Source of the DNA: Verrucomicrobiota bacterium | GTDB lineage: Bacteria > Verrucomicrobiota > Verrucomicrobiia > Limisphaerales > UBA9464 | Assembly (NCBI GenBank): GCA_947454705.1 | Contig: CANGKZ010000007.1 | Location: 62,001-126,000 of the forward strand | DNA length: 64,000 nt | Direction: 5' to 3' | Part shown: positions 1 through 64,000 of the stretch, in pieces | Layout: each line of letters begins with the position of its first letter | Numbering within the stretch: position 1 is the first letter of the stretch | Notes under the pieces: model-generated | What the model was told of the DNA's origin: nothing | The model's database searches: none | The model's input: the letters and a program-made list of their open reading frames with translations, nothing else | Position numbers and translations under genes: made by a program

Positions 1-1
1 C

Positions 2-1576
2 TCGGCGGCATTTGCGGATGGGGCATTGAAGGGGAACGCGGCGTCGAATCTGATCGATGCCGATGCCAAGTCCGGCTGGGCAGGGGATGGACATTCGCCC
101 GAGGCGCGGAAGCCGTTGCAGGCGGTCTTGGTGGCCGACGGTGCCTATTCGTTTGCATCAGGGGCGCGCCTCAAGGTGGTGCTGAAGTTTGAGTCTGGCC
201 AGGCCAAACGTTCTTTGGGGCGCCTGCGATTGTCCGCGTCATCGCGCGATGAACTGTCGCGCGTGGCTGCCTTGCCGGAGCCGGTTCGCGCGGCTCTTTT
301 TGCGAAGGACACCGGCGCAGGAGCCGGCGAATCCCATCGTGTGCTCACCCGTCATTTTCTTGAGGAGCGTTCCGAGGAGGTCCGTGAGTTGAAGCGGGGA
401 GTGGCCAGCGAAAAGGATGCGTTGGCGAAGGTGGAGAGCCAGGTTCCCGAGACGATGATCATGGCCGAGATGGACAAGCCCCGGGACACCTTTCAGCTCA
501 TTCGGGGCAACTGGCAGGCCAAGGGGGACAAGGTGCTGCCGGGCACGCCTGCGTTCCTTCCGCCGTTGCGAAAGGCGAACCCGGACCGGGCCTCGCGCCT
601 CGACCTCGCGAAGTGGCTGGTGGATCCGGCAAATCCGCTACCGGCCCGCGTCACTGTGAATCGCTTGTGGCAGCTCGTGTTTGGAACCGGGCTGGTCAAG
701 ACGGCCAATGATTTCGGCAATCAGGGCGATTTGCCCTCGCATCCCGAGTTGCTGGACTGGCTGGCGTATCAATTCAGCCACGGCGTGGCACTGCCCGGCG
801 GGGGACGCGGCGAGCCCTGGGATGTGAAGTCGATGATGCGGTTGTTGGTGACCTCTGCGGCGTATCGCCAGAGCACCACCGTGACTCCGCACAAGCTGGA
901 AGTGGATCCTTACAACCGTTTGATTTCGCGCGGCCCCCGCTTCCGCTTGGATGCGGAGTTTGTGCGTGACCAGGCGCTGGCGGTGTCGGGCTTGCTCGAC
1001 CGGCGCGTTGGCGGTTCGAGCGTGCGTCCGTATCAACCGCCCGGGCTTTGGGAGGCGATTGGTTTTGGCAACGGATTCAGCTCGCAGAGTTATACGCAGG
1101 ATCACGGGGGCGATTTGTATCGGCGTGGAATCTACGTGTACTGGAAGCGGTCGCTTCCGCACCCGTCGATGACCACATTTGATGCGCCCAACCGCGAGAT
1201 CTGCACGGTGAGCCGTCCGCGTACGAGCACGCCCCTGCAGGCGCTCGTGTTGATGAATGATCCCCAGTATGTCGAGGCCGCTCGCGCGCTCGCCCAGCGC
1301 GTCCTGCGCGAAGGGAAAGGGGATGTTGCAGCACGACTCGATTACGCATTCCGGCTGGTGGTGGGACGGTCCCCCAACCCGAAGGAGCGGGCGCTGTTGA
1401 AGCGCGTCTTCGAGCAGCAGCTCGGACATTTTACGGGCAATCGCGAGGCTGCGGAAAAGTTGATTTCCGTCGGCGAGGGACCACGCATGCCGGGTGTCGA
1501 ACCCGGTGTCCTGGCTGCCTGGACCGCCATTGGAAATCTGCTTCTGAACCTCGATGAGGTGATCACCAAGGGATAA
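2..1576 (+). CDS. DUF1549/DUF1553 (PSD1-type) domain protein, 3' part only
   Basis: The reading frame is open from base 2, so the gene starts left of the window; the first possible start inside (TTG at 26) is not taken as the real start. The first visible stretch (about 60 residues, running through SGWAGDGHSPEARKPLQ) looks like a beta-sandwich or discoidin-like insert. It is followed by a charged, helical linker. From about base 590 comes a clear DUF1553 (PSD1) domain with motifs such as RVTVNRLWQLVFGTGLV and SHPELLDWLAYQF. In Planctomycetes and Verrucomicrobia such proteins usually carry an N-terminal cytochrome-like domain, then DUF1549 and DUF1553, and are paired with a DUF1501 protein, which is indeed found downstream at 2182. 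The biochemical function of the family is not established; a role in degrading complex polysaccharides is often suggested. Confidence 0.85.
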   Translation, partial: SAAFADGALKGNAASNLIDADAKSGWAGDGHSPEARKPLQAVLVADGAYSFASGARLKVVLKFESGQAKRSLGRLRLSASSRDELSRVAALPEPVRAALFAKDTGAGAGESHRVLTRHFLEERSEEVRELKRGVASEKDALAKVESQVPETMIMAEMDKPRDTFQLIRGNWQAKGDKVLPGTPAFLPPLRKANPDRASRLDLAKWLVDPANPLPARVTVNRLWQLVFGTGLVKTANDFGNQGDLPSHPELLDWLAYQFSHGVALPGGGRGEPWDVKSMMRLLVTSAAYRQSTTVTPHKLEVDPYNRLISRGPRFRLDAEFVRDQALAVSGLLDRRVGGSSVRPYQPPGLWEAIGFGNGFSSQSYTQDHGGDLYRRGIYVYWKRSLPHPSMTTFDAPNREICTVSRPRTSTPLQALVLMNDPQYVEAARALAQRVLREGKGDVAARLDYAFRLVVGRSPNPKERALLKRVFEQQLGHFTGNREAAEKLISVGEGPRMPGVEPGVLAAWTAIGNLLLNLDEVITKG

Positions 1577-1599
1577 AAACTAAACCCTCGCACAAGAGA

Positions 1600-2163
1600 A
1601 TGAACTTCTGGCTCCAGCGGGGATTGGTTGTCGCGATGTGGGGCTGCCTGATTTTAGCGGTCTCCGCGGTGGCATTGGATGCTGGAGTCGCCGCCACGCC
1701 GTGGAACACGCCTGACAGCCGTGGGGCGACGATGGAGTTCAACGACCGGTTCTCCGCTGAGCATTATTCCATCGCGCTCTCCAATCTGCGGCCCTGGCAG
1801 TTGTTGAAGCCCCGGTACGTTTATGACTGGGTTCAGTGGGGAATGATTCTCCTCGGAATCCGGTTGTTTGCTTCGAAGGAGCGTCGGGTTCGAACCGGGA
1901 CTCTGATCTTCTTTTTTGCTCAGTCGGGATTGTTTTTTCTGGGTTGGCTGCAGCTGGTTTTCCTCAACTGGCCGCAAATCATTCTTCGTTTGATCCGGTG
2001 CGAAGCGACCCGGGAGGATTTTGTGGATGTCCCGTTTACATGGCTCGCCTCCCAACCGCCCTGGGTGGTGATTTCGTTGGTTGTCGGGGCTGCTTTGTAC
2101 GGTTTCAGGTCGCGTCAGTTGCCGTCCAATGACGGAGCGGTTGCCGGTGGTTTACAGGCATAA
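1600..2163 (+). CDS. small multi-pass membrane protein of unknown function
   Basis: The 187-residue product is hydrophobic, with about four predicted membrane segments: residues 8-28, 78-92, 102-125 and 152-170. I do not recognise a family or any catalytic motif. It lies 23 bases after the DUF1553 gene and 18 bases before the DUF1501 gene, on the same strand, so all three are probably one transcript. The usual DUF1549/1553-DUF1501 pair is directly adjacent, so this protein interrupts a common arrangement. Antisense open frames over the same bases have no family resemblance and were discounted. Confidence 0.7.
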   Translation: MNFWLQRGLVVAMWGCLILAVSAVALDAGVAATPWNTPDSRGATMEFNDRFSAEHYSIALSNLRPWQLLKPRYVYDWVQWGMILLGIRLFASKERRVRTGTLIFFFAQSGLFFLGWLQLVFLNWPQIILRLIRCEATREDFVDVPFTWLASQPPWVVISLVVGAALYGFRSRQLPSNDGAVAGGLQA

Positions 2164-2181
2164 ACACTTTCCATTTTCATC

Positions 2182-3639
2182 ATGCTCTTCGAATCCGAAT
2201 ACGCGCGAATTCACAATCGGCGGACGTTTTTGACGCGGTCCACGACGGGCCTCGGAATGGCGGCGTTGGCGTCGCTTCTGGGCACCGGGAAATCCTCGGC
2301 GGCAGAGGCGCAATTGCAGGCGCACGTTGCCGCGGGAGGCGCCCTGAAGACGCTGCATCATTCGCCCAAGGCCAAGCGGGTGATCTACCTGTTTCAATCC
2401 GGTGCGCCGTCGCACATGGATTTGTTCGATCCCAAGCCGCATCTGCGAAAAGTCTCGGGCACCGAGCTGCCGAACAGCATCCGGATGGGCCAACGCATCA
2501 CGGGCATGACCAGCGGGCAGAAGCAGTTGCTCTGCGTGGGATCGGCCTATGAATTCAAGCGGTTTGGCAAGTGCGGCATGGAACTCAGCGAGATCCTGCC
2601 TGGGTTGGGTTCGATTGCGGATGATGTCTGCCTGATCCGCTCCATGACCACGGATCCGATCAATCACGATCCGGCTGTGACATTCTTCGCGACCGGAAAT
2701 CAGCAGCCCGGGCGGCCGACGATGGGTTCGTGGATCAGCTACGGCCTCGGAAGTCCGAACGAGAATCTGCCTGCGTACGTGGTGTTGTTGAGCGGCGGCG
2801 GTGGACAGCCCCTGCAGGCCCGCTATTGGGGCAACGGGTTTCTCCCCGGGCAGCACCAGGGCGTGCAATTCCGCGGGGAAGGGGACCCGGTCCTCTACGT
2901 TTCGAATCCCCCGGGAATCGATTCGAAAACGCGTCGGCAGCTCCTGGATGGAGTGCAGGAGTTCAATCGAATGGCATTGGGCCGCGTGGGGGACCCCGAG
3001 ATTCAAACGCGTATCGAAGCCTACGAGATGGCCTATCGCATGCAGACGAGCGTGCCGGATCTGATGGACATCTCGAAGGAACCCAAGTCGGTGCTTGATG
3101 CGTACGGAGCGGTCCCTGGAAAGCCCTCCTTCGCCAACAACTGCCTGCTGGCGCGCCGTCTCGCTGAGCGCGATGTGCGTTTCATTCAGCTGGTCCACCG
3201 CGATTGGGATCACCACGGGAATCTGCCCGCCGAGATCAAGCGTCAGGCGGACCTCACAGACCGCGCCAGCGCGGCTCTGGTGGCGGATCTGAAGCAGCGC
3301 GGGCTGCTGGAGGACACCCTGGTGATCTGGGGCGGGGAATTCGGCCGCACGAGCTACAGTCAGGGCGAAATCACCAAAACCAGCTTCGGCCGGGACCATC
3401 ATCCCCGCTGTTTCTCGCTCTGGATGGCCGGCGCCGGGGTCCGGGCGGGCCATGTTCATGGGGCAACCGATGATTTCGCCTACAATGTGGTTCGCGATCC
3501 CCTCACGGTGCACGATTTCCACGCCACCTTCCTGCATCTGCTTGGAATCGATCACAAACGCATGACCTATCGGTTCGAGGGGCGGGATTATCGCCTGACC
3601 GACGTTCACGGAGAGGTGGAACGAAGAATTCTCGCCTGA
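2182..3639 (+). CDS. DUF1501 domain protein (sulfatase-like fold), Tat-exported
   Basis: The 485-residue protein begins with a twin-arginine signal (NRRTFLTR at 12-19, then a hydrophobic run to about residue 35), so export of a folded protein is expected. The rest is a full-length DUF1501 protein, distantly related to the alkaline phosphatase/sulfatase superfamily. Typical blocks are QSGAPSHMDLFDPKP, SWISYGLGSPNENLPAYVVL, DWDHHGNL and WGGEFGRTSYSQG, followed by GRDHHPRCFSLWMAGAGV. The His and Asp residues in DWDHH and GRDHH are the probable metal ligands. It is the partner normally found beside DUF1549/DUF1553 genes. Substrate unknown. Confidence 0.9.
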   Translation: MLFESEYARIHNRRTFLTRSTTGLGMAALASLLGTGKSSAAEAQLQAHVAAGGALKTLHHSPKAKRVIYLFQSGAPSHMDLFDPKPHLRKVSGTELPNSIRMGQRITGMTSGQKQLLCVGSAYEFKRFGKCGMELSEILPGLGSIADDVCLIRSMTTDPINHDPAVTFFATGNQQPGRPTMGSWISYGLGSPNENLPAYVVLLSGGGGQPLQARYWGNGFLPGQHQGVQFRGEGDPVLYVSNPPGIDSKTRRQLLDGVQEFNRMALGRVGDPEIQTRIEAYEMAYRMQTSVPDLMDISKEPKSVLDAYGAVPGKPSFANNCLLARRLAERDVRFIQLVHRDWDHHGNLPAEIKRQADLTDRASAALVADLKQRGLLEDTLVIWGGEFGRTSYSQGEITKTSFGRDHHPRCFSLWMAGAGVRAGHVHGATDDFAYNVVRDPLTVHDFHATFLHLLGIDHKRMTYRFEGRDYRLTDVHGEVERRILA

Positions 3640-3742
3640 TCTGCAAGATTCTTGGAAACCGTTGAAAGTGCGAATTATGGGGCGTTTTGAGTCGAAATGA
3701 AGACCGTGAAAGGCCAAGAAGCCAAAATCTCCAAAAAACCTA

Positions 3743-3770
3743 TTGCACTGAGATTTCCGATTGATACTTT
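3743..3770 (+). promoter_or_regulatory. possible sigma70-type promoter for the ribosomal operon
   Basis: TTGCAC (3743-3748) and TACTTT (3765-3770) are separated by 16 bases, about 55 bases before the rpsL start, in the 185-base gap after the DUF1501 gene. The gap is visibly more AT-rich than its surroundings. The -10 box matches the consensus poorly, so this is only a candidate. The rest of the gap (3640-3742 and 3771-3824) shows nothing else I can name. Confidence 0.3.
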
Positions 3771-3824
3771 CTGCGCTCCCGTTGCCGTCCGTCGGATGGC
3801 GTCACGCTAAAACTTTAGGCTTCA

Positions 3825-4220
3825 ATGCCCACGATTAATCAGCTGGTCCGCAAGGGCCGCAACAAGCTCCGCTACAAGAGCAAGGCCCCTGCCTTGGAAA
3901 ACGCACCGTTTCGCCGCGGTGTCTGCCTCCAGGTAATGACCCGTACTCCGAAGAAGCCAAACTCCGCGATGCGGAAAGTAGCCAAGGTCCGGTTGACCAA
4001 CGGCTACGAAGTCATCGCCTACATCCCCGACGAGGGGCACAACCTCCAGGAGCACTCCATCGTGCTCGTGCGTGGTGGTCGTGTGAAGGATCTTCCCGGT
4101 GTCCGCTACCACATCGTCCGTGGTACGTTGGATGCCGCCGGCGTCGAGAAGCGCCGCGTCAGCCGTTCCAAGTACGGCGTCAAGCGTCCGAAGGCTGCCA
4201 AGCCTGCGGCCGGCAAGTAA
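3825..4220 (+). CDS. rpsL: 30S ribosomal protein S12
   Basis: The 131-residue product is unmistakably S12, a decoding-centre protein of the small subunit. Key blocks are [12 protein letters not shown] at the N terminus, [20 protein letters not shown] (contains the lysine whose mutation gives streptomycin resistance) and [20 protein letters not shown]. Bacterial S12 is usually 123-126 residues; here a lysine/alanine-rich tail ([12 protein letters not shown]) makes it slightly longer. It is the first gene of the str-type operon; rpsG follows after 30 bases. Confidence 0.98.
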
Positions 4221-4239
4221 TTTCATTCTTAGCTTAACT

Positions 4240-4250
4240 CTGTTCTTTGT
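4240..4250 (+). promoter_or_regulatory. non-Shine-Dalgarno leader of rpsG
   Basis: The 11 bases CTGTTCTTTGT directly abut the rpsG ATG. Exactly the same 11 bases abut the rpsJ ATG at 7021-7031. Neither has a purine-rich ribosome binding site in the usual window. The pyrimidine-rich tract may be a translation-initiation or S1-binding signal; this is inference. Confidence 0.4.
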
Positions 4251-4724
4251 ATGTCTCGTCGTCGTCAAGCGAATAAGCGGTCTGTCACGGCTGATGCCAA
4301 GTTCAACAGCCAGCTGGTTGGCCGGTTGGTCAACGTGGTCATGCGTGGCGGAAACAAGAACGTTGCTCAGCGCATCGTATACGGAGCCCTGGATGCTCTC
4401 GCTGAGAAGAATCCCGGTGTGAACTCCCTGGAGATTCTCACCCGTTCCATCGAGAACGCGAAGCCCCGCATCGAGACCAAGGCGCGCCGCGTCGGTGGTG
4501 CGACCTATCAGGTTCCCCTGGAAATTCCGGCTGAGCGTCAAACCGCTCTGGCCATGCGCTGGATCATCAACTTTGCCGACGCCCGCAAGGGTGTGCCGAT
4601 GAAGGAAGCGCTCGCCGCTGAACTCATGGAAGCCTTCCAAGGCCAGGGCAATGCGATCCGCAAGCGGGATGACGTCCACAAGATGGCTCAGGCAAACAAG
4701 GCCTTCGCCCACTTCCGCTGGTAG
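4251..4724 (+). CDS. rpsG: 30S ribosomal protein S7
   Basis: The 157-residue product has the normal S7 length (about 156) and motifs: MSRRRQANKRS at the start, VNVVMRGGNKNVAQRIVYGA, the RNA-binding RRVGGATYQVP loop and the C-terminal block HKMAQANKAFAHFRW. S7 nucleates assembly of the 30S head and can autoregulate the str operon in other bacteria. It has no Shine-Dalgarno sequence and uses the CTGTTCTTTGT leader instead. Confidence 0.98.
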   Translation: MSRRRQANKRSVTADAKFNSQLVGRLVNVVMRGGNKNVAQRIVYGALDALAEKNPGVNSLEILTRSIENAKPRIETKARRVGGATYQVPLEIPAERQTALAMRWIINFADARKGVPMKEALAAELMEAFQGQGNAIRKRDDVHKMAQANKAFAHFRW

Positions 4725-4744
4725 TCCATTCCAATCCTTTGATT

Positions 4745-4776
4745 CGCCCCGCGGGCAACCCGGGGCGCTTTTTCTT
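4745..4776 (+). terminator. terminator-like hairpin between rpsG and fusA
   Basis: A perfect 7-bp stem, CGCCCCG (4745-4751) with CGGGGCG (4761-4767), has a 9-base loop and is followed by CTTTTTCTTC. It looks like an intrinsic terminator, but fusA starts 30 bases further on in the same operon, so it may act as a partial terminator or attenuator that sets the ratio of S12/S7 to EF-G. Confidence 0.55.
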
Positions 4777-4805
4777 CTCCGAAACCGACGATCGATACGA
4801 GTTCT

Positions 4806-6992
4806 ATGAGCGACGTAACCGCAATCAACGCCGCCCTTAACGCGCCGGGCCGCCAGTATCCGCTGGAACGCACCCGCAACATCGGCATCGCGGCGCACAT
4901 TGACGCCGGTAAGACCACGACGACCGAGCGTATTCTCTTCTACACCGGCCTGATTCATAAGATCGGTGACGTCGATGACGGCAATACCGTTACCGACTGG
5001 ATGGAGCAGGAAAAGGAACGCGGCATCACCATTACGTCCGCTGCTGTGACTTGCTTCTGGACCCAGAAGCAGGAAGAGGGGCTGTACAAGTCCCGCGCGA
5101 CCATTCCCCACCGGATTAACATCATCGACACCCCGGGCCACGTGGACTTCACCGCCGAGGTGGAACGTTCCATGCGCGTTCTCGACGGCGCTGTTGCTGT
5201 GTTCTGCGGTGTGGCCGGTGTGCAGCCCCAGTCCGAGACTGTTTGGCGCCAGGCGACCAAGTACAAAGTTCCCCGTATCGCGTTCGTCAACAAGATGGAC
5301 CGTACCGGCGCGAACTTTGAAAACGCGCTGAACGACATGCGGAAGAAGTTGAACGCCTATGCGTTCCCGATCTTCCTCCCCATCGGTGCTGAAGACCAGT
5401 TTGCCGGCGTGATCGACGTCGTGAACCTTCGCTCCATCGTCTGGGGCCCGGGTGATGTCTCCAACGAAGGTCTCAAGTATGAGATCCGTGAGTTGACCCC
5501 TGAGCAGATGGAACAGGCTGTTGCCGCCCGCGCCGAGCTGGTGGACGCCGTTTCCAACAAGGACGACCTCATCGCGGAAATGGTGCTTGAAGACAAGCCC
5601 ATCGACGCCGCGACCCTCAAGGCCGCTGTTCGCCGCCTTACCTGCAAGATTGAACTCATCCCGGTTCTCTGCGGATCGGCGTTCAAGAAGAAGGGTGTTC
5701 AAGTTCTCGTCGACGCGGTGGTGGATTACCTCCCGTCGCCCCTCGACATTCCCCCTGCGGTGGGTCATGAGCTCGGAACCGAAGTCCAGGTCGAAGTTCC
5801 GACCGACGACAACAAGAAGTTCTGCTCGCTCGCGTTCAAGCTCTGGACCGATCCGTACGCCGGCAAGCTCGTGTTCTTCCGCGTGTATTCGGGTCAGCTC
5901 AAGAAGGGCGACACGATCTACAATCCCCGTACCCGCAAGCGCGAACGCGTGAGCCGCCTGATGGTTATTCAGGGCAGCGAACGTAAGGATATCGACGGCG
6001 TGTACGCTGGCGACATCGCGGCGCTGGTCGGTCTCCGCAACATCACCACGGGTGACACGCTCTGCGACGAGTCGTTCGACATCACGCTCGAACCTCCCAC
6101 GTTCCCCGAGCCGGTCATCAGCATGGCGATCGAGCCGAAGACCAAGGCGGATCGCGACAAGATGTCCGAAGGCCTCCAGCGCCTCTCCGAAGAAGATCCG
6201 ACCTTCCACGTTTTCACCAACGAGGAAACCGGTCAGCTCATCATCGCGGGCATGGGCGAGCTCCACTTGGAAATCATTCGCGATCGTTTGAAGCGCGAAT
6301 TCAAGGTGGAAGCCGACGCTGGCGCTCCTCAAATCGCGTATCGCGAAACCATCACCAAGCCCGCCGAGGGCGAGGGCAAGTTCATCCGTCAGTCGGGTGG
6401 ACGCGGTCAGTACGGCCATGCCTGCGTGAAGGTCGAGCCCAATGAAAAGGGCAAGGGCGTTGAAGTCATCAACGGCATCGTTGGTGGTTCCATTCCCCGC
6501 GAATACATCCCGGCTGTCGAAAACGGCATCCGCGAAGCGATCAAGTCCGGTGTGTACGCCGGCTATCAGGTCATCGACATCAAGGTCGAGATCACTGATG
6601 GATCGTTCCACGAAGTCGACTCCAACGAACTCGCGTTCAAGATGGCGGGCATCTTCGCCCTCAAGGACGCGTTCGAGAAGGCGGCTCCGATCCTCCTCGA
6701 GCCGATCATGAAGGTCGAAGTCACCACTCCTGACGAGTACCAGGGCGACCTGCTCGGTGACATCAACCGTCGTCGCGGCGTCATCCACGGCGTGGATGGC
6801 AAGGGTGGCCAGACCATCCTCAACGCGCAGGTGCCTCTTGCCGAAATGTTCGGCTATGCCACTGCGATTCGTTCTCTCTCGAAGGGACGCGCCTCCTACT
6901 CCATGGAGCCGCAGAACTTCCAGCAGGTGCCAAACAGCGTCTTGACCACCGTCCTCGACGCGGCCAAGAAGAAGCCGGCGGCCCGTAGCTGA
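4806..6992 (+). CDS. fusA: translation elongation factor G
   Basis: The 728-residue GTPase catalyses ribosomal translocation. The G1 motif AHIDAGKTTTT is at 30-40, the G3 motif DTPGH at 108-112 and the G4 motif NKMD follows; the switch region (ERGITITSAA) and the domain IV block GGRGQYGHACVKVEP are present. It is longer than E. coli EF-G because of an N-terminal extension of about 17 residues and a short insert after CFWTQKQ, just before G3. There is no tuf gene after it, unlike the classical str operon. Confidence 0.98.
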   Translation: MSDVTAINAALNAPGRQYPLERTRNIGIAAHIDAGKTTTTERILFYTGLIHKIGDVDDGNTVTDWMEQEKERGITITSAAVTCFWTQKQEEGLYKSRATIPHRINIIDTPGHVDFTAEVERSMRVLDGAVAVFCGVAGVQPQSETVWRQATKYKVPRIAFVNKMDRTGANFENALNDMRKKLNAYAFPIFLPIGAEDQFAGVIDVVNLRSIVWGPGDVSNEGLKYEIRELTPEQMEQAVAARAELVDAVSNKDDLIAEMVLEDKPIDAATLKAAVRRLTCKIELIPVLCGSAFKKKGVQVLVDAVVDYLPSPLDIPPAVGHELGTEVQVEVPTDDNKKFCSLAFKLWTDPYAGKLVFFRVYSGQLKKGDTIYNPRTRKRERVSRLMVIQGSERKDIDGVYAGDIAALVGLRNITTGDTLCDESFDITLEPPTFPEPVISMAIEPKTKADRDKMSEGLQRLSEEDPTFHVFTNEETGQLIIAGMGELHLEIIRDRLKREFKVEADAGAPQIAYRETITKPAEGEGKFIRQSGGRGQYGHACVKVEPNEKGKGVEVINGIVGGSIPREYIPAVENGIREAIKSGVYAGYQVIDIKVEITDGSFHEVDSNELAFKMAGIFALKDAFEKAAPILLEPIMKVEVTTPDEYQGDLLGDINRRRGVIHGVDGKGGQTILNAQVPLAEMFGYATAIRSLSKGRASYSMEPQNFQQVPNSVLTTVLDAAKKKPAARS

Positions 6993-7020
6993 TTCCGTTT
7001 CACCGTAACATTACTTCAAC

Positions 7021-7031
7021 CTGTTCTTTGT
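7021..7031 (+). promoter_or_regulatory. non-Shine-Dalgarno leader of rpsJ
   Basis: CTGTTCTTTGT sits immediately before the rpsJ ATG and is identical to the rpsG leader at 4240-4250. The downstream genes rplD and rplW instead have AGGAG-type sites, so two initiation styles occur in one operon. Confidence 0.4.
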
Positions 7032-7340
7032 ATGGCTGGACAACGCATCCGCATCCGATTGAAGGCCTATGACCACCGGGTCATTGACGCCTCGGCGAGT
7101 GAAATCGTCGAGACGGTCAAACGATCCGGCGCTCGCGTCGCTGGCCCGATTCCGCTTCCCACCAAAATCGAGCGCGTGACCGTTCATCGGTCTCCGCACG
7201 TGGACAAGAAGTCCATGGAGTCGTTCGAGCAGCGCACTCATAAGCGCCTTCTCGACATCCTCGATCCCACCGCCAAGACCGTGGATGAGCTCAAGAAGCT
7301 CAACCTGCCGGCCGGTGTCGACATCACCATCAAAATCTAG
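7032..7340 (+). CDS. rpsJ: 30S ribosomal protein S10
   Basis: The 102-residue product matches S10 in length and sequence: [16 protein letters not shown] at the N terminus, [11 protein letters not shown] and [19 protein letters not shown]10 is a small-subunit head protein and also a partner of NusB (NusE) in antitermination. It is placed directly after fusA, fusing the str and S10 gene blocks with no tuf in between. Confidence 0.98.
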
Positions 7341-7352
7341 TCATCCAAGACC

Positions 7353-8099
7353 ATGCCTCTAGGAATCATTGGAAAGAAGCTCGGTCACACCCGCGTCTAT
7401 GATGCGACTGGAGTGATGACCCCCGTCACCGTTGTCCTCGTCGGCCCGAACCGGGTCCTCCAGGTCAAGACCAAGGACGGCAAGGACGGCTACAACGCTG
7501 TTCAGCTCGGATTTGACGACCAGAAGGAACAGCGCCTGACGAAGGCCGTTCTCGGTCACGTCAAGAAGTTCAACGGCGTCGCCGTGAAGCGCATCCAGGA
7601 ATTCCGCGACTTCTCCAAGGAAGTCAAGGCGGGCGACCTGATCGGCGCAGACCTCTTCGAAGTCGGCCAGTTTGTCGATTGCATCGGCACGACCAAGGGC
7701 CGCGGCTTCGAAGGTGTCGTCAAGCGTCACGGGTTCCGTGGTGGTGACATCACCCACGGTGCCAAGGGCTGGCATCGTCGTTCAGGCGCAATCGGTCAGC
7801 GTCTGTTCCCGGGTACCGTCATGCGCGGCATGAAGATGCCTGGTCACATGGGTCAGGTGCGCCGCACCTCCCAGAACCTGGAGATCGTTCAGGTTCGCAA
7901 GGACGACAACGTGCTTTTGATTCGGGGCAATTTCCCCGGCAGCGAAGGCGACTACTGCGTGATCCGCGAGGCCAAGAAGATCTCGAACGGTTCCGCCCGG
8001 TTGGCCCAGATTCAAGACATGCGCAAGAAGGCCCGGGAAGCCCTGGCTGGTGGCGCCGCCAAGAAAGAAGAGAAGAAGGCCGCTGCCAAGAAGAAGTGA
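7353..8099 (+). CDS. rplC: 50S ribosomal protein L3
   Basis: The 248-residue product contains the L3 signature regions: GIIGKKLGHTRVYD at the start, then TKGRGFEGVVKRHGFRGG, RRSGAIGQRLFPGTVMRG and KMPGHMG. These loops reach the peptidyl transferase centre. It is longer than E. coli L3 (209) because of a lysine/alanine-rich tail (KKEEKKAAAKKK), a common decoration in this lineage. Spacing to rpsJ is 12 bases. Confidence 0.97.
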   Translation: MPLGIIGKKLGHTRVYDATGVMTPVTVVLVGPNRVLQVKTKDGKDGYNAVQLGFDDQKEQRLTKAVLGHVKKFNGVAVKRIQEFRDFSKEVKAGDLIGADLFEVGQFVDCIGTTKGRGFEGVVKRHGFRGGDITHGAKGWHRRSGAIGQRLFPGTVMRGMKMPGHMGQVRRTSQNLEIVQVRKDDNVLLIRGNFPGSEGDYCVIREAKKISNGSARLAQIQDMRKKAREALAGGAAKKEEKKAAAKKK

Positions 8100-8113
8100 G
8101 GAGAACCTGACTG

Positions 8114-8746
8114 ATGAAACTTCCCGTCCAAACCATTTCCGGAGCGAACTCCGGCGAGCTCGAAGTCAAATTCGAGATCATCGAAAACAAGCGGGGCGAG
8201 CAAGCCCTCCACGACGTTGTCGTCGCGTATCGCGCAGGTCGTCGCAGCGGAACCGCTGCCACCAAGACCATGGGCGACGTGAACGGCAGCGGCAAGAAGC
8301 CCTGGCGCCAGAAGGGCACCGGCCGCGCTCGTGCCGGTTCCTTCGCCAGCCCTCTGTGGCGTGGCGGTGGTGTGACCCACGGTCCACAGCCGCGTGACTA
8401 CAGCAAGAAGGTCAACATCAAGGTCAAGCGCCTCGCTCTCCGCAAGGCTCTGAGCGAACGCCTCAAGGCGGGCGACGTGATCGTGGTGGACGACATCCAG
8501 CTGGCTTCTCCCAAGACGAAGGGATTCTTCGACGTCTTGAAGAAGCTCGACCTCACGGACAAGACCTCGCTCTTCCTCACCGGCGGTGAAAACCGCAACG
8601 TGGAACTGGCTGCCCGGAATCTTCCCGGCGTCGGTGTCAACACGGGGCACTCGGTCGTCAGCTACGACCTGCTCAAGTACGACAAGCTGGTGTTTACCAA
8701 AGCCGGTTTCGAACAGATCGAAGCGCGCCTCGGAAAGGAGAACTGA
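8114..8746 (+). CDS. rplD: 50S ribosomal protein L4
   Basis: The 210-residue product shows the L4 tunnel-loop motif KPWRQKGTGRARAGS followed by SPLWRGGGVTHGP, and a C-terminal globular half typical of L4/L1e. L4 lines the exit tunnel and, in E. coli, represses the S10 operon by attenuation; no equivalent leader could be verified here. A GAGGAG purine tract lies about 10 bases before the ATG. Confidence 0.97.
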   Translation: MKLPVQTISGANSGELEVKFEIIENKRGEQALHDVVVAYRAGRRSGTAATKTMGDVNGSGKKPWRQKGTGRARAGSFASPLWRGGGVTHGPQPRDYSKKVNIKVKRLALRKALSERLKAGDVIVVDDIQLASPKTKGFFDVLKKLDLTDKTSLFLTGGENRNVELAARNLPGVGVNTGHSVVSYDLLKYDKLVFTKAGFEQIEARLGKEN

Positions 8747-8751
8747 CCGCC

Positions 8752-9039
8752 ATGAAATTGAACGCGTTCGACATCATTAAGACCGTCCGGATCACCGAGA
8801 AGGCCAATCTCCAGTCGGAGAAGCACAACAAGTACACGCTCGCCGCCGATCCCCGCGCCACCGCGCCTGAGATCAAGTCGGCCGTGGAAGAGTTGTTCAA
8901 GGTCAAGGTGCTCAAGGTCAACACCTCGAATGTTCGAGGCAAGGCCCGCCGCCAGTACACCAAGGCTTCTGGAACCACCAGCGCCTGGAAGAAGGCGGTC
9001 GTCACCCTCAAGGAGGGCGACAAGATCTCCCTCGCCTGA
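8752..9039 (+). CDS. rplW: 50S ribosomal protein L23
   Basis: The 95-residue product matches L23 (KTVRITEKANLQSEKHNKYT, then VEELFKVKVLKVNT). L23 surrounds the tunnel exit and is the docking site of trigger factor and SRP. An AAGGAG site lies upstream. In almost all bacteria rplB, rpsS, rplV, rpsC and the rest follow; here the operon stops and a strong terminator begins 26 bases after the stop codon. Confidence 0.96.
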   Translation: MKLNAFDIIKTVRITEKANLQSEKHNKYTLAADPRATAPEIKSAVEELFKVKVLKVNTSNVRGKARRQYTKASGTTSAWKKAVVTLKEGDKISLA

Positions 9040-9064
9040 TTTAGGCTGAGAGCTTTACAACAAC

Positions 9065-9097
9065 AAGGCGCGCGGATCTCCGCGCGCCTTTTGCTTT
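9065..9097 (+). terminator. intrinsic terminator of the ribosomal operon
   Basis: A perfect 11-bp stem, AAGGCGCGCGG (9065-9075) paired with CCGCGCGCCTT (9080-9090), has a four-base loop and runs into TTGCTTTTG. It closes the rpsL-rplW operon. Confidence 0.9.
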
Positions 9098-9152
9098 TGC
9101 GGGGGCACTTTGGATTCCTCCCGGCGGGTTCATTCGATAGCTTCTTCGGGTG

Positions 9153-10163
9153 ATGTTCGATTCCTCCAATCGATCCGATGCGAGTCGGTATCCGGAAGCG
9201 CAGTCGGAGCGGGATGCGTGGATTCGCGCGCTTCGGCCGAATCTGGAGGAGCGTCGTCGGTCGCTCCCGATCGATCGTCCTTCGGCATGGCTTTGGGAAT
9301 CGGAGCCGGTGGGCGATGGAAGGGAGCGTCCTGTACTGACGGTGTTCCTCACCAATCGGGAGTGCCCGTGGCGTTGCCTGATGTGCGACCTCTGGCAACA
9401 GACCCGGTTGGATTCGGTGCCGCCCGGGGCCATTCCCCGCCAGATCGATGCGGCGCTGTCCCAGGCTGGATCGATTCCCGCAGGCACGCGTCTCAAGCTC
9501 TACAATGCTGGGAGCTTCTTTGATCCCGGAGCGATTCCCACCGTCGATCACGTCGCCATTGCGGACCGGTGTCGCGGATTTGATCGGGTGCTCGTGGAGT
9601 GTCATCCCTCCCTGGTGGGAGACGGGCGTCGAATCCGGGAATTTGCCGAACAGATCGCGCCGGCCCGTTTGGAAGTGGCCATGGGGCTGGAGACGATCCA
9701 TCCGGAGGTGCTTCCAAAGCTGAACAAGCGCATGACGCCGGAGCAGTTTTCAGACGCGGCGCAGGTGTTGAAGCGGATCGGAGTTGCGAGGCGGGCGTTT
9801 GTATTGGTCCAGCCGCCCTTTCTGCCGGCGGGCAACGCGGTCGAGTGGGCGGTGCGTTCCGCAGAGTTTGCCTTTGCCAACGGGGTGGAGGTGGTGGCGT
9901 TGATTCCGACTCGGGATGGGAATGGAGCGATGGAGATGCTGCGTCGCAGCGGGGAGTTCACTCCGCCGACGCTGAGCTTGTTTGAGGACGCCGTGGATGC
10001 CGCATTTCAAGTGGGCGGCGGCGTGCTGCTCGCGGATGTGTGGGATCTGGGCCGATTCTCAGATAATCCGACCACGTTCGAGGCGCGACGAAACCGGCTG
10101 GAAGCGATGAATCGCGTGCAGCGAATTCTTCCGAGGGTGGGTGCCGCGAACGGCTTGGATTAA
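9153..10163 (+). CDS. radical SAM protein, possibly TIGR01210/RaSEA-like
   Basis: The protein (336 residues from the ATG at 9153; a GTG lies one codon upstream) carries a CX3CX2C cluster motif, CPWRCLMCD, near residue 71-79 for a [4Fe-4S] cluster and S-adenosylmethionine. Downstream are typical radical SAM barrel blocks: LKLYNAGSFFDPGAI, EVAMGLETIHPEVLPKLNKRMT and VLVQPPFLP. The overall pattern resembles the Elp3/MiaB/NifB group and the TIGR01210 proteins, which are known in archaea for archaeosine formation; the function in bacteria is uncertain. Its stop overlaps the convergent comB stop by a few bases. Confidence 0.75.
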   Translation: MFDSSNRSDASRYPEAQSERDAWIRALRPNLEERRRSLPIDRPSAWLWESEPVGDGRERPVLTVFLTNRECPWRCLMCDLWQQTRLDSVPPGAIPRQIDAALSQAGSIPAGTRLKLYNAGSFFDPGAIPTVDHVAIADRCRGFDRVLVECHPSLVGDGRRIREFAEQIAPARLEVAMGLETIHPEVLPKLNKRMTPEQFSDAAQVLKRIGVARRAFVLVQPPFLPAGNAVEWAVRSAEFAFANGVEVVALIPTRDGNGAMEMLRRSGEFTPPTLSLFEDAVDAAFQVGGGVLLADVWDLGRFSDNPTTFEARRNRLEAMNRVQRILPRVGAANGLD

Positions 10164-10915
10164 TGGCGTCGCACCACGCCGTCGGAACCCATGGATGCGG
10201 CGAAAGTGTGGCGATCCAATTCAAGGCATGCCGGCACGTCGGCTGCGAGATCGGGAATGCCGAGGAGGCGTCGGGCGTTGGAGGCGGACTGGAGTGACTT
10301 GAGCAGGTCGTGCCGGTGCAGACGGTAGGTCGCAAGGGCGGTGCTTGCTGCGTCTCCGAGCTGGGCCGAGGGATTCAGTGAGAGCAATCGATCGGCCAGC
10401 GCGCCGGCCCCCAGGACATCCTCAAAGGCGACATCGGCCCCGGTTCCTGAGCAAACCAACAGGATTTCCTTCGAGCCTGAAGCGATGAGGTTCCGTGCGG
10501 TGGTATCAAGATTGGTAAAAGCGGCCACCCAGATGGCGGACGCTCCGTGGCAGGCTTTGAGGGCCCGGGTTCCGTTGGTGGTGGTCATGGCAACGGTGCG
10601 GTGTTCCACCCGATCGCGTCGGACCTCACGCGGGGAATTTCCAAAATCAAAATCGATTCCGCCCGAGATGCCCGCATGGATTCGGAGACCGTGACGTTCC
10701 CCGGCCAGCAGCAGGTTTGGATCTGCACGTCGAAGCGCGACGGCTTCGCTGATTTCAGAAACCGGACGGATCCCTTCGGCTCCCTGCGCCAGCATTTCCA
10801 ACAGGGTGGTGGTGGCGCGGAGGACGTCGAAGACCACGCAGGCCGTTTGCGCGAGCGATCGGTCGGCGAGGAGTCCCTGTTCGGCCGGGCTGAGGAGGGC
10901 GTCGATACGAATCAT
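10160..10915 (-). CDS. comB: 2-phosphosulfolactate phosphatase family protein (ComB-like)
   Basis: The 251-residue protein starts at the ATG (10915) that overlaps the ogg stop in an ATGA junction; a longer in-frame extension upstream is rejected because it only reads through ogg. ComB blocks are visible: VVFDVLRATTTLLEMLAQGA near the N terminus, then LLAGERHGLRI, FDFGNSP, MTTTNGTRALKACHGA and LLVCSGTGADVAFEDVLGAGAL. The enzyme removes phosphate from 2-phosphosulfolactate in coenzyme M biosynthesis, but homologs are widespread in bacteria without methanogenesis, so the physiological substrate here is open. Confidence 0.85.
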   Translation of the reverse strand: MIRIDALLSPAEQGLLADRSLAQTACVVFDVLRATTTLLEMLAQGAEGIRPVSEISEAVALRRADPNLLLAGERHGLRIHAGISGGIDFDFGNSPREVRRDRVEHRTVAMTTTNGTRALKACHGASAIWVAAFTNLDTTARNLIASGSKEILLVCSGTGADVAFEDVLGAGALADRLLSLNPSAQLGDAASTALATYRLHRHDLLKSLQSASNARRLLGIPDLAADVPACLELDRHTFAASMGSDGVVRRH

Positions 10916-11835
10916 AAGGAGGCGGCGGGAGCTCGGGGCTTGGGCTTCGGCTTGGTGGGCTTGCCCAAGCTGGAGCCCAGATGAACACGGGCGTGGTGAA
11001 ACAGGAATTGCTGGGCGTAGCCGGCGTTGGGGCCGAAGTGGGTTTCGACGAAGCGCAGCAGGCGGCGCGGCGACGGCGCCCGCTTGGGGAAATAGAGATG
11101 CCGAAGCACCTTTAGAATCCAGACGTCGGCGGGGAAGGCGTCCTGTCGGCCATACGCGAACAGCAGCACGCAATCGGCAATCTTTCGGCCAACTCCGTGC
11201 AGGCCTACGAGCCGATCCCGGGCCTCTGCCGTTGGGAGCGCGCGCAAGGCTTCTAGATCCAGGGATCCGTCGGCAACTCGCCTCGCTGCGTTCAATAGGT
11301 AGGGGGCGCGAAAGCCCATTTTGCATTCGCGCAAGGCGGTCTCGCCGAGCTGTGCGACCGAATCGGCCGAAGGGAAGGCGTGCAGGATACTGGACCTGGG
11401 CGGAGCTTCGAGTCGCTGTCCCGCGCGTTCGCAGAGGAGTTCAATGCATTGCTGGATTTGAACAATCTGCTTGGTGGAACTGAGGATGAATCCCGCGAGG
11501 CATTCCCACGGATCCTGACGAAGCAGTCGCAACCCGGGGCAGGCTTGGACGGCTTCCAACAACGGTGGGTCCGGGGGGAAGGTCGCGATCACGTCGGCGA
11601 GGCGGACGTGCGACTGCAGGTAGTGTTCCAGCCACCGCCAATCGGTCTGGGGAGTTGCAGTGGTGGCGGTGAGGATTCCGGGTTCGCTGGCTTCGATCCG
11701 GACCCACGTGCCCTGGATTGCCGATTCCCATCCGGTGCCGGAGGGACGCCACCGAAAGGCCTGTCCACTGGTGACCGTCGCGGCGAGGTCGTAGTCCTCG
11801 ACCTGGATCCGGTGCGTCGTGTCAGTGCGTTCCAC
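10912..11835 (-). CDS. ogg: 8-oxoguanine DNA glycosylase, OGG1 family
   Basis: The protein has the N-terminal OGG block (TVTSGQAFRWRP) and an HhH-GPD domain with LVGLHGVGRKIADC. The catalytic lysine (K218 counted from the GTG at 11835) and the aspartate in FPADVW (D237) are 19 residues apart, as in human OGG1 K249/D268, so bifunctional glycosylase/lyase activity on 8-oxoguanine is expected. An upstream ATG at 11886 would lengthen it by 17 residues but overlap the preceding gene by 65 bases; the GTG is preferred. The C terminus is lysine/proline rich. Its stop overlaps the comB start (ATGA), suggesting translational coupling. Confidence 0.88.
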   Translation of the reverse strand: MERTDTTHRIQVEDYDLAATVTSGQAFRWRPSGTGWESAIQGTWVRIEASEPGILTATTATPQTDWRWLEHYLQSHVRLADVIATFPPDPPLLEAVQACPGLRLLRQDPWECLAGFILSSTKQIVQIQQCIELLCERAGQRLEAPPRSSILHAFPSADSVAQLGETALRECKMGFRAPYLLNAARRVADGSLDLEALRALPTAEARDRLVGLHGVGRKIADCVLLFAYGRQDAFPADVWILKVLRHLYFPKRAPSPRRLLRFVETHFGPNAGYAQQFLFHHARVHLGSSLGKPTKPKPKPRAPAASL

Positions 11836-13999
11836 GGCAGGCGAACAGTTGGATCCGGTGCCGGTGGTGTCCCCGTTCCACCACATTGAAGAGCCCGAGG
11901 CTGCTCACGGAATCAAACTCCCGGAGGAGTCGTTCGGGGATCGGCTGTTCCTTGTCCACTTCGAGCACGTAGAGGGCGTTCTCGCCGGCGCGTCCGGCGT
12001 ACCTGTATTCGGGCCAGAACCAGAATTGATTCTCCGGCACATCGCTCGAACGGACGGTGACGAGCGGTCGGTCGGTCCCGATGCGAACGCGCGCCTCCGG
12101 GGTGTAGAAGCTGAGCAAACCGGCGCGCCCGTAGTGGTCGGCAATGAGGAACACCGGCTTGCCGCCGGCTTTTTCAAATTTGATGCGCTCCTCCTGAACG
12201 AGCGACGCGAGGGCCTTGTGGCCGCGGACGCGTCGCAGCGGATCGATGCGGTCGGGTAGGGAATAGCCGGAGATTTTCTCGACCAGGTTGGTGTCGTGGA
12301 GCAGGACGACAATCGGGAGGCCGATCGCGACGCCGACTTTCAGCAAGCGACCTGCGGTGCGGCGGCGGGGTTCGGCCTGGTGGTGCCACCAGACGGCGGC
12401 AAAGAGGAACAGCGGGACGATGGACGGGGCGATCCAATTGGGCTGCACGCGTGCGCGGAGGGTGTAGCCAAAGAACCAGAGGAACACCGGGGCGCCGAAG
12501 CACAGGAGGTAGTTGAGGATCGCGGCCTGCGGATGGCTCCGTCGATTGCGAGTGCGAAGAAATGCGATGGCGGCCCAGACGATGGCGACGAAGAACACCG
12601 GGTTCATCAGCGCGGGGACGGCACCAACGAAATCGAGGAGGAACTTCGCGGTGGGTTGCCATTTGCTGTCGAGTCCTCCGCGTTCGGAGAGATGGCGAAC
12701 GGTGATCCAGCCGTTGGCCTGGTTCCACAAGAGCACCGGGAGGGTGCAGATCAAATTGACGACCAGCGCGAGCCACGGGCCGGGCCTGCGGAGTTGCGCG
12801 CGCGCGGGAGGCCAGGCGAGGAGGAAGATTCCAAAGGAGGCCCAGAGAAACGGGGAGCTGTATTTGCTGAGGAAGACCCCGCCGGAGGCCAGTCCGGTGA
12901 AGATCCACCAGCGCGTGGAATCCTCGGTGATGGCGCGCCAGCCCCACACGACGGCGGCGGTCCAGAACATCACCAGGAGCGGGTCAATGGTGATGAGAAT
13001 GCTTCCCACTGCGAGCAGGGGTGTAGCGGACACCGCGACCAGAAACAGGACCGAGGTGCGGGCGCTGGTCCAGCGGGCGAGCGGCTTGAGGAGCATCCAG
13101 CCGATTGCAAAGGCCATGAGCGGGGAAAGGAATCTCACGCCGAGTTCGGTGTCTCCGCGGAGATGGGTGCCGATCCATTGGGCCACCGCAATTCCAAGAG
13201 GCTTGGAGTAGTACGACCAGTCGAGGTGCTTGGACCAGAGCCACTGGTAGGCTTCGTCTTCGCTTAATTCGATGACAGCGGCCTTGAGATAAAACCATCG
13301 GAATACCAGCAGGACGACCAGCATCAGTCGGCCGAGGCGAAGCCATTCGAGATCGAGGGCCACGGAGCCTTCCTGAAAAACCGGCGCGGAGGGATCGGGC
13401 TTCGGATCGGTCAGAAGCGAGGGGCGTCGTCGCCACCAGATCGGGAAGCATTGCTGTCCGATCTTCTGCCAGAGGCGTTCCAGGCCCAGCGTGACGCCTA
13501 GTCCGCCCAAGGTTCCCAATGCCGCTCCGGCGAGGACATCGCTCGGATAATGAACACCGAGGTAAAGTCGCGAAGCGCAGACTCCTGCCGCGACGGGAAC
13601 GGTGAAGCGCGCGCTGCGTCGCCAGAAGAGGAAGGCCACGGTGGCCAGCATGGCGGCGTTGCCTGCGTGTCCGCTGGGAAAGGATCGATATTCGCTGCCT
13701 CGGCCGACGCGCAGGTTGGTCTCGGGATGGGTGACAAACGGGCGCGGGCGTTTGACGGATTCCTTGATCGAGTTGATGACCAGGGTGTCGGAAACCAGCA
13801 AACCGGCGACGACGCAGGCGAGGAACATGCGTCCGCGAAAACCACCGCGAATCATCAAGCCGAGCACGACGAGCGCGAGAAGCAGACGGGAGGCGGTGGT
13901 TCCGGAGAGGAACGGCATGAGCTGATCGAACACCGGGTTCGAGAGCGTCTGGTTGACGAAGCGGAATCCCGCGAGGTCGATGGAAGCGAGCCAATCCAT
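11822..13999 (-). CDS. PAP2 phosphatase fused to a GT39/ArnT-like glycosyltransferase
   Basis: The 725-residue membrane protein has two parts. Residues about 1-175 are a PAP2 lipid phosphatase with all three motifs: K79-X6-RP (86-87), PSGH (108-111) and SR-X5-H-X3-D (143-154). From about 220 to 560 is a GT39/PMT-2 type integral glycosyltransferase with the acidic loop LSEDEAYQWLWSKHLDWSYYS and many membrane segments. The remainder is a soluble C-terminal domain. A plausible role is transfer of a sugar from a polyprenyl-phosphate donor to lipid A or another acceptor, with the PAP2 part acting on the lipid carrier; this is inference. ogg follows with a short overlap. Confidence 0.85.
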   Translation of the reverse strand: MDWLASIDLAGFRFVNQTLSNPVFDQLMPFLSGTTASRLLLALVVLGLMIRGGFRGRMFLACVVAGLLVSDTLVINSIKESVKRPRPFVTHPETNLRVGRGSEYRSFPSGHAGNAAMLATVAFLFWRRSARFTVPVAAGVCASRLYLGVHYPSDVLAGAALGTLGGLGVTLGLERLWQKIGQQCFPIWWRRRPSLLTDPKPDPSAPVFQEGSVALDLEWLRLGRLMLVVLLVFRWFYLKAAVIELSEDEAYQWLWSKHLDWSYYSKPLGIAVAQWIGTHLRGDTELGVRFLSPLMAFAIGWMLLKPLARWTSARTSVLFLVAVSATPLLAVGSILITIDPLLVMFWTAAVVWGWRAITEDSTRWWIFTGLASGGVFLSKYSSPFLWASFGIFLLAWPPARAQLRRPGPWLALVVNLICTLPVLLWNQANGWITVRHLSERGGLDSKWQPTAKFLLDFVGAVPALMNPVFFVAIVWAAIAFLRTRNRRSHPQAAILNYLLCFGAPVFLWFFGYTLRARVQPNWIAPSIVPLFLFAAVWWHHQAEPRRRTAGRLLKVGVAIGLPIVVLLHDTNLVEKISGYSLPDRIDPLRRVRGHKALASLVQEERIKFEKAGGKPVFLIADHYGRAGLLSFYTPEARVRIGTDRPLVTVRSSDVPENQFWFWPEYRYAGRAGENALYVLEVDKEQPIPERLLREFDSVSSLGLFNVVERGHHRHRIQLFACRGTH

Positions 14000-14090
14000 G
14001 CGTTAGGTCAGGTCGGGACAGAATAGCTGCAGAACGGGCCCGGGGGCAGATCGAATTCGCGGGGAATCAGATTGGGCCGTCGGCGGGCGG

Positions 14091-14957
14091 TCAGGCCGGG
14101 GAACCTTCGTGAACCGCGCGCTGGTAGGCGCGGTGCAGTTCGAGGACGCGGCCGGACTGCCGGAGTTCCGCGCCATCGAGATGACTCGCGGGAAGAATCT
14201 CGAAGGAACACGCGGTGAGAAACACAGCACTGGCCTGTTGAAGTTGCCAGATCCGGCAGCTGCGTTCCGCGAGGGACCATCCGAGTCCCCGCGCGAGTTC
14301 GAGGATGAAGGCCCGGGTGACTCCGGCCAGCAGTCCTTCGGCGGTGGGCGTGGTGCAGAGGACTTCCCCTTCGATCCAGAATAGGTTGCTGCTCGCCGCC
14401 TCGGCGAACCGGCCGTCGGTGTTGAGGAGCAGGGCTTCATCGGCTCCGCGCGCCTCGGCTTCGGAGCGGGCGAGGATTTGGGCGAGTTTGTTGTTCGATT
14501 TGAAGGTGGCCAGTCGGTCGCCGGTGGGAATTCGAATCGACGCGGTCACGAGCTTCCACGGACGCACCTGTTCGGGATTCACCGCAGCGGCAGGGTGCAG
14601 GGTGAGGATCAAGCGCGGATGGTCCGCGCCGCGGGTGGAATAGCCGCGAACCCCCACACCGCGGGATAGCGTGATTCGCAGCAGCGATTCGGGCAGTTGG
14701 TTCCGCGCGATGAGGTCGCGGGCGGCGGCTTCGAGTTGGTCGGCAGTCCAGCGCAGGGTGATTCCCAAAAATGAGGCCCCTGCCGTGAGCCGTTGGAAAT
14801 GCTGCTCCCAGCGGAACGGAACACCGCGGTACACCCGGATGGTTTCGAACAATCCATCGCCGTAGAGGAAGGATCGGTCGAAGACGGAGACGGTCGCTTC
14901 GGCGGCGGGAACGGGGGTTCCATCCATCCACACCCATGGGGTTGTGTCTTGGCTCAT
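14091..14957 (-). CDS. pabC: aminodeoxychorismate lyase, PLP fold-type IV aminotransferase family
   Basis: The 288-residue protein begins at ATG 14957, which overlaps the pabB stop codon in ATGA; the longer open frame upstream is only a pabB shadow. Fold-type IV features are FDRSFLYGDGLFETIRVY, the KSNNKLAQ region, LLLNTDGRFAEAASSNLFW and GLLAGVTRAFILELA. On sequence alone it could be a branched-chain or D-amino-acid transaminase, but coupling to pabB favours conversion of 4-amino-4-deoxychorismate to p-aminobenzoate and pyruvate for folate. Confidence 0.85.
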   Translation of the reverse strand: MSQDTTPWVWMDGTPVPAAEATVSVFDRSFLYGDGLFETIRVYRGVPFRWEQHFQRLTAGASFLGITLRWTADQLEAAARDLIARNQLPESLLRITLSRGVGVRGYSTRGADHPRLILTLHPAAAVNPEQVRPWKLVTASIRIPTGDRLATFKSNNKLAQILARSEAEARGADEALLLNTDGRFAEAASSNLFWIEGEVLCTTPTAEGLLAGVTRAFILELARGLGWSLAERSCRIWQLQQASAVFLTACSFEILPASHLDGAELRQSGRVLELHRAYQRAVHEGSPA

Positions 14958-16432
14958 GCTCGGGTGTGGGGAGAGTGGGCTTTTGCCGCGTGAGTGGGAG
15001 TCTTCAACCCATTGAGGGCGGCGAGCAAGCCGGCGGCCTTGGCCTCGGTTTCCGCGAATTCCTCCTCGGGGATGGAATCGGCCACGATGCCCGCGCCGGT
15101 GTGGACCCAGGCGCGTCCTTCCCGAAGCACCGCGGTTCGGATGGTGATGCTGAGCTGGCTCTCCTGATTGAATCCCAAGTAGCCGTGGCACCCGCAATAG
15201 GGTCCGCGGGCCACTGGTTCGAGTTCATCGATGATCTCCATGGCCCGGATTTTCGGGGCGCCGGTGATGCTTCCTCCGGGGAAGCACGACGCGAGCGCCT
15301 CGAGGTGGGACAATTCCGGCCGGAGCGTTCCCTCGACGGTGGAGACCAGGTGCTGGACCTGGGCGAAGCGTTCGAGGCGCATCAAATCGGGTACACGCAC
15401 GGACCCGTATTCGCTGACCCGTCCGACGTCGTTGCGGAGGAGGTCGGTGATCATGAGGAGTTCGGCGTTTTCCTTGGGGCTGCGCTGCAGTTCCCAGCCG
15501 AGTTGTGCGTCGCGGATCGGGTCGGCGCTGCGGGGGCGGGTGCCCTTGATCGGACGGGTGGTGAGGTGGCGTCCGCTGAGGTGGAGAAACAATTCCGGCG
15601 ACGAGGAGGCGACCGAGAAATCCCCGCAGTCGAAGTACGCGGCAAACGGAGCCGGCGAAACGGAGAGCAGTCGCTGGAAGGCGATCCAGGGATCCGCGGG
15701 GCAGGGCAGGTTGAGACGCCGGGCGAGGTTGACCTGGTAGATGTCGCCGGTGCGGATGTAGGCGAGGGCTCGTTTCACGGCGGCGACGAACCCGGCGCGG
15801 TCTAGGGACGGGGGTTCCAAAGCTGATACAAGATCCAGGGGCGCTTCCGTCGTGGATTCGGTGCTGGAGAGCGGGGAGGACGGGACGGGGTCCTGGGTGA
15901 GACGGGATCGCCAATCGGCGAGTTGCCGTCGTGCTCGCTCCTCGGTGCGATCGCCCTCGGCATCGAGTCCGGTGGCCACCACCCAGGTTTCGTGCTGGGC
16001 GTGATCAAACACGACCAGGCTGGGGTAGAAGCCCAGGTGGCAGTCCGGGACGAGCAGGTCGTTGACTGCGCGGTGGGTGACGCGGGGTTCGACGAATTGC
16101 TTGAGGTCGTAGCCCCAGTAGCCGAGGCAGGCACCGAGCGGGAAGGGGACGTCCACTTCGTCCATCAGTTCGAATCGCGCGAGCAACGGGGCGAGGTGCT
16201 GCCACGGGTTGCCGAACTGCACGGTGGGTTCCGAACCCGGGCGGCGGGTTTCGCAGGCGGATCCCTGGGATCGGAAGACCAGCATGGGTTCCGCAGCAAC
16301 GATGGAGTATCGGGCGTGGGGGACGGTGAACGAACCGGTGCGCAGGACCGCCAGGCCGGGAAGATCCCGCACCTGTTCGGCGAGGGATTCCGGGGAATGC
16401 TGGGTGGGGACGGCTTCGATCAGGACGCGCAT
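14954..16432 (-). CDS. pabB: aminodeoxychorismate synthase component I
   Basis: The 492-residue protein belongs to the chorismate-using enzyme family. Diagnostic blocks are GDIYQVNLARRL, SSSPELFLHL, RPIKGTRPRS, KENAELLMITDLLRND, FPGGSITGAPKIRAMEII and the C-terminal TGAGIVADSIPEEE. PIKGT (lysine) is the PabB form of the motif, where TrpE has PIAGT, so PabB is favoured over anthranilate synthase. The start at ATG 16432 is chosen because the in-frame extension upstream is low-complexity and carries an intergenic repeat. It would use ammonia from the PabA-type amidotransferase encoded at 31947. Confidence 0.9.
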   Translation of the reverse strand: MRVLIEAVPTQHSPESLAEQVRDLPGLAVLRTGSFTVPHARYSIVAAEPMLVFRSQGSACETRRPGSEPTVQFGNPWQHLAPLLARFELMDEVDVPFPLGACLGYWGYDLKQFVEPRVTHRAVNDLLVPDCHLGFYPSLVVFDHAQHETWVVATGLDAEGDRTEERARRQLADWRSRLTQDPVPSSPLSSTESTTEAPLDLVSALEPPSLDRAGFVAAVKRALAYIRTGDIYQVNLARRLNLPCPADPWIAFQRLLSVSPAPFAAYFDCGDFSVASSSPELFLHLSGRHLTTRPIKGTRPRSADPIRDAQLGWELQRSPKENAELLMITDLLRNDVGRVSEYGSVRVPDLMRLERFAQVQHLVSTVEGTLRPELSHLEALASCFPGGSITGAPKIRAMEIIDELEPVARGPYCGCHGYLGFNQESQLSITIRTAVLREGRAWVHTGAGIVADSIPEEEFAETEAKAAGLLAALNGLKTPTHAAKAHSPHTRA

Positions 16433-16503
16433 TCGATCGGTGCCGCAGGCTGCCCCGCGGGAGGCGTTCGTCAATCCCGGAGCCGGGGATTTGTTGGGGA
16501 GAG

Positions 16504-16517
16504 GTTGAAGGGTTGAA
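16504..16517. repeat. two GTTGAA units at 8-base spacing
   Basis: GTTGAA occurs at 16504-16509 and 16512-16517, exactly 8 bases apart, in the gap between divergent pabB and the SDR gene. The same motif family, in inverted orientation, lies at 16608-16637, and a four-unit direct array is found at 62433-62462. Confidence 0.65.
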
Positions 16518-16607
16518 GGCGCGCGTTGGCCTTTTGGACGCTGGGTTTTCAATCCGGCGGCGTCGGTGCCCTACAGCGATCAGCATTACCCCAAGCTCGA
16601 ATCCCTC

Positions 16608-16637
16608 TTTAACTCTTCAACCTTTCAACCCTTTAAC
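16608..16637. repeat. four TTYAAC units at 8-base spacing (inverted GTTRAA array)
   Basis: TTTAAC, TTCAAC, TTCAAC and TTTAAC start at 16608, 16616, 16624 and 16632: a strict 8-base period. On the minus strand this is the same GTTRAA repeat seen at 16504 and 62433. With 16504-16517 it makes an inverted pair about 90 bases apart. The rest of 16433-16739 (307 bases) shows no convincing gene. Confidence 0.65.
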
Positions 16638-16739
16638 CTCCGGCTGTGGCCGGAACCGGCCCTGGCCGAACTGCCGGAGCCGAAGGGTTGCACCGGGAGT
16701 GGGGATCCCCCTACGGTTCGGCTTTCAATCTTTGCGACC

Positions 16740-17546
16740 ATGAATTTGTTTGATCTGACCGGAGAGGTGGCGGTGGTGATCGGTGGAACGGGCGTCCTGG
16801 GCGGCGCGCTGGCCGAGGGGCTGGCGTCGGCCGGGGCAGCAGTTGCCGTGGTGGGACGGAACGCCGAACGCGGGCTGGCGCGGGTGGCCGCCATTGAAAA
16901 GGCCGGCGGACGCGCCGTGTTCGTGGCCGCCGATGCGATCGACCGCGAACAGTTGAAGGCGGCGCATGCATCGATCCGCGCTTCGCTCGGGGCTCCGACC
17001 GTGTTGGTCAATGCAGCCGGCGGAAATGATCCGAAGGCCACGGTGACCGAGTCGCAACGGTTCGAGGATTTGTCGCTCGAGGCGTGGCGTGGGAATTTTG
17101 ACCTCAATCTGGTCGGCGGCGTGCTGATCCCGTGTCAGGAATTCGGCCCCGCTTTGTGTGCCGCAGGGAAGGGGAGCATTCTCAACATCGCCAGCGTTTC
17201 GGCGCATCTGCCGTTGTCGCGGGTGGTGAGTTATTCCGCAGCCAAGGCGGCGGTGTTGAACCTGACCCAGTTCCTCGCGCGGGAATGGGCACCGAAGGGC
17301 GTTCGCGTGAATTCGCTCACCCCGGGCTTCTTCCCGGCGGAGCAGAACCGCAAATTGCTGTTTCAGGATGACGGATCCCCGACGGCGCGGACCAAGGCCA
17401 TCTGGGGCCACACGCCGATGGGACGCTTCGGTTCCTCCGAAGAGTTGGTGGGCGCCGCCATCTTCCTCGCCAGCCCGAAGGCGAGTTCGTTTGTCACGGG
17501 CACGGACATCCGCGTGGACGGCGGATTCCTTTCGCAGACCATCTGA
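16740..17546 (+). CDS. SDR-family oxidoreductase, possibly D-mannonate oxidoreductase
   Basis: The 268-residue protein has a classical short-chain dehydrogenase architecture: the nucleotide-binding motif GGTGVLGGALA near residue 15-25, NAAGGND in place of NNAG, NIASVSAH with the catalytic Ser, Y-S-A-A-K and the C-terminal TGTDIRVDGGF. The NAAGGN variant and the loop after it resemble fructuronate reductases (D-mannonate oxidoreductases) of the SDR type, so hexuronate metabolism is a reasonable guess. The ATG at 16740 is chosen over an in-frame upstream extension that runs through repeats. An Mrr gene separates it from the LarA-like gene. Confidence 0.75.
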   Translation: MNLFDLTGEVAVVIGGTGVLGGALAEGLASAGAAVAVVGRNAERGLARVAAIEKAGGRAVFVAADAIDREQLKAAHASIRASLGAPTVLVNAAGGNDPKATVTESQRFEDLSLEAWRGNFDLNLVGGVLIPCQEFGPALCAAGKGSILNIASVSAHLPLSRVVSYSAAKAAVLNLTQFLAREWAPKGVRVNSLTPGFFPAEQNRKLLFQDDGSPTARTKAIWGHTPMGRFGSSEELVGAAIFLASPKASSFVTGTDIRVDGGFLSQTI

Positions 17547-17589
17547 AGGTAGCAATAACTCGCCCCTTAGAACATTTTCCCAAACACCA

Positions 17590-18504
17590 ATGGCAATTCC
17601 CGATTTCCAGACACTCATGTTGCCTTTGCTTGAGTTAGCCGGGAATCGAAAAGAGTGGGCCATTGGAGATGCGGTTGATCGGCTTGCTGAAAATTTTCAA
17701 CTCAACGAAGAAGATCGTCGTCAATTGCTCCCGAGTGGTGCCCAAGCAACGTTTGATAATCGAGTGCACTGGGCGCGTAGCTATCTCAAGCAGGCCGGGC
17801 TTCTCGTGAACCCCGGGCGAGGCGTCTTTAAAGTCAGCGATAAGGGGCTTGAAGTCCTGCGGAGGAATCCTGAGCGAATCGACATTCAATTCCTGACCCA
17901 ATTTGAAGGGTTTAAAGAGTTTCGGAGCCGACGCACCAAAGGGGAATCTATCGTTGCTGCAGATTTGTCAGTCAGTTCAGAGCGAGAAACCCCGCACGAA
18001 ATGCTTGAAAGATCGTTTGAGCGTTTGTCGACGGATCTGTGTGTGGAGGTCCTTTCGGCAGTTCAAAAGTTATCACCGGATCGATTTGAGAGGTTAGTCG
18101 TAAGGCTCCTTGTGGCTATGGGCTATGGCGGGTCTCTCACCGATGCAGGGCGTGCAGTTGGCGGCAATGGGGATGAAGGAATTGATGGTATCATTAAGGA
18201 GGACCGGCTCGGGTTGGATGTCATCTATGTTCAGGCTAAACGTTGGGCATCACCTGTCGGTCGACCTGAAGTTCAAAAATTTGCCGGCGCGTTGCAGGGA
18301 CAAAGGGCAAGAAAAGGGGTTTTCATTACCACATCTGAGTTTTCCGATGCTGCTCGAGAATTTGTTGAGAAAATTGATTTAAGAATCGTTCTAATCGATG
18401 GGGATTATCTCTCCCAGTTGCTCATTGACTACAATCTTGGGGTTACACCCGTGACAACCTATTTGGTGAAGCGTGTCGACTCCGACTTTTTCGCTGAATT
18501 TTGA
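17590..18504 (+). CDS. mrr: Mrr-type restriction endonuclease (type IV, orphan)
   Basis: The 304-residue product is full length for Mrr. An N-terminal winged-helix Mrr_N domain (about 1-95) is followed by a PD-(D/E)xK nuclease domain (about 160-290), with GIDGII containing D199 and VQAK with Q215 and K217, the glutamine variant found in Mrr. It should cut modified DNA. No methyltransferase or specificity subunit lies near. Hand counts of individual 60-base stretches give roughly 35-50% GC, well below the neighbours, and codon use is AT-leaning, which suggests recent acquisition. It sits 43 bases after the SDR gene and 1 base before the LarA-like gene. Confidence 0.9.
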   Translation: MAIPDFQTLMLPLLELAGNRKEWAIGDAVDRLAENFQLNEEDRRQLLPSGAQATFDNRVHWARSYLKQAGLLVNPGRGVFKVSDKGLEVLRRNPERIDIQFLTQFEGFKEFRSRRTKGESIVAADLSVSSERETPHEMLERSFERLSTDLCVEVLSAVQKLSPDRFERLVVRLLVAMGYGGSLTDAGRAVGGNGDEGIDGIIKEDRLGLDVIYVQAKRWASPVGRPEVQKFAGALQGQRARKGVFITTSEFSDAAREFVEKIDLRIVLIDGDYLSQLLIDYNLGVTPVTTYLVKRVDSDFFAEF

Positions 18505-18505
18505 T

Positions 18506-19774
18506 ATGACTTACGAAGTGAAATCCGCTCCTGGAAACCTGGTGACTGTGGACGAGGTGGCGCAGCTCGTTGCGCGGGCGTGCCCTTCCTCCGACTACCG
18601 GGGCAAGAAGGTGTTGCTGATCATTCCCGACGGCACCCGCACGGCGCCGATCGGCATGATGTTCAAGGCGTTGTTTGCCGAGTTCGGCGCGGTGGCGTCG
18701 GCCTTCGACATTTTGGTTGCGCTGGGGACGCATCCCCCGATGCCGGATGCCGCGATTTGCCAGCGACTGGAGATCACGCTCGACGAGTGGTGCGCCAAGT
18801 ATTCCAAGGTGCGGTTCTTTAACCACGAATGGGACAATCGCGCGGCGTTGCGGCGTCTTGGCGTGATCCCGGCCGACGAGATCAGCGCGTTGTCGGGCGG
18901 GTTGTTCGCCATGGACGTGCCGGTGGACGTGAACGCGCGGGTGTTCGACTACGATGAGGTAATCATCGTGGGCCCCGTGTTTCCGCACGAAGTCGTGGGC
19001 ATGAGCGGCGGCAACAAGTACCTGTTCCCGGGCGTGGGCGGGGCGGACATTCTGAATTTCTTCCATTGGCTGGGGGCGGTGGTGACCAATCTTGGAATCA
19101 TCGGAAATCCCAACACGCCGGTTCGCGCCGTGGTGGACCGCGCCGGCGCGATGGTGAATGTGCCGAAAAAGTGCTTCGCGCTGGTGGCCAAGGATGGCGG
19201 TGCGGTGGGGGTGTTTGCCGGGACTCCGGAATCGGCCTGGGCCGGGGCGGCCGCCCTGTCGGCGGAGCATCACATCGTCTGGAAGGATCGTCCGTTCCAC
19301 ACCGTGCTGTCGTGCGCATCGCCGATGTACGACGAGCTGTGGGTGGGGGCCAAGGCCATGTACAAGCTCGAGCCGGTTCTGGCCGAGGGCGGGGAATTGA
19401 TCATTTACGCCCCGCAGATTCACGAGGTGAGTGTGGTGCACGGGAAGTTCATCCGGCAGGTCGGATACCATTGCCGCGACTACTTTTTGAAGCAGTGGGA
19501 CAAGTTCCGTCATCTGCCCTGGGGCACGCTGGCGCATTGCACGCATGTGTACGGGGCGGGCACGTACGAGAACGGAATCGAAACGCCGCGGGCGCGTTTG
19601 ACCCTCGCCACGGGGATTCCGGAGGCGGTGTGCAAGGAGATTAATTTGGGCTACCGCGACTGGCGGAGCATCCGGCCGGAGGATTACGCGGGGCGCGAGT
19701 CCGAAGGGGTGTTGCTGGTGCCGAAGGCGGGCGAGCAGCTTTATAAGCTTCGCTCCGGTTCCGGGCGCGCATGA
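18506..19774 (+). CDS. larA: LarA-like nickel-dependent racemase (DUF2088)
   Basis: The 422-residue protein has the LarA/DUF2088 signature: IIPDGTRTAP, ALGTHPPM and the block GPVFPHEVVGMSGGNKYLFPG, whose His and Lys correspond to catalytic and pincer-cofactor-binding residues of lactate racemase. LarA homologs racemise or epimerise a range of 2-hydroxy acids, including sugar acids. No larB, larC or larE is present in the window, so cofactor maturation genes must lie elsewhere if it is active. The ATG at 18506 lies one base after the Mrr stop. Together with the upstream SDR it may belong to a sugar-acid pathway; substrate unknown. Confidence 0.85.
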   Translation: MTYEVKSAPGNLVTVDEVAQLVARACPSSDYRGKKVLLIIPDGTRTAPIGMMFKALFAEFGAVASAFDILVALGTHPPMPDAAICQRLEITLDEWCAKYSKVRFFNHEWDNRAALRRLGVIPADEISALSGGLFAMDVPVDVNARVFDYDEVIIVGPVFPHEVVGMSGGNKYLFPGVGGADILNFFHWLGAVVTNLGIIGNPNTPVRAVVDRAGAMVNVPKKCFALVAKDGGAVGVFAGTPESAWAGAAALSAEHHIVWKDRPFHTVLSCASPMYDELWVGAKAMYKLEPVLAEGGELIIYAPQIHEVSVVHGKFIRQVGYHCRDYFLKQWDKFRHLPWGTLAHCTHVYGAGTYENGIETPRARLTLATGIPEAVCKEINLGYRDWRSIRPEDYAGRESEGVLLVPKAGEQLYKLRSGSGRA

Positions 19775-19842
19775 TTGACAAAGGGTTCCACGCACGATGA
19801 CAGTGAATCGTCTTCCGGCGGTGCGCGGAAGCCCTACAGACC

Positions 19843-20586
19843 ATGGCCGAGACCGGGACCCAATACTCCAATTTCAAAGACGCCTATTGTGCGGTTCATC
19901 GCTGTCCTCCGGACGGCTTTGTGGCGCACGTGTTCAGTCGCTCGCTCGGACTGGGGGCGGCCGTGTTGGGACGCCTGTTCGGATTAAAGAACCAGGCATT
20001 GTTTGGGCCTGATTTTGAGGCCATTGAGGCCATCGGTGCGGCGACCTCGGTGACCGAGTTTCAGCAGTTGCTCGACGATCTGGACAATCGGCGTCTGGTG
20101 GAGCGGAGCTTTCGTCGTCAGACGCTGGGGGTTCGCGCCTCGACGGCGCGATTGAACCGGTTGCTTCGTCCGCTTGCGGCTTCGATTCGTCCGCCCGCTC
20201 CCGTAATTCCGACCTCGCCGGGGGTGCGATCCGCGATCGAGCCCGCCGGCCCGCGTCCCCGGCTTCAATCCGAGCGTCCGGGAGACGCCACTCCTCCGGA
20301 CAGCAAGGAAGGCGGCACGCTGATGGTGCGGCGTCTGCGCCGGTTTCATTCGGACGTGGTGGCGGGACGGCCCATCGAGGCGGCGGCGAAGAATGCCGGT
20401 TTCAAGCTGGAGGAAATCCCGGCGGCGTTGTCCGAGCACAAGTCCGACTTCGCCGATTTGAACTGGCTCCTCGAGCAACTGGTGCAGCGGGACGAGGTGT
20501 CCCGGCTGCGTACCGAAAATGAGCAGCTTCGCCGAGTGGTGGCGGATCTGTCGTCACGAGTCCTGGCGGCCACCGGTCGAGTTTGA
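19843..20586 (+). CDS. unknown protein, first of a tandem paralogous pair
   Basis: I do not recognise a characterised family. The 247-residue protein starts MAETGTQYSNFKDAYCAVHRCP and shares that pattern with the next protein (NNFKDAYCFAFKCRPE). Both then have a short hydrophobic stretch, a second shared block (EFQQLLDDLDNRRLVERSFRR here, EFNAVITDLASADHIERSIRR there), a proline-rich linker, a short block around VVAGRPIEAAAKNAG and a C-terminal heptad-like helix (RLRTENEQLRRVVADL), probably a coiled coil. No signal peptide is apparent. Confidence 0.7.
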   Translation: MAETGTQYSNFKDAYCAVHRCPPDGFVAHVFSRSLGLGAAVLGRLFGLKNQALFGPDFEAIEAIGAATSVTEFQQLLDDLDNRRLVERSFRRQTLGVRASTARLNRLLRPLAASIRPPAPVIPTSPGVRSAIEPAGPRPRLQSERPGDATPPDSKEGGTLMVRRLRRFHSDVVAGRPIEAAAKNAGFKLEEIPAALSEHKSDFADLNWLLEQLVQRDEVSRLRTENEQLRRVVADLSSRVLAATGRV

Positions 20587-20599
20587 TTCCCCCTTTGTC

Positions 20600-21322
20600 A
20601 TGAGTGCCGCGCCTGCAGCGCCCAAGTTCAACAATTTCAAGGACGCGTACTGCTTCGCCTTCAAGTGCCGGCCGGAGCGGTACGAATCGAGCCTGTTTTT
20701 CTCGTCGTTGTATTCGTTTCGCACCCTGCCGGCGCTTCCCATCTGGTGGTTCAACCGGTCGCTGTTTGCAGTGGATCTGGATGTGATCACCAACCTGGGG
20801 CGCACCGCGTCGAACGAGGAATTCAACGCGGTGATCACCGACCTCGCCAGTGCGGACCACATTGAGCGAAGCATCCGGCGCGGGTTGATGCGGATCCGAA
20901 TTTCGCCTGCAAAGCTGCAGTTGATCCGTGCCGACGTCGACAACCTGATTGAAGTCCCCGTGGTCGCCAACGTGCTGGAGGGGGAGAAAGTGGCGGTGGA
21001 TCCGTCGCCCGGTCCAGCCGCGCAGGCGATGCGTGCGGCGGGCACCAGTTCGCGTCGGCTTCGCGAAGCGCACCGGGACATCACCACGGGGCGTCCGATT
21101 TCCGAGGTCCTTCAGCAGGCCAAGGTGACCGAGGAGGAATTAATCGCCGAGGCGAAGGAGGCGGGCTCGCGGTCGCCTGAGATGAAGTGGCTTCATCAGT
21201 ACCTGACCGACCTGCAGCGCCTGCGTACCGCCGATCAGGAGCACGAAAAACTTCGTCGCGTGCTGGCCGCGCAGGCTCATGAATTGCTTGAACTGCGTCA
21301 GCGGACCTCGGGTTCGTCGTGA
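20600..21322 (+). CDS. unknown protein, second of a tandem paralogous pair
   Basis: The 240-residue paralog of the preceding gene begins 13 bases after its stop. It shares the N-terminal NFKDAYC block with a conserved second cysteine, the IERSIRRGLMRIRIS region, the linker motif DITTGRPISEVLQQAKVTEEE and a C-terminal coiled-coil-like helix ending in HELLELRQRTS. The start ATG at 20600 is chosen over an in-frame extension inside the first gene. A likely origin is gene duplication with retained order; no function can be assigned. Confidence 0.7.
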   Translation: MSAAPAAPKFNNFKDAYCFAFKCRPERYESSLFFSSLYSFRTLPALPIWWFNRSLFAVDLDVITNLGRTASNEEFNAVITDLASADHIERSIRRGLMRIRISPAKLQLIRADVDNLIEVPVVANVLEGEKVAVDPSPGPAAQAMRAAGTSSRRLREAHRDITTGRPISEVLQQAKVTEEELIAEAKEAGSRSPEMKWLHQYLTDLQRLRTADQEHEKLRRVLAAQAHELLELRQRTSGSS

Positions 21323-21433
21323 TCGGCTTCACCGCTTTGGTCGGCGTTGACGCACAGTAGTCGGAGCGCTTGTCGGTTGTCTGACGACTCCACTTGCGGC
21401 GTTCCGGGCGGGCGGTGCATCGTCAGCTCCTTC

Positions 21434-22564
21434 ATGAGCACTTCGAAGACGATGCGTGTAGGTATCATTGGCGGTGGCCTGATGGGCCGCGAAGCCGCCA
21501 GTGCGTTTGGACGTTGGTTCGCCCTCGAGAACTTCCCGGTCAAGGTCGAGCTGGTCGCGGTGTGCGATCTTCAGGACAAGCTTCTCGAGTGGTTCCGCCA
21601 GATTCCGTCGGTCAAACTCCTGACCAAGAATCACAAGGAACTGCTGGCATCGCCCGATGTCGATGTGGTGTACGTGGCCGTTCCCCACAACCTGCACGAG
21701 TCGCTTTATCTCGATGTCCTCGCGGCTGGAAAGGACCTCCTCGCGGAGAAGCCGTTCGGCATTGATCTGGCCGCCGCGCGTCGAATCCGCGATGCCGCCA
21801 AGGCCTCGGGCAAGTTTGTTCGCTGCTCCAGCGAGTTTCCGTTTCTCCCCGGTGCGCAGCGCGTGGTGCAGGCGTTTCAGGCGGGCGGTTTTGGCAAGCT
21901 GTTGGAAATCCATTCCTGCTTCTGGCACGCGAGCGATCTCGATCCGAGCAAGCCGGTGAACTGGAAACGCCAGGTGCGCACCTGCGGCGAAATCGGCGTG
22001 ATGGGCGATCTCGGCATGCACGTGGTGCATGTGCCGTTCCGTCTGGGGTTGAAGCCCACGCGGGTGTTCGCGCAGCTGCAAAAAATTTACACCCAGCGTC
22101 CCGACGGCAAGGGGGGCATGGCCGAGTGCGACACCTGGGACAATGCGATGCTGCACTGCGATGTGGCGTACGATGGACGCGATGTGCCGATGCGCCTGGA
22201 GATGAAGCGTCTCGCTCCCGGAGCCACCAACACCTGGTGGGTGGAGTTTCTGGGGACCGATGGCGGCGTTCGTTACTCCACGGCGGAGCCGAAGACGCTC
22301 TGGATTTTCGAGCGTCAAAAGGAGCAGCGCTGGGTGCGCGTAGACCTGGGCTTCCAGACGCCATTCCCCACGATCACCGGTGGAATTTTTGAACCCGGTT
22401 TTCCCGATTGTTTCCTGCAGATGTGGGCGGCGTATGCAGCGGAGTGGGCCGGCGCGCTTGGTGGAAAATTCGGATGCGTCACGCCCGACGAGGCCGTGGC
22501 GAGTCACGAGGTGTTCGCAGCCGCACTGGAATCGCACCGCACCCGCACGGCTGTCGCGCTTTGA
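21434..22564 (+). CDS. Gfo/Idh/MocA family NAD(P)-dependent oxidoreductase
   Basis: The 376-residue protein has the N-terminal Rossmann motif GIIGGGLMGREAA, the DVDVVYVAVPHNLH strand and the family hallmark EKPFG, followed by the alpha/beta substrate domain with GEIGVMGDLGMHVVHVP, where the His is a probable catalytic residue. It acts on an unidentified sugar or cyclitol. An ATG six codons downstream is an alternative start. No signal peptide, unlike the relative at 34433. The gene is followed by a 283-base gap. Confidence 0.88.
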   Translation: MSTSKTMRVGIIGGGLMGREAASAFGRWFALENFPVKVELVAVCDLQDKLLEWFRQIPSVKLLTKNHKELLASPDVDVVYVAVPHNLHESLYLDVLAAGKDLLAEKPFGIDLAAARRIRDAAKASGKFVRCSSEFPFLPGAQRVVQAFQAGGFGKLLEIHSCFWHASDLDPSKPVNWKRQVRTCGEIGVMGDLGMHVVHVPFRLGLKPTRVFAQLQKIYTQRPDGKGGMAECDTWDNAMLHCDVAYDGRDVPMRLEMKRLAPGATNTWWVEFLGTDGGVRYSTAEPKTLWIFERQKEQRWVRVDLGFQTPFPTITGGIFEPGFPDCFLQMWAAYAAEWAGALGGKFGCVTPDEAVASHEVFAAALESHRTRTAVAL

Positions 22565-22603
22565 TCGCGGGCGCATCACGACCCGATGCGATCAGGATGT
22601 GTA

Positions 22604-22693
22604 GGCTGCCGGGAGTCCCGCCTCAACGGAGATGGTTTGAATGGCGCAACAGTTCAGTTCACTCCGAGGAGACCAGCCAGATTCCCGGCAGCC
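22604..22693. repeat. 11-bp perfect inverted repeat in the gap before proA
   Basis: GGCTGCCGGGA (22604-22614) and TCCCGGCAGCC (22683-22693) are exact reverse complements separated by 68 bases. Inside, ACTCCGAGGAGA forms a small additional hairpin. The structure may be part of a transcribed leader or a decayed element. Apart from it, the 22565-22847 gap has nothing I can name. Confidence 0.5.
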
Positions 22694-22847
22694 ACGCCTG
22701 AGATTTCAGCGATTGGAATGCCAAGCGTTGAAATTCTTGCCGGTGAGAAAATGAGCAGCGGCGCGTGAAGATCGATCCTAGGGCTGCACCCGTTGCAGCC
22801 GGATTTTCCGCATTTGGACTTCGACTGGCTTTCGTTACTCTAATCCC

Positions 22848-24137
22848 GTGACTGTTTTGGAACAGATGGAGTCGCTCGCGCGCGCCGCGCGGGAATCCTC
22901 GCGCCTGCTGGCCCGGTTGACCTCGGAGGAGAAGAACCGCGCCCTGCTGGCGATGGCGGATGCCCTGGAGGCGGCGACCGATGCGCTCGTGTCGGCAAAC
23001 CTCAAGGATCTTGAGGTGGGGCGTTCGTTGAAGCTTTCCGGCGCGATGATGGATCGACTGGCCCTGGACCCCGCACGGGTGCGTTCGATGGCGGGCGGGT
23101 TGCGCGAGGTGGCGGCACTGCCGGATCCGGTCGGGCGCGTGCTTGATCAACGGACGCGTCCGAACGGACTCAAGCTCCGCAAGCAGGCCACACCGATTGG
23201 CGTGGTGGTGATCATTTACGAGTCACGTCCGAACGTGACGGCTGATGCCGCGAGCCTGTGTTTCAAAACGGGCAACGCGACAATTCTGCGCGGGGGCAAG
23301 GAGGCGCTGAACTCCAATCGCCTGATTGCCGAGATTCTTGTCCAGGCGGGGCGTACCGTGCTCGGAGAGCGGTTCCCAGCCCACGCGATCCAGGTGGTGC
23401 CGATTGCGGATCGCGAAGCCATCCCTGCGCTGCTTTCGCTCACGCGCTACGTGGACCTCTGCATGCCCCGTGGCGGCGAAGGACTGATCCGCGCGGTTTC
23501 GGAATGCTCGAAGGTTCCGGTCATCAAACATTTCAAGGGCGTCTGCCATGTGTACGTGGACCGCGAGGCGGACCTCGCCATGGCGGAGGACATTCTCTTC
23601 AACTCCAAGTGCCAGCGGCCTTCGACCTGCAATGCGGCCGAGACGCTGCTCGTGGATCGGTCGGTCGCCGCGGCGTTCATCCCCAAGGCTGCGGGCCGAT
23701 TGCTGGGCAAGAACGTGGAATTCCACGCCGATGCCGAATCGCTTCCGCTCATCCAGCAGGGAGCGGGGGACCGCCCCGTGGTGGCCCGGCTGGCAACGGG
23801 GACCGATTTTGATACGGAGTACAACGACTACGTGATCAACGTGCGGATTGTGGACGGCGTGGATGCGGCGATGTCGCACATTGCCGAGCACGGATCGGCG
23901 CACAGCGAGGCGATCGTTACTGCGAATGAATCCACGGCGCGCCGCTTCCTGGCCGAGGTGGATTCGGCGGCGGTGTATTGGAATGCCTCGACGCGGTTCA
24001 CCGATGGCGGGGAGTTCGGGCTGGGCGCGGAGATCGGCATCAGCACCGACAAGTTGCATGCGCGCGGGCCGATGGGCCTCGAGGAGTTATGCAGCTACAA
24101 GTGGATCGGCGAGGGCACGGGACAGATTCGCGCCTGA
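22848..24137 (+). CDS. proA: gamma-glutamyl phosphate reductase
   Basis: The 429-residue enzyme performs the second step of proline biosynthesis, NADPH-dependent reduction of gamma-glutamyl phosphate to the semialdehyde. The GTG at 22848 is the start. Signature blocks are PIGVVVIIYESRPNV, ILRGGKEALNSN and the active-site region CQRPSTCNAAET, with catalytic C261. Length is normal (about 415-420 plus a few). No proB lies beside it in this window. Confidence 0.96.
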   Translation: MTVLEQMESLARAARESSRLLARLTSEEKNRALLAMADALEAATDALVSANLKDLEVGRSLKLSGAMMDRLALDPARVRSMAGGLREVAALPDPVGRVLDQRTRPNGLKLRKQATPIGVVVIIYESRPNVTADAASLCFKTGNATILRGGKEALNSNRLIAEILVQAGRTVLGERFPAHAIQVVPIADREAIPALLSLTRYVDLCMPRGGEGLIRAVSECSKVPVIKHFKGVCHVYVDREADLAMAEDILFNSKCQRPSTCNAAETLLVDRSVAAAFIPKAAGRLLGKNVEFHADAESLPLIQQGAGDRPVVARLATGTDFDTEYNDYVINVRIVDGVDAAMSHIAEHGSAHSEAIVTANESTARRFLAEVDSAAVYWNASTRFTDGGEFGLGAEIGISTDKLHARGPMGLEELCSYKWIGEGTGQIRA

Positions 24138-24227
24138 GGCGTTACGGGGAGCGGTAAAATCCGGGCGTGCAGTCGGGGACGGATCGTCGCATCGTCGCGT
24201 CACCCGGGATTCACCTGAATTTCGGCT

Positions 24228-24248
24228 CCATCCGGGAAGTCCGGATGG
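24228..24248 (+). promoter_or_regulatory. perfect stem-loop before the alcohol dehydrogenase gene
   Basis: CCATCCGG (24228-24235) pairs perfectly with CCGGATGG (24241-24248) around a five-base loop, 28 bases before the GTG start. A CCGTTTTTGC tract follows 13 bases later. It may terminate proA transcription imperfectly or mask the ribosome binding site; function is not established. Confidence 0.4.
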
Positions 24249-24275
24249 CGGACCTCATTCCCGTTTTTGCTCCAC

Positions 24276-25304
24276 GTGAAGGCTCTCCAACTCGAAAAAC
24301 CGCAGTCGTTTCGTTTCATCGATGTTCCCAGTCCTGGTTCGCCCGGGCCGGGCGACGCCCTTGTCCGCATCCGCCGCGTCGGCATTTGCGGGACCGATTA
24401 CAGCGGGTTTCTCGGCAAGATGCCGTTCTTCAGCTACCCCCGGATTCCAGGTCATGAGCTCGGAGTGGAAGTGCTCGAACTCGGAGAAGGGGTGACGCAT
24501 TTGAAGGTGGGCGACCGCTGCTCCGTGGAGCCGTACATCAACTGCCAGAAGTGCTCCTCGTGCCGGCGCGGATTCACCAATTGCTGCGAGAGTCACCGCA
24601 CCCTCGGTGTGATGATGGACGGCGGCCTGTGTGAGCGGATGATCCTGCCCGCGCGGAAGCTGCATCCGGCCAACGCGCTGAGTGCGGACCAGGCGGCGCT
24701 GGTCGAAACGCTGGCCATCGGATGCCACGCCGTGAACCGCAGCCAGCTCCTCGCGGGTGAAACCGCGCTGGTGATCGGCGCGGGGCCGATCGGCCTTTCC
24801 GCGATCGAATTCACCAAGGTGGCGGGCGCGCGAACGATCGTCATGGACATGAATGAGCAGCGCCTGGCGTTTGTTCGCGAAAAGATGGGCGTGCCCGACA
24901 CGATTCTCTCCCGGGGCGATGGATCAGAATTGGAACAGCTCGATGCACTGACCGGCGGGGAGCGCGCGCACGTGGTGATCGACGCCACGGGTTCGAACAA
25001 GTCGATGAGCGGGGCGCTGAACTACTGCGCCTACGCCGGTCGACTGGTGTACGTGGGCATCACGCAGGCCGAGGTGTCGTTCCTCCACGCGCCGGTGATG
25101 CATCGACGCGAGATCACCGTGATGGCGAGCCGCAATGCACTCACACCGGATTTTTCGCGGATCATTTCCCTGATCGAATCGGGAAGGATCGACACACAGC
25201 CGTGGATCACGCATCACGCGCCGTTTGATGGAATCATCGATGCCTTCCCGACCTGGCTGAAGCCGGAGTCCGGAGTCATCAAGGCAGTCGTGTCCCTCGA
25301 CTGA
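24276..25304 (+). CDS. zinc-dependent alcohol dehydrogenase (MDR family), sugar type
   Basis: The protein (342 residues from GTG 24276; a TTG lies three codons upstream) is a medium-chain dehydrogenase. GICGTDY gives the catalytic-zinc Cys, PGHELG the His and Glu. The structural zinc cysteines are in the NCQKCSSCRRGFTNCC segment, and GAGPIGLSAIEF is the nucleotide fold. It resembles sorbitol, galactitol and fucose-type dehydrogenases rather than ethanol dehydrogenases. An L-fuconolactonase-like gene occurs 0.9 kb downstream, so oxidation of L-fucose or a related sugar is a plausible role, not proven. Confidence 0.85.
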   Translation: MKALQLEKPQSFRFIDVPSPGSPGPGDALVRIRRVGICGTDYSGFLGKMPFFSYPRIPGHELGVEVLELGEGVTHLKVGDRCSVEPYINCQKCSSCRRGFTNCCESHRTLGVMMDGGLCERMILPARKLHPANALSADQAALVETLAIGCHAVNRSQLLAGETALVIGAGPIGLSAIEFTKVAGARTIVMDMNEQRLAFVREKMGVPDTILSRGDGSELEQLDALTGGERAHVVIDATGSNKSMSGALNYCAYAGRLVYVGITQAEVSFLHAPVMHRREITVMASRNALTPDFSRIISLIESGRIDTQPWITHHAPFDGIIDAFPTWLKPESGVIKAVVSLD

Positions 25305-25340
25305 TTTTCAGTTCACTCCGGTTTTCATTCCCACCACCCG

Positions 25341-26183
25341 ATGTCCACTCCCTCTCCCATCCAAATCCCCGCGGGGCGCGCATCGGTCGAAACACGTGGC
25401 GGAAGTGCGCGTGCATTCACGTTGATCGAGTTGCTGGTGGTGATCGCCATCATCGCGATTCTCGCCGGCATGTTGCTGCCAGCGCTGGGGCGGGCGAAGA
25501 GCCGGGCGCAGGGCGCATTGTGTCTGTCGAATCTCAAGCAGCTGCACCTCGGGTGGAAGCTGTACGGCGACGATCATCAGGATCGCCTCGCCCCAAACCA
25601 CGGGGTGGGGGAGACACGTGCGCGTCGGCAGAACTGGGTCAACCATGTGATGAACTGGGAGGACTCGGAGGAGAACACCAACACGATCTATCTCACCGAG
25701 GCCAAGCTTGGATCGTACGTGGGACGCTCGGTGCCGGTGTTCAAGTGCCCTTCGGATCAATCACGCTCCCTGATTGGCCCGCGGACGCGCAGCTACTCGA
25801 TGAATTCCCTGGTCGGGGATCCGGGCGAGCTTACCAACAAGTTCAATCCGTCGTTCATCCAGTGCTTCAAGGAGTCGGACGCCACGGCGCCGTCGAACCT
25901 GTTCGTGTTCCTTGATGAGCATCCGGACACCATCAACGACGGGTTTTTCATGAACCGTCTCGAGGAGGCTCCGAAGTGGGGAAATCTTCCGGCGAGCTAT
26001 CACAACGGCACGGGGAATCTCACCTTTGCCGACGGCCATACCGAGTCGCATCGCTGGGCAGTCACGGCGGGGCCGGGCGCGACGGTGCGTCCCAATGTGA
26101 AGGGCGGGGCGGGAGGGATTTTTGCGGCGGATCCGACCACCGACTGGGACTGGCTCCGGGAACGATCCGGCGTTCGACGCTAG
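25341..26183 (+). CDS. type II secretion-type pseudopilin with H-X9-DG region
   Basis: The 280-residue protein has a prepilin N terminus: a basic leader (about 25 residues), then [19 protein letters not shown] with the conserved Glu five residues into the mature form, then a helical stalk and a globular domain. The C-terminal part has [19 protein letters not shown], the H-X9-DG type motif of the large pseudopilin families of Planctomycetes and Verrucomicrobia. It is probably processed by a prepilin peptidase and carried to the surface. No secretion machinery is encoded nearby; such genes are often dispersed in high copy. Confidence 0.88.
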
Positions 26184-26228
26184 CAGCGCTGACTTGCCCG
26201 CGGGGCGGGAAATCCGCTACCCAGCGGG

Positions 26229-27065
26229 ATGCGCCTCGATTCCCACCAGCATTTTTGGAACTACTCCGCGACGGAGTATCCGTGGATTCCGACCGGGTCC
26301 GCCCTGCAGCGGAACTGGCTTCCGGAAGATCTCGACGCCCTTCAAGCCCCGCTGGCGTTGGATGGATCGATCGCGGTGCAGGCGCGTCAATCGTTGGAAG
26401 AATCGCGCTGGCTTTTGGAACTCGCCGCGAAAAACCCGCGCATTCGTGGGGTGGTGGGCTGGGTGGATCTCCGGTCCGAGAAGGTGGCGGAGTCGCTCGC
26501 TGAGTTTTCGAAGAATCCAAAGTTTGTCGGCGTTCGACACGTGGTGCAGGACGAGCCGGACGACCGTTTCATGCTTCGCCCCGAGTTCCTGCGCGGGATC
26601 GCGCAGTTGCGTGCCTTCAAGCTGACCTACGACATCCTCATTTATCCGAAGCAACTCCCCGCCGCGATCGAGCTGGTTCGGCAGTTTCCCGATCAGCCCT
26701 TCGTGCTCGATCACATTGCCAAGCCGTTCATCAAGGACGGCCAGATTTCCCCGTGGCGGGAGCAGATCCGCGAACTCGCGTCGTTCCCCAACCTCTGCTG
26801 CAAGGTGTCGGGCATGGTGACCGAGGCGGATCACCGGCAGTGGAGTCCTGACGATTTTCTGCCATTCCTGGACGTGGTGTTCGGCGCGTTTGGGCCGGAC
26901 CGCTTGATGTTCGGATCTGACTGGCCGGTGTGCCTTCTAGCCGCGGGCTATGAACAGGTGTTCTCGCTGGTGCGCGACTACGCGTTGCGGGCCGCGCCGG
27001 ATGCCGCGGCACAGGAGGCGATCTTCGGCGGAACTGCGGCGAAGTTCTATCTCGGGCGCAGGTAA
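26229..27065 (+). CDS. amidohydrolase-fold lactonase, L-fuconolactonase-like
   Basis: The 278-residue protein is a metal-dependent TIM-barrel hydrolase of the COG3618 type. MRLDSHQHFW holds the HxH metal ligands; FVGVRHVVQDEPDD, FVLDHIAKP and MFGSDWPVC (Asp ligand) complete the expected pattern. Known members hydrolyse L-fucono-1,5-lactone or related lactones. It may follow the alcohol dehydrogenase at 24276 in a sugar-oxidation route, although a pseudopilin gene intervenes. Confidence 0.85.
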   Translation: MRLDSHQHFWNYSATEYPWIPTGSALQRNWLPEDLDALQAPLALDGSIAVQARQSLEESRWLLELAAKNPRIRGVVGWVDLRSEKVAESLAEFSKNPKFVGVRHVVQDEPDDRFMLRPEFLRGIAQLRAFKLTYDILIYPKQLPAAIELVRQFPDQPFVLDHIAKPFIKDGQISPWREQIRELASFPNLCCKVSGMVTEADHRQWSPDDFLPFLDVVFGAFGPDRLMFGSDWPVCLLAAGYEQVFSLVRDYALRAAPDAAAQEAIFGGTAAKFYLGRR

Positions 27066-27093
27066 CGCATCGCTCGCGGAATGCGGGCGTGTA

Positions 27094-27135
27094 CCAGAAA
27101 AGAAACATCCCCACCCGGACGGCCGGATGGGGATG
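27094..27135 (-). terminator. intrinsic terminator for the leftward outer-membrane protein gene
   Basis: CATCCCCACCCGG (27106-27118) pairs with CCGGATGGGGATG (27123-27135) with one mismatch and a four-base loop. On the minus strand the stem is followed by TTTCTTTTCTGG, the expected U-rich tail. It lies 43 bases past the stop of the gene at 27179, between two convergent genes. Confidence 0.8.
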
Positions 27136-27178
27136 CTGCACACAGTCCGATAACTTCAGGAGGGAAGATCTCTTTGGC

Positions 27179-28348
27179 TTAGAACCGCACAGCGAGGCTT
27201 GCGGTCACGACGTAATCGGCGAAGGCGGCGTCGCCGTGGATGTCCCGGCCGGCGACCACCGATGCGGCCTGGTCGGCAAGGCTGCGCTCGCGGTTGCGGT
27301 AGAGGGCGAATGGCACCGCGAGATTGAAGGTGTAGCGGCCCTTCATGACCTGGATGCCGGGTTCAATGGCCACGGCGAATCCGGGACGACGGAAGCCATC
27401 GCTGCCGCCGACGAGATCTTCCACGGGCACGCCTTCGATGCGACCAGCGAGGCTGGCGGACAGCCCCCACTTCGGCGCCAGGGTGTAGGCAAAGCCGCCG
27501 CGGGCGAAGTATTGGTCCGGAATGGACATGAAGTGCTCGTAGTAAGAGGCGGCACTCGGGGTGGCGGTGATTTTGCCAGGCGTGGTGGAGTTATTATCGC
27601 GCCAGGTGAGAACGCCGTTTTGGTTCTCAGGATTGAACAGGTAGGACGCTTGGAAGAAGGCTTCGGTGCGGTCGAAGATCTCGCGGTAGGCGTTGATCTC
27701 CACGGCCACGCCCCATCCGCCGTCACCCGGCTGGATGGATTGATCCACGGGACGAACCACCGGGCCGGTGGTGGTCAGGAAGGTGTCGGTTGCACCCTTT
27801 TCACCGGTCGGAGCTTTGAGGCCGATTCCGATCTGGATGTTGCCCTTCAATCCGGCGGTGGAAGGGTTCCAGAGCCAGCCGTATCCGGTCAGGCGCATGT
27901 CGCCGATGCCGGAGGCGTGGGTGTAGTAACGAATGCTGTTGTAGTTGGTGGGCGCCAGCGAAGACCGATCGGAAGTCGCGAACGGGAGGGTTAGGGCTGC
28001 GCTGAACCGGGTAGAGAAGGAGTATTGCAGCGACAGGTCGATGAAGCTGGTGTGATTGATGACCTGATTGGCGCGGTCCTGGCGGACGGTCTGCTCCTCA
28101 TCCCCGACGAAATGCCGGTGGGAATGAAGCCATCGATACGCCACCGAGGCCACCCAGTCGCCAGCCACGAGGTCGGCGTCCTGCGGATGCGCGCTTTCGG
28201 ACGGATGCACCATGCACATGCTGGAGCCGCGCACGGCGACGCAGCCCTGGGCGAGGCCGCTGGTGGTGGACTGCGACAGCGCAAGTGCGAACGTCAATGC
28301 GCCCGCTGCACTGCCGAGGGAAAGGGTATTGCGGGTGGTGTGAGTCAT
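27179..28348 (-). CDS. outer-membrane beta-barrel protein, transporter-like
   Basis: The 389-residue protein starts at ATG 28348 with a signal peptide (residues 1-34, cleavage near LAQG). The mature part alternates short amphipathic strands such as SFIDLSLQYSFSTRFSAALTLPF, ending YVVTASLAVRF with a C-terminal Phe, the signal for BAM-mediated outer-membrane insertion. Its layout resembles the phenol-degradation/MetA-type channel family, but I cannot name a substrate. CVAVRGSSMC near the mature N terminus may form a disulfide. A terminator follows. Confidence 0.7.
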   Translation of the reverse strand: MTHTTRNTLSLGSAAGALTFALALSQSTTSGLAQGCVAVRGSSMCMVHPSESAHPQDADLVAGDWVASVAYRWLHSHRHFVGDEEQTVRQDRANQVINHTSFIDLSLQYSFSTRFSAALTLPFATSDRSSLAPTNYNSIRYYTHASGIGDMRLTGYGWLWNPSTAGLKGNIQIGIGLKAPTGEKGATDTFLTTTGPVVRPVDQSIQPGDGGWGVAVEINAYREIFDRTEAFFQASYLFNPENQNGVLTWRDNNSTTPGKITATPSAASYYEHFMSIPDQYFARGGFAYTLAPKWGLSASLAGRIEGVPVEDLVGGSDGFRRPGFAVAIEPGIQVMKGRYTFNLAVPFALYRNRERSLADQAASVVAGRDIHGDAAFADYVVTASLAVRF

Positions 28349-28464
28349 GGAGCGGTGGATGAAATACACCGCGGCCCATGAGGGGACGTTGTTGCCGGGA
28401 TTAGATGCCGGGATCTTGGGGTGAACTGCCGGAATCGAGGGGGAGGAACTGCATTCCCCTGGGG

Positions 28465-29268
28465 TCAAATTGCGTTACGCGAGCGGGAACGTACTTCGAG
28501 CTGATAGCGTCCACGTCGGCGCGACACCTGCACCCGGGCATGGAACACCTTACTCAGGTGCTCGGAGGTGAGGGTGGTCTTCACCGGTCCGGCGGCGACG
28601 ACGCGTCCTTCGCGGAGAAGCAGCGCGTCGGTGAAGCACGGGGTGATTTCCTCGACGTGATGCGTGATCAGGAGCATCGACGGGGCCTGCGGAGTGCGGG
28701 CGAGTCGTCCGAGGAATTGGAGAAAATGCTCGCGGGCCACGGGGTCGAGGCCGGCGCAGGGTTCATCGAGAATGAGCAGGCGGGGCCGGCTCATCAGAGC
28801 CCGTGCAATGAGGATGCGTTGACGCTCGCCCTGGCTCAGGACGGCCCAGGGGCGGTCGGCGAGATAACCCGCTTCGACGCGTGCGAGAAGCGTGCGCGCG
28901 ATGCGTTGTTCGGCCGGGGAGGGTTCGCCCCAGTAGTCGATCATCGCGTGACGCCCACTCGCAACGGTGTGGAGCGCGGGCTCGGAGTCGGCCATCAGCT
29001 GGCGAACCGAAGAGCTGACGATTCCGATCCGCGTACGAAGCGCGCGCCAGTCGCTCTCGCCAAAGCGTTTTCCGAGAAGATCAATCTCCCCACGCGTGGG
29101 CATGAGGTAGCCCGTGACCGCGGCGATGAGGGAGGTTTTTCCCGATCCGTTGGCGCCGAGCACCGCCCAGTGGCGACCGCGTTTCACGGTCCAGGAGATG
29201 CCGTCGAGAATGACCGTGCCGTCCCGGACCAGCGAAAGATCCGAGACTTGAAGAATGGGGGCGCTCAC
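28465..29268 (-). CDS. ABC transporter ATP-binding protein, YlmA-like
   Basis: The 267-residue ATPase starts at GTG 29268, overlapping the stop of the nucleotidyltransferase gene (GTGA). Walker A is GANGSGKTS, the signature LSQGERQR, Walker B LLILDEPCAGLD and the H-loop LLITHH. It resembles the YlmA/ModF group of stand-alone ABC ATPases. No permease is encoded beside it, so either it works with distant membrane partners or it has a non-transport role. Confidence 0.85.
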   Translation of the reverse strand: MSAPILQVSDLSLVRDGTVILDGISWTVKRGRHWAVLGANGSGKTSLIAAVTGYLMPTRGEIDLLGKRFGESDWRALRTRIGIVSSSVRQLMADSEPALHTVASGRHAMIDYWGEPSPAEQRIARTLLARVEAGYLADRPWAVLSQGERQRILIARALMSRPRLLILDEPCAGLDPVAREHFLQFLGRLARTPQAPSMLLITHHVEEITPCFTDALLLREGRVVAAGPVKTTLTSEHLSKVFHARVQVSRRRGRYQLEVRSRSRNAI

Positions 29269-30011
29269 CGTTTGGCAAAAATGCGATTGGCTTCTTCGAG
29301 GGTTTCCTTCGATCCGATGTCGTACCAGATGCCGGGAACCGGCCACGCCAGCACCGGAACGCGCGGGCAGAGCCATTGCATGAGGCGTCCCGGTTGGTCG
29401 GGATTGTTGCCCTCGGCGACGTACTGACGGATGAGGGGCAGGGTGGTGCGCGGATAGTAGTAAAGCGCGATGCCTACGTGTGTGGTTTCGGGGCGTTCCG
29501 GCTTCTCGGTGAAGCTGAGAACCCGTCCGGACCGGTCGAGCTCCACCGTGCCGTACTTCTTGGCGAGATCGAGCGAACCGGTGTCGTACACGCCGAGCAC
29601 GGGGCTGGTCTGCTTGCGGCAGAATTCCCCGAACGGTGCCAACGATTGGCTGAACAGATTGTCGCCCGCGACCACGATCAGGTCGTCATCGATCTTCTCC
29701 TGCTCCAGGACGAGGTTCAGATCCCCAATGGCGCCAAGCTTGTCGGAATCGGAGGTGGAACCGTCGTTTACGATTGTGAATTCCAGCGGGGATTTGGTGG
29801 CGCGGTAATTTGCGGCCCAGCGTTCGAAATGAGGCGAAAACCGGGCGTTGGTGGCGATGTAGACGCGGTCGATCCCGGGAATGGGAGCCAGGTTGTCGAG
29901 GACGAAGTCGATCATCGGACGTCCGGCAACCGGCAGCAACGGCTTGGGCTGCGTCAGGGTCAGCGGATGAAGCCGGGTGGCATATCCGGCGGCGAGAACG
30001 AGAACTTTCAT
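29265..30011 (-). CDS. sugar-1-phosphate nucleotidyltransferase
   Basis: The 248-residue protein opens with MKVLVLAAGYATRLHPLT and QPKPLLPVAGRPM, the nucleotide-binding signature of RmlA/GlmU-type enzymes, followed by VAGDNLF (metal-binding Asp) and FTEKPERPETTHVGIALY. It should join a sugar 1-phosphate to an NTP, giving an NDP-sugar and pyrophosphate; glucose-1-phosphate thymidylyl- or mannose-1-phosphate guanylyltransferase are the options. An upstream in-frame ATG (30068) is less likely because homologs start at MKVLVLAAG. It is coupled to the ABC ATPase. Confidence 0.87.
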   Translation of the reverse strand: MKVLVLAAGYATRLHPLTLTQPKPLLPVAGRPMIDFVLDNLAPIPGIDRVYIATNARFSPHFERWAANYRATKSPLEFTIVNDGSTSDSDKLGAIGDLNLVLEQEKIDDDLIVVAGDNLFSQSLAPFGEFCRKQTSPVLGVYDTGSLDLAKKYGTVELDRSGRVLSFTEKPERPETTHVGIALYYYPRTTLPLIRQYVAEGNNPDQPGRLMQWLCPRVPVLAWPVPGIWYDIGSKETLEEANRIFAKR

Positions 30012-30109
30012 TGGTTCATGCTCAACAGGTGAAGCCGTGAGTGTTTCCGTCCTTCCGCTGAATTTCAACGTTCCTGATGCAAGGTCTCAGGTGAGATCCG
30101 GGCATCGGC

Positions 30110-31882
30110 TCATTTGCCGGCGTCGAATAGTTCCGGAGCCACCGATCGCGCGAATTCGTGCGAGATTCGCAGGGTTTCCTCCGCCGTGGAGAGTTTCAGG
30201 GCGCGGTCGGCGAGATCGCGCGCCTCGGAGGTGCGCATGCGGCGCAGCAGGAATTTTGCCGCCGGGATGACTGCAGGGGTGGCGCTCAATTCGTCCACAC
30301 CGAGTCCGACCAGAAGCGGCAGCATGGAGGGGTCACCGGCCATTTCCCCGCAAACGCCGACCCAGGCTCCGCGTCGGCGTGCGGCGGCGACGGTCATCTG
30401 GATCAGCCGCAGCACCGCGGGATGCGTGGGGCAGTGCAGATGTGCAACGCGGTCGTTCATGCGATCGACGGCCAACGTGTATTGGGTGAGATCGTTCGTT
30501 CCGAGGCTGAAAAACTGAACGTGCGGAGCGAGCGCGTCGGCAATCAGCGCCGCCGACGGAATTTCAATCATCGCCCCAACTTCCATGGTCGGATCGAACG
30601 CAATGCCCTCGGACTTCAGTTCGGCGCGGCAGGATTCGAGGAGCTGATTTGCAGCCACGAGTTCCTCCACCGAGGAGATCATCGGGTACATCAGCTTGGC
30701 GCAGCCGAACGCGCTGGCCCGCAGGACGGCCCGCAGCTGGGCGCGGAAGAGGTCGGTGTGGGCGAGGCTGATCCGGATCGCGCGCCAGCCCAGGAACGGA
30801 TTGGCTTCGACCTGCTGTCCGGGAAAGACCTTGTCGCCGCCGAGGTCGAGGGTGCGGATCACCACCGGAGAGGGGGCGCAGGCCGACACGACATCGCGGT
30901 AGGCCTGAAACTGCTGCTCCTCATCCGGCGGTTCTGATCGGTTCAGAAAGAGAAACTCGCTGCGGAACAGCCCTACGCCTTCGGAGCCCGACGCGCGAAC
31001 CGCAGCAACATCGGAGGGTTCCTCGATGTTTGAAGCCAGGATCAATCGGGTGCCATCGAGCGTGACGGCCGCCTGGTCCCTGAGGTCGGCGAGGCGCTGT
31101 TCGAGCGCCGCGTGGCGTTCGCGGATTTGTCCGTATTGAAAAAGGGTCGCGTCGGTTGGATGGACAATCAGCGCCCCGCCGTGTCCATCCACGAGCGCGT
31201 AGTCGCCGGTCTGAATCTTGCGGCTGGCATCTCCGAGTCCCGCCACGGCGGGAATGCGGAGCTTTCGCGCCATGATCGCCGTGTGACTGGTCTTGCCGCC
31301 GACATCGGTGGCGAAACCCAGCACCTTGGTGCGGTCGATCATCGCCGTCATGCTCGGCGTGATGTCATGGGCCACCAGAACGACCGGCTCGCGGATGCGC
31401 GACAGTTCGCTCTCTCCGGAAAGTCCGAGAAGCTGGTTCAAGACGCGACTGGCGACGTCGCGAATGTCCGCCGCGCGCTCGCGCAGGTATTCATCCTCCG
31501 CAGCGTCGAGGGCGCTGGCGTAGCGGCTCGCCACCGCATTGAAGGCGGCCTCCGCGTTGCGGTGTTTGTCGCGGATCAGCGACTTCACCTGGCTGAGCAG
31601 GGTGACGTCTTCCAGGACGAGCAGGTGGGCTTCGAAGATCCCGGCCTCGTGCGCGCCCATGGCGGCGGTGACGCGGCGTTGGACCTCCTGAATCTGGTGC
31701 CGGGTGGCGACCAGCGCGTGTTGGAATCGCTCCAACTCGCGTTCGGTCTCGTCGGCGGGAATGGAATGATCGGGGATTTCCGGTTCTCCCTGGCTGATCC
31801 GGAGAACCCGGGCATGCGCCACCCCGCCCGCAAGCGCGATGCCGCGATAAACTCTCTCCCCGGCTGGCTCTCGTTCCGGCAC
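30110..31882 (-). CDS. ptsI: phosphoenolpyruvate-protein phosphotransferase (PTS enzyme I)
   Basis: The 590-residue enzyme autophosphorylates from PEP on a histidine and passes the phosphate to HPr. The active-site block GGKTSHTAIMARKLRIPA contains H200; the PEP-binding half has TLDLGGDKVFPGQ, FSLGTNDLTQYTLAVDR and the catalytic Cys in GVCGEMAGD. Length and domain order match canonical EI, without the GAF domain of the nitrogen PTS paralog. No ptsH or sugar EII genes are nearby. pabA/trpG lies 64 bases upstream on the same strand. Confidence 0.95.
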   Translation of the reverse strand: MPEREPAGERVYRGIALAGGVAHARVLRISQGEPEIPDHSIPADETERELERFQHALVATRHQIQEVQRRVTAAMGAHEAGIFEAHLLVLEDVTLLSQVKSLIRDKHRNAEAAFNAVASRYASALDAAEDEYLRERAADIRDVASRVLNQLLGLSGESELSRIREPVVLVAHDITPSMTAMIDRTKVLGFATDVGGKTSHTAIMARKLRIPAVAGLGDASRKIQTGDYALVDGHGGALIVHPTDATLFQYGQIRERHAALEQRLADLRDQAAVTLDGTRLILASNIEEPSDVAAVRASGSEGVGLFRSEFLFLNRSEPPDEEQQFQAYRDVVSACAPSPVVIRTLDLGGDKVFPGQQVEANPFLGWRAIRISLAHTDLFRAQLRAVLRASAFGCAKLMYPMISSVEELVAANQLLESCRAELKSEGIAFDPTMEVGAMIEIPSAALIADALAPHVQFFSLGTNDLTQYTLAVDRMNDRVAHLHCPTHPAVLRLIQMTVAAARRRGAWVGVCGEMAGDPSMLPLLVGLGVDELSATPAVIPAAKFLLRRMRTSEARDLADRALKLSTAEETLRISHEFARSVAPELFDAGK

Positions 31883-31946
31883 GACGGAGGATTACGAAAC
31901 GAACACGACGAAGGGAATGGGTTTTTCCGGGGAACCGAACGATTCC

Positions 31947-32531
31947 TCAGGCCTTCGGCGTCTCGGGCAGGCGGAGGAAGTTCGAGAGCAGCTGGCGGCC
32001 GTTTTCCGTGAGAATGCTCTCCGGGTGGAATTGAACGCCCCAGATCGGCAGCGTTTTGTGCCGCAATCCCATGATCTCCTCCTCGGCCGTCCATGCGGTG
32101 ATCTCCAGGCAGTCAGGAATCGAGTCGCGCCGCGCCACCAGCGAGTGATAGCGCGTGGCATTGAAGGGATTCGGCATGCTGGAAAAGAGCTCGGTCCCGG
32201 TGTGGAAAATGGGCGAGGTCTTCCCGTGCATCATGCGGTAATTCACCACCACCTCGGCGCCAAAGGTGTGGGCGATGCACTGGTGCCCGAGGCAGACGCC
32301 CAAAATTGGTACCCGCCGATCGGAGAAGGCCTTCAGCAGCTCGTTGGACAGGCCGGCCTCGCGGGGCGAGCAGGGCCCGGGCGAAATGAGGACCCGTTCG
32401 GGCTTCAGGGCCAGGGCCGCCTCGACGGAGATCTGGTCGTTGCGGTGAACCTGGAGATCCACGCCCATCTCGCCCAGGTATTGGACGAGGTTGAAGGTGA
32501 ACGAGTCGTAGTTGTCGATGACCAGAAGCAT
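31947..32531 (-). CDS. pabA: glutamine amidotransferase of anthranilate/aminodeoxychorismate synthase
   Basis: The 194-residue class I amidotransferase supplies ammonia to TrpE or Pab[20 protein letters not shown] at the start, [11 protein letters not shown], the nucleophile block GVCLGHQC (C80) and the FHPES His-Glu pair are all present. The gene could equally be called trpG; sharing between folate and tryptophan pathways is common. pabB and pabC are 15 kb to the left, and no trpE is present in the window. Confidence 0.9.
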
Positions 32532-32635
32532 CGGGGCGGACCATAGCGGCCGGCGCGACGTCGGGGAAGTCCCGTCGTGCAGCCGGCGCATTCCGTCTTT
32601 TCTCCGGCAGGATCGGTCCGTATGACTGGGGCGCC

Positions 32636-33565
32636 ATGATTCCCACCCGGACTCCCCACCGTCTTCACCGCATTGTCATCGGACTGGTCCTGCTGTTCAC
32701 TGCTTCGCGAATGCACGCTGCGGACACCTCCTGGAATCTCACGCTCCGCTCCCGCGCCGGGTCCACAAACGCCACTGGCAATGGCAACGATGCCCCGGCC
32801 GTGGTGGAAAAGAAGGTGACGTGGGATCCGAAGAAAACCGCGGTGATTGTCTGCGACATGTGGGACAACCACTGGTGCAAGGGCGCCGCCCAGCGCGTGG
32901 TGGAGCTGGCCGGGCCGATGAACGAAGTGTTGCGCAAGGCACGGGCGGATGGCGCGTTCATCATCCATGCCCCGAGCAGTGTCACCGGATTCTACCAGGA
33001 CACCCCGCAGCGTCGCGCCGCACGGACCGCCCCGTTTGCCATGGCCCCGGTTCCGCTCTCCACGGCCGATCGGTGGGGAACCAAATGGTGCTGGCCCGAT
33101 CCGGCCCGGGAACGGGATCTCCCGATCGATGACACGGATATGGGATGCGACTGCGCGGTGAAATGTACCATTCGTGATGCGTGGACCCGGCAGATCGCCA
33201 CGCTTCAGATCGAGCCCGGGGACGCGCTCACCGACGACGGCCAGGAGACCTTCAACCTGCTTCAGTCGCATCACATCGACAACGTGGTGCTGCTCGGCGT
33301 CCACCTCAACATGTGCGTCCTGGGGCGTCCCTTTGGAATCCGTCAGATGGTGAAGGTGGGCAAGAACGTCGCCCTGATGCGCGACATGACCGACACCATG
33401 TACAACCACGAGAAGCGCCCGCAGGTGAATCATTTTCGGGGCACGGATCTGGTGGTGGAGCATGTGGAGACCTACTGGTGTCCCTCCTTCACAAGTTCGG
33501 ACGTCACGGGCCGGCCGGCATTCCAATTCCGTCAAAGCACGGCGTCGGCCTCTTCCAAAAAGTAG
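32636..33565 (+). CDS. secreted isochorismatase-like cysteine hydrolase
   Basis: The 309-residue protein has a signal peptide (cleavage near MHAAD, residues 26-30) followed by an isochorismatase-fold domain. CDMWDNHW holds the catalytic Asp (D74), a Lys lies in the central region and [14 protein letters not shown] contains the nucleophile C227. An unusual Cys-rich insert, GCDCAVKCT (170-178), is present, compatible with disulfides outside the cytoplasm. Family members hydrolyse nicotinamide, N-carbamoyl compounds or isochorismate; the extracytoplasmic location makes a secreted amide hydrolase likelier than a siderophore enzyme. Confidence 0.8.
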
Positions 33566-33655
33566 CGGAGTTCAGAGCGGTTTCCTTGCGGACTCCAGTT
33601 TTGGGCCCGCGGGGCTCTCCTGCGTTTTTCCTGGCCGTCATCGCTTTTCGTTCTC

Positions 33656-34387
33656 ATGCCTGATTCCACCACCCAGCCCGCCCGCCGTTTTCGCGGCCTC
33701 TTGATTCGTCGGGAAGTCTGGCTTCCCAGCTGGCGGTTGGTCTTGGTCTTGTTTTTGGTTTTTGCCGGAACGGGCCTGCTGGCAATTCGCGGACTGTGCC
33801 AGTTCCTCTCCCAGAATATTCGCGTCGGCGGCACGGTGCTGGTGATGGAGGGGTGGCCCCCGGATTTCGTGGTGGAGGCAACTGTCGCTGAGTTCCGTCG
33901 CGGCGGATATGAGCGAATTCTGGTGACCGGAGGGGCGATTCCGAAGGGACGTCCCTTATCGGAGTGGAAGAGCTATGCCGAGGTGGGGGCGACCACGCTG
34001 CGTCGTCTTGGCGTGCCGGCCGACCGGGTCATCCCGATTCCCGGGGGAGAGGTGGATCGTGATCGGACCTTTGATTCCGCCCTGGAGCTGCGTCACTGGA
34101 TGATGCGTGAGGGCGGCATTCCGTCGGTCATTCAGGTGGTGACCTGCGGGCCGCATGCGCGGAGGACCCGGATGATGTTTCAGGCGGCGCTCGGTTCCGG
34201 AACTCAGGTGGGAATGATCGCGGTTCCGGATCCTGCGTATCCGGCGGAGCACTGGTGGATCAACAGCATCGGCTTTCGGGAAACGATCGCGGAAACCGTC
34301 GCCTACACCTACGCCCGATTTTGGTTTCGTGCTCCCGAGTCGAAGGAATCCACCGCCGGAAAAACGGGTTCGAATGGGATCCGCTGA
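33656..34387 (+). CDS. YdcF/ElyC-like DUF218 membrane protein
   Basis: The 243-residue protein has one N-terminal membrane segment (about 27-48), then a DUF218 domain: VLVMEGWPPDFVVEATVAEF, RILVTGGAIPKG, IPGGEVDRDRTFDSALEL and TCGPHARRTRMMF. The C terminus resembles the SanA/ElyC group, linked to envelope biogenesis in E. coli through undecaprenyl lipid metabolism. A fold-level role in phosphate or polyprenyl chemistry is possible, but the activity is unknown. Confidence 0.78.
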   Translation: MPDSTTQPARRFRGLLIRREVWLPSWRLVLVLFLVFAGTGLLAIRGLCQFLSQNIRVGGTVLVMEGWPPDFVVEATVAEFRRGGYERILVTGGAIPKGRPLSEWKSYAEVGATTLRRLGVPADRVIPIPGGEVDRDRTFDSALELRHWMMREGGIPSVIQVVTCGPHARRTRMMFQAALGSGTQVGMIAVPDPAYPAEHWWINSIGFRETIAETVAYTYARFWFRAPESKESTAGKTGSNGIR

Positions 34388-34432
34388 CTGCGGCATTGAC
34401 AGGTCGCGGGGCGGAGGCGGACTCTTTTCCCG

Positions 34433-35812
<1,380 letters not shown>

Positions 35813-35855
35813 TCGATCCGGTCCCGGGCACAGCCCGATCCGGTTCCATCGCATC

Positions 35856-35887
35856 AAGGCGGCGAATTCACTTCGCCGCCTTTTTGC
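35856..35887 (+). terminator. intrinsic terminator after the exported oxidoreductase gene
   Basis: AAGGCGGCGAA (35856-35866) and TTCGCCGCCTT (35872-35882) form a perfect 11-bp stem with a five-base loop and a TTTTTGC tail. It insulates the biosynthetic cluster that begins at 35971. Confidence 0.9.
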
Positions 35888-35970
35888 TGCCTTCGAACCG
35901 TGGATGACCCGGCGGTCGGCGCTCCGTTTCGTGACCCTCCCGAGGCTTGAATCCCCGGGGGTTCGTCACC

Positions 35971-37308
35971 ATGGTCGCGCGCATGACCGGGGCCGTGGCG
36001 CAATACGATGTGATCGTGATCGGAGGAGGGCCGGGAGGAAGCTGCGCCGCCACGATTCTCGCCAGGGCGGGCCGTCGGGTTCTTGTATTGGAAAAGGAAC
36101 ACTTTCCCCGATTCCACATCGGCGAATCCCTGCTGCCCTACAATCATTCCATTTTTGAGGAACTCGGACTGCTGCCCGCCCTCGAAGCCGCGGGCTTTCC
36201 CATGAAAAAGGGCGCCCAGTTTCACCTTGGGAACGGATCCAAAGGAGTGGGCTTCGCCTTTCGCAACGGGCGCTTCACCCGTCACACCTCGGCATTCCAG
36301 GTCGAGCGTTCCAAATTTGATCACATCCTGCTTCAGCACGCCCGGTCCTCCGGAGCGGAGGTGCAGGAAGGCGTGTCGGTCGAGCGCGTGGAGGCCGATG
36401 CTTCCGGAGTTTCGGTGATCGCCGGCACGGCCGCGGGGGCCCGTTCCTGGCGCGCGCGGTTGCTCATCGACGCTTCGGGACGCGGGAATCTCACCGGCAC
36501 CCAGGAGGGAATTCGGGAGCCGAATCCGAAGCTGCGAAAGCTCGCCGTGTTTGGTCACTTCGAGGGAGTGGCGCTCGATGAAGGGGAGAAGGCGGGCGAC
36601 ACCGTTATTGTTCGCCTGGAAAACAAATGGTTCTGGCTGATCCCACTCCGCGTCGGTCCTGGGTGCGACAGCAAGGTGAGCGTCGGCCTCGTGATGGATC
36701 GTGAGGAATTCGCCGCCAACCGCCGGAGTGCGGAGGAAGTGTTCGACCAATTCGTGGCCTCGAGCCCTCCTGTTGCGGCGCGACTCCGCGGGGCGCGCCG
36801 TGGTTCTCCAATTCAGGTCACGAGCGACTTCAGTTATCGAAATCGATCCTTCTGGTCGAATCGCGTGGTGCGGGTCGGCGACGCGGCAGGGTTCATCGAT
36901 CCCATCTTTTCCAGCGGCGTGTTCGTGGCGATGCACTCCGCAAAACTCGCGGCCGCGGCCGTCCTCGAGGAATTAAAGTCCGATGGCAATGGCGCGGTCC
37001 GGTTTCCCGCCTACGAAAAACGGCTTCAGGCCGCCATGGCGATTTACATGGAGATGGTGGACAACTTCTACACCACGCCCTTCATGGAGGTGTTCCTCGA
37101 ACCCCGCGCCAAATGGAACCTGGATGCCGCGGTGAATGCGGTGCTTGCCGGCGAATTGGAAGGCGGGTGGAGGCTGCGCTGGCGCATGCGCGTCTTTTTC
37201 TGGCTGGTCCGCCTGCAGGCAAAACGCCCGTTCATGCCACGTATCACGTTTGATACGACGTCCGGCGGTCAGGGAGCGGAGCCCCAGTCCTCACGCATCC
37301 CGGAATGA
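35971..37308 (+). CDS. flavin-dependent halogenase-family oxidoreductase 1
   Basis: The 445-residue protein (ATG 35971; ATG 35983 and TTG 35947 are alternatives) has the FAD-binding GGGPGG (18-23) and DASGRGN. It carries the family motif W-x-W-x-I-P as WFWLIP (220-225), a lysine in KKGAQF (K79) at the position of the catalytic Lys of phenol/pyrrole-type halogenases, and GDAAGFIDPIFSSG (303-316). These mark the tryptophan/pyrrole halogenase superfamily, which also includes non-halogenating oxidases. It opens the pigment cluster and overlaps the next start by four bases (ATGA). Confidence 0.78.
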   Translation: MVARMTGAVAQYDVIVIGGGPGGSCAATILARAGRRVLVLEKEHFPRFHIGESLLPYNHSIFEELGLLPALEAAGFPMKKGAQFHLGNGSKGVGFAFRNGRFTRHTSAFQVERSKFDHILLQHARSSGAEVQEGVSVERVEADASGVSVIAGTAAGARSWRARLLIDASGRGNLTGTQEGIREPNPKLRKLAVFGHFEGVALDEGEKAGDTVIVRLENKWFWLIPLRVGPGCDSKVSVGLVMDREEFAANRRSAEEVFDQFVASSPPVAARLRGARRGSPIQVTSDFSYRNRSFWSNRVVRVGDAAGFIDPIFSSGVFVAMHSAKLAAAAVLEELKSDGNGAVRFPAYEKRLQAAMAIYMEMVDNFYTTPFMEVFLEPRAKWNLDAAVNAVLAGELEGGWRLRWRMRVFFWLVRLQAKRPFMPRITFDTTSGGQGAEPQSSRIPE

Positions 37309-37790
37309 AAACGACTGGAGGGCCCCGCGCGCTTCGCGCCGCGACAGGGTGTGTCATTGTTGGTTTGCTGCTGATCGCGTCCGGATGCGCCGGTCCGAGG
37401 CTCGCCCCGGTGGATCTCCACGAGCCCGGCTGGGTGGTGCGGGAATCCCAGGTGGTCTGGCGTCCGCGGCGCGATGCACCCGAACTGGTGGGCGAGTTGA
37501 TGGTGGCCACACATCCGGACGGACGCCGATTCGTCCAGCTCAGCAAGCAGGCTTTGCCCTTGATCACCGCGCAGGAATCCAGCCGGGGATGGAATCTGAG
37601 TTCGACCCTGCGCCGTGGACGCTTCGGAGGCGGACCGCCCGCCACGGATCGCGTGCCTTGGTTCCAGTTTTCTTCGATTCCACCGTCGCTCCCCGTTTCG
37701 TCGCGATGGCAATTGGAGACGGGCACCAATGGAATGTGGCGCTTGAGTCAGCCGGCCACCGGTGAAGTGGTGGAAGGGGGAATTCCTTGA
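37305..37790 (+). CDS. lipoprotein of the pigment cluster, DUF3261-like position
   Basis: The 161-residue protein has a lipoprotein signal with lipobox LLIASGC (C28), so it should be lipid-anchored, probably in the outer membrane. The rest is a small beta-rich domain containing GELMVATHPDGRRFVQLSKQ; I cannot match it firmly to a family. In aryl polyene clusters a DUF3261 outer-membrane lipoprotein occurs next to the exporter and LolA genes, and this one has that position. Its ATG overlaps the previous stop and its stop overlaps the exporter start (TTGA). Confidence 0.7.
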   Translation: MKTTGGPRALRAATGCVIVGLLLIASGCAGPRLAPVDLHEPGWVVRESQVVWRPRRDAPELVGELMVATHPDGRRFVQLSKQALPLITAQESSRGWNLSSTLRRGRFGGGPPATDRVPWFQFSSIPPSLPVSSRWQLETGTNGMWRLSQPATGEVVEGGIP

Positions 37791-40700
37791 GCGGAATCGC
37801 GAAGCGGATTCTGGCGGGAATTGTCGCGGTCGTGCTGGTGCTCGGGCTCGTCCGGCTCCGGTTCGATGCCGACATCTTCAATCTTCTCCCGGCCGATCTG
37901 CCGTCGGTGCACGGCCTCCGGCTGCATCAGCGGAATTTCTCCAACGCCCGCGAGCTCATCGTGACGCTGGAATCGTCGGATTCCGACGCAACCGAAGCGG
38001 CGGCACGAAAGGTATCCGCTCGACTGAAGGCCGAACCAGGATTGGTCCGGTCGGCGCGATGGCAGCCGCCGTGGCTGGAGAATCTGGGCGACGGAGCTGA
38101 GAACCTCGCCTGGCTCTGGCTTCAGCAGCCGCCCGATGAGGTGAACCGATTCATCGAACGCCTCTCCCCAACGAACCTGGTGCAGGAACTGAACGCGACG
38201 CGGGAATTGCTGGCGACCTCGCTGGATCCGCAGGTGCTGGCGCGTCGCAGCTACGATCCGCTTGGATTGAGTCAGATCCCCGGGGAATCCGCGCTCGCCG
38301 GGTTCGACACCGGTGTCGGTTTGTTTTCCAACGGCGACGGCACCTTTCGCACCGTGTTCGTAGAGCCGATGGATGGCCGCATGAACTACCGCGCGGCCGC
38401 GGCGTGGGTGGCTTCGGTGCGGCGCGTGGTGGAGGCTGCGGTCGCGGAATCTGGCCCCGGGGCGAAGCAGGTTCGCACCGGGATCAGCGGCGGTCCGGCG
38501 TTCCTCGCGGAGATCTCCACCGGGATGGAAAGCGACCTGCAAAGTTCCGTGGCCAGCACCATCGCGGTGATCGCCGTGCTGTTCTGGCTCGCCCACCGGA
38601 GCTGGCGTCCGCTCGGCTGGTTGATCCTCAGCCTCGGTTTGACCTTGTTGATCACGATGGCGCTCGGCGGACTCATTTTTGGAACACTGAATGTGGTCAG
38701 CCTCGGGTTCGCTGCCGTTCTGCTGGGGCTGGCGGTGGATTATGGATTGGTGAGCTATCAGGAGTTCGCCGCCGCGCCGGGCCAGTCGGTGCGCGAGGTT
38801 CGACACGAGGTGGCCCCTGGCATCGCGTATTCCGCCGCGACCACAGCCTGCACCTTTCTGCTGCTGGGGTTCGCGGGGTTGCCGGGATTGGCCCAGTTGG
38901 GAGTCCTCACGGCGGTGGGCTTGCTGGTGGGTGCGGCCGTGATGCTGTTCGTCTTTCTACCGCTGGTGGCACGGGTTCCGGTGCGTGTCGCGGCCGTTCT
39001 GGAAGCTTCCCCAAGCCCACGGCAAATCGGCTGGGTTCCCACCGGCCTGGTGCTGTTGTTCTGTGCTGTGGTTCTTGGAGCACGGGGATTGCCGGTGGTG
39101 ACCTCAAGCACGGATCCGTTGCGTCCTCGTCAGAGCGCGGCGTATGACACGATGGACCGCTTCAAACAGGCACTCGGGCGGACCAATGAGCCCGTTTGGA
39201 TTCTCGCCTCGGGGGACACGCTGTCGTTGGTGGGCGATCGGCTCGCCGCCTCCGAACGAACCCTCGCCACGGCGAAATCCAATGGCCTGATCACGAGCTT
39301 TACTCTACCTGCGGGATTCTGGCCCCGGCCCGACCGCTCTGGAACCAACCAGGCGGCCATCGCCGCGCTGGGGCGTCGCGAATCGGAGCTGAAAACGGCG
39401 GTGCTCAACGCCGGCTTCACCACCCAGTCGCTTGCGCTGACCGAGGGAGTTCTCAAGGCCTGGAATCGCGGGGCCGGAGACGCGACCCATCCGTGGCCCG
39501 AAAATGAAACAGCGCGCTGGCTGTCGTCCCAGTTCTCGGCGCGCACGCCTTCTGGTCAGTGGCTGGCCCTCGGCATGGTGCAAACGGATTCAACCGTGCT
39601 CCCACGCCTCGATCTTCCCGAGGGCGTGACCTCCACGAGTTGGAGCTCACTCGGATCCTCGCTCCTCGCGCATGTGTCCCGGCGCATTGTGGCGGTCACC
39701 GCGTTGATTGCCGCCATGTTGGTGGCCTGCCTGTGGGTGGCGTTTCGCAACGTGCGGGAGGTGCTTCTCAGCCTTGCGGCGCTGGCGTTGAGTTTCACGC
39801 TGCTGCTGGCGGTCATGGCCTTGATTGGCTGGCAGTGGAATTTGCTCAGCCTGGTCGCGCTTCCGCTGCTGCTCGGCTCGTCGGTCGATTCCACCATCCA
39901 CGTGCAACTCGCGATGCGGCGTCATGGATCGGACCTCCGATCGCTTTGGCGCATCACCGGTCGGGCCCTGCTTCTTTGCGCCGGGGCGAACATCGCGGGA
40001 TTCGGTTCGCTGGCGTGGAGCAACAACCAGGGCCTCGCGAGTCTGGATCTGGTCTGCGCGGTCGGCGTCGGATGTGTCTTTTTGGTCTGCGTGGGATTGC
40101 TGCCCACCTGGCGACGCTGGGTGGTTGCTGAAAATGCGCCGCCGTCCCCGACCGGGAAAAGCGGTCCGCAACCGTCGCGAATCTACGGCGCCTTTGCGTG
40201 GCGCGTGTGTGTGGTCGTGGTGCGTTGGATGCCGCGATGGATGCTGGAGTCCCTCACGCGGATTGGTGTTCGGGGGTATCAGCATCTCAACTCGGACCGC
40301 TTTGAGATCGTGGTCCGGAATCTCCTCCCGCTGGTGGATGGGAATGCCGAGAAGGCGCGCCGTCTTGCGGTTGAGAATTTCGTTCAGTTCGGACGCAAAC
40401 TGGCGGACCTGTGGCGCTACGAGTCGGGGGTTCCCGATGCGGCCGTGGCTCGGCCTGGGGAAGGGTGGCAACATTTTGAAGCCGCGCTGAGCTCGGGACG
40501 CGGCGTGCTGCTGGTGACTCCGCATTTGGGGAATTGGGAATTGGGCGCGCCCCTGTTGGCTGAGCGAGGCGTACGTCCGCTGGTGCTCACGGCGCCGGAG
40601 CCCGAGGGACAACTCACGCGGATTCGCAGCGAGATCCGTTCGCGAATGGGCGTGGACACGTTGGTGGTGGGGGAGAATCCGTTCGCGTTCGTCGAGGTGA

Positions 40701-41053
40701 TTCGACGTCTCCAGGATGGCGGGATCGTGGCCCTGCTTGTGGATCGCCCCCCGGAGGCCACGCGGGTGGACGTTGAGTTTCTTGGCAGGCGATTGCCCGC
40801 GACGATCGCGGCCGCGGAGCTCGCCCGGGCCTCGGGATGCGTGGTGCTCCCGGTTTGCATTGTTCGCGAGTCCGATGGCTATCGCGCCCACACCCTGGCA
40901 CCGATCCCCTACGACCGCGCGCAACTCGGCACCCGCGAAGCCCGCATCGCCTTCACTCAGCGGATGCTGCGTGTCTTTGAACCGGTTCTTCGACAGTATC
41001 CCACCCAGTGGTTTCACTTCGTCCCGGTGTGGAGTCACGACGAACGTTCATGA
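37787..41053 (+). CDS. MMPL/RND-type exporter fused to a lysophospholipid acyltransferase
   Basis: The 1088-residue protein begins at TTG 37787. Residues about 1-790 are an MMPL-type RND permease with two repeats, each a periplasmic loop plus about five membrane helices, and paired helix motifs GLAVDYGLVSYQEF and LLGSSVDSTIHVQLA. From about 830 to 1088 lies an HtrB/LpxL-type acyltransferase with the catalytic HX4E motif HLGNWE (913-918), plus LLVDRPP and FLGRRLPAT. In described clusters these are usually separate proteins. A fused enzyme could acylate the polyene lipid and hand it to the exporter. It is translationally coupled to the preceding lipoprotein gene. Confidence 0.88.
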   Translation: MSGIAKRILAGIVAVVLVLGLVRLRFDADIFNLLPADLPSVHGLRLHQRNFSNARELIVTLESSDSDATEAAARKVSARLKAEPGLVRSARWQPPWLENLGDGAENLAWLWLQQPPDEVNRFIERLSPTNLVQELNATRELLATSLDPQVLARRSYDPLGLSQIPGESALAGFDTGVGLFSNGDGTFRTVFVEPMDGRMNYRAAAAWVASVRRVVEAAVAESGPGAKQVRTGISGGPAFLAEISTGMESDLQSSVASTIAVIAVLFWLAHRSWRPLGWLILSLGLTLLITMALGGLIFGTLNVVSLGFAAVLLGLAVDYGLVSYQEFAAAPGQSVREVRHEVAPGIAYSAATTACTFLLLGFAGLPGLAQLGVLTAVGLLVGAAVMLFVFLPLVARVPVRVAAVLEASPSPRQIGWVPTGLVLLFCAVVLGARGLPVVTSSTDPLRPRQSAAYDTMDRFKQALGRTNEPVWILASGDTLSLVGDRLAASERTLATAKSNGLITSFTLPAGFWPRPDRSGTNQAAIAALGRRESELKTAVLNAGFTTQSLALTEGVLKAWNRGAGDATHPWPENETARWLSSQFSARTPSGQWLALGMVQTDSTVLPRLDLPEGVTSTSWSSLGSSLLAHVSRRIVAVTALIAAMLVACLWVAFRNVREVLLSLAALALSFTLLLAVMALIGWQWNLLSLVALPLLLGSSVDSTIHVQLAMRRHGSDLRSLWRITGRALLLCAGANIAGFGSLAWSNNQGLASLDLVCAVGVGCVFLVCVGLLPTWRRWVVAENAPPSPTGKSGPQPSRIYGAFAWRVCVVVVRWMPRWMLESLTRIGVRGYQHLNSDRFEIVVRNLLPLVDGNAEKARRLAVENFVQFGRKLADLWRYESGVPDAAVARPGEGWQHFEAALSSGRGVLLVTPHLGNWELGAPLLAERGVRPLVLTAPEPEGQLTRIRSEIRSRMGVDTLVVGENPFAFVEVIRRLQDGGIVALLVDRPPEATRVDVEFLGRRLPATIAAAELARASGCVVLPVCIVRESDGYRAHTLAPIPYDRAQLGTREARIAFTQRMLRVFEPVLRQYPTQWFHFVPVWSHDERS

Positions 41054-41054
41054 C

Positions 41055-41786
41055 ATGAACCAGAATCGATGCATCCCTTCCTTTGGGCGGCGTTCTTCCG
41101 CCGTGGCGATCCTCGCATCGCTGGCGTGGTGCTGGGTGTCGATGCTGGCGACCGGCGTCGCAGCGCGTGCCGATGAGCCGGATCAAATTCTGGACCGATG
41201 GCTCGCGACGCAAAAGGACCTCACCTCGTGGAGTTCCGATTTTGTCCAGATTAGGTACCTCAAGGCGTTGACCCAGCCGCTGCGGGCCTCGGGGCATCTC
41301 TGGTTTGAGGCGCCGAACCGTTTTCGATGGGAGCTCGGGAATCCGGTGCAATCGGTGGCGCTCCGGAAGGATGAGAACCTCTGGATTCTTTCGCCGCAGT
41401 TGAAGCGCGCGGAACGCTATTCCCTCAACGAACTGCAAAAAGGGCCGATTCGCGATGCCCTGGCGCTGCTGGACACCGGGTTCCCGCGCGACGCGGCGGA
41501 GTTTCGACGCGGATTCAACTTGGTCCGCCTTTCGACCGCAGGAGGCGTTCACGTGTTTCACCTGCAGCCCAAGGCGTCGGCGGTGAAACGCCTGCTTCCT
41601 GATCTCACGGTCGAGGTGTCGGCCGAATCTTTTTCGCTCACCGCCACGGAGCTGATCTTTGCCGACGGTTCGCGTCTGCGGAACGAGTTCACCCAAAGCG
41701 TGAAGAATCCGAAGCTGCCGGCCGATTGGTTCAATCCGGGCACCAATTCGACCTGGAAGATCTCCGAACCGATGAAGTCGAAATGA
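41055..41786 (+). CDS. LolA-like outer-membrane lipoprotein carrier
   Basis: The 243-residue protein has a signal peptide (cleavage near AARADEP, about residue 38-40) and a LolA-type domain: LTSWSSDFVQIRYL, LRASGHLWFEAPNRFRWEL and LWILSPQLKRAERY. LolA-fold proteins bind lipid acyl chains in the periplasm. Found beside an MMPL exporter, it probably ferries the polyene lipid to the outer membrane, as proposed for LolA homologs in aryl polyene clusters. It starts one base after the exporter stop. Confidence 0.85.
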   Translation: MNQNRCIPSFGRRSSAVAILASLAWCWVSMLATGVAARADEPDQILDRWLATQKDLTSWSSDFVQIRYLKALTQPLRASGHLWFEAPNRFRWELGNPVQSVALRKDENLWILSPQLKRAERYSLNELQKGPIRDALALLDTGFPRDAAEFRRGFNLVRLSTAGGVHVFHLQPKASAVKRLLPDLTVEVSAESFSLTATELIFADGSRLRNEFTQSVKNPKLPADWFNPGTNSTWKISEPMKSK

Positions 41787-41822
41787 ACGCGTCCGATGTT
41801 TCAGGACGGGGAAGGGGTGGCG

Positions 41823-42263
41823 ATGTCTGACCCAATGAATCAGGCGCTCGGGGCGCTGCCCCACGGGCCGGAGTTTCGATTTCTGGATCGGCTCCTTTCC
41901 CTGGAGCCCGGAGTGAGCGGCTCCGGGGAATACTCGCTTCGTGGCGATGAACCGTTTCTCAAGGGGCATTTTCCAGGAAGCCCATTGATGCCCGGCGTGC
42001 TGCTTGTGGAGGCGGCGGCGCAATTGGCCGGAGTCGTGGCCCAGAGTGATCCTGCGCGTTCGCCGCTGCAGAATTTGAAACTCACCGCCATCCGGGCCGC
42101 GAAGATTCTTGGATCCGCCCAGCCCGGAGAGACCATCACCGTCCACGCCCGCGTGGTGGGGCGCATGGGGAATCTCATCCAGGCGCAATCGACGGCGAGT
42201 TGCCGCGGGCAGTTGATTCTCCAGTGCGAGGTGACCCTTTCCGGAACCGGCCCCGGAACCTGA
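41823..42263 (+). CDS. FabZ-type 3-hydroxyacyl-ACP dehydratase (hot-dog fold)
   Basis: The 146-residue protein has the FabZ catalytic pattern GHFPGSPLMPG with H49 and the Glu in LLVEAAAQLAG (E63). It should dehydrate 3-hydroxyacyl-ACP, making the conjugated double bonds. ATG 41823 is preferred over ATG 41796 because GGGAAGGGGTGG lies just upstream. It ends 15 bases before the convergent AMP-ligase gene. Confidence 0.9.
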   Translation: MSDPMNQALGALPHGPEFRFLDRLLSLEPGVSGSGEYSLRGDEPFLKGHFPGSPLMPGVLLVEAAAQLAGVVAQSDPARSPLQNLKLTAIRAAKILGSAQPGETITVHARVVGRMGNLIQAQSTASCRGQLILQCEVTLSGTGPGT

Positions 42264-42278
42264 TCGGGATCCCGGAGT

Positions 42279-43565
42279 TCAGCTTCGTGTTGCGTCCGAC
42301 TCAGGAAAGAGGTGCTGCCGCCACTGGGCTCGCGATCGTTTCCCCCGGGCGTTGACCGGAAGGGAATCGAGGAATCGCCACACCCGCGGAACCTGCCAGG
42401 CGGGCAGTCGTTCGAGGGCAAAGGCGCGCAGGGAATCGGCATCGATCGAACCGTTGGATTCAATCACGGCCACGATGGACTCGCCGCGCTGCTCCCCGGC
42501 GGGGATTCCAAAAACGATACACTCCTTCACCCCAGGATGGGTTCGGAGCACGGCTTCGATGGATTCGGGCGTGATCTTACGTCCGGCCACGTGAATGCGA
42601 TCATCCGCGCGTCCGAGCAGGAACAGTCTGCCGTCCGTCCCTAGATCGATTAGGTCGGTGGAGCGGTACAGGCCGTCTGCGAGCTGGGGTTCGGGTTCCG
42701 GCCAGTAGCCCTGGCCGACCGCAGGGCTGCGCACCTCGAGGCATCCGTCCACGCTCCGTCCCAAATAAACTCCGTGGAGCGCCGTGCCCACGAAGCGCGG
42801 GTCCGTGCGCGGATGCGGGGATCGATCATACGCGATGCCGCCGCATTCCGATGCACCGAGGAAGTTGTGGATCCGGAGGCCGCGCTCATGGAAGACCGAC
42901 GTCTCCAGGGGCAGGGGCAGCGGTGCTCCGGCCGAGAGGGCGATCTCGATGTTCTCAGGAATCGCCCCGGCCTCATGCCAGCTCCGCCAGAGCGCGGGCA
43001 CGGCGGGAAGGGTGATTCGGGTGGATCCCAGAACGCGGGCGGACGACAGGACCATCTCGGGGAGCGGCGAGGGCGCGAGAATCAACGGAATGCCGTGCAG
43101 CAGGAGGGGGAGCACCAAATTTGAAAACCCGTAGCTGTGGGCGAGCGAGATGACCCCGAGGTTGGGAAATGCGCGGGACAGTCCCATGGTGGACACGATG
43201 GCGTCGGCATCGGCGGCCAGCTGGGATGCGGTGAATCCGATGCAGCGCGGCCGTCCTGTAGTCCCAGAAGTGGTCTTCAGGTGAACAATTGACCCCGGGG
43301 GCGCGGGAAACTCGGGCACCGCTTGGCCGGATTCGAGCGGGCAGACCGGTCGGCCGGCCCGCCACGCCCGAAGCAGCGTGAGAAGGAATTCTACGCCGTG
43401 GCCGGACGGAAACAGGATCGGATCGGACTCGGCGGAACGCGCCGGTTCCGAATCGGCGATATCGGCCAGCTGGCGAAACGTCCACGAGCGTCCGCTCGCG
43501 GTTTCGTGCAAGGCGATCTCGTTGGCCTGTGTGGCGACACACTCGCGCCAGCGATCTTCAAGCAT
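42279..43565 (-). CDS. acyl/aryl-AMP ligase (starter-unit activation)
   Basis: The 428-residue adenylate-forming enzyme has the phosphate-binding loop TTSGTTGRPR (98-107), the adenine-binding region LGASECGG, GRADDRIHVAGRKI and a C-terminal lysine in NARGKRSR that fits the catalytic Lys. At 428 residues it is short, as in the stand-alone ligases of aryl polyene clusters that load an aromatic acid onto a carrier protein. The substrate is unknown; hydroxybenzoate or hydroxycinnamate are candidates. Start at ATG 43565; the in-frame extension upstream is rejected because it runs over the divergent gene. Confidence 0.82.
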   Translation of the reverse strand: MLEDRWRECVATQANEIALHETASGRSWTFRQLADIADSEPARSAESDPILFPSGHGVEFLLTLLRAWRAGRPVCPLESGQAVPEFPAPPGSIVHLKTTSGTTGRPRCIGFTASQLAADADAIVSTMGLSRAFPNLGVISLAHSYGFSNLVLPLLLHGIPLILAPSPLPEMVLSSARVLGSTRITLPAVPALWRSWHEAGAIPENIEIALSAGAPLPLPLETSVFHERGLRIHNFLGASECGGIAYDRSPHPRTDPRFVGTALHGVYLGRSVDGCLEVRSPAVGQGYWPEPEPQLADGLYRSTDLIDLGTDGRLFLLGRADDRIHVAGRKITPESIEAVLRTHPGVKECIVFGIPAGEQRGESIVAVIESNGSIDADSLRAFALERLPAWQVPRVWRFLDSLPVNARGKRSRAQWRQHLFPESDATRS

Positions 43566-43608
43566 TGCGCCGGGTGTTAGCCCGCACCTACGGTCGGGTG
43601 CAAGCGGA

Positions 43609-44433
43609 ATGAACAGCCCGGAACCTGTCTTGAACCCCGCCACGCGCACCGGTCTGTGGCTTGTGGCCGGGCTGTCACTTGCGCTGCTGATGTCGGGCTG
43701 CGCAAGCTCCCCCCACGTGAGTCTTCCACCGATGCAACATCCCGCCGATGTCGTGGCGTTCCGCAACGAGACGTTGTGGAGCTACGCGCGGGACCCGGTG
43801 ACGCGGCAGCAGGTTCACCAGCGCCGCGAGCCGCCGCCCGAGTACACGCTTCGCTGCTTTGTGCTGGCCCGGTTGGCGAAGGTGTTTCATGCGCATGCCC
43901 GTTTCGATTCCTCGCTGCCGCCGGTTTCCGACGACGAACTGCGGACGCGGTTGCGCACCGTGTTGAAGCGGGATTCACGCACCGTCAGTTCCCGCGATGC
44001 GTGCGTGGTGTTTCCCGGGTTTGCGAATCTTTACGAATTCAGCCAGGCCCATGAGTCGCTTCTGAAGGCTGAGGCGGGTGGTGCCTGGCAGAGTTATTTC
44101 CAGCGCGGGCATTGGCGGATGATCCTGCCGTTCAGTCGATCCGGACAGGCCGAGGAGGCGGATCAATTGCTGGAGGCGGTTCGAGCCAACCGCGCTCCGG
44201 TGCTGCATGTGTTCACCTTTCCGTCGCTTACCGTGAACCACGCCGTGGTGCTGATGTCGGCCGTGGATTCCCCGGACCGGATTCGGTTCCGCGCCTACGA
44301 TCCGAATGTGCCGGAAGATGTGCTGGAACTGGAGTTTGACCGCGTGGCGCGCACGTTCCGGTTGCCCGCGACCTCCTATTTCATCGGCGGCCCGGTGAAT
44401 GCGTACGAGGTCTATTGCAGCGCGTTGCGCTAG
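43609..44433 (+). CDS. lipid-anchored papain-like cysteine peptidase-fold protein
   Basis: The 274-residue protein has a lipoprotein signal with lipobox LLMSGC. The mature part shows a papain-like order: a Cys in a helix (TLRCFVLARLAKVFHAHA), a His in TVNHAVVL and an Asp/Asn pair in RAYDPN. This is a candidate Cys-His-Asn catalytic site, so a peptidase or transglutaminase-type activity is possible. A link to the pigment pathway rests only on position between the AMP ligase and the methyltransferase. Start chosen at ATG 43609. Confidence 0.65.
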   Translation: MNSPEPVLNPATRTGLWLVAGLSLALLMSGCASSPHVSLPPMQHPADVVAFRNETLWSYARDPVTRQQVHQRREPPPEYTLRCFVLARLAKVFHAHARFDSSLPPVSDDELRTRLRTVLKRDSRTVSSRDACVVFPGFANLYEFSQAHESLLKAEAGGAWQSYFQRGHWRMILPFSRSGQAEEADQLLEAVRANRAPVLHVFTFPSLTVNHAVVLMSAVDSPDRIRFRAYDPNVPEDVLELEFDRVARTFRLPATSYFIGGPVNAYEVYCSALR

Positions 44434-44792
44434 TTCTTCGGTTTCTTCCGCAGGCTCCCGAGGCTGAGGAACAGCCATCCGAAGAAGAACAATCCGGAGG
44501 CGTTGACCCCGAGCGAATAGCCCAGTTTGTAGGTCACCCCGGAATTCACCTGCGCGTAAATCTCCTGATCATGACCGGCCAGCAGCGCCGGCCAGGCCAC
44601 GGGCATCATCGCCCCGTGCAGCATTCCGCGGAACAATCCGGGCGGAGTGGTGAGTTTGGAGTCGGCCTTCATCGCGACCCCGCAGGCCCAGGCGAAGAGA
44701 TAGGCGGTCGCGGCCATGATCGCGAACCGGATCACCCAATGGCGACGGACCGGTGGAGTGGGGGAGCTGGGCGCTTGTTCGGAGGACGGCAT
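44430..44792 (-). CDS. small conserved two-helix membrane protein
   Basis: The 120-residue protein has two membrane segments (about 22-40 and 95-115). The block GLFRGMLHGAMMPVAWPALLAG followed by NSGVTYKLGYSLG resembles an uncharacterised family widespread in Bacteroidota and Proteobacteria that has no assigned activity. Its end overlaps the stop of the convergent lipoprotein gene by a few bases. Confidence 0.65.
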   Translation of the reverse strand: MPSSEQAPSSPTPPVRRHWVIRFAIMAATAYLFAWACGVAMKADSKLTTPPGLFRGMLHGAMMPVAWPALLAGHDQEIYAQVNSGVTYKLGYSLGVNASGLFFFGWLFLSLGSLRKKPKN

Positions 44793-44810
44793 CGCGATTA
44801 GGGTTCGACA

Positions 44811-45488
44811 ATGTTTTTGCGGCATCGAGCGATGCAAGCGGAATACTTTGACGGTGTAGATCGAACGCCCGAGGAGATTCGCGCCCACTATGTCGCACTG
44901 GAACGAATGAACCGGCTCACGCGGTTCGAGCGGCCCTTCCGCGTGTGGATTCCCAAGTTCCTCGGAGCCGACGCGTGCCGGCGGCTGAGAATCCTCGATC
45001 TCGGGGCGGGCAACGGGCAGCTCGGTCGCGTGCTTTCGGAGTGGGCGGCGGAGCATGGGTGGGAGTGGGAGTTTACCAATCTTGATCTGTGCCCGGTCGC
45101 GGCGCGGTTGGATCCGAGTGAACGACACGTGGTGGGATCGGTAACTGCATTGCCGTTTGCCGAGGGAGAGTTTGATGTCGTGGTGGCCACCACCATGACT
45201 CATCACCTGCCGGGCGATGCCGAAGTCATCGCGCATTTTCGCGAGGCGCACCGGGTTTCCCGCAGATTGGTGCTGCTGTGTGATCTTCACCGGAATCTGA
45301 TCTTCCAGATGATTCTCTGGTGCATTTGCCTGCGGGATTCGCGGCATTTTCGGGCCGACGGCGTGCTCTCGATTCGGCGCGGCTGGCGGGTGCCGGAATG
45401 GAGGGATCTCGCATCCCGTGCCGGACTTGACTCGGCGCGGGTCTGGCTCGAGCACGGAACCCGGGTGCTGCTCGCGGTTACGAAGTGA
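44811..45488 (+). CDS. class I SAM-dependent methyltransferase
   Basis: The 225-residue protein has motif I LDLGAGNGQLGR and a post-I acidic residue in NLDLCP. The FDVVVATTMTHHLPGD region is the methyl-acceptor loop characteristic of small-molecule O- or C-methyltransferases. In a polyene cluster it probably methylates the aryl head or a ring position. It overlaps the convergent glycosyltransferase gene at the 3' end by 11 bases. Confidence 0.85.
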   Translation: MFLRHRAMQAEYFDGVDRTPEEIRAHYVALERMNRLTRFERPFRVWIPKFLGADACRRLRILDLGAGNGQLGRVLSEWAAEHGWEWEFTNLDLCPVAARLDPSERHVVGSVTALPFAEGEFDVVVATTMTHHLPGDAEVIAHFREAHRVSRRLVLLCDLHRNLIFQMILWCICLRDSRHFRADGVLSIRRGWRVPEWRDLASRAGLDSARVWLEHGTRVLLAVTK

Positions 45489-46206
45489 CCGTTTTCTGGC
45501 CACGCCGCACGGAGGCGTACCAACGCCACCACCGGATGGCATCGCGCAACGGAGAGATTTTGCTGACTTCCGCGCCGTAGCGGACTTCCACGGGAACGAA
45601 GCCGATCCGTTTTCCCGCACGCGCGAAGGCGACGCACATCTCCGATTCGATTTCGAAGTGCTGCGTGTGGAGTGAAAGGGACATCAACGTGGGCAGATGC
45701 ATCAGCCGGTACCCGCATTGCGAATCGGGAATGGATGTGCCGGCGAGTTGGGAAACCTGACGGCTCATCCAGCGGTTGACTACACGCCGTCCCCACGGAA
45801 TTGCGGCGGGATTGTTGAAGCGATTCCCTATCCAGAGCGGAATCTGCTCGGTGGATGCGGACAGGAACCGGGGAATGTCGTCGGTCGAGTGCTGACCGTC
45901 CCCGTCGAGATGCAGGACCCAATGGAATCCGCGTCGTGCTGCCTCCGTCCATCCCTCGGCGAGCGAGGCGCCCTTTCCGCGATGCACGTCCTGACGCAGA
46001 ACCACGGCCCCAGCCGCCCTTGCTCTGGATAACGTGTCGTCCTGGGAGGCGTCATCCACCACGATCACGGTGTCCAGATGCATCCGCGCGCCGCGCACCA
46101 CGTCGGCAATCGTGCCTGCCTCGTTCCGGCAGGGGATCAAGGCTGCGCAGTGGGTGGCATTCGCGGACACGATTCGAGAATTCCGGGATGCCATCGCGCT
46201 GTCCAT
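45478..46206 (-). CDS. family 2 glycosyltransferase
   Basis: The 242-residue protein has the GT-A fold: ALIPCRNEAGTIADVV at the start, VIVVDDASQDDT, the DxD-type LHLDGDGQH, and the later RVVNRWMSRQV and DSQCGYRLMHL typical of GT2 prenyl-phosphate sugar synthases and related enzymes. There is no long hydrophobic C-terminal region. GT2 enzymes are a standard part of aryl polyene clusters, where a sugar or acyl transfer to the head group is suspected. Start at ATG 46206 (46194 is an alternative); it diverges from the radical SAM gene 63 bases away. Confidence 0.85.
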   Translation of the reverse strand: MDSAMASRNSRIVSANATHCAALIPCRNEAGTIADVVRGARMHLDTVIVVDDASQDDTLSRARAAGAVVLRQDVHRGKGASLAEGWTEAARRGFHWVLHLDGDGQHSTDDIPRFLSASTEQIPLWIGNRFNNPAAIPWGRRVVNRWMSRQVSQLAGTSIPDSQCGYRLMHLPTLMSLSLHTQHFEIESEMCVAFARAGKRIGFVPVEVRYGAEVSKISPLRDAIRWWRWYASVRRGQKTVTS

Positions 46207-46269
46207 CCTCCGCTCCGGGTTTGGTCTGATTGGTTGGACTTTGGGGGCTGATTCCCGAAGAGTCTGCGC

Positions 46270-47283
46270 GTGATTGCCAGGTGGTTTCCCGGTTCCGACG
46301 TTCTTCAGGCAGCAGGCGCTGCCCAGGAGGAATTGCACGCCCGGGCCTCTCAGGCGTTGCGCGATCAATTTGGTCGGCGCGTGTTCGTCCGGGCCGTGTT
46401 GGAGGTGTCGAATTTCTGCCGGGAGAACTGCCACTACTGCGGGATGCGGCGCGACAACCGCGCCCTCGCTCGCCGGCGGGAGAATCCCGAGGCCCTCGCG
46501 GAGTCGTTGATCCAGGCCGGTCTGAAATCGATCACCGACATCAACATTCAGGCGGGGGAAGATCCGGTGGCGGTCCGAAGTGTGGTGCTGCCGTTGATCC
46601 GGATTCTCCGCCGGGAAACGCAGCTCGGAATCAGCGTCTGTCTCGGTACGCTTTCGCAGGAGCTCACACGCGAGATCCGTGAAGCAGGAGCCTCAACCTA
46701 CATTATCAAATTTGAGCTGGCGGATCCGAAGCTTTACGGCGCTTTGGAAGCACCGGGAACGCTGGAGGAGCGCATCGCGTACATCCGGTGGCTGGCGGAT
46801 CAGGGTTGGCACGTCAGCTCTGGCTTCATCGCCGGGCTGCCGGGGCAGGGGATCGACTCCATCCTCCAAAACTTCCGGCTGGCTGAGGAGCTGCCGTTGA
46901 TCGGATGCAGCGTGAGCCCGTTCGTGGCCGGACCGGAAACTCCGCTGCGGGACGCCGCGCAGTCTTCGATCGATCTGACGCTGAATTCCATGGCGTCACT
47001 CCGTTTGATGCGGCCCGACTGGGTGGTTCCCGCAGTGAGTGCGTTGAACATCGCCGGTCCGGAAGGGGGCTACCTGCGCGGTCTCCGGGCCGGTGCGAAT
47101 CTGTGCACCATCAACATGACCCCTCAGTCCTTGCGCGAGGACTATGTGATCTACAAGCGGGACCGTTTCATCATGACCGAGGAACGCGTTCTCGAAGCCA
47201 TCGAAGCGGCCGGCATGGAGCGATCCACAGTGAGCCTCGCGGCCCATTTCGAGTCGCGGAGTTCGAAACGCGTTGGTGCCTAG
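46270..47283 (+). CDS. radical SAM enzyme of the BioB/HydE/PylB clade
   Basis: The 337-residue protein starts at GTG 46270. CX3CX2C is CRENCHYC with C50, C54 and C57 for the [4Fe-4S] cluster. Blocks such as SITDINIQAGEDP, GLPGQGIDSILQNF and SVSPFVAGPETPLR, and the C-terminal region with GANLCTINMTP, match the BioB/ThiH/HydE/PylB group with a BATS-like domain. It is not biotin synthase by context: there are no bio genes, and hydrogenase maturation genes hydF and hydG are absent. Its position in the polyene cluster suggests a role in starter or head-group tailoring, perhaps sulfur insertion or C-C rearrangement; this is inference. Confidence 0.8.
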   Translation: MIARWFPGSDVLQAAGAAQEELHARASQALRDQFGRRVFVRAVLEVSNFCRENCHYCGMRRDNRALARRRENPEALAESLIQAGLKSITDINIQAGEDPVAVRSVVLPLIRILRRETQLGISVCLGTLSQELTREIREAGASTYIIKFELADPKLYGALEAPGTLEERIAYIRWLADQGWHVSSGFIAGLPGQGIDSILQNFRLAEELPLIGCSVSPFVAGPETPLRDAAQSSIDLTLNSMASLRLMRPDWVVPAVSALNIAGPEGGYLRGLRAGANLCTINMTPQSLREDYVIYKRDRFIMTEERVLEAIEAAGMERSTVSLAAHFESRSSKRVGA

Positions 47284-47305
47284 CCGTAGAAGACGAGCAG
47301 CGGTT

Positions 47306-48886
47306 TCACGCCGGGTTCGTCACTGCAGTCGAAGCCGCGGGCATTGGGCGGGGCTGCGGTGCGGATTGGAACCAGGATCTCCAGCCCTCGCGGACCTCCA
47401 TTCCCAGCCATCCGAGCACCGCGCGCACTACTGGGAAGACCGTTGAATCATCGGGACGGAATCCATTCAGCAGAAACCGCTGATGCGCATTGCTGCGGCC
47501 GAACACGCCGCGTGCTTTCCGGGAGCGGGCGATGCTTACCAGTCTGCGATTGTAGGTGCGCATCAACCAGTGTGGCAGATCCGACGTGGAGAGCGTGAAG
47601 ACGGAATTCCGAAGCGCGGCCGGACCGAATTTCAACGGCTGCGACACGACCCCGAGGTAGTACAGCCCCAGGTCGAGTCGGAAGGCGGTTCGCATCAATT
47701 CGAAATCACCGAGGTACTCGTACTTGTCCTGATAAATGGCGGTGAACCAGCGGTCATACGATCGGGTGAAGTCACGATTGTGTGCATCGATTTTTCCCGC
47801 GAGCGCCGCAGTTCCGCACCCATCCTGCTCTGAAAGGATGAGCTCTACCGCCCGGGTGGTGGTGTACGAAAGCCAGTCCATTCCCGGGGAGTAAAGCGGA
47901 TCGATGAAGCCGGCAGCGTCGCCGGTGAGCACGAAGCCGTCGCCGGCAAACACGGTGGTGGAATACGCGAGATTGGCCCGGAGGCGAACATCGCCCTCCA
48001 CCGGAGTGGCGCCTTCGAGCATCTCCTTCGCCACCGGATGATGCGCGGTCAGAAAACGGGTCAATCGTTCCGACAAGGTTCCGTCGCGGGGGAGATCCAC
48101 GAGGCGTTGATCAAAAACGATCCCCACCGAGGTGTCGCCGCCCTTGAGCGGGATCCACCACGACCACCAACCGTCACCCACCACATGATTCGTGGCGGTG
48201 GCGCGGATGCCATGGCAGGCCCCGTACCATTCCGGGTACTTGGTGGCCAGTTCGCGTCCGTCCCAATCCTTCACGCCTTTCCAGCGGGCCCAGACCGCGG
48301 TGGTGGGATGCGCGGCGTTGCGCCGATACCACCCCTCCTGTCGTGCAAGCAAAGCGGTGAATCCACTCGCGTCCACCACCCAACGGCCGATCAACGTTCG
48401 CTTGCCGTTGGGCTCCTCCACCTCCACCGATTGCATGCCGCCCGGGGTCAACTTCACGGCCAGCGCCTTCGCGGGACGGTGCAGCACCACGCCGGCTTCA
48501 ACTGCGAGTCGAAGGACTTCTTCATCGAGGACGCTCCGGTCCACCTGCCATGAGGGAACCCGCGCGAGGTAGCGTCCGCCGATCTCCGAGCAGTCCGCCA
48601 GGGTCGAGGCTTGAGCGTTGGAGTACCAAAAGCGCATCCCCTGCTTGGTGAGGTGGTGCTCGTTGAGATGCCGGGTGAGTCCGAGGACCTTGCCCAAAAA
48701 GAAGGCACTGACTTCGACCGTGGCCTCGCCCACACGACGCGGGAAGTGGGTGGACTTTTCCACCACGGCGATGCGAAGGCCGGGTTTTGATCTCAGGAGC
48801 AGGAGAGCGGTCGCGGCCCCGGCGAGCGATCCGCCACACACCACCACGTCGTATTCGGACGTGATGGGATCCGCTGCGGATTGCAT
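47306..48886 (-). CDS. flavin-dependent halogenase-family oxidoreductase 2
   Basis: The 526-residue protein starts at ATG 48886 and has the FAD loop CGGSLAG (17-23), a halogenase-type Lys in KQGMRF (K81), W-x-W-x-I-P as WSWWIP (241-246) and GDAAGFIDPLYSPG. It has a longer C terminus than protein 1, with a hydrophobic region that may touch membranes. Two such proteins in one cluster could add halogens to two positions or act sequentially; one may be an oxidase. It lies 87 bases from the divergent ketosynthase gene. Confidence 0.78.
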   Translation of the reverse strand: MQSAADPITSEYDVVVCGGSLAGAATALLLLRSKPGLRIAVVEKSTHFPRRVGEATVEVSAFFLGKVLGLTRHLNEHHLTKQGMRFWYSNAQASTLADCSEIGGRYLARVPSWQVDRSVLDEEVLRLAVEAGVVLHRPAKALAVKLTPGGMQSVEVEEPNGKRTLIGRWVVDASGFTALLARQEGWYRRNAAHPTTAVWARWKGVKDWDGRELATKYPEWYGACHGIRATATNHVVGDGWWSWWIPLKGGDTSVGIVFDQRLVDLPRDGTLSERLTRFLTAHHPVAKEMLEGATPVEGDVRLRANLAYSTTVFAGDGFVLTGDAAGFIDPLYSPGMDWLSYTTTRAVELILSEQDGCGTAALAGKIDAHNRDFTRSYDRWFTAIYQDKYEYLGDFELMRTAFRLDLGLYYLGVVSQPLKFGPAALRNSVFTLSTSDLPHWLMRTYNRRLVSIARSRKARGVFGRSNAHQRFLLNGFRPDDSTVFPVVRAVLGWLGMEVREGWRSWFQSAPQPRPMPAASTAVTNPA

Positions 48887-48973
48887 GTCGCTTTCTCTCC
48901 TGAACCCTGAGGACAAGCAAGCGCGCCCGTTGACTCCCCGTGTCGTCCCGTTAGCGTGCGCCCCACGCGTCGC

Positions 48974-50227
48974 ATGTTGTTTCCGTTCCCTCCAACCTCC
49001 GACAAGGCCGTTCGCGTGGTGGTAACGGGTGCAGGCGTCGTGACTCCCCTCGGGGTGGGATGGCAACTCAACGCAGACGGGTTTCGCACCGGCAGGAAGG
49101 CGTTCCGTCCGGTCACCCGGTTTCCCATTTCCACGCAGCGCGCCCGAATCGCCGCCGAAGTCGATTTGCCCGCATCGCTTCCGCCTACTCGCCTGACTGC
49201 CCGGCAGGAGCATCGACTGGATGCGGCCGCCCGCATGCTTTTGATTGCCGCGCACGAGGCTTGGACGCAGTCCGGCTGGAGCGGTGGATCGGATTTGATC
49301 CCGCTGGTGCTCGGGACGACGAGCGGCGGAATGAGTCTGGGCGAAGCCTTCTACCGTCAGGCATCGGCGGCATCGCCGGCCAATGCATCCGTTCGACGCC
49401 AACCCACGCGCATCACCCACTACCAACCTCAACGGCAGGCCTTGGACCTTGCCGATGCGTTTGGATTCGAGGGGCCGGTGACGATCATTGCGAATGCGTG
49501 TGCCTCCGGTGCCAACGCGGTCGGACACGCGTTTGATCTCGTTCGATCGGGTCGGGCTTCGCGCGTGTTGACCGGCGGATACGATGGGCTGAGCGAGTTG
49601 GTCTTCTCGGGATTCGACTCCCTTCAGGCGCTGTCGGTCACCTCGTGTCGGCCCTTCGACGCGCGACGCGACGGGCTCGCGCTGGGCGAAGGCGCGGCGG
49701 TGTTTTGTCTGGAGTCGCTGGAATCTGCGTCGCGTCGAAACGCCGAAGTGTTGTGTGAAATCTCCGGCTACGGATCCGCTACTGACACCCACCACCTTAC
49801 TCAGCCGCATCCGGCGGGGGACGCTGCGCTTCAATCGATGAACGCCGCGTGCGCGCAGGCGAGAGTCAGCGCTGAACACATCGGATACATCAACGCGCAC
49901 GGCACCGGCACTCCCGCAAATGATGGCGCAGAAGCATCGGCGATCACCCGCTGGGCCGGTGCGCGGGCCTCTTCGATTCCCGTGAGCTCCACCAAGGCCG
50001 GGATTGGACATCTGCTCGGGGCCTCCGGCGCAGTCGAGGCAGCGGTGTGCATGATGGCGCTGCGGGGACAGTGGTTGCCGCCGGAACTTGGGATCGGCGA
50101 ACCGGATCCAGCCTGCGGATTCCCGATCGTTACTGCTCCCACAGACGCCTCGTTTGAGTACGCGTTGTCGAACTCCTTTGGATTTGGCGGATCCAACGCG
50201 AGCCTCGTATTCCGGAGGTTTGCATGA
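48974..50227 (+). CDS. beta-ketoacyl-ACP synthase (KS alpha, FabF type)
   Basis: The 417-residue enzyme has an intact active site: NACASGAN with C176, NAHGTGTPAND with H309 and STKAGIGHLLGASG with K341 and H346. It should condense the growing acyl-ACP with malonyl-ACP. It couples by ATGA to the next gene, a degenerate ketosynthase, giving a KS/chain-length-factor pair like those in aryl polyene clusters. ATG 48974 is chosen; a GTG six codons upstream is possible. Confidence 0.93.
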   Translation: MLFPFPPTSDKAVRVVVTGAGVVTPLGVGWQLNADGFRTGRKAFRPVTRFPISTQRARIAAEVDLPASLPPTRLTARQEHRLDAAARMLLIAAHEAWTQSGWSGGSDLIPLVLGTTSGGMSLGEAFYRQASAASPANASVRRQPTRITHYQPQRQALDLADAFGFEGPVTIIANACASGANAVGHAFDLVRSGRASRVLTGGYDGLSELVFSGFDSLQALSVTSCRPFDARRDGLALGEGAAVFCLESLESASRRNAEVLCEISGYGSATDTHHLTQPHPAGDAALQSMNAACAQARVSAEHIGYINAHGTGTPANDGAEASAITRWAGARASSIPVSSTKAGIGHLLGASGAVEAAVCMMALRGQWLPPELGIGEPDPACGFPIVTAPTDASFEYALSNSFGFGGSNASLVFRRFA

Positions 50228-51243
50228 GCCGGATCTTCGTCCACGGAACCGGTGCCGTTTCGCCTGCGGGATGGGGCGTGGGTTCCATGATGGAAGCGTT
50301 GCGGATCGATCGGTGTCCGGTCGCGAGTGAAGTTCCGCGTCCCAATGGCGGGGAACCGCTCCGGGTCAACCGGGTTCCGGTTCCCTCGCCGAAGCCGACG
50401 TTTCTGGCGCATCCGCGGATGCGTCGGGCAAGTCCGATCAGTCAGTTTGCCCTTGGAGCCGCGATGGAGGCGGTTGGGGCCGACGTGGCTGCGATTGCAT
50501 CCGGCGCGGTGCGTCTCGGGATCGTGTTCTGCGCCTTCACGGGAAGCGTGAATTATTCGCGGCGGTTTTATTCCGAGGTGCTGAAGGATCCTGCTGGGGC
50601 TAGCCCGCTTCTGTTCACCGAGACGGTGTTCAATGCGCCCGCGTCCCACCTGGCCACCGTGCTCGGGACAACCGCGTGCACGTACACGCTGGTGGGCGAC
50701 GATGGGGAATTCATCCAGGCCCTCGCGCTCGCGGCGGAGTGGTTGACCGAGCATCGGGTGGATGCGTGCCTGGTGGTCGGCGCGGAGGAGTCGGACTGGT
50801 TGACGGCGGAGGCGCTGCGGATTTTTTCCCCTGACCGTCGGGCCGCCGAAGGATCGGCTGCACTTTACCTACGACGCGAATCGTCGCCGATCGAGCTCGC
50901 GGCGGTGTCCGATCCGTTCCTCTACCTGCACTCGCGCACCCGCGCGCAGGCCGCCGCCCAACTCGCCGCAAGTTTTGAGTCCGCGCGCTCGGAGGATGCA
51001 TTGCTCTGCGATGGACTCACCGGAAGCCTCAACGACTCGGACGAACGGGTCGCGTGGGAACGCTGGTCGGGACGGCGCGTGTCAGTGCGTCGAATCCTGG
51101 GCGAGGGGTTTGCGGCGAGCGGGGGATGGCAGTCGCTGGCGGCGGTGGAATCGATCCGCAATTCATCCGCCCAACGCGCCGTGGTCAGTGTGGTTGGCGC
51201 GAACCTGCAGGCAGTGGGGGCCGAGTTTCGACGAAACCCCTGA
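50224..51243 (+). CDS. degenerate ketosynthase, chain-length-factor-like
   Basis: The 339-residue protein has the thiolase fold and partial FabF similarity, but its active site is eroded. TACTY (C152) falls where KS has ACASG; the NAHGTGT His is replaced in CDGLTGSLNDSDE (262-274), and the GHLLGASG His in GEGFAASGG (293-301). It is about 80 residues shorter than the active KS. Overlap with the upstream gene and co-expression favour a heterodimer partner (KS beta/CLF) that sets chain length. Confidence 0.85.
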   Translation: MSRIFVHGTGAVSPAGWGVGSMMEALRIDRCPVASEVPRPNGGEPLRVNRVPVPSPKPTFLAHPRMRRASPISQFALGAAMEAVGADVAAIASGAVRLGIVFCAFTGSVNYSRRFYSEVLKDPAGASPLLFTETVFNAPASHLATVLGTTACTYTLVGDDGEFIQALALAAEWLTEHRVDACLVVGAEESDWLTAEALRIFSPDRRAAEGSAALYLRRESSPIELAAVSDPFLYLHSRTRAQAAAQLAASFESARSEDALLCDGLTGSLNDSDERVAWERWSGRRVSVRRILGEGFAASGGWQSLAAVESIRNSSAQRAVVSVVGANLQAVGAEFRRNP

Positions 51244-51297
51244 CCTTGTTTCACGAGGCATTTCGAGGTTTCATTCCGCCCCGAGGTTATCCAATTC

Positions 51298-52023
51298 ATG
51301 CGAGCCATACTCATCACCGGCGGAAACAGCCTCATCGGCCGGGCCATCGCGCGCGCGTTGCTGGAGAAGTCGTGCGCGGACCACGTTTGGCTCGGGGTGC
51401 GGCAACGTCGCGACGCCGCCGAGCAGCTTTCGGCTGAATTTCCCGGGAAGGTTCATTTGATCGATCTCGACGTCACCGACAGCACCGCGTGGGCTGCTGC
51501 GGTCGCTCGGATCGAACAAACCCACGGGGGAGTATCAGGATTGATCAACAACGCCGGGTTTCATACCGACGGCCTTCTGGCCACGATGCCGGCGGAGTCC
51601 TGGTCCGATGTTTTGCGGACCAATCTGGATTCGGTTTTTCACGGATGCCAGGCGGTGCTGCCCTCGATGATTGCCGCCCGGTACGGACGCATCGTGAACA
51701 TCGCCTCGCTCAGCGCCCTGCTTGCGCCCGCGGGGCAGGCGAACTATGCGGCAGCCAAGGCGGGCGTCGTGGCTTTGACCCAATCGCTGGCCAAGGAAAT
51801 GGCGCGATTGAGCATCACGGTGAACGCGGTCTGTCCGGGCTACATTGAAACCGAGGCGCTGGCCTCCATGGCCCCGGAACAGCGACGCGCCGCCGCGGCG
51901 CAGGTTCCAATGCGGCGCTTCGGACGACCGGAGGAGGTGGCGTCGGCGGTGGCCTTTCTTGCCAGCCCGGAGGCCAGCTACATCACCGGCGCAACGCTCA
52001 AGATCGACGGAGGCATTTTCTAA
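51298..52023 (+). CDS. FabG-type 3-oxoacyl-ACP reductase
   Basis: The 241-residue SDR has NNAG (84-87) and the catalytic triad S137, Y150 and K154 in the order seen in FabG, the loop [13 protein letters not shown] for NADPH and the C-terminal [14 protein letters not shown]. It should reduce 3-oxoacyl-ACP to 3-hydroxyacyl-ACP for the dehydratase at 41823. It runs between the KS beta gene and the carrier protein gene. Confidence 0.92.
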
Positions 52024-52028
52024 TTCCC

Positions 52029-52316
52029 ATGCACTCAGATTCAGAACGCGCCGCGCTGATCGCCGAGATCAAGGCCATGCTGGTGGAAACCCTCATGCTG
52101 CCGACTCCGGTGGAGGAAATGACCGATGATCAACTGCTCTTCGGCCCCGCAGGGCTTGGGCTGGATTCGGTCGATGCCCTCCAGTTGGTCGTCGCCCTCG
52201 ACAAACGCTACGGTGTGAAGATCAGCGACGCCGAGGTGGCGAAACTCGTGCTGGCGTCCATCGGCTCCATTGCCGACGCCATCCTTCAGAAGCGTTCCAA
52301 TTCTGGTACGCCCTGA
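52029..52316 (+). CDS. acyl carrier protein
   Basis: The 95-residue protein has the phosphopantetheine attachment motif GLGLDSVDAL with S47, and the GLDSVDALQLV form seen in aryl polyene and xanthomonadin carriers. It starts six bases after the ketoreductase stop. Only one carrier is encoded here, whereas several described aryl polyene clusters have two. Confidence 0.93.
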   Translation: MHSDSERAALIAEIKAMLVETLMLPTPVEEMTDDQLLFGPAGLGLDSVDALQLVVALDKRYGVKISDAEVAKLVLASIGSIADAILQKRSNSGTP

Positions 52317-52333
52317 GAATTGCCGGGGGAAGC

Positions 52334-53620
52334 TCAGCGCAGCTTCCAGGCGGAAAGCTCGCGGCTGTCGCGAACGTAGAGGATTCCGTCGGAGTAGGCG
52401 GGGCTGCTGAAGGTTTTTCCGCAGACCTGGATGCGTCCGAGTTCTTCGTACTTTTCCGGATTCGCCGAGAGCAGGAGCGCTTCGCCACCGTCGGTGATCG
52501 CGAGCAATCGGTTGCCGGAGGCGAAGGTCGCGGTGGTGGCACCGAATCCCGGCTGGCTCCAGCGGACTTTTCCAGTCGCTTCCTCCACGCAGATGAAGTT
52601 CCGGTTTTCGCCGTGTCCGTAGAGGTTCCCCTTTACCAGAACCGGGGTGGCGAGGTTGATCTTCACCTGCCGGTTGAACCAGACGTTCTCAGCCTTGAGC
52701 GCGCCGGAATCGACTCCTGCGGGGGTAATTCGAAGCGATTGAAGTCCGGTGGTGTGGCTGGAGAACAGAACGGTGTCGCCATCGAGGATCGGCGTCAGCA
52801 CGTTGCGATTCGCACCGGTCTTGAAGGGCACGCGCCAAAGGACGGATCCGTCCGACGTGCCCAGGGAGAGCAATCCATCACAGGTCGCGCTGATCACCTG
52901 GCGCTTGCCCGCCAGGGTGCCGAGCATCAGGGAGGAGTAGGTGGTCAGGTCGTTCTGGGATTTCCAGATCAGCTTTCCGGTCCGCTTGTCGAAAGCGCCG
53001 ATGCAGGCGCCGTCGGCGCTGCCGATCTGGATGAAGATCCGGTCGCCATCCACGATGGGGGCTCCGGAGTTTCCGCGACGGCTGGCCGCGCCCGGGCCTC
53101 CGGATTTGTCCTCAACCCACTGCATGCCGTAGTCCTTGAAGTTGAAACGCCACTTCAGGGAACCGTCAGAAACTGCGAGGCAGCGAAATTCGCCCCGACA
53201 GGTTTGATAATAAACGAGGTCGCCATCCACCAGCGGAGTGCAGCGCGGGCCGGGTTCGAATTCGTCGGTGTAGGCGTCTCCAATGTCGACCTTCCAGAGC
53301 GTGGATCCGGTGTTTCGATCCAGGCAGCGGGCGGTTTCCTGCGTGCCGGATTCTTCGAAGAGGAAGAGCCGTTTGCCTGCCACGACCGGACTCGCATAGG
53401 CGTGTCCCACAGGCTGGCGCCAGAGCGGGGCGGCCTGGGCGGGGAACTGATCGGGAAGGGGATCTGCAGTTATGCCATCGCGTGCAATCCCGCGCCATTG
53501 CGGCCAGTCGGCGGCGAGGGACTTCTCGCTCAGCCCCGTCGATCCGACAAAAATCGCGGCAGCGAGAAGCGGGAGGGAAACGCGCACCGACGGCGCGTGG
53601 GAATTCCGAAGGTGCGTCAT
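52334..53620 (-). CDS. secreted PQQ-like beta-propeller protein
   Basis: The 428-residue protein has a signal peptide (SLAADWPQWRG marks the mature start near residue 36) and repeats containing GTLWKVDIGD, GSLKWRF, GKLIWKSQND, GSVLWRVPF and GKVRWSQPG, typical of eight-bladed PQQ_2 propellers. No dehydrogenase catalytic set is evident, so binding or scaffold functions are likeliest. WPQWRG at the start is common in Planctomycetes and Verrucomicrobia. It converges on the carrier protein gene with 17 bases between. Confidence 0.88.
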   Translation of the reverse strand: MTHLRNSHAPSVRVSLPLLAAAIFVGSTGLSEKSLAADWPQWRGIARDGITADPLPDQFPAQAAPLWRQPVGHAYASPVVAGKRLFLFEESGTQETARCLDRNTGSTLWKVDIGDAYTDEFEPGPRCTPLVDGDLVYYQTCRGEFRCLAVSDGSLKWRFNFKDYGMQWVEDKSGGPGAASRRGNSGAPIVDGDRIFIQIGSADGACIGAFDKRTGKLIWKSQNDLTTYSSLMLGTLAGKRQVISATCDGLLSLGTSDGSVLWRVPFKTGANRNVLTPILDGDTVLFSSHTTGLQSLRITPAGVDSGALKAENVWFNRQVKINLATPVLVKGNLYGHGENRNFICVEEATGKVRWSQPGFGATTATFASGNRLLAITDGGEALLLSANPEKYEELGRIQVCGKTFSSPAYSDGILYVRDSRELSAWKLR

Positions 53621-53644
53621 AGAATGAACCTTCCGACGCAGCGA

Positions 53645-54187
53645 CTACCAGCTGCCATCAACCAAATAACCGGTGACCTTGCGTGCCAGATCCTCGGCCA
53701 CCAGGGGGGCGATCTGACGCTCGGCGCTGGAGAGATCTGCTGTGTTTTGCACGGTGGAACGGCCAATCACGTCGCGCTCGAACAGCACTTTTCCAGACCC
53801 GCGCTCTACGGCCCGGACGTGAGCGGTGAGTTTGATGTCGTAGTCACGGGTCGTAACGATGTCGTTGGGTTTGAAGCTCAACGGCACCCGTTCGAACTGC
53901 GTGAGTTCGCCCGTGATGACGACGTCCGCGGCTCCATCGGTGGCCAACTTGAACGTGCCGTCCTGCTGAACGCGTTTGCGAAGGGCCTGGGCTACGGGCT
54001 CTGAAAGCCGTGGCTCCAGAGTGTGGTTCGGGAACAGCAGCACCTCGACGGAGCGGGAACCGGCGGTCATCCCGTTGGTCGGACCCACCTGATAGCCGGC
54101 ACATCCGGAGAACAGAAGTGCAACGGCTGCGATGGTGGGAGCGACGAGCGATCGCATCCAACGTTCCTGGGATTCGACGCGATTCAT
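53645..54187 (-). CDS. lptE: LptE-like LPS assembly lipoprotein
   Basis: The 180-residue lipoprotein has lipobox LLFSGC followed by AGYQVGPT. The domain has the LptE/LPS-assembly outline: SVEVLLFPNHTLEPRLSEPV, ITGELTQFERVP and a C-terminal helix VAEDLARKVTGYL. LptE is the outer-membrane plug that works with LptD to place LPS. It is coupled by ATGA overlap to the upstream TPR gene. Confidence 0.82.
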   Translation of the reverse strand: MNRVESQERWMRSLVAPTIAAVALLFSGCAGYQVGPTNGMTAGSRSVEVLLFPNHTLEPRLSEPVAQALRKRVQQDGTFKLATDGAADVVITGELTQFERVPLSFKPNDIVTTRDYDIKLTAHVRAVERGSGKVLFERDVIGRSTVQNTADLSSAERQIAPLVAEDLARKVTGYLVDGSW

Positions 54188-55260
54188 TTCTTGCGGGCGG
54201 GCTCAGCGGGAGGGGCGTTGGTGGCTGCAGCCTTGGTCGCCGCGCGGAGGTTCTTCTCGTACTCGACGATCTTCAGGCGCTGCGCCTCGGCGCGGGGCTT
54301 GAGCAGTTCGATGCGTTCACGCGCGGTCGCGGCGAACGGGGAGTTCGGGTCTTTCACGAGGACTTCGTTGTAATACACGAGAGCACCCTGCCAGCGCTTG
54401 TAGCGTTCGTAGAAACGGGCGGTCTCGTACGCTCCGCGCGCCTGTTCGGTGCGCAGGCTGGAGATCACCTTGACGGTCTCGGGAATGCGCTTGTCGTCCG
54501 GATACAACGCGGCGAGATCCTGGAAGTCGTCGATGGCCGCCTTTGCAATGGACTGATCATACTCGGCGCGCTTGGCCTGCTTTTCCCAGGCTTTGCCGGC
54601 GCGATACAGCGCATCGGCCGCCACTGCGGGACGATCGTGATAGCGGTCCGCCGCCTTTTCATAGGCCTTCACTGCGAGCGGGTAGTTCTTCTGCTTTTCG
54701 CGGGCGGTGCCGATGTTCATCTGCGCCAGCGGACCGGTGGGGTTGAACGGACCGTTGCGAACCACCTGATCAAACAGCGTTGCCGTGCGATCCATGGAGG
54801 GGAAGAAGGGGATGTAGCCCCAGAGCTTGAACCATTGTCCGCCGAGGTAACGGCTGGCGATGGCGTACTGGCGCTGCATGACTTCTTCGTAGTTCGGCAG
54901 CTTCGGGTACTTCAGGAGTGCGATCTGGTATTCCTTGAAGGCGCGTTCATCCATCTTGCGAGCTTCGAAGCAGCGTCCGATGAGGTACTGGGCCGGGCCT
55001 GCGGAATCGGAGAACTTCCACACCTTGACCACGCGGCGCGCGGCCTTGAGGGCCAGGCGGTACTGGTGCTTGTCGAACGCTTCCTGCGCGACCTGGAGCT
55101 GCTCCTTGGCGCGTTTGCGGACCCACTTGGCGCTGTCGGTGCCGACGGGTTCGTAGGTCCAGCCCTCTCCAGGGCGGTAAATGATGGGGGCCGGGCACCG
55201 GTTCGTGAAGGCGAAGAGACACGCGATCACGAGGGCGACGCGGAAGAGCCGTCGATACAT
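54184..55260 (-). CDS. BamD-like TPR protein for outer-membrane assembly
   Basis: The 358-residue protein has an N-terminal signal and several TPR-type repeats, for example EAFDKHQYRLALKAARRVV, DERAFKEYQIALLKYPK and YPLAVKAYEKAADRYHDRP, plus a C-terminal coiled stretch. The repeat spacing and context with an LptE gene suggest BamD or a related envelope TPR protein. No lipobox is obvious, so anchoring differs from classical BamD. Confidence in the exact family is moderate. Confidence 0.7.
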   Translation of the reverse strand: MYRRLFRVALVIACLFAFTNRCPAPIIYRPGEGWTYEPVGTDSAKWVRKRAKEQLQVAQEAFDKHQYRLALKAARRVVKVWKFSDSAGPAQYLIGRCFEARKMDERAFKEYQIALLKYPKLPNYEEVMQRQYAIASRYLGGQWFKLWGYIPFFPSMDRTATLFDQVVRNGPFNPTGPLAQMNIGTAREKQKNYPLAVKAYEKAADRYHDRPAVAADALYRAGKAWEKQAKRAEYDQSIAKAAIDDFQDLAALYPDDKRIPETVKVISSLRTEQARGAYETARFYERYKRWQGALVYYNEVLVKDPNSPFAATARERIELLKPRAEAQRLKIVEYEKNLRAATKAAATNAPPAEPARKK

Positions 55261-55399
55261 GGCCGGTCAGCCTAGAGAGGAAGGGGTTCAAGTCAAGAAA
55301 CGCGCCCGACAGGATCCCATTTGATTTCATCCCCTTCATTCCTGGCCCGCCTTCGATTTTCCGCGTGCGTTGCTCCAGCACCCTGCATAGGTTTCTCTT

Positions 55400-56788
55400 A
55401 TGTTCATCTGGTTGCTCCTCCTCGTGCTCGTCGGCGGGTTTGCCGCCCTAGGATTTCAGACCGGGGCCATCCGGGCCGGGGTATCGCTCATCGGTGCCAT
55501 TTTGGGTCTGGTGCTCGCTTCGACGCTCGGGGCCTTGATGACCCCCTTGTTCAATTCGGCCGGCCCCATTCTTCAGCAGGCCCTGCCCGCGGTTGCCGGG
55601 TTCACGGTGGTCTGGTTGATTGGCTTCGGCCTCGGGTTTGCCGCCCACCGCCCGGTGGAGCTCCACTTCAAGTACAAGGAAGACGACGCGACGCGCGCCG
55701 GATTTGAACGCATGAACAAGTCGCTTGGGTTGTTCGTGGGCCTTCTGACGGGTGTGATTTTGTTCCTCGCCGCCGGCAAGCCGATTTACTCCCGCGGATA
55801 CATTACCACCCAGCTGGCTGCCGAGGCCGGTGAACCGGGCGCGATTGGTTATTTGAACTCCCTCCGGACTGACATGGCCTCCACCGGTTGGGACAAGGTC
55901 TTCGCCTCACTCGATCGCACCCCCGCGCAAGACTACGCGATTGCCGATCTGCTCGGTCTCATCCACGCCAACCCGCTCCTTCAGGGCCGCGTCCAGAGCT
56001 ATCCTCCGTTTCTTTCCGTGGGCGAGCGCTCCGAATTCAGCGACCTCGGAGCTGATGCCGAGTTTCAAAAATTGCTTCAGGACAAGGCCGGTTTTACGGC
56101 GATTTACACCCATCCCAAGACCCAGGGCATCCTTCACAATGACGAGTCCAAGACCGTCCTTCTGAAGACCGACATCCAGGACTTCCGTAAGTATCTTGAG
56201 ACCGGCAAGTCTCCTCGCTACGACGACGAGAAGCTGCTGGGCCGCTGGCGCGCCGATGTGACGGCCACGATTACCGACGCCCGTCGCAAGCGTACCACGC
56301 TTTCCCCGGTGGAATTGAAGGCGCTGCGAATGACTCTCAACGCGATGCTCAAGCAGGCCACCCTGACTGCCTATCCCGAAGGCAACTTCGTGGTGAAGGT
56401 TCCGCCTCCTCCCGCTCCTCCCAAGCCTGCGGAAAACGCCGACGCCGCTCCCGCCGCCCCGGCACCGAACGCGGCCATGATTGCCCGCTACGGACGCCAG
56501 ATGGCTCAGCCTCAGGGTGGAGCTCCGGTCGCCGCTCGTCCCGCGCCTCCACAGGATCCCTTGGCGATTGCCAAGAAGCTGTTCGCGGACGCCTCCGGCA
56601 AGCCGGCGAAGTCCCTGCCCGAACTGGCCAGGGAAGGGACCTGGGTTCGGTCGGCCGACAAGTATGTCCTGACCTCCAAGAAGAGCGGTTCGGACGAAGT
56701 CCACGAGGCCAGCATTTCCGAAGCAGGCCGGCTCGCGATTCCGTTGCCGGAATTGAAGCTCACCCTGTTCTTCGTCCGCTCCATCTGA
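55400..56788 (+). CDS. CvpA-family membrane protein with long cytoplasmic or periplasmic tail
   Basis: The 462-residue protein opens with four hydrophobic segments (about 1-20, 25-45, 60-82 and 105-125), as in CvpA (colicin V production) proteins. The remaining ~330 residues are soluble, with a Pro/Ala-rich linker (around 335-395). CvpA is linked to envelope integrity and bile resistance in enteric bacteria. The tail is much longer than in classical CvpA (about 160 residues), and I cannot name it. Confidence 0.65.
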   Translation: MFIWLLLLVLVGGFAALGFQTGAIRAGVSLIGAILGLVLASTLGALMTPLFNSAGPILQQALPAVAGFTVVWLIGFGLGFAAHRPVELHFKYKEDDATRAGFERMNKSLGLFVGLLTGVILFLAAGKPIYSRGYITTQLAAEAGEPGAIGYLNSLRTDMASTGWDKVFASLDRTPAQDYAIADLLGLIHANPLLQGRVQSYPPFLSVGERSEFSDLGADAEFQKLLQDKAGFTAIYTHPKTQGILHNDESKTVLLKTDIQDFRKYLETGKSPRYDDEKLLGRWRADVTATITDARRKRTTLSPVELKALRMTLNAMLKQATLTAYPEGNFVVKVPPPPAPPKPAENADAAPAAPAPNAAMIARYGRQMAQPQGGAPVAARPAPPQDPLAIAKKLFADASGKPAKSLPELAREGTWVRSADKYVLTSKKSGSDEVHEASISEAGRLAIPLPELKLTLFFVRSI

Positions 56789-56824
56789 GGCGAGCCGCCG
56801 AACGGCCTGATTTCTAAAACCAAG

Positions 56825-56867
56825 CGGGGTCGATGATTCACTTCATCGATCCCGTTTTTGTTTTTGG
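56825..56867 (+). terminator. intrinsic terminator after the CvpA-family gene
   Basis: CGGGGTCGATGA (56825-56836) and TCATCGATCCCG (56843-56854) form a 12-bp stem with one G-T wobble, a six-base loop and a tail of TTTTTGTTTTT. The rest of 56868-56998 shows nothing I can name. Confidence 0.85.
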
Positions 56868-56998
56868 AGGAGCGGTTTCGCGCGAAGAGAAGGGGCGAGA
56901 AGTGCCCCGTGCCATGCGGAAAGCCCTTTGAGTGCGTTTGAGGAAGCGCAACCGCGGACCCTGCACGGGCACTCGCGCCAAGTCACCTGGACCCGAGA

Positions 56999-57610
56999 CT
57001 ACTCCCGCTGGAAGACGAACCGGGGCTGAGAAGTTTGCAGCGACTGAACCGTCGGAGGGGCAAATAGAGCGGCCGGGGCCACTTCGGCTCCCCCTTCGAT
57101 GGTGGTCGTGGTGGTGGCGTACTGGACCGGCGTGAAACTGGCAGGGTAAGCTGCGGAGCGGACCATCGGGCGTGCGGAGTCGCCCGCCAACGAGACTGTG
57201 CTCCGGAAATGGGCATCGACCGAGGCAGTCGCCACGCCGGCGAGGCCCAGGGCTTTTTCGGCATTGGAACCTGAGGTCGCCGGAAGCTGAAGCGCAGCGA
57301 AGTGAGCCTGCTCATCCTCCGGGGAGGGTTGAAGCGATTGGTAGGCCGCGACGCCGGTGATTCCGATGCCAACCACCAGCAGAGTGTTGGCCCCCGCCAT
57401 TCCGCGCTGCCAGCTGATGGGGGCAAGAAGGGCAGACCACCATTTGCCGGCTTCGGATTGGGACTGCGCCAAGGCGTCGGCCTCGATTCGGGCAATCACC
57501 TTCGCGGAAAATCCATTGAAATACCCCGGGGGCGGCACTTCGTGCTTCTTGAGACGCAGTAAGTGGGCGACTTCCGGGAAGGACTCAGAGGGTTCGCGGT
57601 TTTCGCTCAT
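56999..57610 (-). CDS. anti-sigma-factor-like single-pass membrane protein
   Basis: The 203-residue protein has a cytoplasmic N-terminal segment (EVAHLLRLKKHEVPPPGYFN), one membrane helix at about 72-92 and an alanine-rich outer part. The small N-terminal domain and position directly downstream of an ECF sigma gene (10 bases) suggest it binds and inhibits that sigma factor. No zinc-binding HCC motif is present, so it is not a classical ZAS anti-sigma. Role inferred from context. Confidence 0.65.
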   Translation of the reverse strand: MSENREPSESFPEVAHLLRLKKHEVPPPGYFNGFSAKVIARIEADALAQSQSEAGKWWSALLAPISWQRGMAGANTLLVVGIGITGVAAYQSLQPSPEDEQAHFAALQLPATSGSNAEKALGLAGVATASVDAHFRSTVSLAGDSARPMVRSAAYPASFTPVQYATTTTTIEGGAEVAPAALFAPPTVQSLQTSQPRFVFQRE

Positions 57611-57620
57611 GCTTGTTTCT

Positions 57621-58247
57621 TCACTTCAAGAATTCAGACAACCAAGCCTGCAACTGCTGTCGGGCGTAGAACAACCGACTTCGGATCGTACCGGGGTTGC
57701 AGCCGACAATCTTCGCAATTTCGTCGTGTTGCAAGCCTTGCACGTCGTGCAGAACGACCACTGTTCTGTGTTCCTCCGACAGCTTGAGGAGGGACTCGTT
57801 CAATCTTTTTTGAAGCTCGCCGAGATCGACGTCGCGCCTCGGGGTGCGGTTTGAGATCAATGCCACCAGATCCGGATCGTGCTCCACCTGGGTGTCCAGA
57901 TCGTTGAGGCTTAAATGCGGAGTCCGGTTCCTGCGTGTTTTCAGGTGATTCAGGCAGGAATTGTACGCCACCCGGTAAATCCACGTGTAGAAGCTCGAAT
58001 CGCCCTTGAAACTGCCGAGAGCCTTCCAGCCCTTGATGAAGGCATCCTGGGCGAGATCATTGGCGTCCTCGTGGTTTGAAGTGAGGTGGTAGCAGAGCCC
58101 GTAGATCCGCTGCTGGTGTCGCTGGATCAGTTCGTCGTAGGCAGAAAGGTCGCCCGCCTTGGCGCGCATCACCAACGGGCGGTCATCCAGCGCATCCGGA
58201 GCAGCGGGCACCGGCTCCGGGCCGGAGGGCGGATGCGGTTCCTTCAC
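57621..58247 (-). CDS. ECF-family RNA polymerase sigma factor
   Basis: The 208-residue protein has sigma region 2 (LVMRAKAGDLSAYDELIQRHQQRIYGLC, DANDLAQDAFIKGWKAL and the WIYRVAYNSCLNHL core) and region 4 (LKLSEEHRTVVVLHDVQGLQHDEIAKIVGCNPGTIRSR) with a helix-turn-helix. No regulatory C-terminal extension is seen. It precedes the polyprenyl synthase gene by position, but it is read toward the anti-sigma-like gene. Targets unknown. Confidence 0.93.
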   Translation of the reverse strand: MKEPHPPSGPEPVPAAPDALDDRPLVMRAKAGDLSAYDELIQRHQQRIYGLCYHLTSNHEDANDLAQDAFIKGWKALGSFKGDSSFYTWIYRVAYNSCLNHLKTRRNRTPHLSLNDLDTQVEHDPDLVALISNRTPRRDVDLGELQKRLNESLLKLSEEHRTVVVLHDVQGLQHDEIAKIVGCNPGTIRSRLFYARQQLQAWLSEFLK

Positions 58248-58256
58248 GGGCCTGGG

Positions 58257-59294
58257 TTAACCGCCGAGGGCGGAGGTCTGATGGGAAAGGAATCGAGAAA
58301 GGGCACTCAGCGCGGTCACGCCGGGGCAGGGGGCAAGGCCCGCGAGGGAATCGCGTGCGGTCCCCAGAAATCCATCGATCACCGCTGCTGATTCCTGCAG
58401 CACTTCGTAGCGCTCCAGCAGGGCTCGAACCGCGATGTAATGGCCGGGTTGCCAATCGTTGAGCCAACCGAGCAATTCTGCGCGATCCTTGGCATCCGCC
58501 CGTTCCAGTGCGATTAGCACGGGCAGGGTGACCTTTCCGGTGGCCAGATCGGTGCCCAGGGACTTGCCTGCGGTCTGCTCGGTGCCGAACACGTCCAGGC
58601 AGTCGTCAAAAATCTGGTACGCCGTACCCAAGGCCAAACCGTGCCGGCGCAGTGCGTCCTGTTCCGCCGCTCCGCCCCCGGCCATCCGGGCTCCCAGACT
58701 GCACGCCAGGGCGAACAGTTCGGCGGTTTTCATCTCCAGCACCTTGTAGTAGTCGGCGCGGTTGAGGTCCCAACGGCGACGGCGGTGGCTTTGAAGGATT
58801 TCCCCGGTGCAGACCCGGCCGGTGGATTCCGCAACGGAGCGCGAAACCTCGGTGGTCATGAAGTCGGCGGCCAGCTTCAGGGCGTGGGCGAACAGGCAGT
58901 CGCCCACCAGCACGGCCACGGAGTTGCCCCATCGGGCGGCCAAGGTCGGTTGCCGGCGACGGACCGTCGCGGAGTCCATGACATCGTCGTGAACCAGCGT
59001 GGCTAGGTGAATCATCTCGATGATGACCGCAACCGAGACGAGTTCATCGTTCAGAGGGCCGACGGACTCACCAGCCAGGGCGACCAGAGCGGGCCGGAGC
59101 TGCTTGCCCTGATTGTTCAGGGCATAGCGGGCATAGCCGGCGATCTCGGGCTCGAAGCAATTGACCTGGGCGGAGAGACGCTCTGCCACCTGTCCGAGGA
59201 ACGGACGGACGGGGGCTACAATCTCCTCCCAGCCAGTGGGAAGCGGAACCTCCACTCGGCCGGCTTCGGCGAATGTTGGGGCGGAAACAACCAT
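58257..59294 (-). CDS. trans-polyprenyl diphosphate synthase
   Basis: The 345-residue enzyme elongates allylic diphosphates with isopentenyl diphosphate. First aspartate-rich motif DDVMD is at 103-107, with GKQLRP upstream and the second motif in FDDCLD. The long form and residue pattern match octaprenyl or solanesyl-type synthases (IspB), which make quinone side chains. It ends 9 bases before the sigma gene on the same strand. Confidence 0.9.
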   Translation of the reverse strand: MVVSAPTFAEAGRVEVPLPTGWEEIVAPVRPFLGQVAERLSAQVNCFEPEIAGYARYALNNQGKQLRPALVALAGESVGPLNDELVSVAVIIEMIHLATLVHDDVMDSATVRRRQPTLAARWGNSVAVLVGDCLFAHALKLAADFMTTEVSRSVAESTGRVCTGEILQSHRRRRWDLNRADYYKVLEMKTAELFALACSLGARMAGGGAAEQDALRRHGLALGTAYQIFDDCLDVFGTEQTAGKSLGTDLATGKVTLPVLIALERADAKDRAELLGWLNDWQPGHYIAVRALLERYEVLQESAAVIDGFLGTARDSLAGLAPCPGVTALSALSRFLSHQTSALGG

Positions 59295-59415
59295 CGTTGG
59301 TCGGGACAGTAGGGTTGGTGTTCACGGGGGTCAACGGAAGGAAGCGAAAAGGCCTCAACCAGTTTTGGTTTCGCAATTCGACATGCGACGGCTTTCCCCA
59401 TAAGATCCCTCCCCT

Positions 59416-60237
59416 GTGTTGGGCCTCAACGATCGCTTCAGCTTCATGCTCGCCGTTGCCTGTTATGGCGTCAGCGCCGTTTACTCGGTGCTGCTCTGGC
59501 GTCGTGGCTTTCGCGAGGACAACCGCGTGTTGTATGGCGTTTTGGCGGTGGGGGCTGCCTTTCACACCCTGGCCATGATGATGCGGGGGTTCTCCCTCGA
59601 CCGCTGTCCGATCAACAATTTGTTCGAGGCCAGCATGTTCATCGCCTGGACGATTGTGACGTCCTACCTGGTTGCCGGTCTGTTCCGGCGCCTGCGATTT
59701 CTGGGCGCGTTTGCGTCCCCGTTGCTGTTTGCCATCGGCGTGTTTGCCCTGTTCCCCGTGTTGGATCATCGCGGGCCCAAGCCGGAATTCACCCACGGAT
59801 GGGAGAGCCTTCATGCGGCGATGATCCTTTTGGCTTATGGAGCCTTCGGCCTCGGGGCGGTGACGGCGCTGATGTACCTGTCGCAGGAACACGATCTGAA
59901 ATTCGACCGGGCGCGCGCGGTGCTCGCCCTGATGCCGCCGATTCAGCGGCTGGAACGGGTCACATCCGGACTGCTGGTGGCCGGGTTTTCGTTTCTCACA
60001 ATTGGATTGCTGGTTGGTGCGTGGTGGTTGAAGCGTGAGCGCGGCTACTACGTGAGTGACGATCCCAAGATCGTGTGGAGCGCCCTCGTTTGGGCCGCTT
60101 ATCTCGGTTTGTTATTTTTCCGCGGAAATTCCGGATTTCGTGCGCGTCGGTTTGCCTGGGGTGTGATTGGCACCTTCGCGTTCGTGCTGTTGACCTTCTG
60201 GGGGACGAATCTTCCGTCTCCCATTCACCACCCCTGA
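59416..60237 (+). CDS. cytochrome c assembly protein, HemX/CcsA-like
   Basis: The 273-residue membrane protein (GTG start at 59416) has about seven to eight helices and conserved histidines in HTLAMMMRGF, HGWESLHAAMI and HEDLKFD-like segments. It matches the CcsA/HemX family, which handles haem at the membrane or stabilises glutamyl-tRNA reductase. It is followed 13 bases later by hemA and then hemC, as in the hemX-hemA type gene order of several bacteria. Confidence 0.8.
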   Translation: MLGLNDRFSFMLAVACYGVSAVYSVLLWRRGFREDNRVLYGVLAVGAAFHTLAMMMRGFSLDRCPINNLFEASMFIAWTIVTSYLVAGLFRRLRFLGAFASPLLFAIGVFALFPVLDHRGPKPEFTHGWESLHAAMILLAYGAFGLGAVTALMYLSQEHDLKFDRARAVLALMPPIQRLERVTSGLLVAGFSFLTIGLLVGAWWLKRERGYYVSDDPKIVWSALVWAAYLGLLFFRGNSGFRARRFAWGVIGTFAFVLLTFWGTNLPSPIHHP

Positions 60238-60250
60238 TCGCGATTTCGAG

Positions 60251-61345
60251 ATGCCCCTGATCGCCATCGGACTGAATCACCGGTCAGCGCCCGTCGAGGT
60301 GCGCGAACGGTTTGCGTACCCGGAACCCGAGGTGTCGGCCACTCTGAGCCGCATTCGGGAGGCCGGGTTGGCGCGTGAAGCGGTGCTGCTCAGCACCTGC
60401 AATCGGGTGGAATTGTACGCGTTTGCCGAGGGCGAAACCGAGGCCTGCACCCAGGCACTGCTGAAATTCCTGGCCGAAGATCGCAAGTGCCGCGAGGCGT
60501 TGGACGGCGGCCTGTATCGGCATCGCGATCTGGCAGGCGTGGAGCATTTGTTCCAGGTGGCGTGCGGACTCGATTCCCTGGTCCTTGGCGAAACCGAAAT
60601 CCTGGGGCAGCTCAAGAAGGCCTACGATGTCGCCCTGGCCTCGGGGCACACCGGTCGGGTGCTGAACAAGGTGTTTCAAAATGCCTTCAGCGTGGCCAAG
60701 AAGGTGCGCAGCGAAACCAGCATCCAGAAGGGCAACACCAGCGTGGCCTCGGTGGCCGTGGATCTGGCGGAGAAGATTTTCGACGGATTGCAGGAGCGGG
60801 ACGTGATGGTGATCGGGGCCGGCGACACGAGTGAAAAAACCGCCCGCGCGCTCCTCAGCCGCGGAGCCCGGAGCCTGTTTGTCAGCAATCGATCGTTCGA
60901 CCGCGCGGCGGAGCTCGCCAACGAACTCGGCGGACGGGCCATCCGGTTCGAGGATTGGGAGCAGGAGTTTGATCGGATCGACATCATCATCAGCAGCACC
61001 AGCGCCCCGCATTACGTGCTCGACCGCCCGCGGCTCGCGCGCATGCTGGAGCGCCGTCCGCCAAAGCCGCTGCTGCTGATCGATATCGCCGTGCCGCGGG
61101 ACATCGATCCCGAGGTCCGCGATCTCGATGGCGTGTACCTGGCCAACGTGGACGATTTGCAATCCATTGCCGAGGAGCACCTGCGCACCCGCCGCGTGGA
61201 GATCGCCCGGTGCGAATCGATCATCAGCGAACGCGCCCGGACGCTGGTTTCCCTGCTGACACCCGGGGCCATTCCGTGGTCCCGCCCCGTGTCCCATCCG
61301 ATTCCCCAGACCGGTGCGGCCGCCGCCGGCCAGTCTGGGCGCTGA
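60251..61345 (+). CDS. hemA: glutamyl-tRNA reductase
   Basis: The 364-residue enzyme makes glutamate-1-semialdehyde from charged glutamyl-tRNA, the first step of tetrapyrrole synthesis. GLNHRSAPVEVRE, the STCNRVELY nucleophile region (C50) and GAGDTSEKTARAL (NADPH binding) are intact. Typical enzymes are 410-430 residues; the C-terminal dimerisation domain is shorter here and the protein ends in a proline-rich tail. hemC follows after 18 bases. Confidence 0.94.
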   Translation: MPLIAIGLNHRSAPVEVRERFAYPEPEVSATLSRIREAGLAREAVLLSTCNRVELYAFAEGETEACTQALLKFLAEDRKCREALDGGLYRHRDLAGVEHLFQVACGLDSLVLGETEILGQLKKAYDVALASGHTGRVLNKVFQNAFSVAKKVRSETSIQKGNTSVASVAVDLAEKIFDGLQERDVMVIGAGDTSEKTARALLSRGARSLFVSNRSFDRAAELANELGGRAIRFEDWEQEFDRIDIIISSTSAPHYVLDRPRLARMLERRPPKPLLLIDIAVPRDIDPEVRDLDGVYLANVDDLQSIAEEHLRTRRVEIARCESIISERARTLVSLLTPGAIPWSRPVSHPIPQTGAAAAGQSGR

Positions 61346-61363
61346 TTTCCTTTCATCCCGATC

Positions 61364-62419
61364 GTGAGTTCCAAAACTTCCTTCAAAGTGTGCACGCGCG
61401 GATCCGCGCTGGCCCTCGCCCAATCCCGTCGTGTCGTGGCCGATTTGCAGGTCATGTTCCCTGCGTTCGAGTTTGACCTCGAAATCATCAAGACCACCGG
61501 GGACAAGCTGCAGACGGCCTCGATGTCGAATCCCGACGCGTCGTTGCCCAAGGGCCTGTTCACCAAGGAACTCGAAGTGGCGCTGCTGGAAGGGAAGGCC
61601 GACATCGCGGTGCACAGCCTCAAGGATCTGCCGACCGATCTGCCCGAAGGATTGACCCTCGGGGCGGTGGCTCCGCGTGCGGATGTTCGCGACGTGATGG
61701 TGTATCGGGCCAAGCCTGCGGCGAACGCTCCGAAACCTGCGGCTCCCGCGGATTGGAGTCCTGGTAGCCGCACTCCATTTTCCGGTACGCCGTTCTGCGG
61801 ATTGCGCGGACTTCCAGTGGGCGCCGTGGTGGCGACCAACAGCACGCGTCGTGCGGCTCAGGTCACGCTCGCGCGACCCGATATCAAAATTGTCCCCATT
61901 CGCGGAAACGTTGGCACGCGTCTGGGTAAGATTGCGAACGATCCGGAAATCGATGCCACCCTCCTCGCTGCGGCGGGATTGGTTCGACTCTGGCTCGATA
62001 TCGGACCCCGCGGAGATCTTCGCGTGGATCCGCGCCTTACCGCGGCGGAACGCGCATCGGTGACCGCACCGCCCGAGGGTTTGTACGCCACGCTGATGGA
62101 TCCCGACGAGATGCTCCCGGCAGTGGGGCAGGGAGCCGTTGCGTTGGAAATCCGGTCGGGAGATCCCGAAGTCGCCGCACTGTGCCAGTTGTTGAATCAT
62201 CCCAACACCTACTACGCCGTGACCGCGGAACGCGCGTTTCTAAAGGCCATGGGCGGCGGCTGCCAAAGTCCCGTAGCTGCCTATGCGCGGGTTTTGGGCC
62301 ATCAGGTGGACCTTCGCGCGGCGAGTTTCCGCGAGGGCGCGGCGAAGCGCGCCTCAGGACGTCGCGCGGTTCGCGAAGCCGCCGCACTGGGCGAAAGCCT
62401 GGCGGAGCAGCTGCGATAG
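61364..62419 (+). CDS. hemC: hydroxymethylbilane synthase (porphobilinogen deaminase)
   Basis: The 351-residue enzyme (GTG start) has the catalytic D88 in HSLKDLPTDLP and the dipyrromethane cofactor Cys C300 in GGGCQSPVAAYA. Typical HemC is about 310 residues; an extra proline/alanine-rich segment of about 30 residues (about 118-148) interrupts domain 1 before LPVGAVVATNSTRRAAQ. The cofactor and substrate-binding residues flank it, so activity should be kept. Confidence 0.93.
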   Translation: MSSKTSFKVCTRGSALALAQSRRVVADLQVMFPAFEFDLEIIKTTGDKLQTASMSNPDASLPKGLFTKELEVALLEGKADIAVHSLKDLPTDLPEGLTLGAVAPRADVRDVMVYRAKPAANAPKPAAPADWSPGSRTPFSGTPFCGLRGLPVGAVVATNSTRRAAQVTLARPDIKIVPIRGNVGTRLGKIANDPEIDATLLAAAGLVRLWLDIGPRGDLRVDPRLTAAERASVTAPPEGLYATLMDPDEMLPAVGQGAVALEIRSGDPEVAALCQLLNHPNTYYAVTAERAFLKAMGGGCQSPVAAYARVLGHQVDLRAASFREGAAKRASGRRAVREAAALGESLAEQLR

Positions 62420-62432
62420 GTCCCCTAAGGCG

Positions 62433-62462
62433 GTTGAAGGGTTGAAAAGTTGAAGCGTTGAA
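62433..62462. repeat. four GTTGAA units at 8-base spacing
   Basis: GTTGAA begins at 62433, 62441, 62449 and 62457, an exact 8-base period, with variable bases in the two flanking positions. It lies in the 79-base gap between convergent hemC and the HAD gene. The motif family is the same as at 16504 and 16608. Confidence 0.7.
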
Positions 62463-62498
62463 GGGGCTTCAGTGGCTGCGCTGCAGCCGAGCCGCACT

Positions 62499-63140
62499 TC
62501 AGAGCAGCAATTTCCCGAGCTCGTCGTAGTGGCTCACGATGGCGTGGGCGGCCTGGAGTCGGTCGGCAGGCAGGGAGTTGGTGATGGCGATCACACGCAT
62601 TCCCGCAGCGCGTGCTGCAGCCACTCCGGCGGCGGAATCTTCGATCACGACACATTCCTCGGGCGCAATTCCCAGCCCGGACGCGGCGTGCAGGAACACG
62701 TCGGGCGCGGGCTTCGGATGCGCCACATCCTGCGAACTCGACACCGCGCGAAACAGCGGACGCAAATCGCGCAACGCGAGCACGGCCTCGATCATGGTGT
62801 GGACTGATCCGGATGCGAGGCCGAGCGGCGTGTTCGCTGCGAGCGTGCGAATCAGCGATTCAACCCCAGGATAAATCGGCTGCGTGGCGTGGAGCAGCTC
62901 GAGATACCGCTGCTCCTTCACGTGGGTCAGTTCCGCCAGGGATTGCGACGGTTGATGCCGCGCGATGAAGCTCTCCCAAACGACGCGGTCCGATCGGCCG
63001 AAGAAATCCGGAAAATGAATTCCGTGATCGGATCCGTGGCCGAGTTGATCGAATACCTCCTCAAAGGCGCGGACATGCAGCGGTTCGCTGTCCACGATCA
63101 CTCCGTCCATGTCGAAGATAACGGCCGCGTAGGGCTTCAC
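62499..63140 (-). CDS. HAD-family phosphatase, beta-phosphoglucomutase-like
   Basis: The 213-residue protein has the HAD nucleophile block FDMDGVIVDSEPLH, the LASGSVHTM motif II, a Lys in AHPKPAPDVFLHAA and VIEDSAAGVAAARAAGM for metal binding. It resembles beta-phosphoglucomutases and sugar phosphatases. Start is GTG, overlapping the upstream VOC stop (GTGA). Confidence 0.88.
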   Translation of the reverse strand: MKPYAAVIFDMDGVIVDSEPLHVRAFEEVFDQLGHGSDHGIHFPDFFGRSDRVVWESFIARHQPSQSLAELTHVKEQRYLELLHATQPIYPGVESLIRTLAANTPLGLASGSVHTMIEAVLALRDLRPLFRAVSSSQDVAHPKPAPDVFLHAASGLGIAPEECVVIEDSAAGVAAARAAGMRVIAITNSLPADRLQAAHAIVSHYDELGKLLL

Positions 63141-63544
63141 TGCGGAACCCCCGCATCGTAGGGCCGTTCCACCAAGTGCAGTAGGTTTCCCTCGGGATCC
63201 TGGAAGAATTGAACCTTGCCGCCGCCGCCGGCGGGCTTGACGGGTTCGGTGAAGACCACGCCGAGGGATTCCAGCGCCGCCCGGGCGGTGTCGAGGTGGG
63301 CGATACGAAGCGCCAAATGCCGGATTCCCTGCCGACCATTTGGGGCGGATTCGCCGGTAATTTCTGCGGCGGGATAGATTTCAACGACTCCGCCGGCCGC
63401 GAGTTCGAGCAAGAAGGCGGGAGGCGTGGCGCCGTTGGTCCAACGGACCGTGGCGCCGAGAACGCGGGTGTACCAGTCGGCGAGCGACGCGCTATCGCGG
63501 GCCGCGACGCCCACGTGTTCCAGCGATGCAGAAAATCGAATCAC
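63137..63544 (-). CDS. VOC-family (glyoxalase/dioxygenase) protein
   Basis: The 135-residue protein (GTG start at 63544; no M-start homolog-like extension upstream) has the beta-alpha-beta-beta-beta repeats of the vicinal oxygen chelate fold: HVGVAARDSASLADWYTRVLG, HLALRIAHLDTARAALESLG and FFQDPEGNLLHLVE. The metal ligand set (His, Glu) is present in these blocks. A small-molecule binding or isomerase role is likely; coupled to the HAD gene. Confidence 0.85.
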   Translation of the reverse strand: MIRFSASLEHVGVAARDSASLADWYTRVLGATVRWTNGATPPAFLLELAAGGVVEIYPAAEITGESAPNGRQGIRHLALRIAHLDTARAALESLGVVFTEPVKPAGGGGKVQFFQDPEGNLLHLVERPYDAGVPQ

Positions 63545-63608
63545 AGGCCGGGAGGTTAGTGGGAATCCCGGAAAAGGGAAACGCGCGCTGCGGATTCGCA
63601 AGGGCCTG

Positions 63609-64000
63609 CTAGGGCGCGACGGCTGCCGCATCCGCCTGAGCCACCGCGGTCGCACGGGCCTTGAGAACCGCACGCAGCGCGGAAACGGCCGGAATCTCCG
63701 GCTCGCGCCAAAGCGTTCCAATGACCAGCGGAGGAAGCTCTGCAATGGGAAGGGCGCGCAGTCCAGCGGAAGGGCGTTTCCCTGGGAGGGCGAGGGACAG
63801 ACCGATCCCGAAGCCGTTGGCCACGTAGGTATCGATCAGATCCAGCGCGGTGACTTCGATCGAAGGCGTCCATTCCATGCCCCGTTTCGAGAGCATTTCC
63901 CGGAACCGTCGCGGTAGCGTTTCGTTTGCGGGCAGGGTGATGAGCGGGGCGAGATCTGTTCCGGCGGCCACGGACTCGAGCAGTTCGTCCGAGGTTTTGG
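63609..64000 (-). CDS. LysR-family regulator, effector-binding domain, truncated by window edge
   Basis: The frame is open to base 64000, so the DNA-binding N terminus lies outside the window. The visible part is the C-terminal LysR substrate-binding domain: LITLPANETLPRRF, DLIDTYVANGFGIGLSL and LPPLVIGTLWR. The GTG at 63971 is inside the gene, not its start. It lies 64 bases downstream-side of the VOC gene, same strand; regulatory targets unknown. Confidence 0.85.
   Translation of the reverse strand, partial: KTSDELLESVAAGTDLAPLITLPANETLPRRFREMLSKRGMEWTPSIEVTALDLIDTYVANGFGIGLSLALPGKRPSAGLRALPIAELPPLVIGTLWREPEIPAVSALRAVLKARATAVAQADAAAVAP

Follow-up and report, generated by a model that had tools for sequence, protein, structure and literature searches.

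Several kinds of described gene cluster resemble the locus reported here. In the scheme given for the ape aryl polyene cluster in the accessible part of PMC8253772, an acyl-ACP synthetase loads the acyl carrier protein (ACP), a ketosynthase with its chain-length factor (KS/CLF) extends the chain, which is reduced and dehydrated, two acyltransferases anchor the product, and export is of the RND and Lol-like type; the starter in E. coli is supplied from outside the cluster. Clusters of the arc/xanthomonadin kind can be compared by description only (accessible parts of PMC3949708 and PMC3691225). They share with our locus a halogenase gene (present in the Azoarcus arc and Xanthomonas clusters), an AMP ligase, LolA, and an exporter; a KS with a CLF-like partner occurs in Lysobacter, Xanthomonas, and others, and the starter comes from the chorismatase XanB2/ArcB. 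Anammox ladderane-type clusters, again by description only (accessible parts of PMC2649909 and PMC9821293), share type II fatty acid synthase (FASII) and radical SAM genes with the locus and combine these with VacJ-like (PMC2649909), phytoene-desaturase-like, and B12-binding radical SAM genes, the last two of which our cluster lacks. Arylpolyene clusters have been counted in Verrucomicrobiota, and Pedosphaerales is among the most prolific orders when all cluster types are considered (PMC8692599, accessible part). Within the accessible text of the open-licence literature, no HydE-like or other radical SAM gene joined to an aryl polyene cluster was found.

The locus lies in a window of 64,000 nt, meaning the whole stretch of DNA that was analyzed, from a Verrucomicrobiota bacterium (GCA_947454705.1, contig CANGKZ010000007.1, positions 62,001-126,000, forward strand). 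Gene calling by codon usage across the window, trained on 14 genes of which four are the cluster genes A, C, K, and O, gives 16 genes, named A-P, with outer ends at 35971 and 52316. The call sets later starts for B, K, and N (37410, 46381, and 50464), which are taken here as the longer open frames starting at 37305, 46270, and 50224. The genes are as follows.

A, 35971..37308, plus: flavin-dependent halogenase-like protein (PF04820, 112 bits; WxWxIP and FxxPxxSxG present)
B, 37305..37790, plus: LolB-like lipoprotein, ApeN counterpart by position and fold (Cys28; predicted structure)
C, 37787..41053, plus: MMPL exporter fused to a C-terminal LpxL-like acyltransferase (PF03176, PF03279; hhalign to ApeM and Persicobacter LPLAT)
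D, 41103..41786, plus: LolA-like carrier (PF03548; NF053544 LolA2_flexi 48 bits, under the cut-off of 125)
E, 41796..42263, plus: FabZ/ApeI-like dehydratase (PF07977; ApeI best by hhalign, 60 columns)
F, 42279..43565, minus: AMP-forming acyl/aryl ligase (PF00501, PF13193; best by hhalign, the Pseudoalteromonas ligase and ApeH)
G, 43609..44433, plus: putative lipoprotein, papain-like fold (invariant C83, H211, D231, N233; predicted structure)
H, 44430..44735, minus: small hydrophobic protein, conserved in the cluster (no Pfam match; 38/80 loci, minus in all)
I, 44832..45488, plus: class I methyltransferase, optional (PF08241; 21/80 loci)
J, 45478..46206, minus: GT2 glycosyltransferase (PF00535; hhalign to ApeJ, E 1e-23)
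K, 46270..47283, plus: HydE/PylB-family radical SAM enzyme (PF04055; TIGR03956 168 bits, cut-off 254.6; CX3CX2C)
L, 47306..48886, minus: second flavin-dependent halogenase-like protein, optional (PF04820, 62 bits; WxWxIP)
M, 48974..50227, plus: ketosynthase with CASG, AHGTGT, and GHLLGA motifs (PF00109/PF02801; own clade)
N, 50224..51243, plus: degenerate KS, chain-length-factor-like (weak PF00109)
O, 51298..52023, plus: FabG-type ketoreductase (PF13561; FlxB 210 bits, under the cut-off of 340)
P, 52029..52316, plus: acyl carrier protein (PF00550; Persicobacter polyene ACP, 42% over 78 columns)

The original prediction, made from the DNA letters, described a single run of polyene-cluster gene types, and the gene call, Pfam/NCBIfam models, and synteny in relatives agree that this run is real. 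The models support a KS, a degenerate KS (weakly), a ketoreductase (KR), an ACP, a FabA/FabZ-type dehydratase, an AMP ligase, a GT2 protein, a methyltransferase, MMPL, LolA, radical SAM, and two tryptophan-halogenase-family flavoproteins, and MMPL and an LpxL-like acyltransferase are fused in one protein (C). There is no Pfam match for B, G, or H, and neither the gene call nor Pfam places a thioesterase, a second ACP, or a starter gene within the cluster.

Synteny was mapped by tblastn in 26 stretches from relatives and in 80 named loci found through K, which were kept of 97 in a genome-contig scan and whose titles point to Verrucomicrobiota or one of its subgroups in 73 cases, to other phyla in four, and only to "bacterium" in three. 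The two sets overlap (18 of the 26 stretches recur), so their counts are not added. Gene order recurs across both, and because the gene set is syntenic in relatives it is not a product of chance; the concern that the neighbors might not be kept together is thus answered by the 80 loci. Orientation is kept as well. H is on the minus strand in all 38 loci where it is seen, J in 45/46, L in 28/28, and F in 22/24, M is on the plus strand in 48/48, and the A-E block is inverted in a minority of loci (A is minus in 5 of 15). K and M (at least 50% identity) are both present in 48 of the 80 loci, and in all 48 M is downstream and shares the strand of K. The gap between the two holds no gene in 23 loci, L in 17 (two of these also with a UbiE-like methyltransferase), a B12 radical SAM gene in six, a UbiE-like methyltransferase alone in one, and something else in one; L and the B12 gene never share one of the 48 gaps. 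Where at least 4.5 kb is available on each side of K (27 loci), M is found in 22 and is missing from five (L086, L092, L103, L124, and L147).

When 17 window profiles (C in two halves) were compared by hhalign with the clusters of E. coli CFT073 and of a Persicobacter and a Pseudoalteromonas plasmid, 12 had counterparts (A, C1, C2, D, E, F, J, L, M, N weakly, O, and P), which bears out the predicted kinship with aryl polyene clusters; for B, G, H, I, and K no convincing counterpart was found in these three. The gene types by which aryl polyene clusters are recognized are present, namely a KS with a CLF-like partner (N, weak), a KR, a dehydratase, an ACP, an AMP ligase, an LPLAT, a GT2 protein, and an MMPL-LolA-LolB export set (LolB by fold only), and they support the suggestion that the likely product is an outer-membrane lipid. 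The E. coli CFT073 ape cluster (L169) shares the KS, CLF, KR, dehydratase, ACP, acyl-ACP synthetase, LPLAT, GT2, MMPL, LolA, and a LolB-like protein. It differs from our locus in carrying ApeG, a thioesterase, an extra dehydratase, two ACPs, and, in ApeR, a third KS, and in having neither a flavoprotein nor a radical SAM gene; in the window, by comparison, MMPL and LPLAT form one fused protein and the KS falls in another clade. The Pseudoalteromonas cluster (L176) has an aromatic amino acid ammonia-lyase, and its FAD oxidoreductase can be aligned with both A (33%) and L (28%). The Persicobacter cluster (L175), which we take to be flexirubin-like, shares the LPLAT, LolA, ACP, FAD oxidoreductase, AMP ligase, and a peptidase-family gene, and it, too, has an ammonia-lyase. 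No radical SAM gene is annotated in either of the two.

The locus had been thought to stand apart from described clusters through its flavoprotein, radical SAM, and peptidase-like genes and its scattered orientation. Of these features only the radical SAM gene stands, as the only clear difference from the clusters compared. The flavoproteins do not set the cluster apart, because halogenases are described for the arc cluster of Azoarcus and for Xanthomonas clusters (PMC3949708, PMC3691225, accessible parts); there are also FAD oxidoreductases in the Pseudoalteromonas and Persicobacter clusters, the former of which matches A across 375 columns (E 1e-47, hhalign). A peptidase gene is present in the Persicobacter cluster, where it is of the C45 family and is unmatched by G (hhalign), and the orientation, as shown above, is itself kept among relatives.

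The KS belongs to a lineage of its own. In a tree of 42 rows, several of them with long branches, 18 M-type rows and the KSs of G135 and G314 form a 20-row clade (support 100/98). FabF, FabB, ApeR-type KSs, and one Persicobacter KS are placed elsewhere (97/89), and a third place is taken by ApeO-type KSs (98/96), with ApeO and its Pseudoalteromonas and Cupriavidus matches separate from the M clade, a point against the aryl polyene reading. The position of the KS relative to housekeeping FabF and FabB had been set as a test beforehand, and it lies outside them. Membership of the cluster in housekeeping fatty acid synthesis was therefore rejected, since the source genome has a separate FabF on another contig (C11) and the KS of the cluster stands in a clade apart. 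In the CLF-like partner, the CAxG or AHGT motif is absent from 14/14 N sequences.

The flavoproteins A and L appear from their sequences to be halogenase-like, and we predict that they incorporate halide. A has relatives in the PDB in ChlB4, PltA, and CmlS, and the WxWxIP motif, which the accessible part of PMC10696468 ties to halogenation rather than hydroxylation, is present in 7/7 A sequences (the window copy included) and 16/16 L sequences; ad hoc patterns for the catalytic-lysine stretch match in only three of seven A and four of 16 L sequences. For B and G, predicted structures settled the identity of the former and, only weakly, that of the latter. B is predicted to have the LolB fold: Cys28 is invariant in 14 rows (two of them nearly identical), the model has a pLDDT of 82, its first seven Foldseek matches are LolB (E 0.0017-0.008), and comparison with LolB gives a VIA Z of 9.6 (rmsd 3.5, 112 aligned), all this with no sequence match to ApeN by hhalign. 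In G, Cys83, His211, Asp231, and Asn233 are invariant in 24 rows, and a lipobox-like start, read by eye in the window copy, is missing from many of these rows. The model of G (pLDDT 87) gives papain-like matches with VIA Z up to 8.2 (rmsd 4.5, 166 aligned), about the level that the tool calls common, and none of its Foldseek matches falls below E 0.001. The label peptidase-like is thus plausible for G, given the invariant Cys, His, and Asp/Asn columns and the weak papain-like fold match.

The radical SAM gene K and the KS occur together. In a set of 58 genomes (57 relatives and the source genome), K is found in 27 (E to 9e-34; only partial in G001 and G032), the M-type KS in 30 (at least 56% identity), L in 25, and C in 34, some partial. 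Both K and M are present in 26 genomes, K only in one, M only in four, and neither in 27, a distribution whose Fisher p value of 3e-11 can serve only as a guide because the genomes are related. The KS is thus present in 26/27 genomes with K, and K in 26/30 with the KS. The one genome with K only (G001) is 54% complete, and the four with M only are G038, G039, G043, and G044; the broken KS of G012 and the contig-end KS fragment of G027, neither accompanied by K, were excluded from the count of M. Among the 39 genomes at 90% completeness, the corresponding numbers are 17, 0, 4, and 18, and within the organism's own family K and M are concordant in 34 of 35 genomes, a level reached in 0 of 20000 within-genus shuffles. 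The association does not come from linkage alone, since in G013, G018, and G024 K lies with L on a stretch lacking the KS, which is on another contig. In two genomes from other families K likewise belongs to a cluster of this kind: in the closed genome G135 K adjoins the KS (divergent), and in G314 it lies about 8 kb from the KS and adjoins an AMP ligase. Outside the order K is rare (3 of 387 genomes in a phylum sample at E 1e-60 or better, the source genome included), and the plasmid matches to K are at HydE level only (28-32%).

Taken together, the cluster is aryl-polyene-like in its machinery for assembly, anchoring, and export, and it combines this with a different KS lineage, a fused exporter-acyltransferase, two halogenase-like enzymes, and an integral radical SAM enzyme of the HydE/PylB branch. 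We consider it probable that it encodes a chromosomal pathway for a halogenated, likely aryl-headed, pigment-like polyene lipid of the outer membrane. The data establish which genes are present, that they are conserved, and that K is coupled to the KS; the product, the reaction of K, and every chemical step are what we infer from the genes. F would adenylate a small carboxylic acid and load it onto P, and M/N would extend it with malonyl units, with O reducing and E dehydrating in each round to give a conjugated chain. The ring may be halogenated by A and L and methylated by I. J and the LPLAT half of C would then attach the acid to a glycolipid, and the MMPL half of C, D (LolA), and B (LolB-like) would carry the product to the outer membrane. 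K would contribute an integral step, either synthesis of the starter acid or tailoring of a carrier-bound intermediate.

Starter supply bears directly on this pathway. We searched 32 genomes that have the KS (G135, G314, and the 30 counted above) with four models for aryl-starter enzymes (TAL/HAL, PF00221; UbiC; Rv2949c-type lyase; chorismatase), and none of the four matches in 29 of them, including the source genome (G000), which has zero matches to all four. PF00221 matches in one genome (G314), where the protein passes the hutH cut-off and adjoins hutU, marking it as a histidine lyase; UbiC and the Rv2949c-type lyase match in 0/32; and the chorismatase model matches in two, weakly and partially (G046, 27.5 bits against a cut-off of 27; G038, 23.5 bits, below it). 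The cluster itself contains no known starter gene. The aryl head, which we place on the product from the halogenases and the kinship with known clusters, is therefore an assumption. The same searches weigh against a second reading, possible but none too likely, in which this is an ordinary aryl polyene cluster that uses 4- or 3-hydroxybenzoate from a housekeeping route missed by the models, K being a minor tailoring enzyme. Such a cluster would agree with the 12 of 17 profiles that match known clusters and with the E. coli precedent of a starter from outside (PMC8253772, accessible part). But K is coupled to the KS as tightly as is the exporter gene C, and a gene so coupled is not suited to a dispensable step.

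If K is integral, as we favor, a role in making the starter is reasonable because F activates an acid, K adjoins the KS, and no recognized starter enzyme is present. More specifically, we would tentatively propose, as a rather doubtful idea, that K makes the polyene starter in place of a chorismate lyase, chorismatase, or ammonia-lyase, and is followed by a slot in which relatives swap halogenase, methyltransferase, and B12 radical SAM genes. A tailoring role for K would be an equal alternative. The four KS-bearing genomes without K argue against a strict need for it, and in none of them does a TAL/HAL, UbiC, or Rv2949c-type lyase replace it; the weak, below-cut-off chorismatase match of G038 is the sole trace of a known starter gene among the four. 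As a separate observation, in one case (G043) a type III PKS lies near the KS (DpgA model, 166 bits against a cut-off of 425).

K was also considered as a ThiH-type tyrosine lyase giving p-cresol. The STRE stretch, which is present in three ThiH-like proteins of relatives, is presumably where the amino-binding arginine of the ThiH/HydG/NosL amino acid lyases is located. At the presumed place K reads PAVSALN by eye, and the profile alignment ends before the stretch. The candidate was dropped as K seemingly lacks this arginine (R300/R323 in the accessible part of PMC9046217), a check that is not decisive because the alignment stopped early.

A third reading is that the product is not aryl at all but a polyunsaturated or cyclized lipid nearer to those of ladderane-type clusters, in which case radical SAM enzymes would modify the chain while it is bound to its carrier. 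The relatives give it some substance. Besides the six K-M gaps with a B12 radical SAM gene, such a gene follows K in seven loci, and the seven proteins all pass TIGR04072 (rSAM_ladder_B12, 385-419 bits, cut-off 360); a truncated copy (323 bits) lies by the KS of G038, G043 has a CrtI-family oxidoreductase beside its KS, and an MlaA-family protein is encoded near K in four loci (two of the four scanned), all of which recalls the combination of FASII, radical SAM, phytoene-desaturase-like, and VacJ-like genes in anammox clusters (PMC2649909, accessible part). The window cluster, however, has no B12 radical SAM (TIGR04072), CrtI-like oxidoreductase, or type III PKS gene by Pfam/NCBIfam, so the ladderane-type link is an observation on relatives, some of which carry the B12 enzyme, the CrtI-like one, or both. 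Moreover, two halogenase-like enzymes and UbiE-like methyltransferases (12 loci, one scanned) suit an electron-rich ring, and L and the B12 enzyme never occur in one K-M gap. We therefore regard a nonaryl product as distinctly unlikely.

Among proteins of solved structure, K is closest to HydE (163 bits), followed by PylB (81 bits), and CX3CX2C is present in 26/26 K sequences. To our knowledge, HydE-like enzymes with roles other than hydrogenase maturation or the synthesis of pyrrolysine have been little studied. That K is a [FeFe]-hydrogenase maturase (HydE) lying at the cluster by accident is highly improbable, for although HydE is its nearest named family, K scores 168.3 bits against the TIGR03956 cut-off of 254.6, it is coupled to the KS, and HydG, the one companion maturation gene searched for, is over its cut-off in 0/32 KS-positive genomes, so that K is hardly a maturase and, as far as sequence searches tell, a part in H-cluster assembly is strongly disfavored.

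Here, then, a HydE-like enzyme is tied to a polyene synthase, both through the arrangement of the genes and through their co-occurrence across genomes, in a bacterial order known largely through metagenome bins. In such genomes the four aryl-starter models match almost nothing, which leaves a definite chemical question that can be tested. This suggests that some of the arylpolyene clusters counted in Verrucomicrobiota (PMC8692599, accessible part) may conceal starter or tailoring reactions of another kind, and if K does make the starter, the head group of a polyene lipid would be formed here by a new route.

After the HydE/PylB-family radical SAM gene (K), seven loci of relatives (L106, L109, L111, L122, L135, L139, and L143) carry a B12-binding radical SAM gene, which in six of them is placed between K and the cluster ketosynthase gene (KS). 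All seven of the encoded proteins pass the TIGR04072 (rSAM_ladder_B12) model. A protein of about 600 residues, of one family throughout, lies near K or a relative in L067, L118, L145, and L147; it has an N-terminal MlaA domain in L067 and L145, the two of the four that were scanned, and KS is absent from three of these four stretches. K is also present in bins L075, L086, L088, and L114, which are titled Akkermansia muciniphila or Klebsiella pneumoniae, species titles that are probably wrong.

The genes flanking or interrupting the cluster, and the KS regions of two relatives (G043, which has KS and lacks K, and G012), are as follows.

Window 53645-54157: LptE-family gene, just outside the cluster
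L057 9512-10654 and L141 5458-6207: GT21-family glycosyltransferase and YdjC-family gene, inserted between the small hydrophobic protein (H) and methyltransferase (I) genes
L150 229-11597: KS neighborhood of G043, with type III PKS, FAD-binding protein, methyltransferase, halogenase-family protein, and CrtI-family oxidoreductase
L164 about 9391-10547: KS of G012, in several pieces, broken or misassembled

L057 and L141 represent one genome region; the inserted pair is reminiscent of hopanoid HpnI/HpnK.

K is absent from G012, and the exporter match there is a fragment containing a stop. Taken together with the fragmented KS, these sequence features suggest that the pathway is decaying in this genome.
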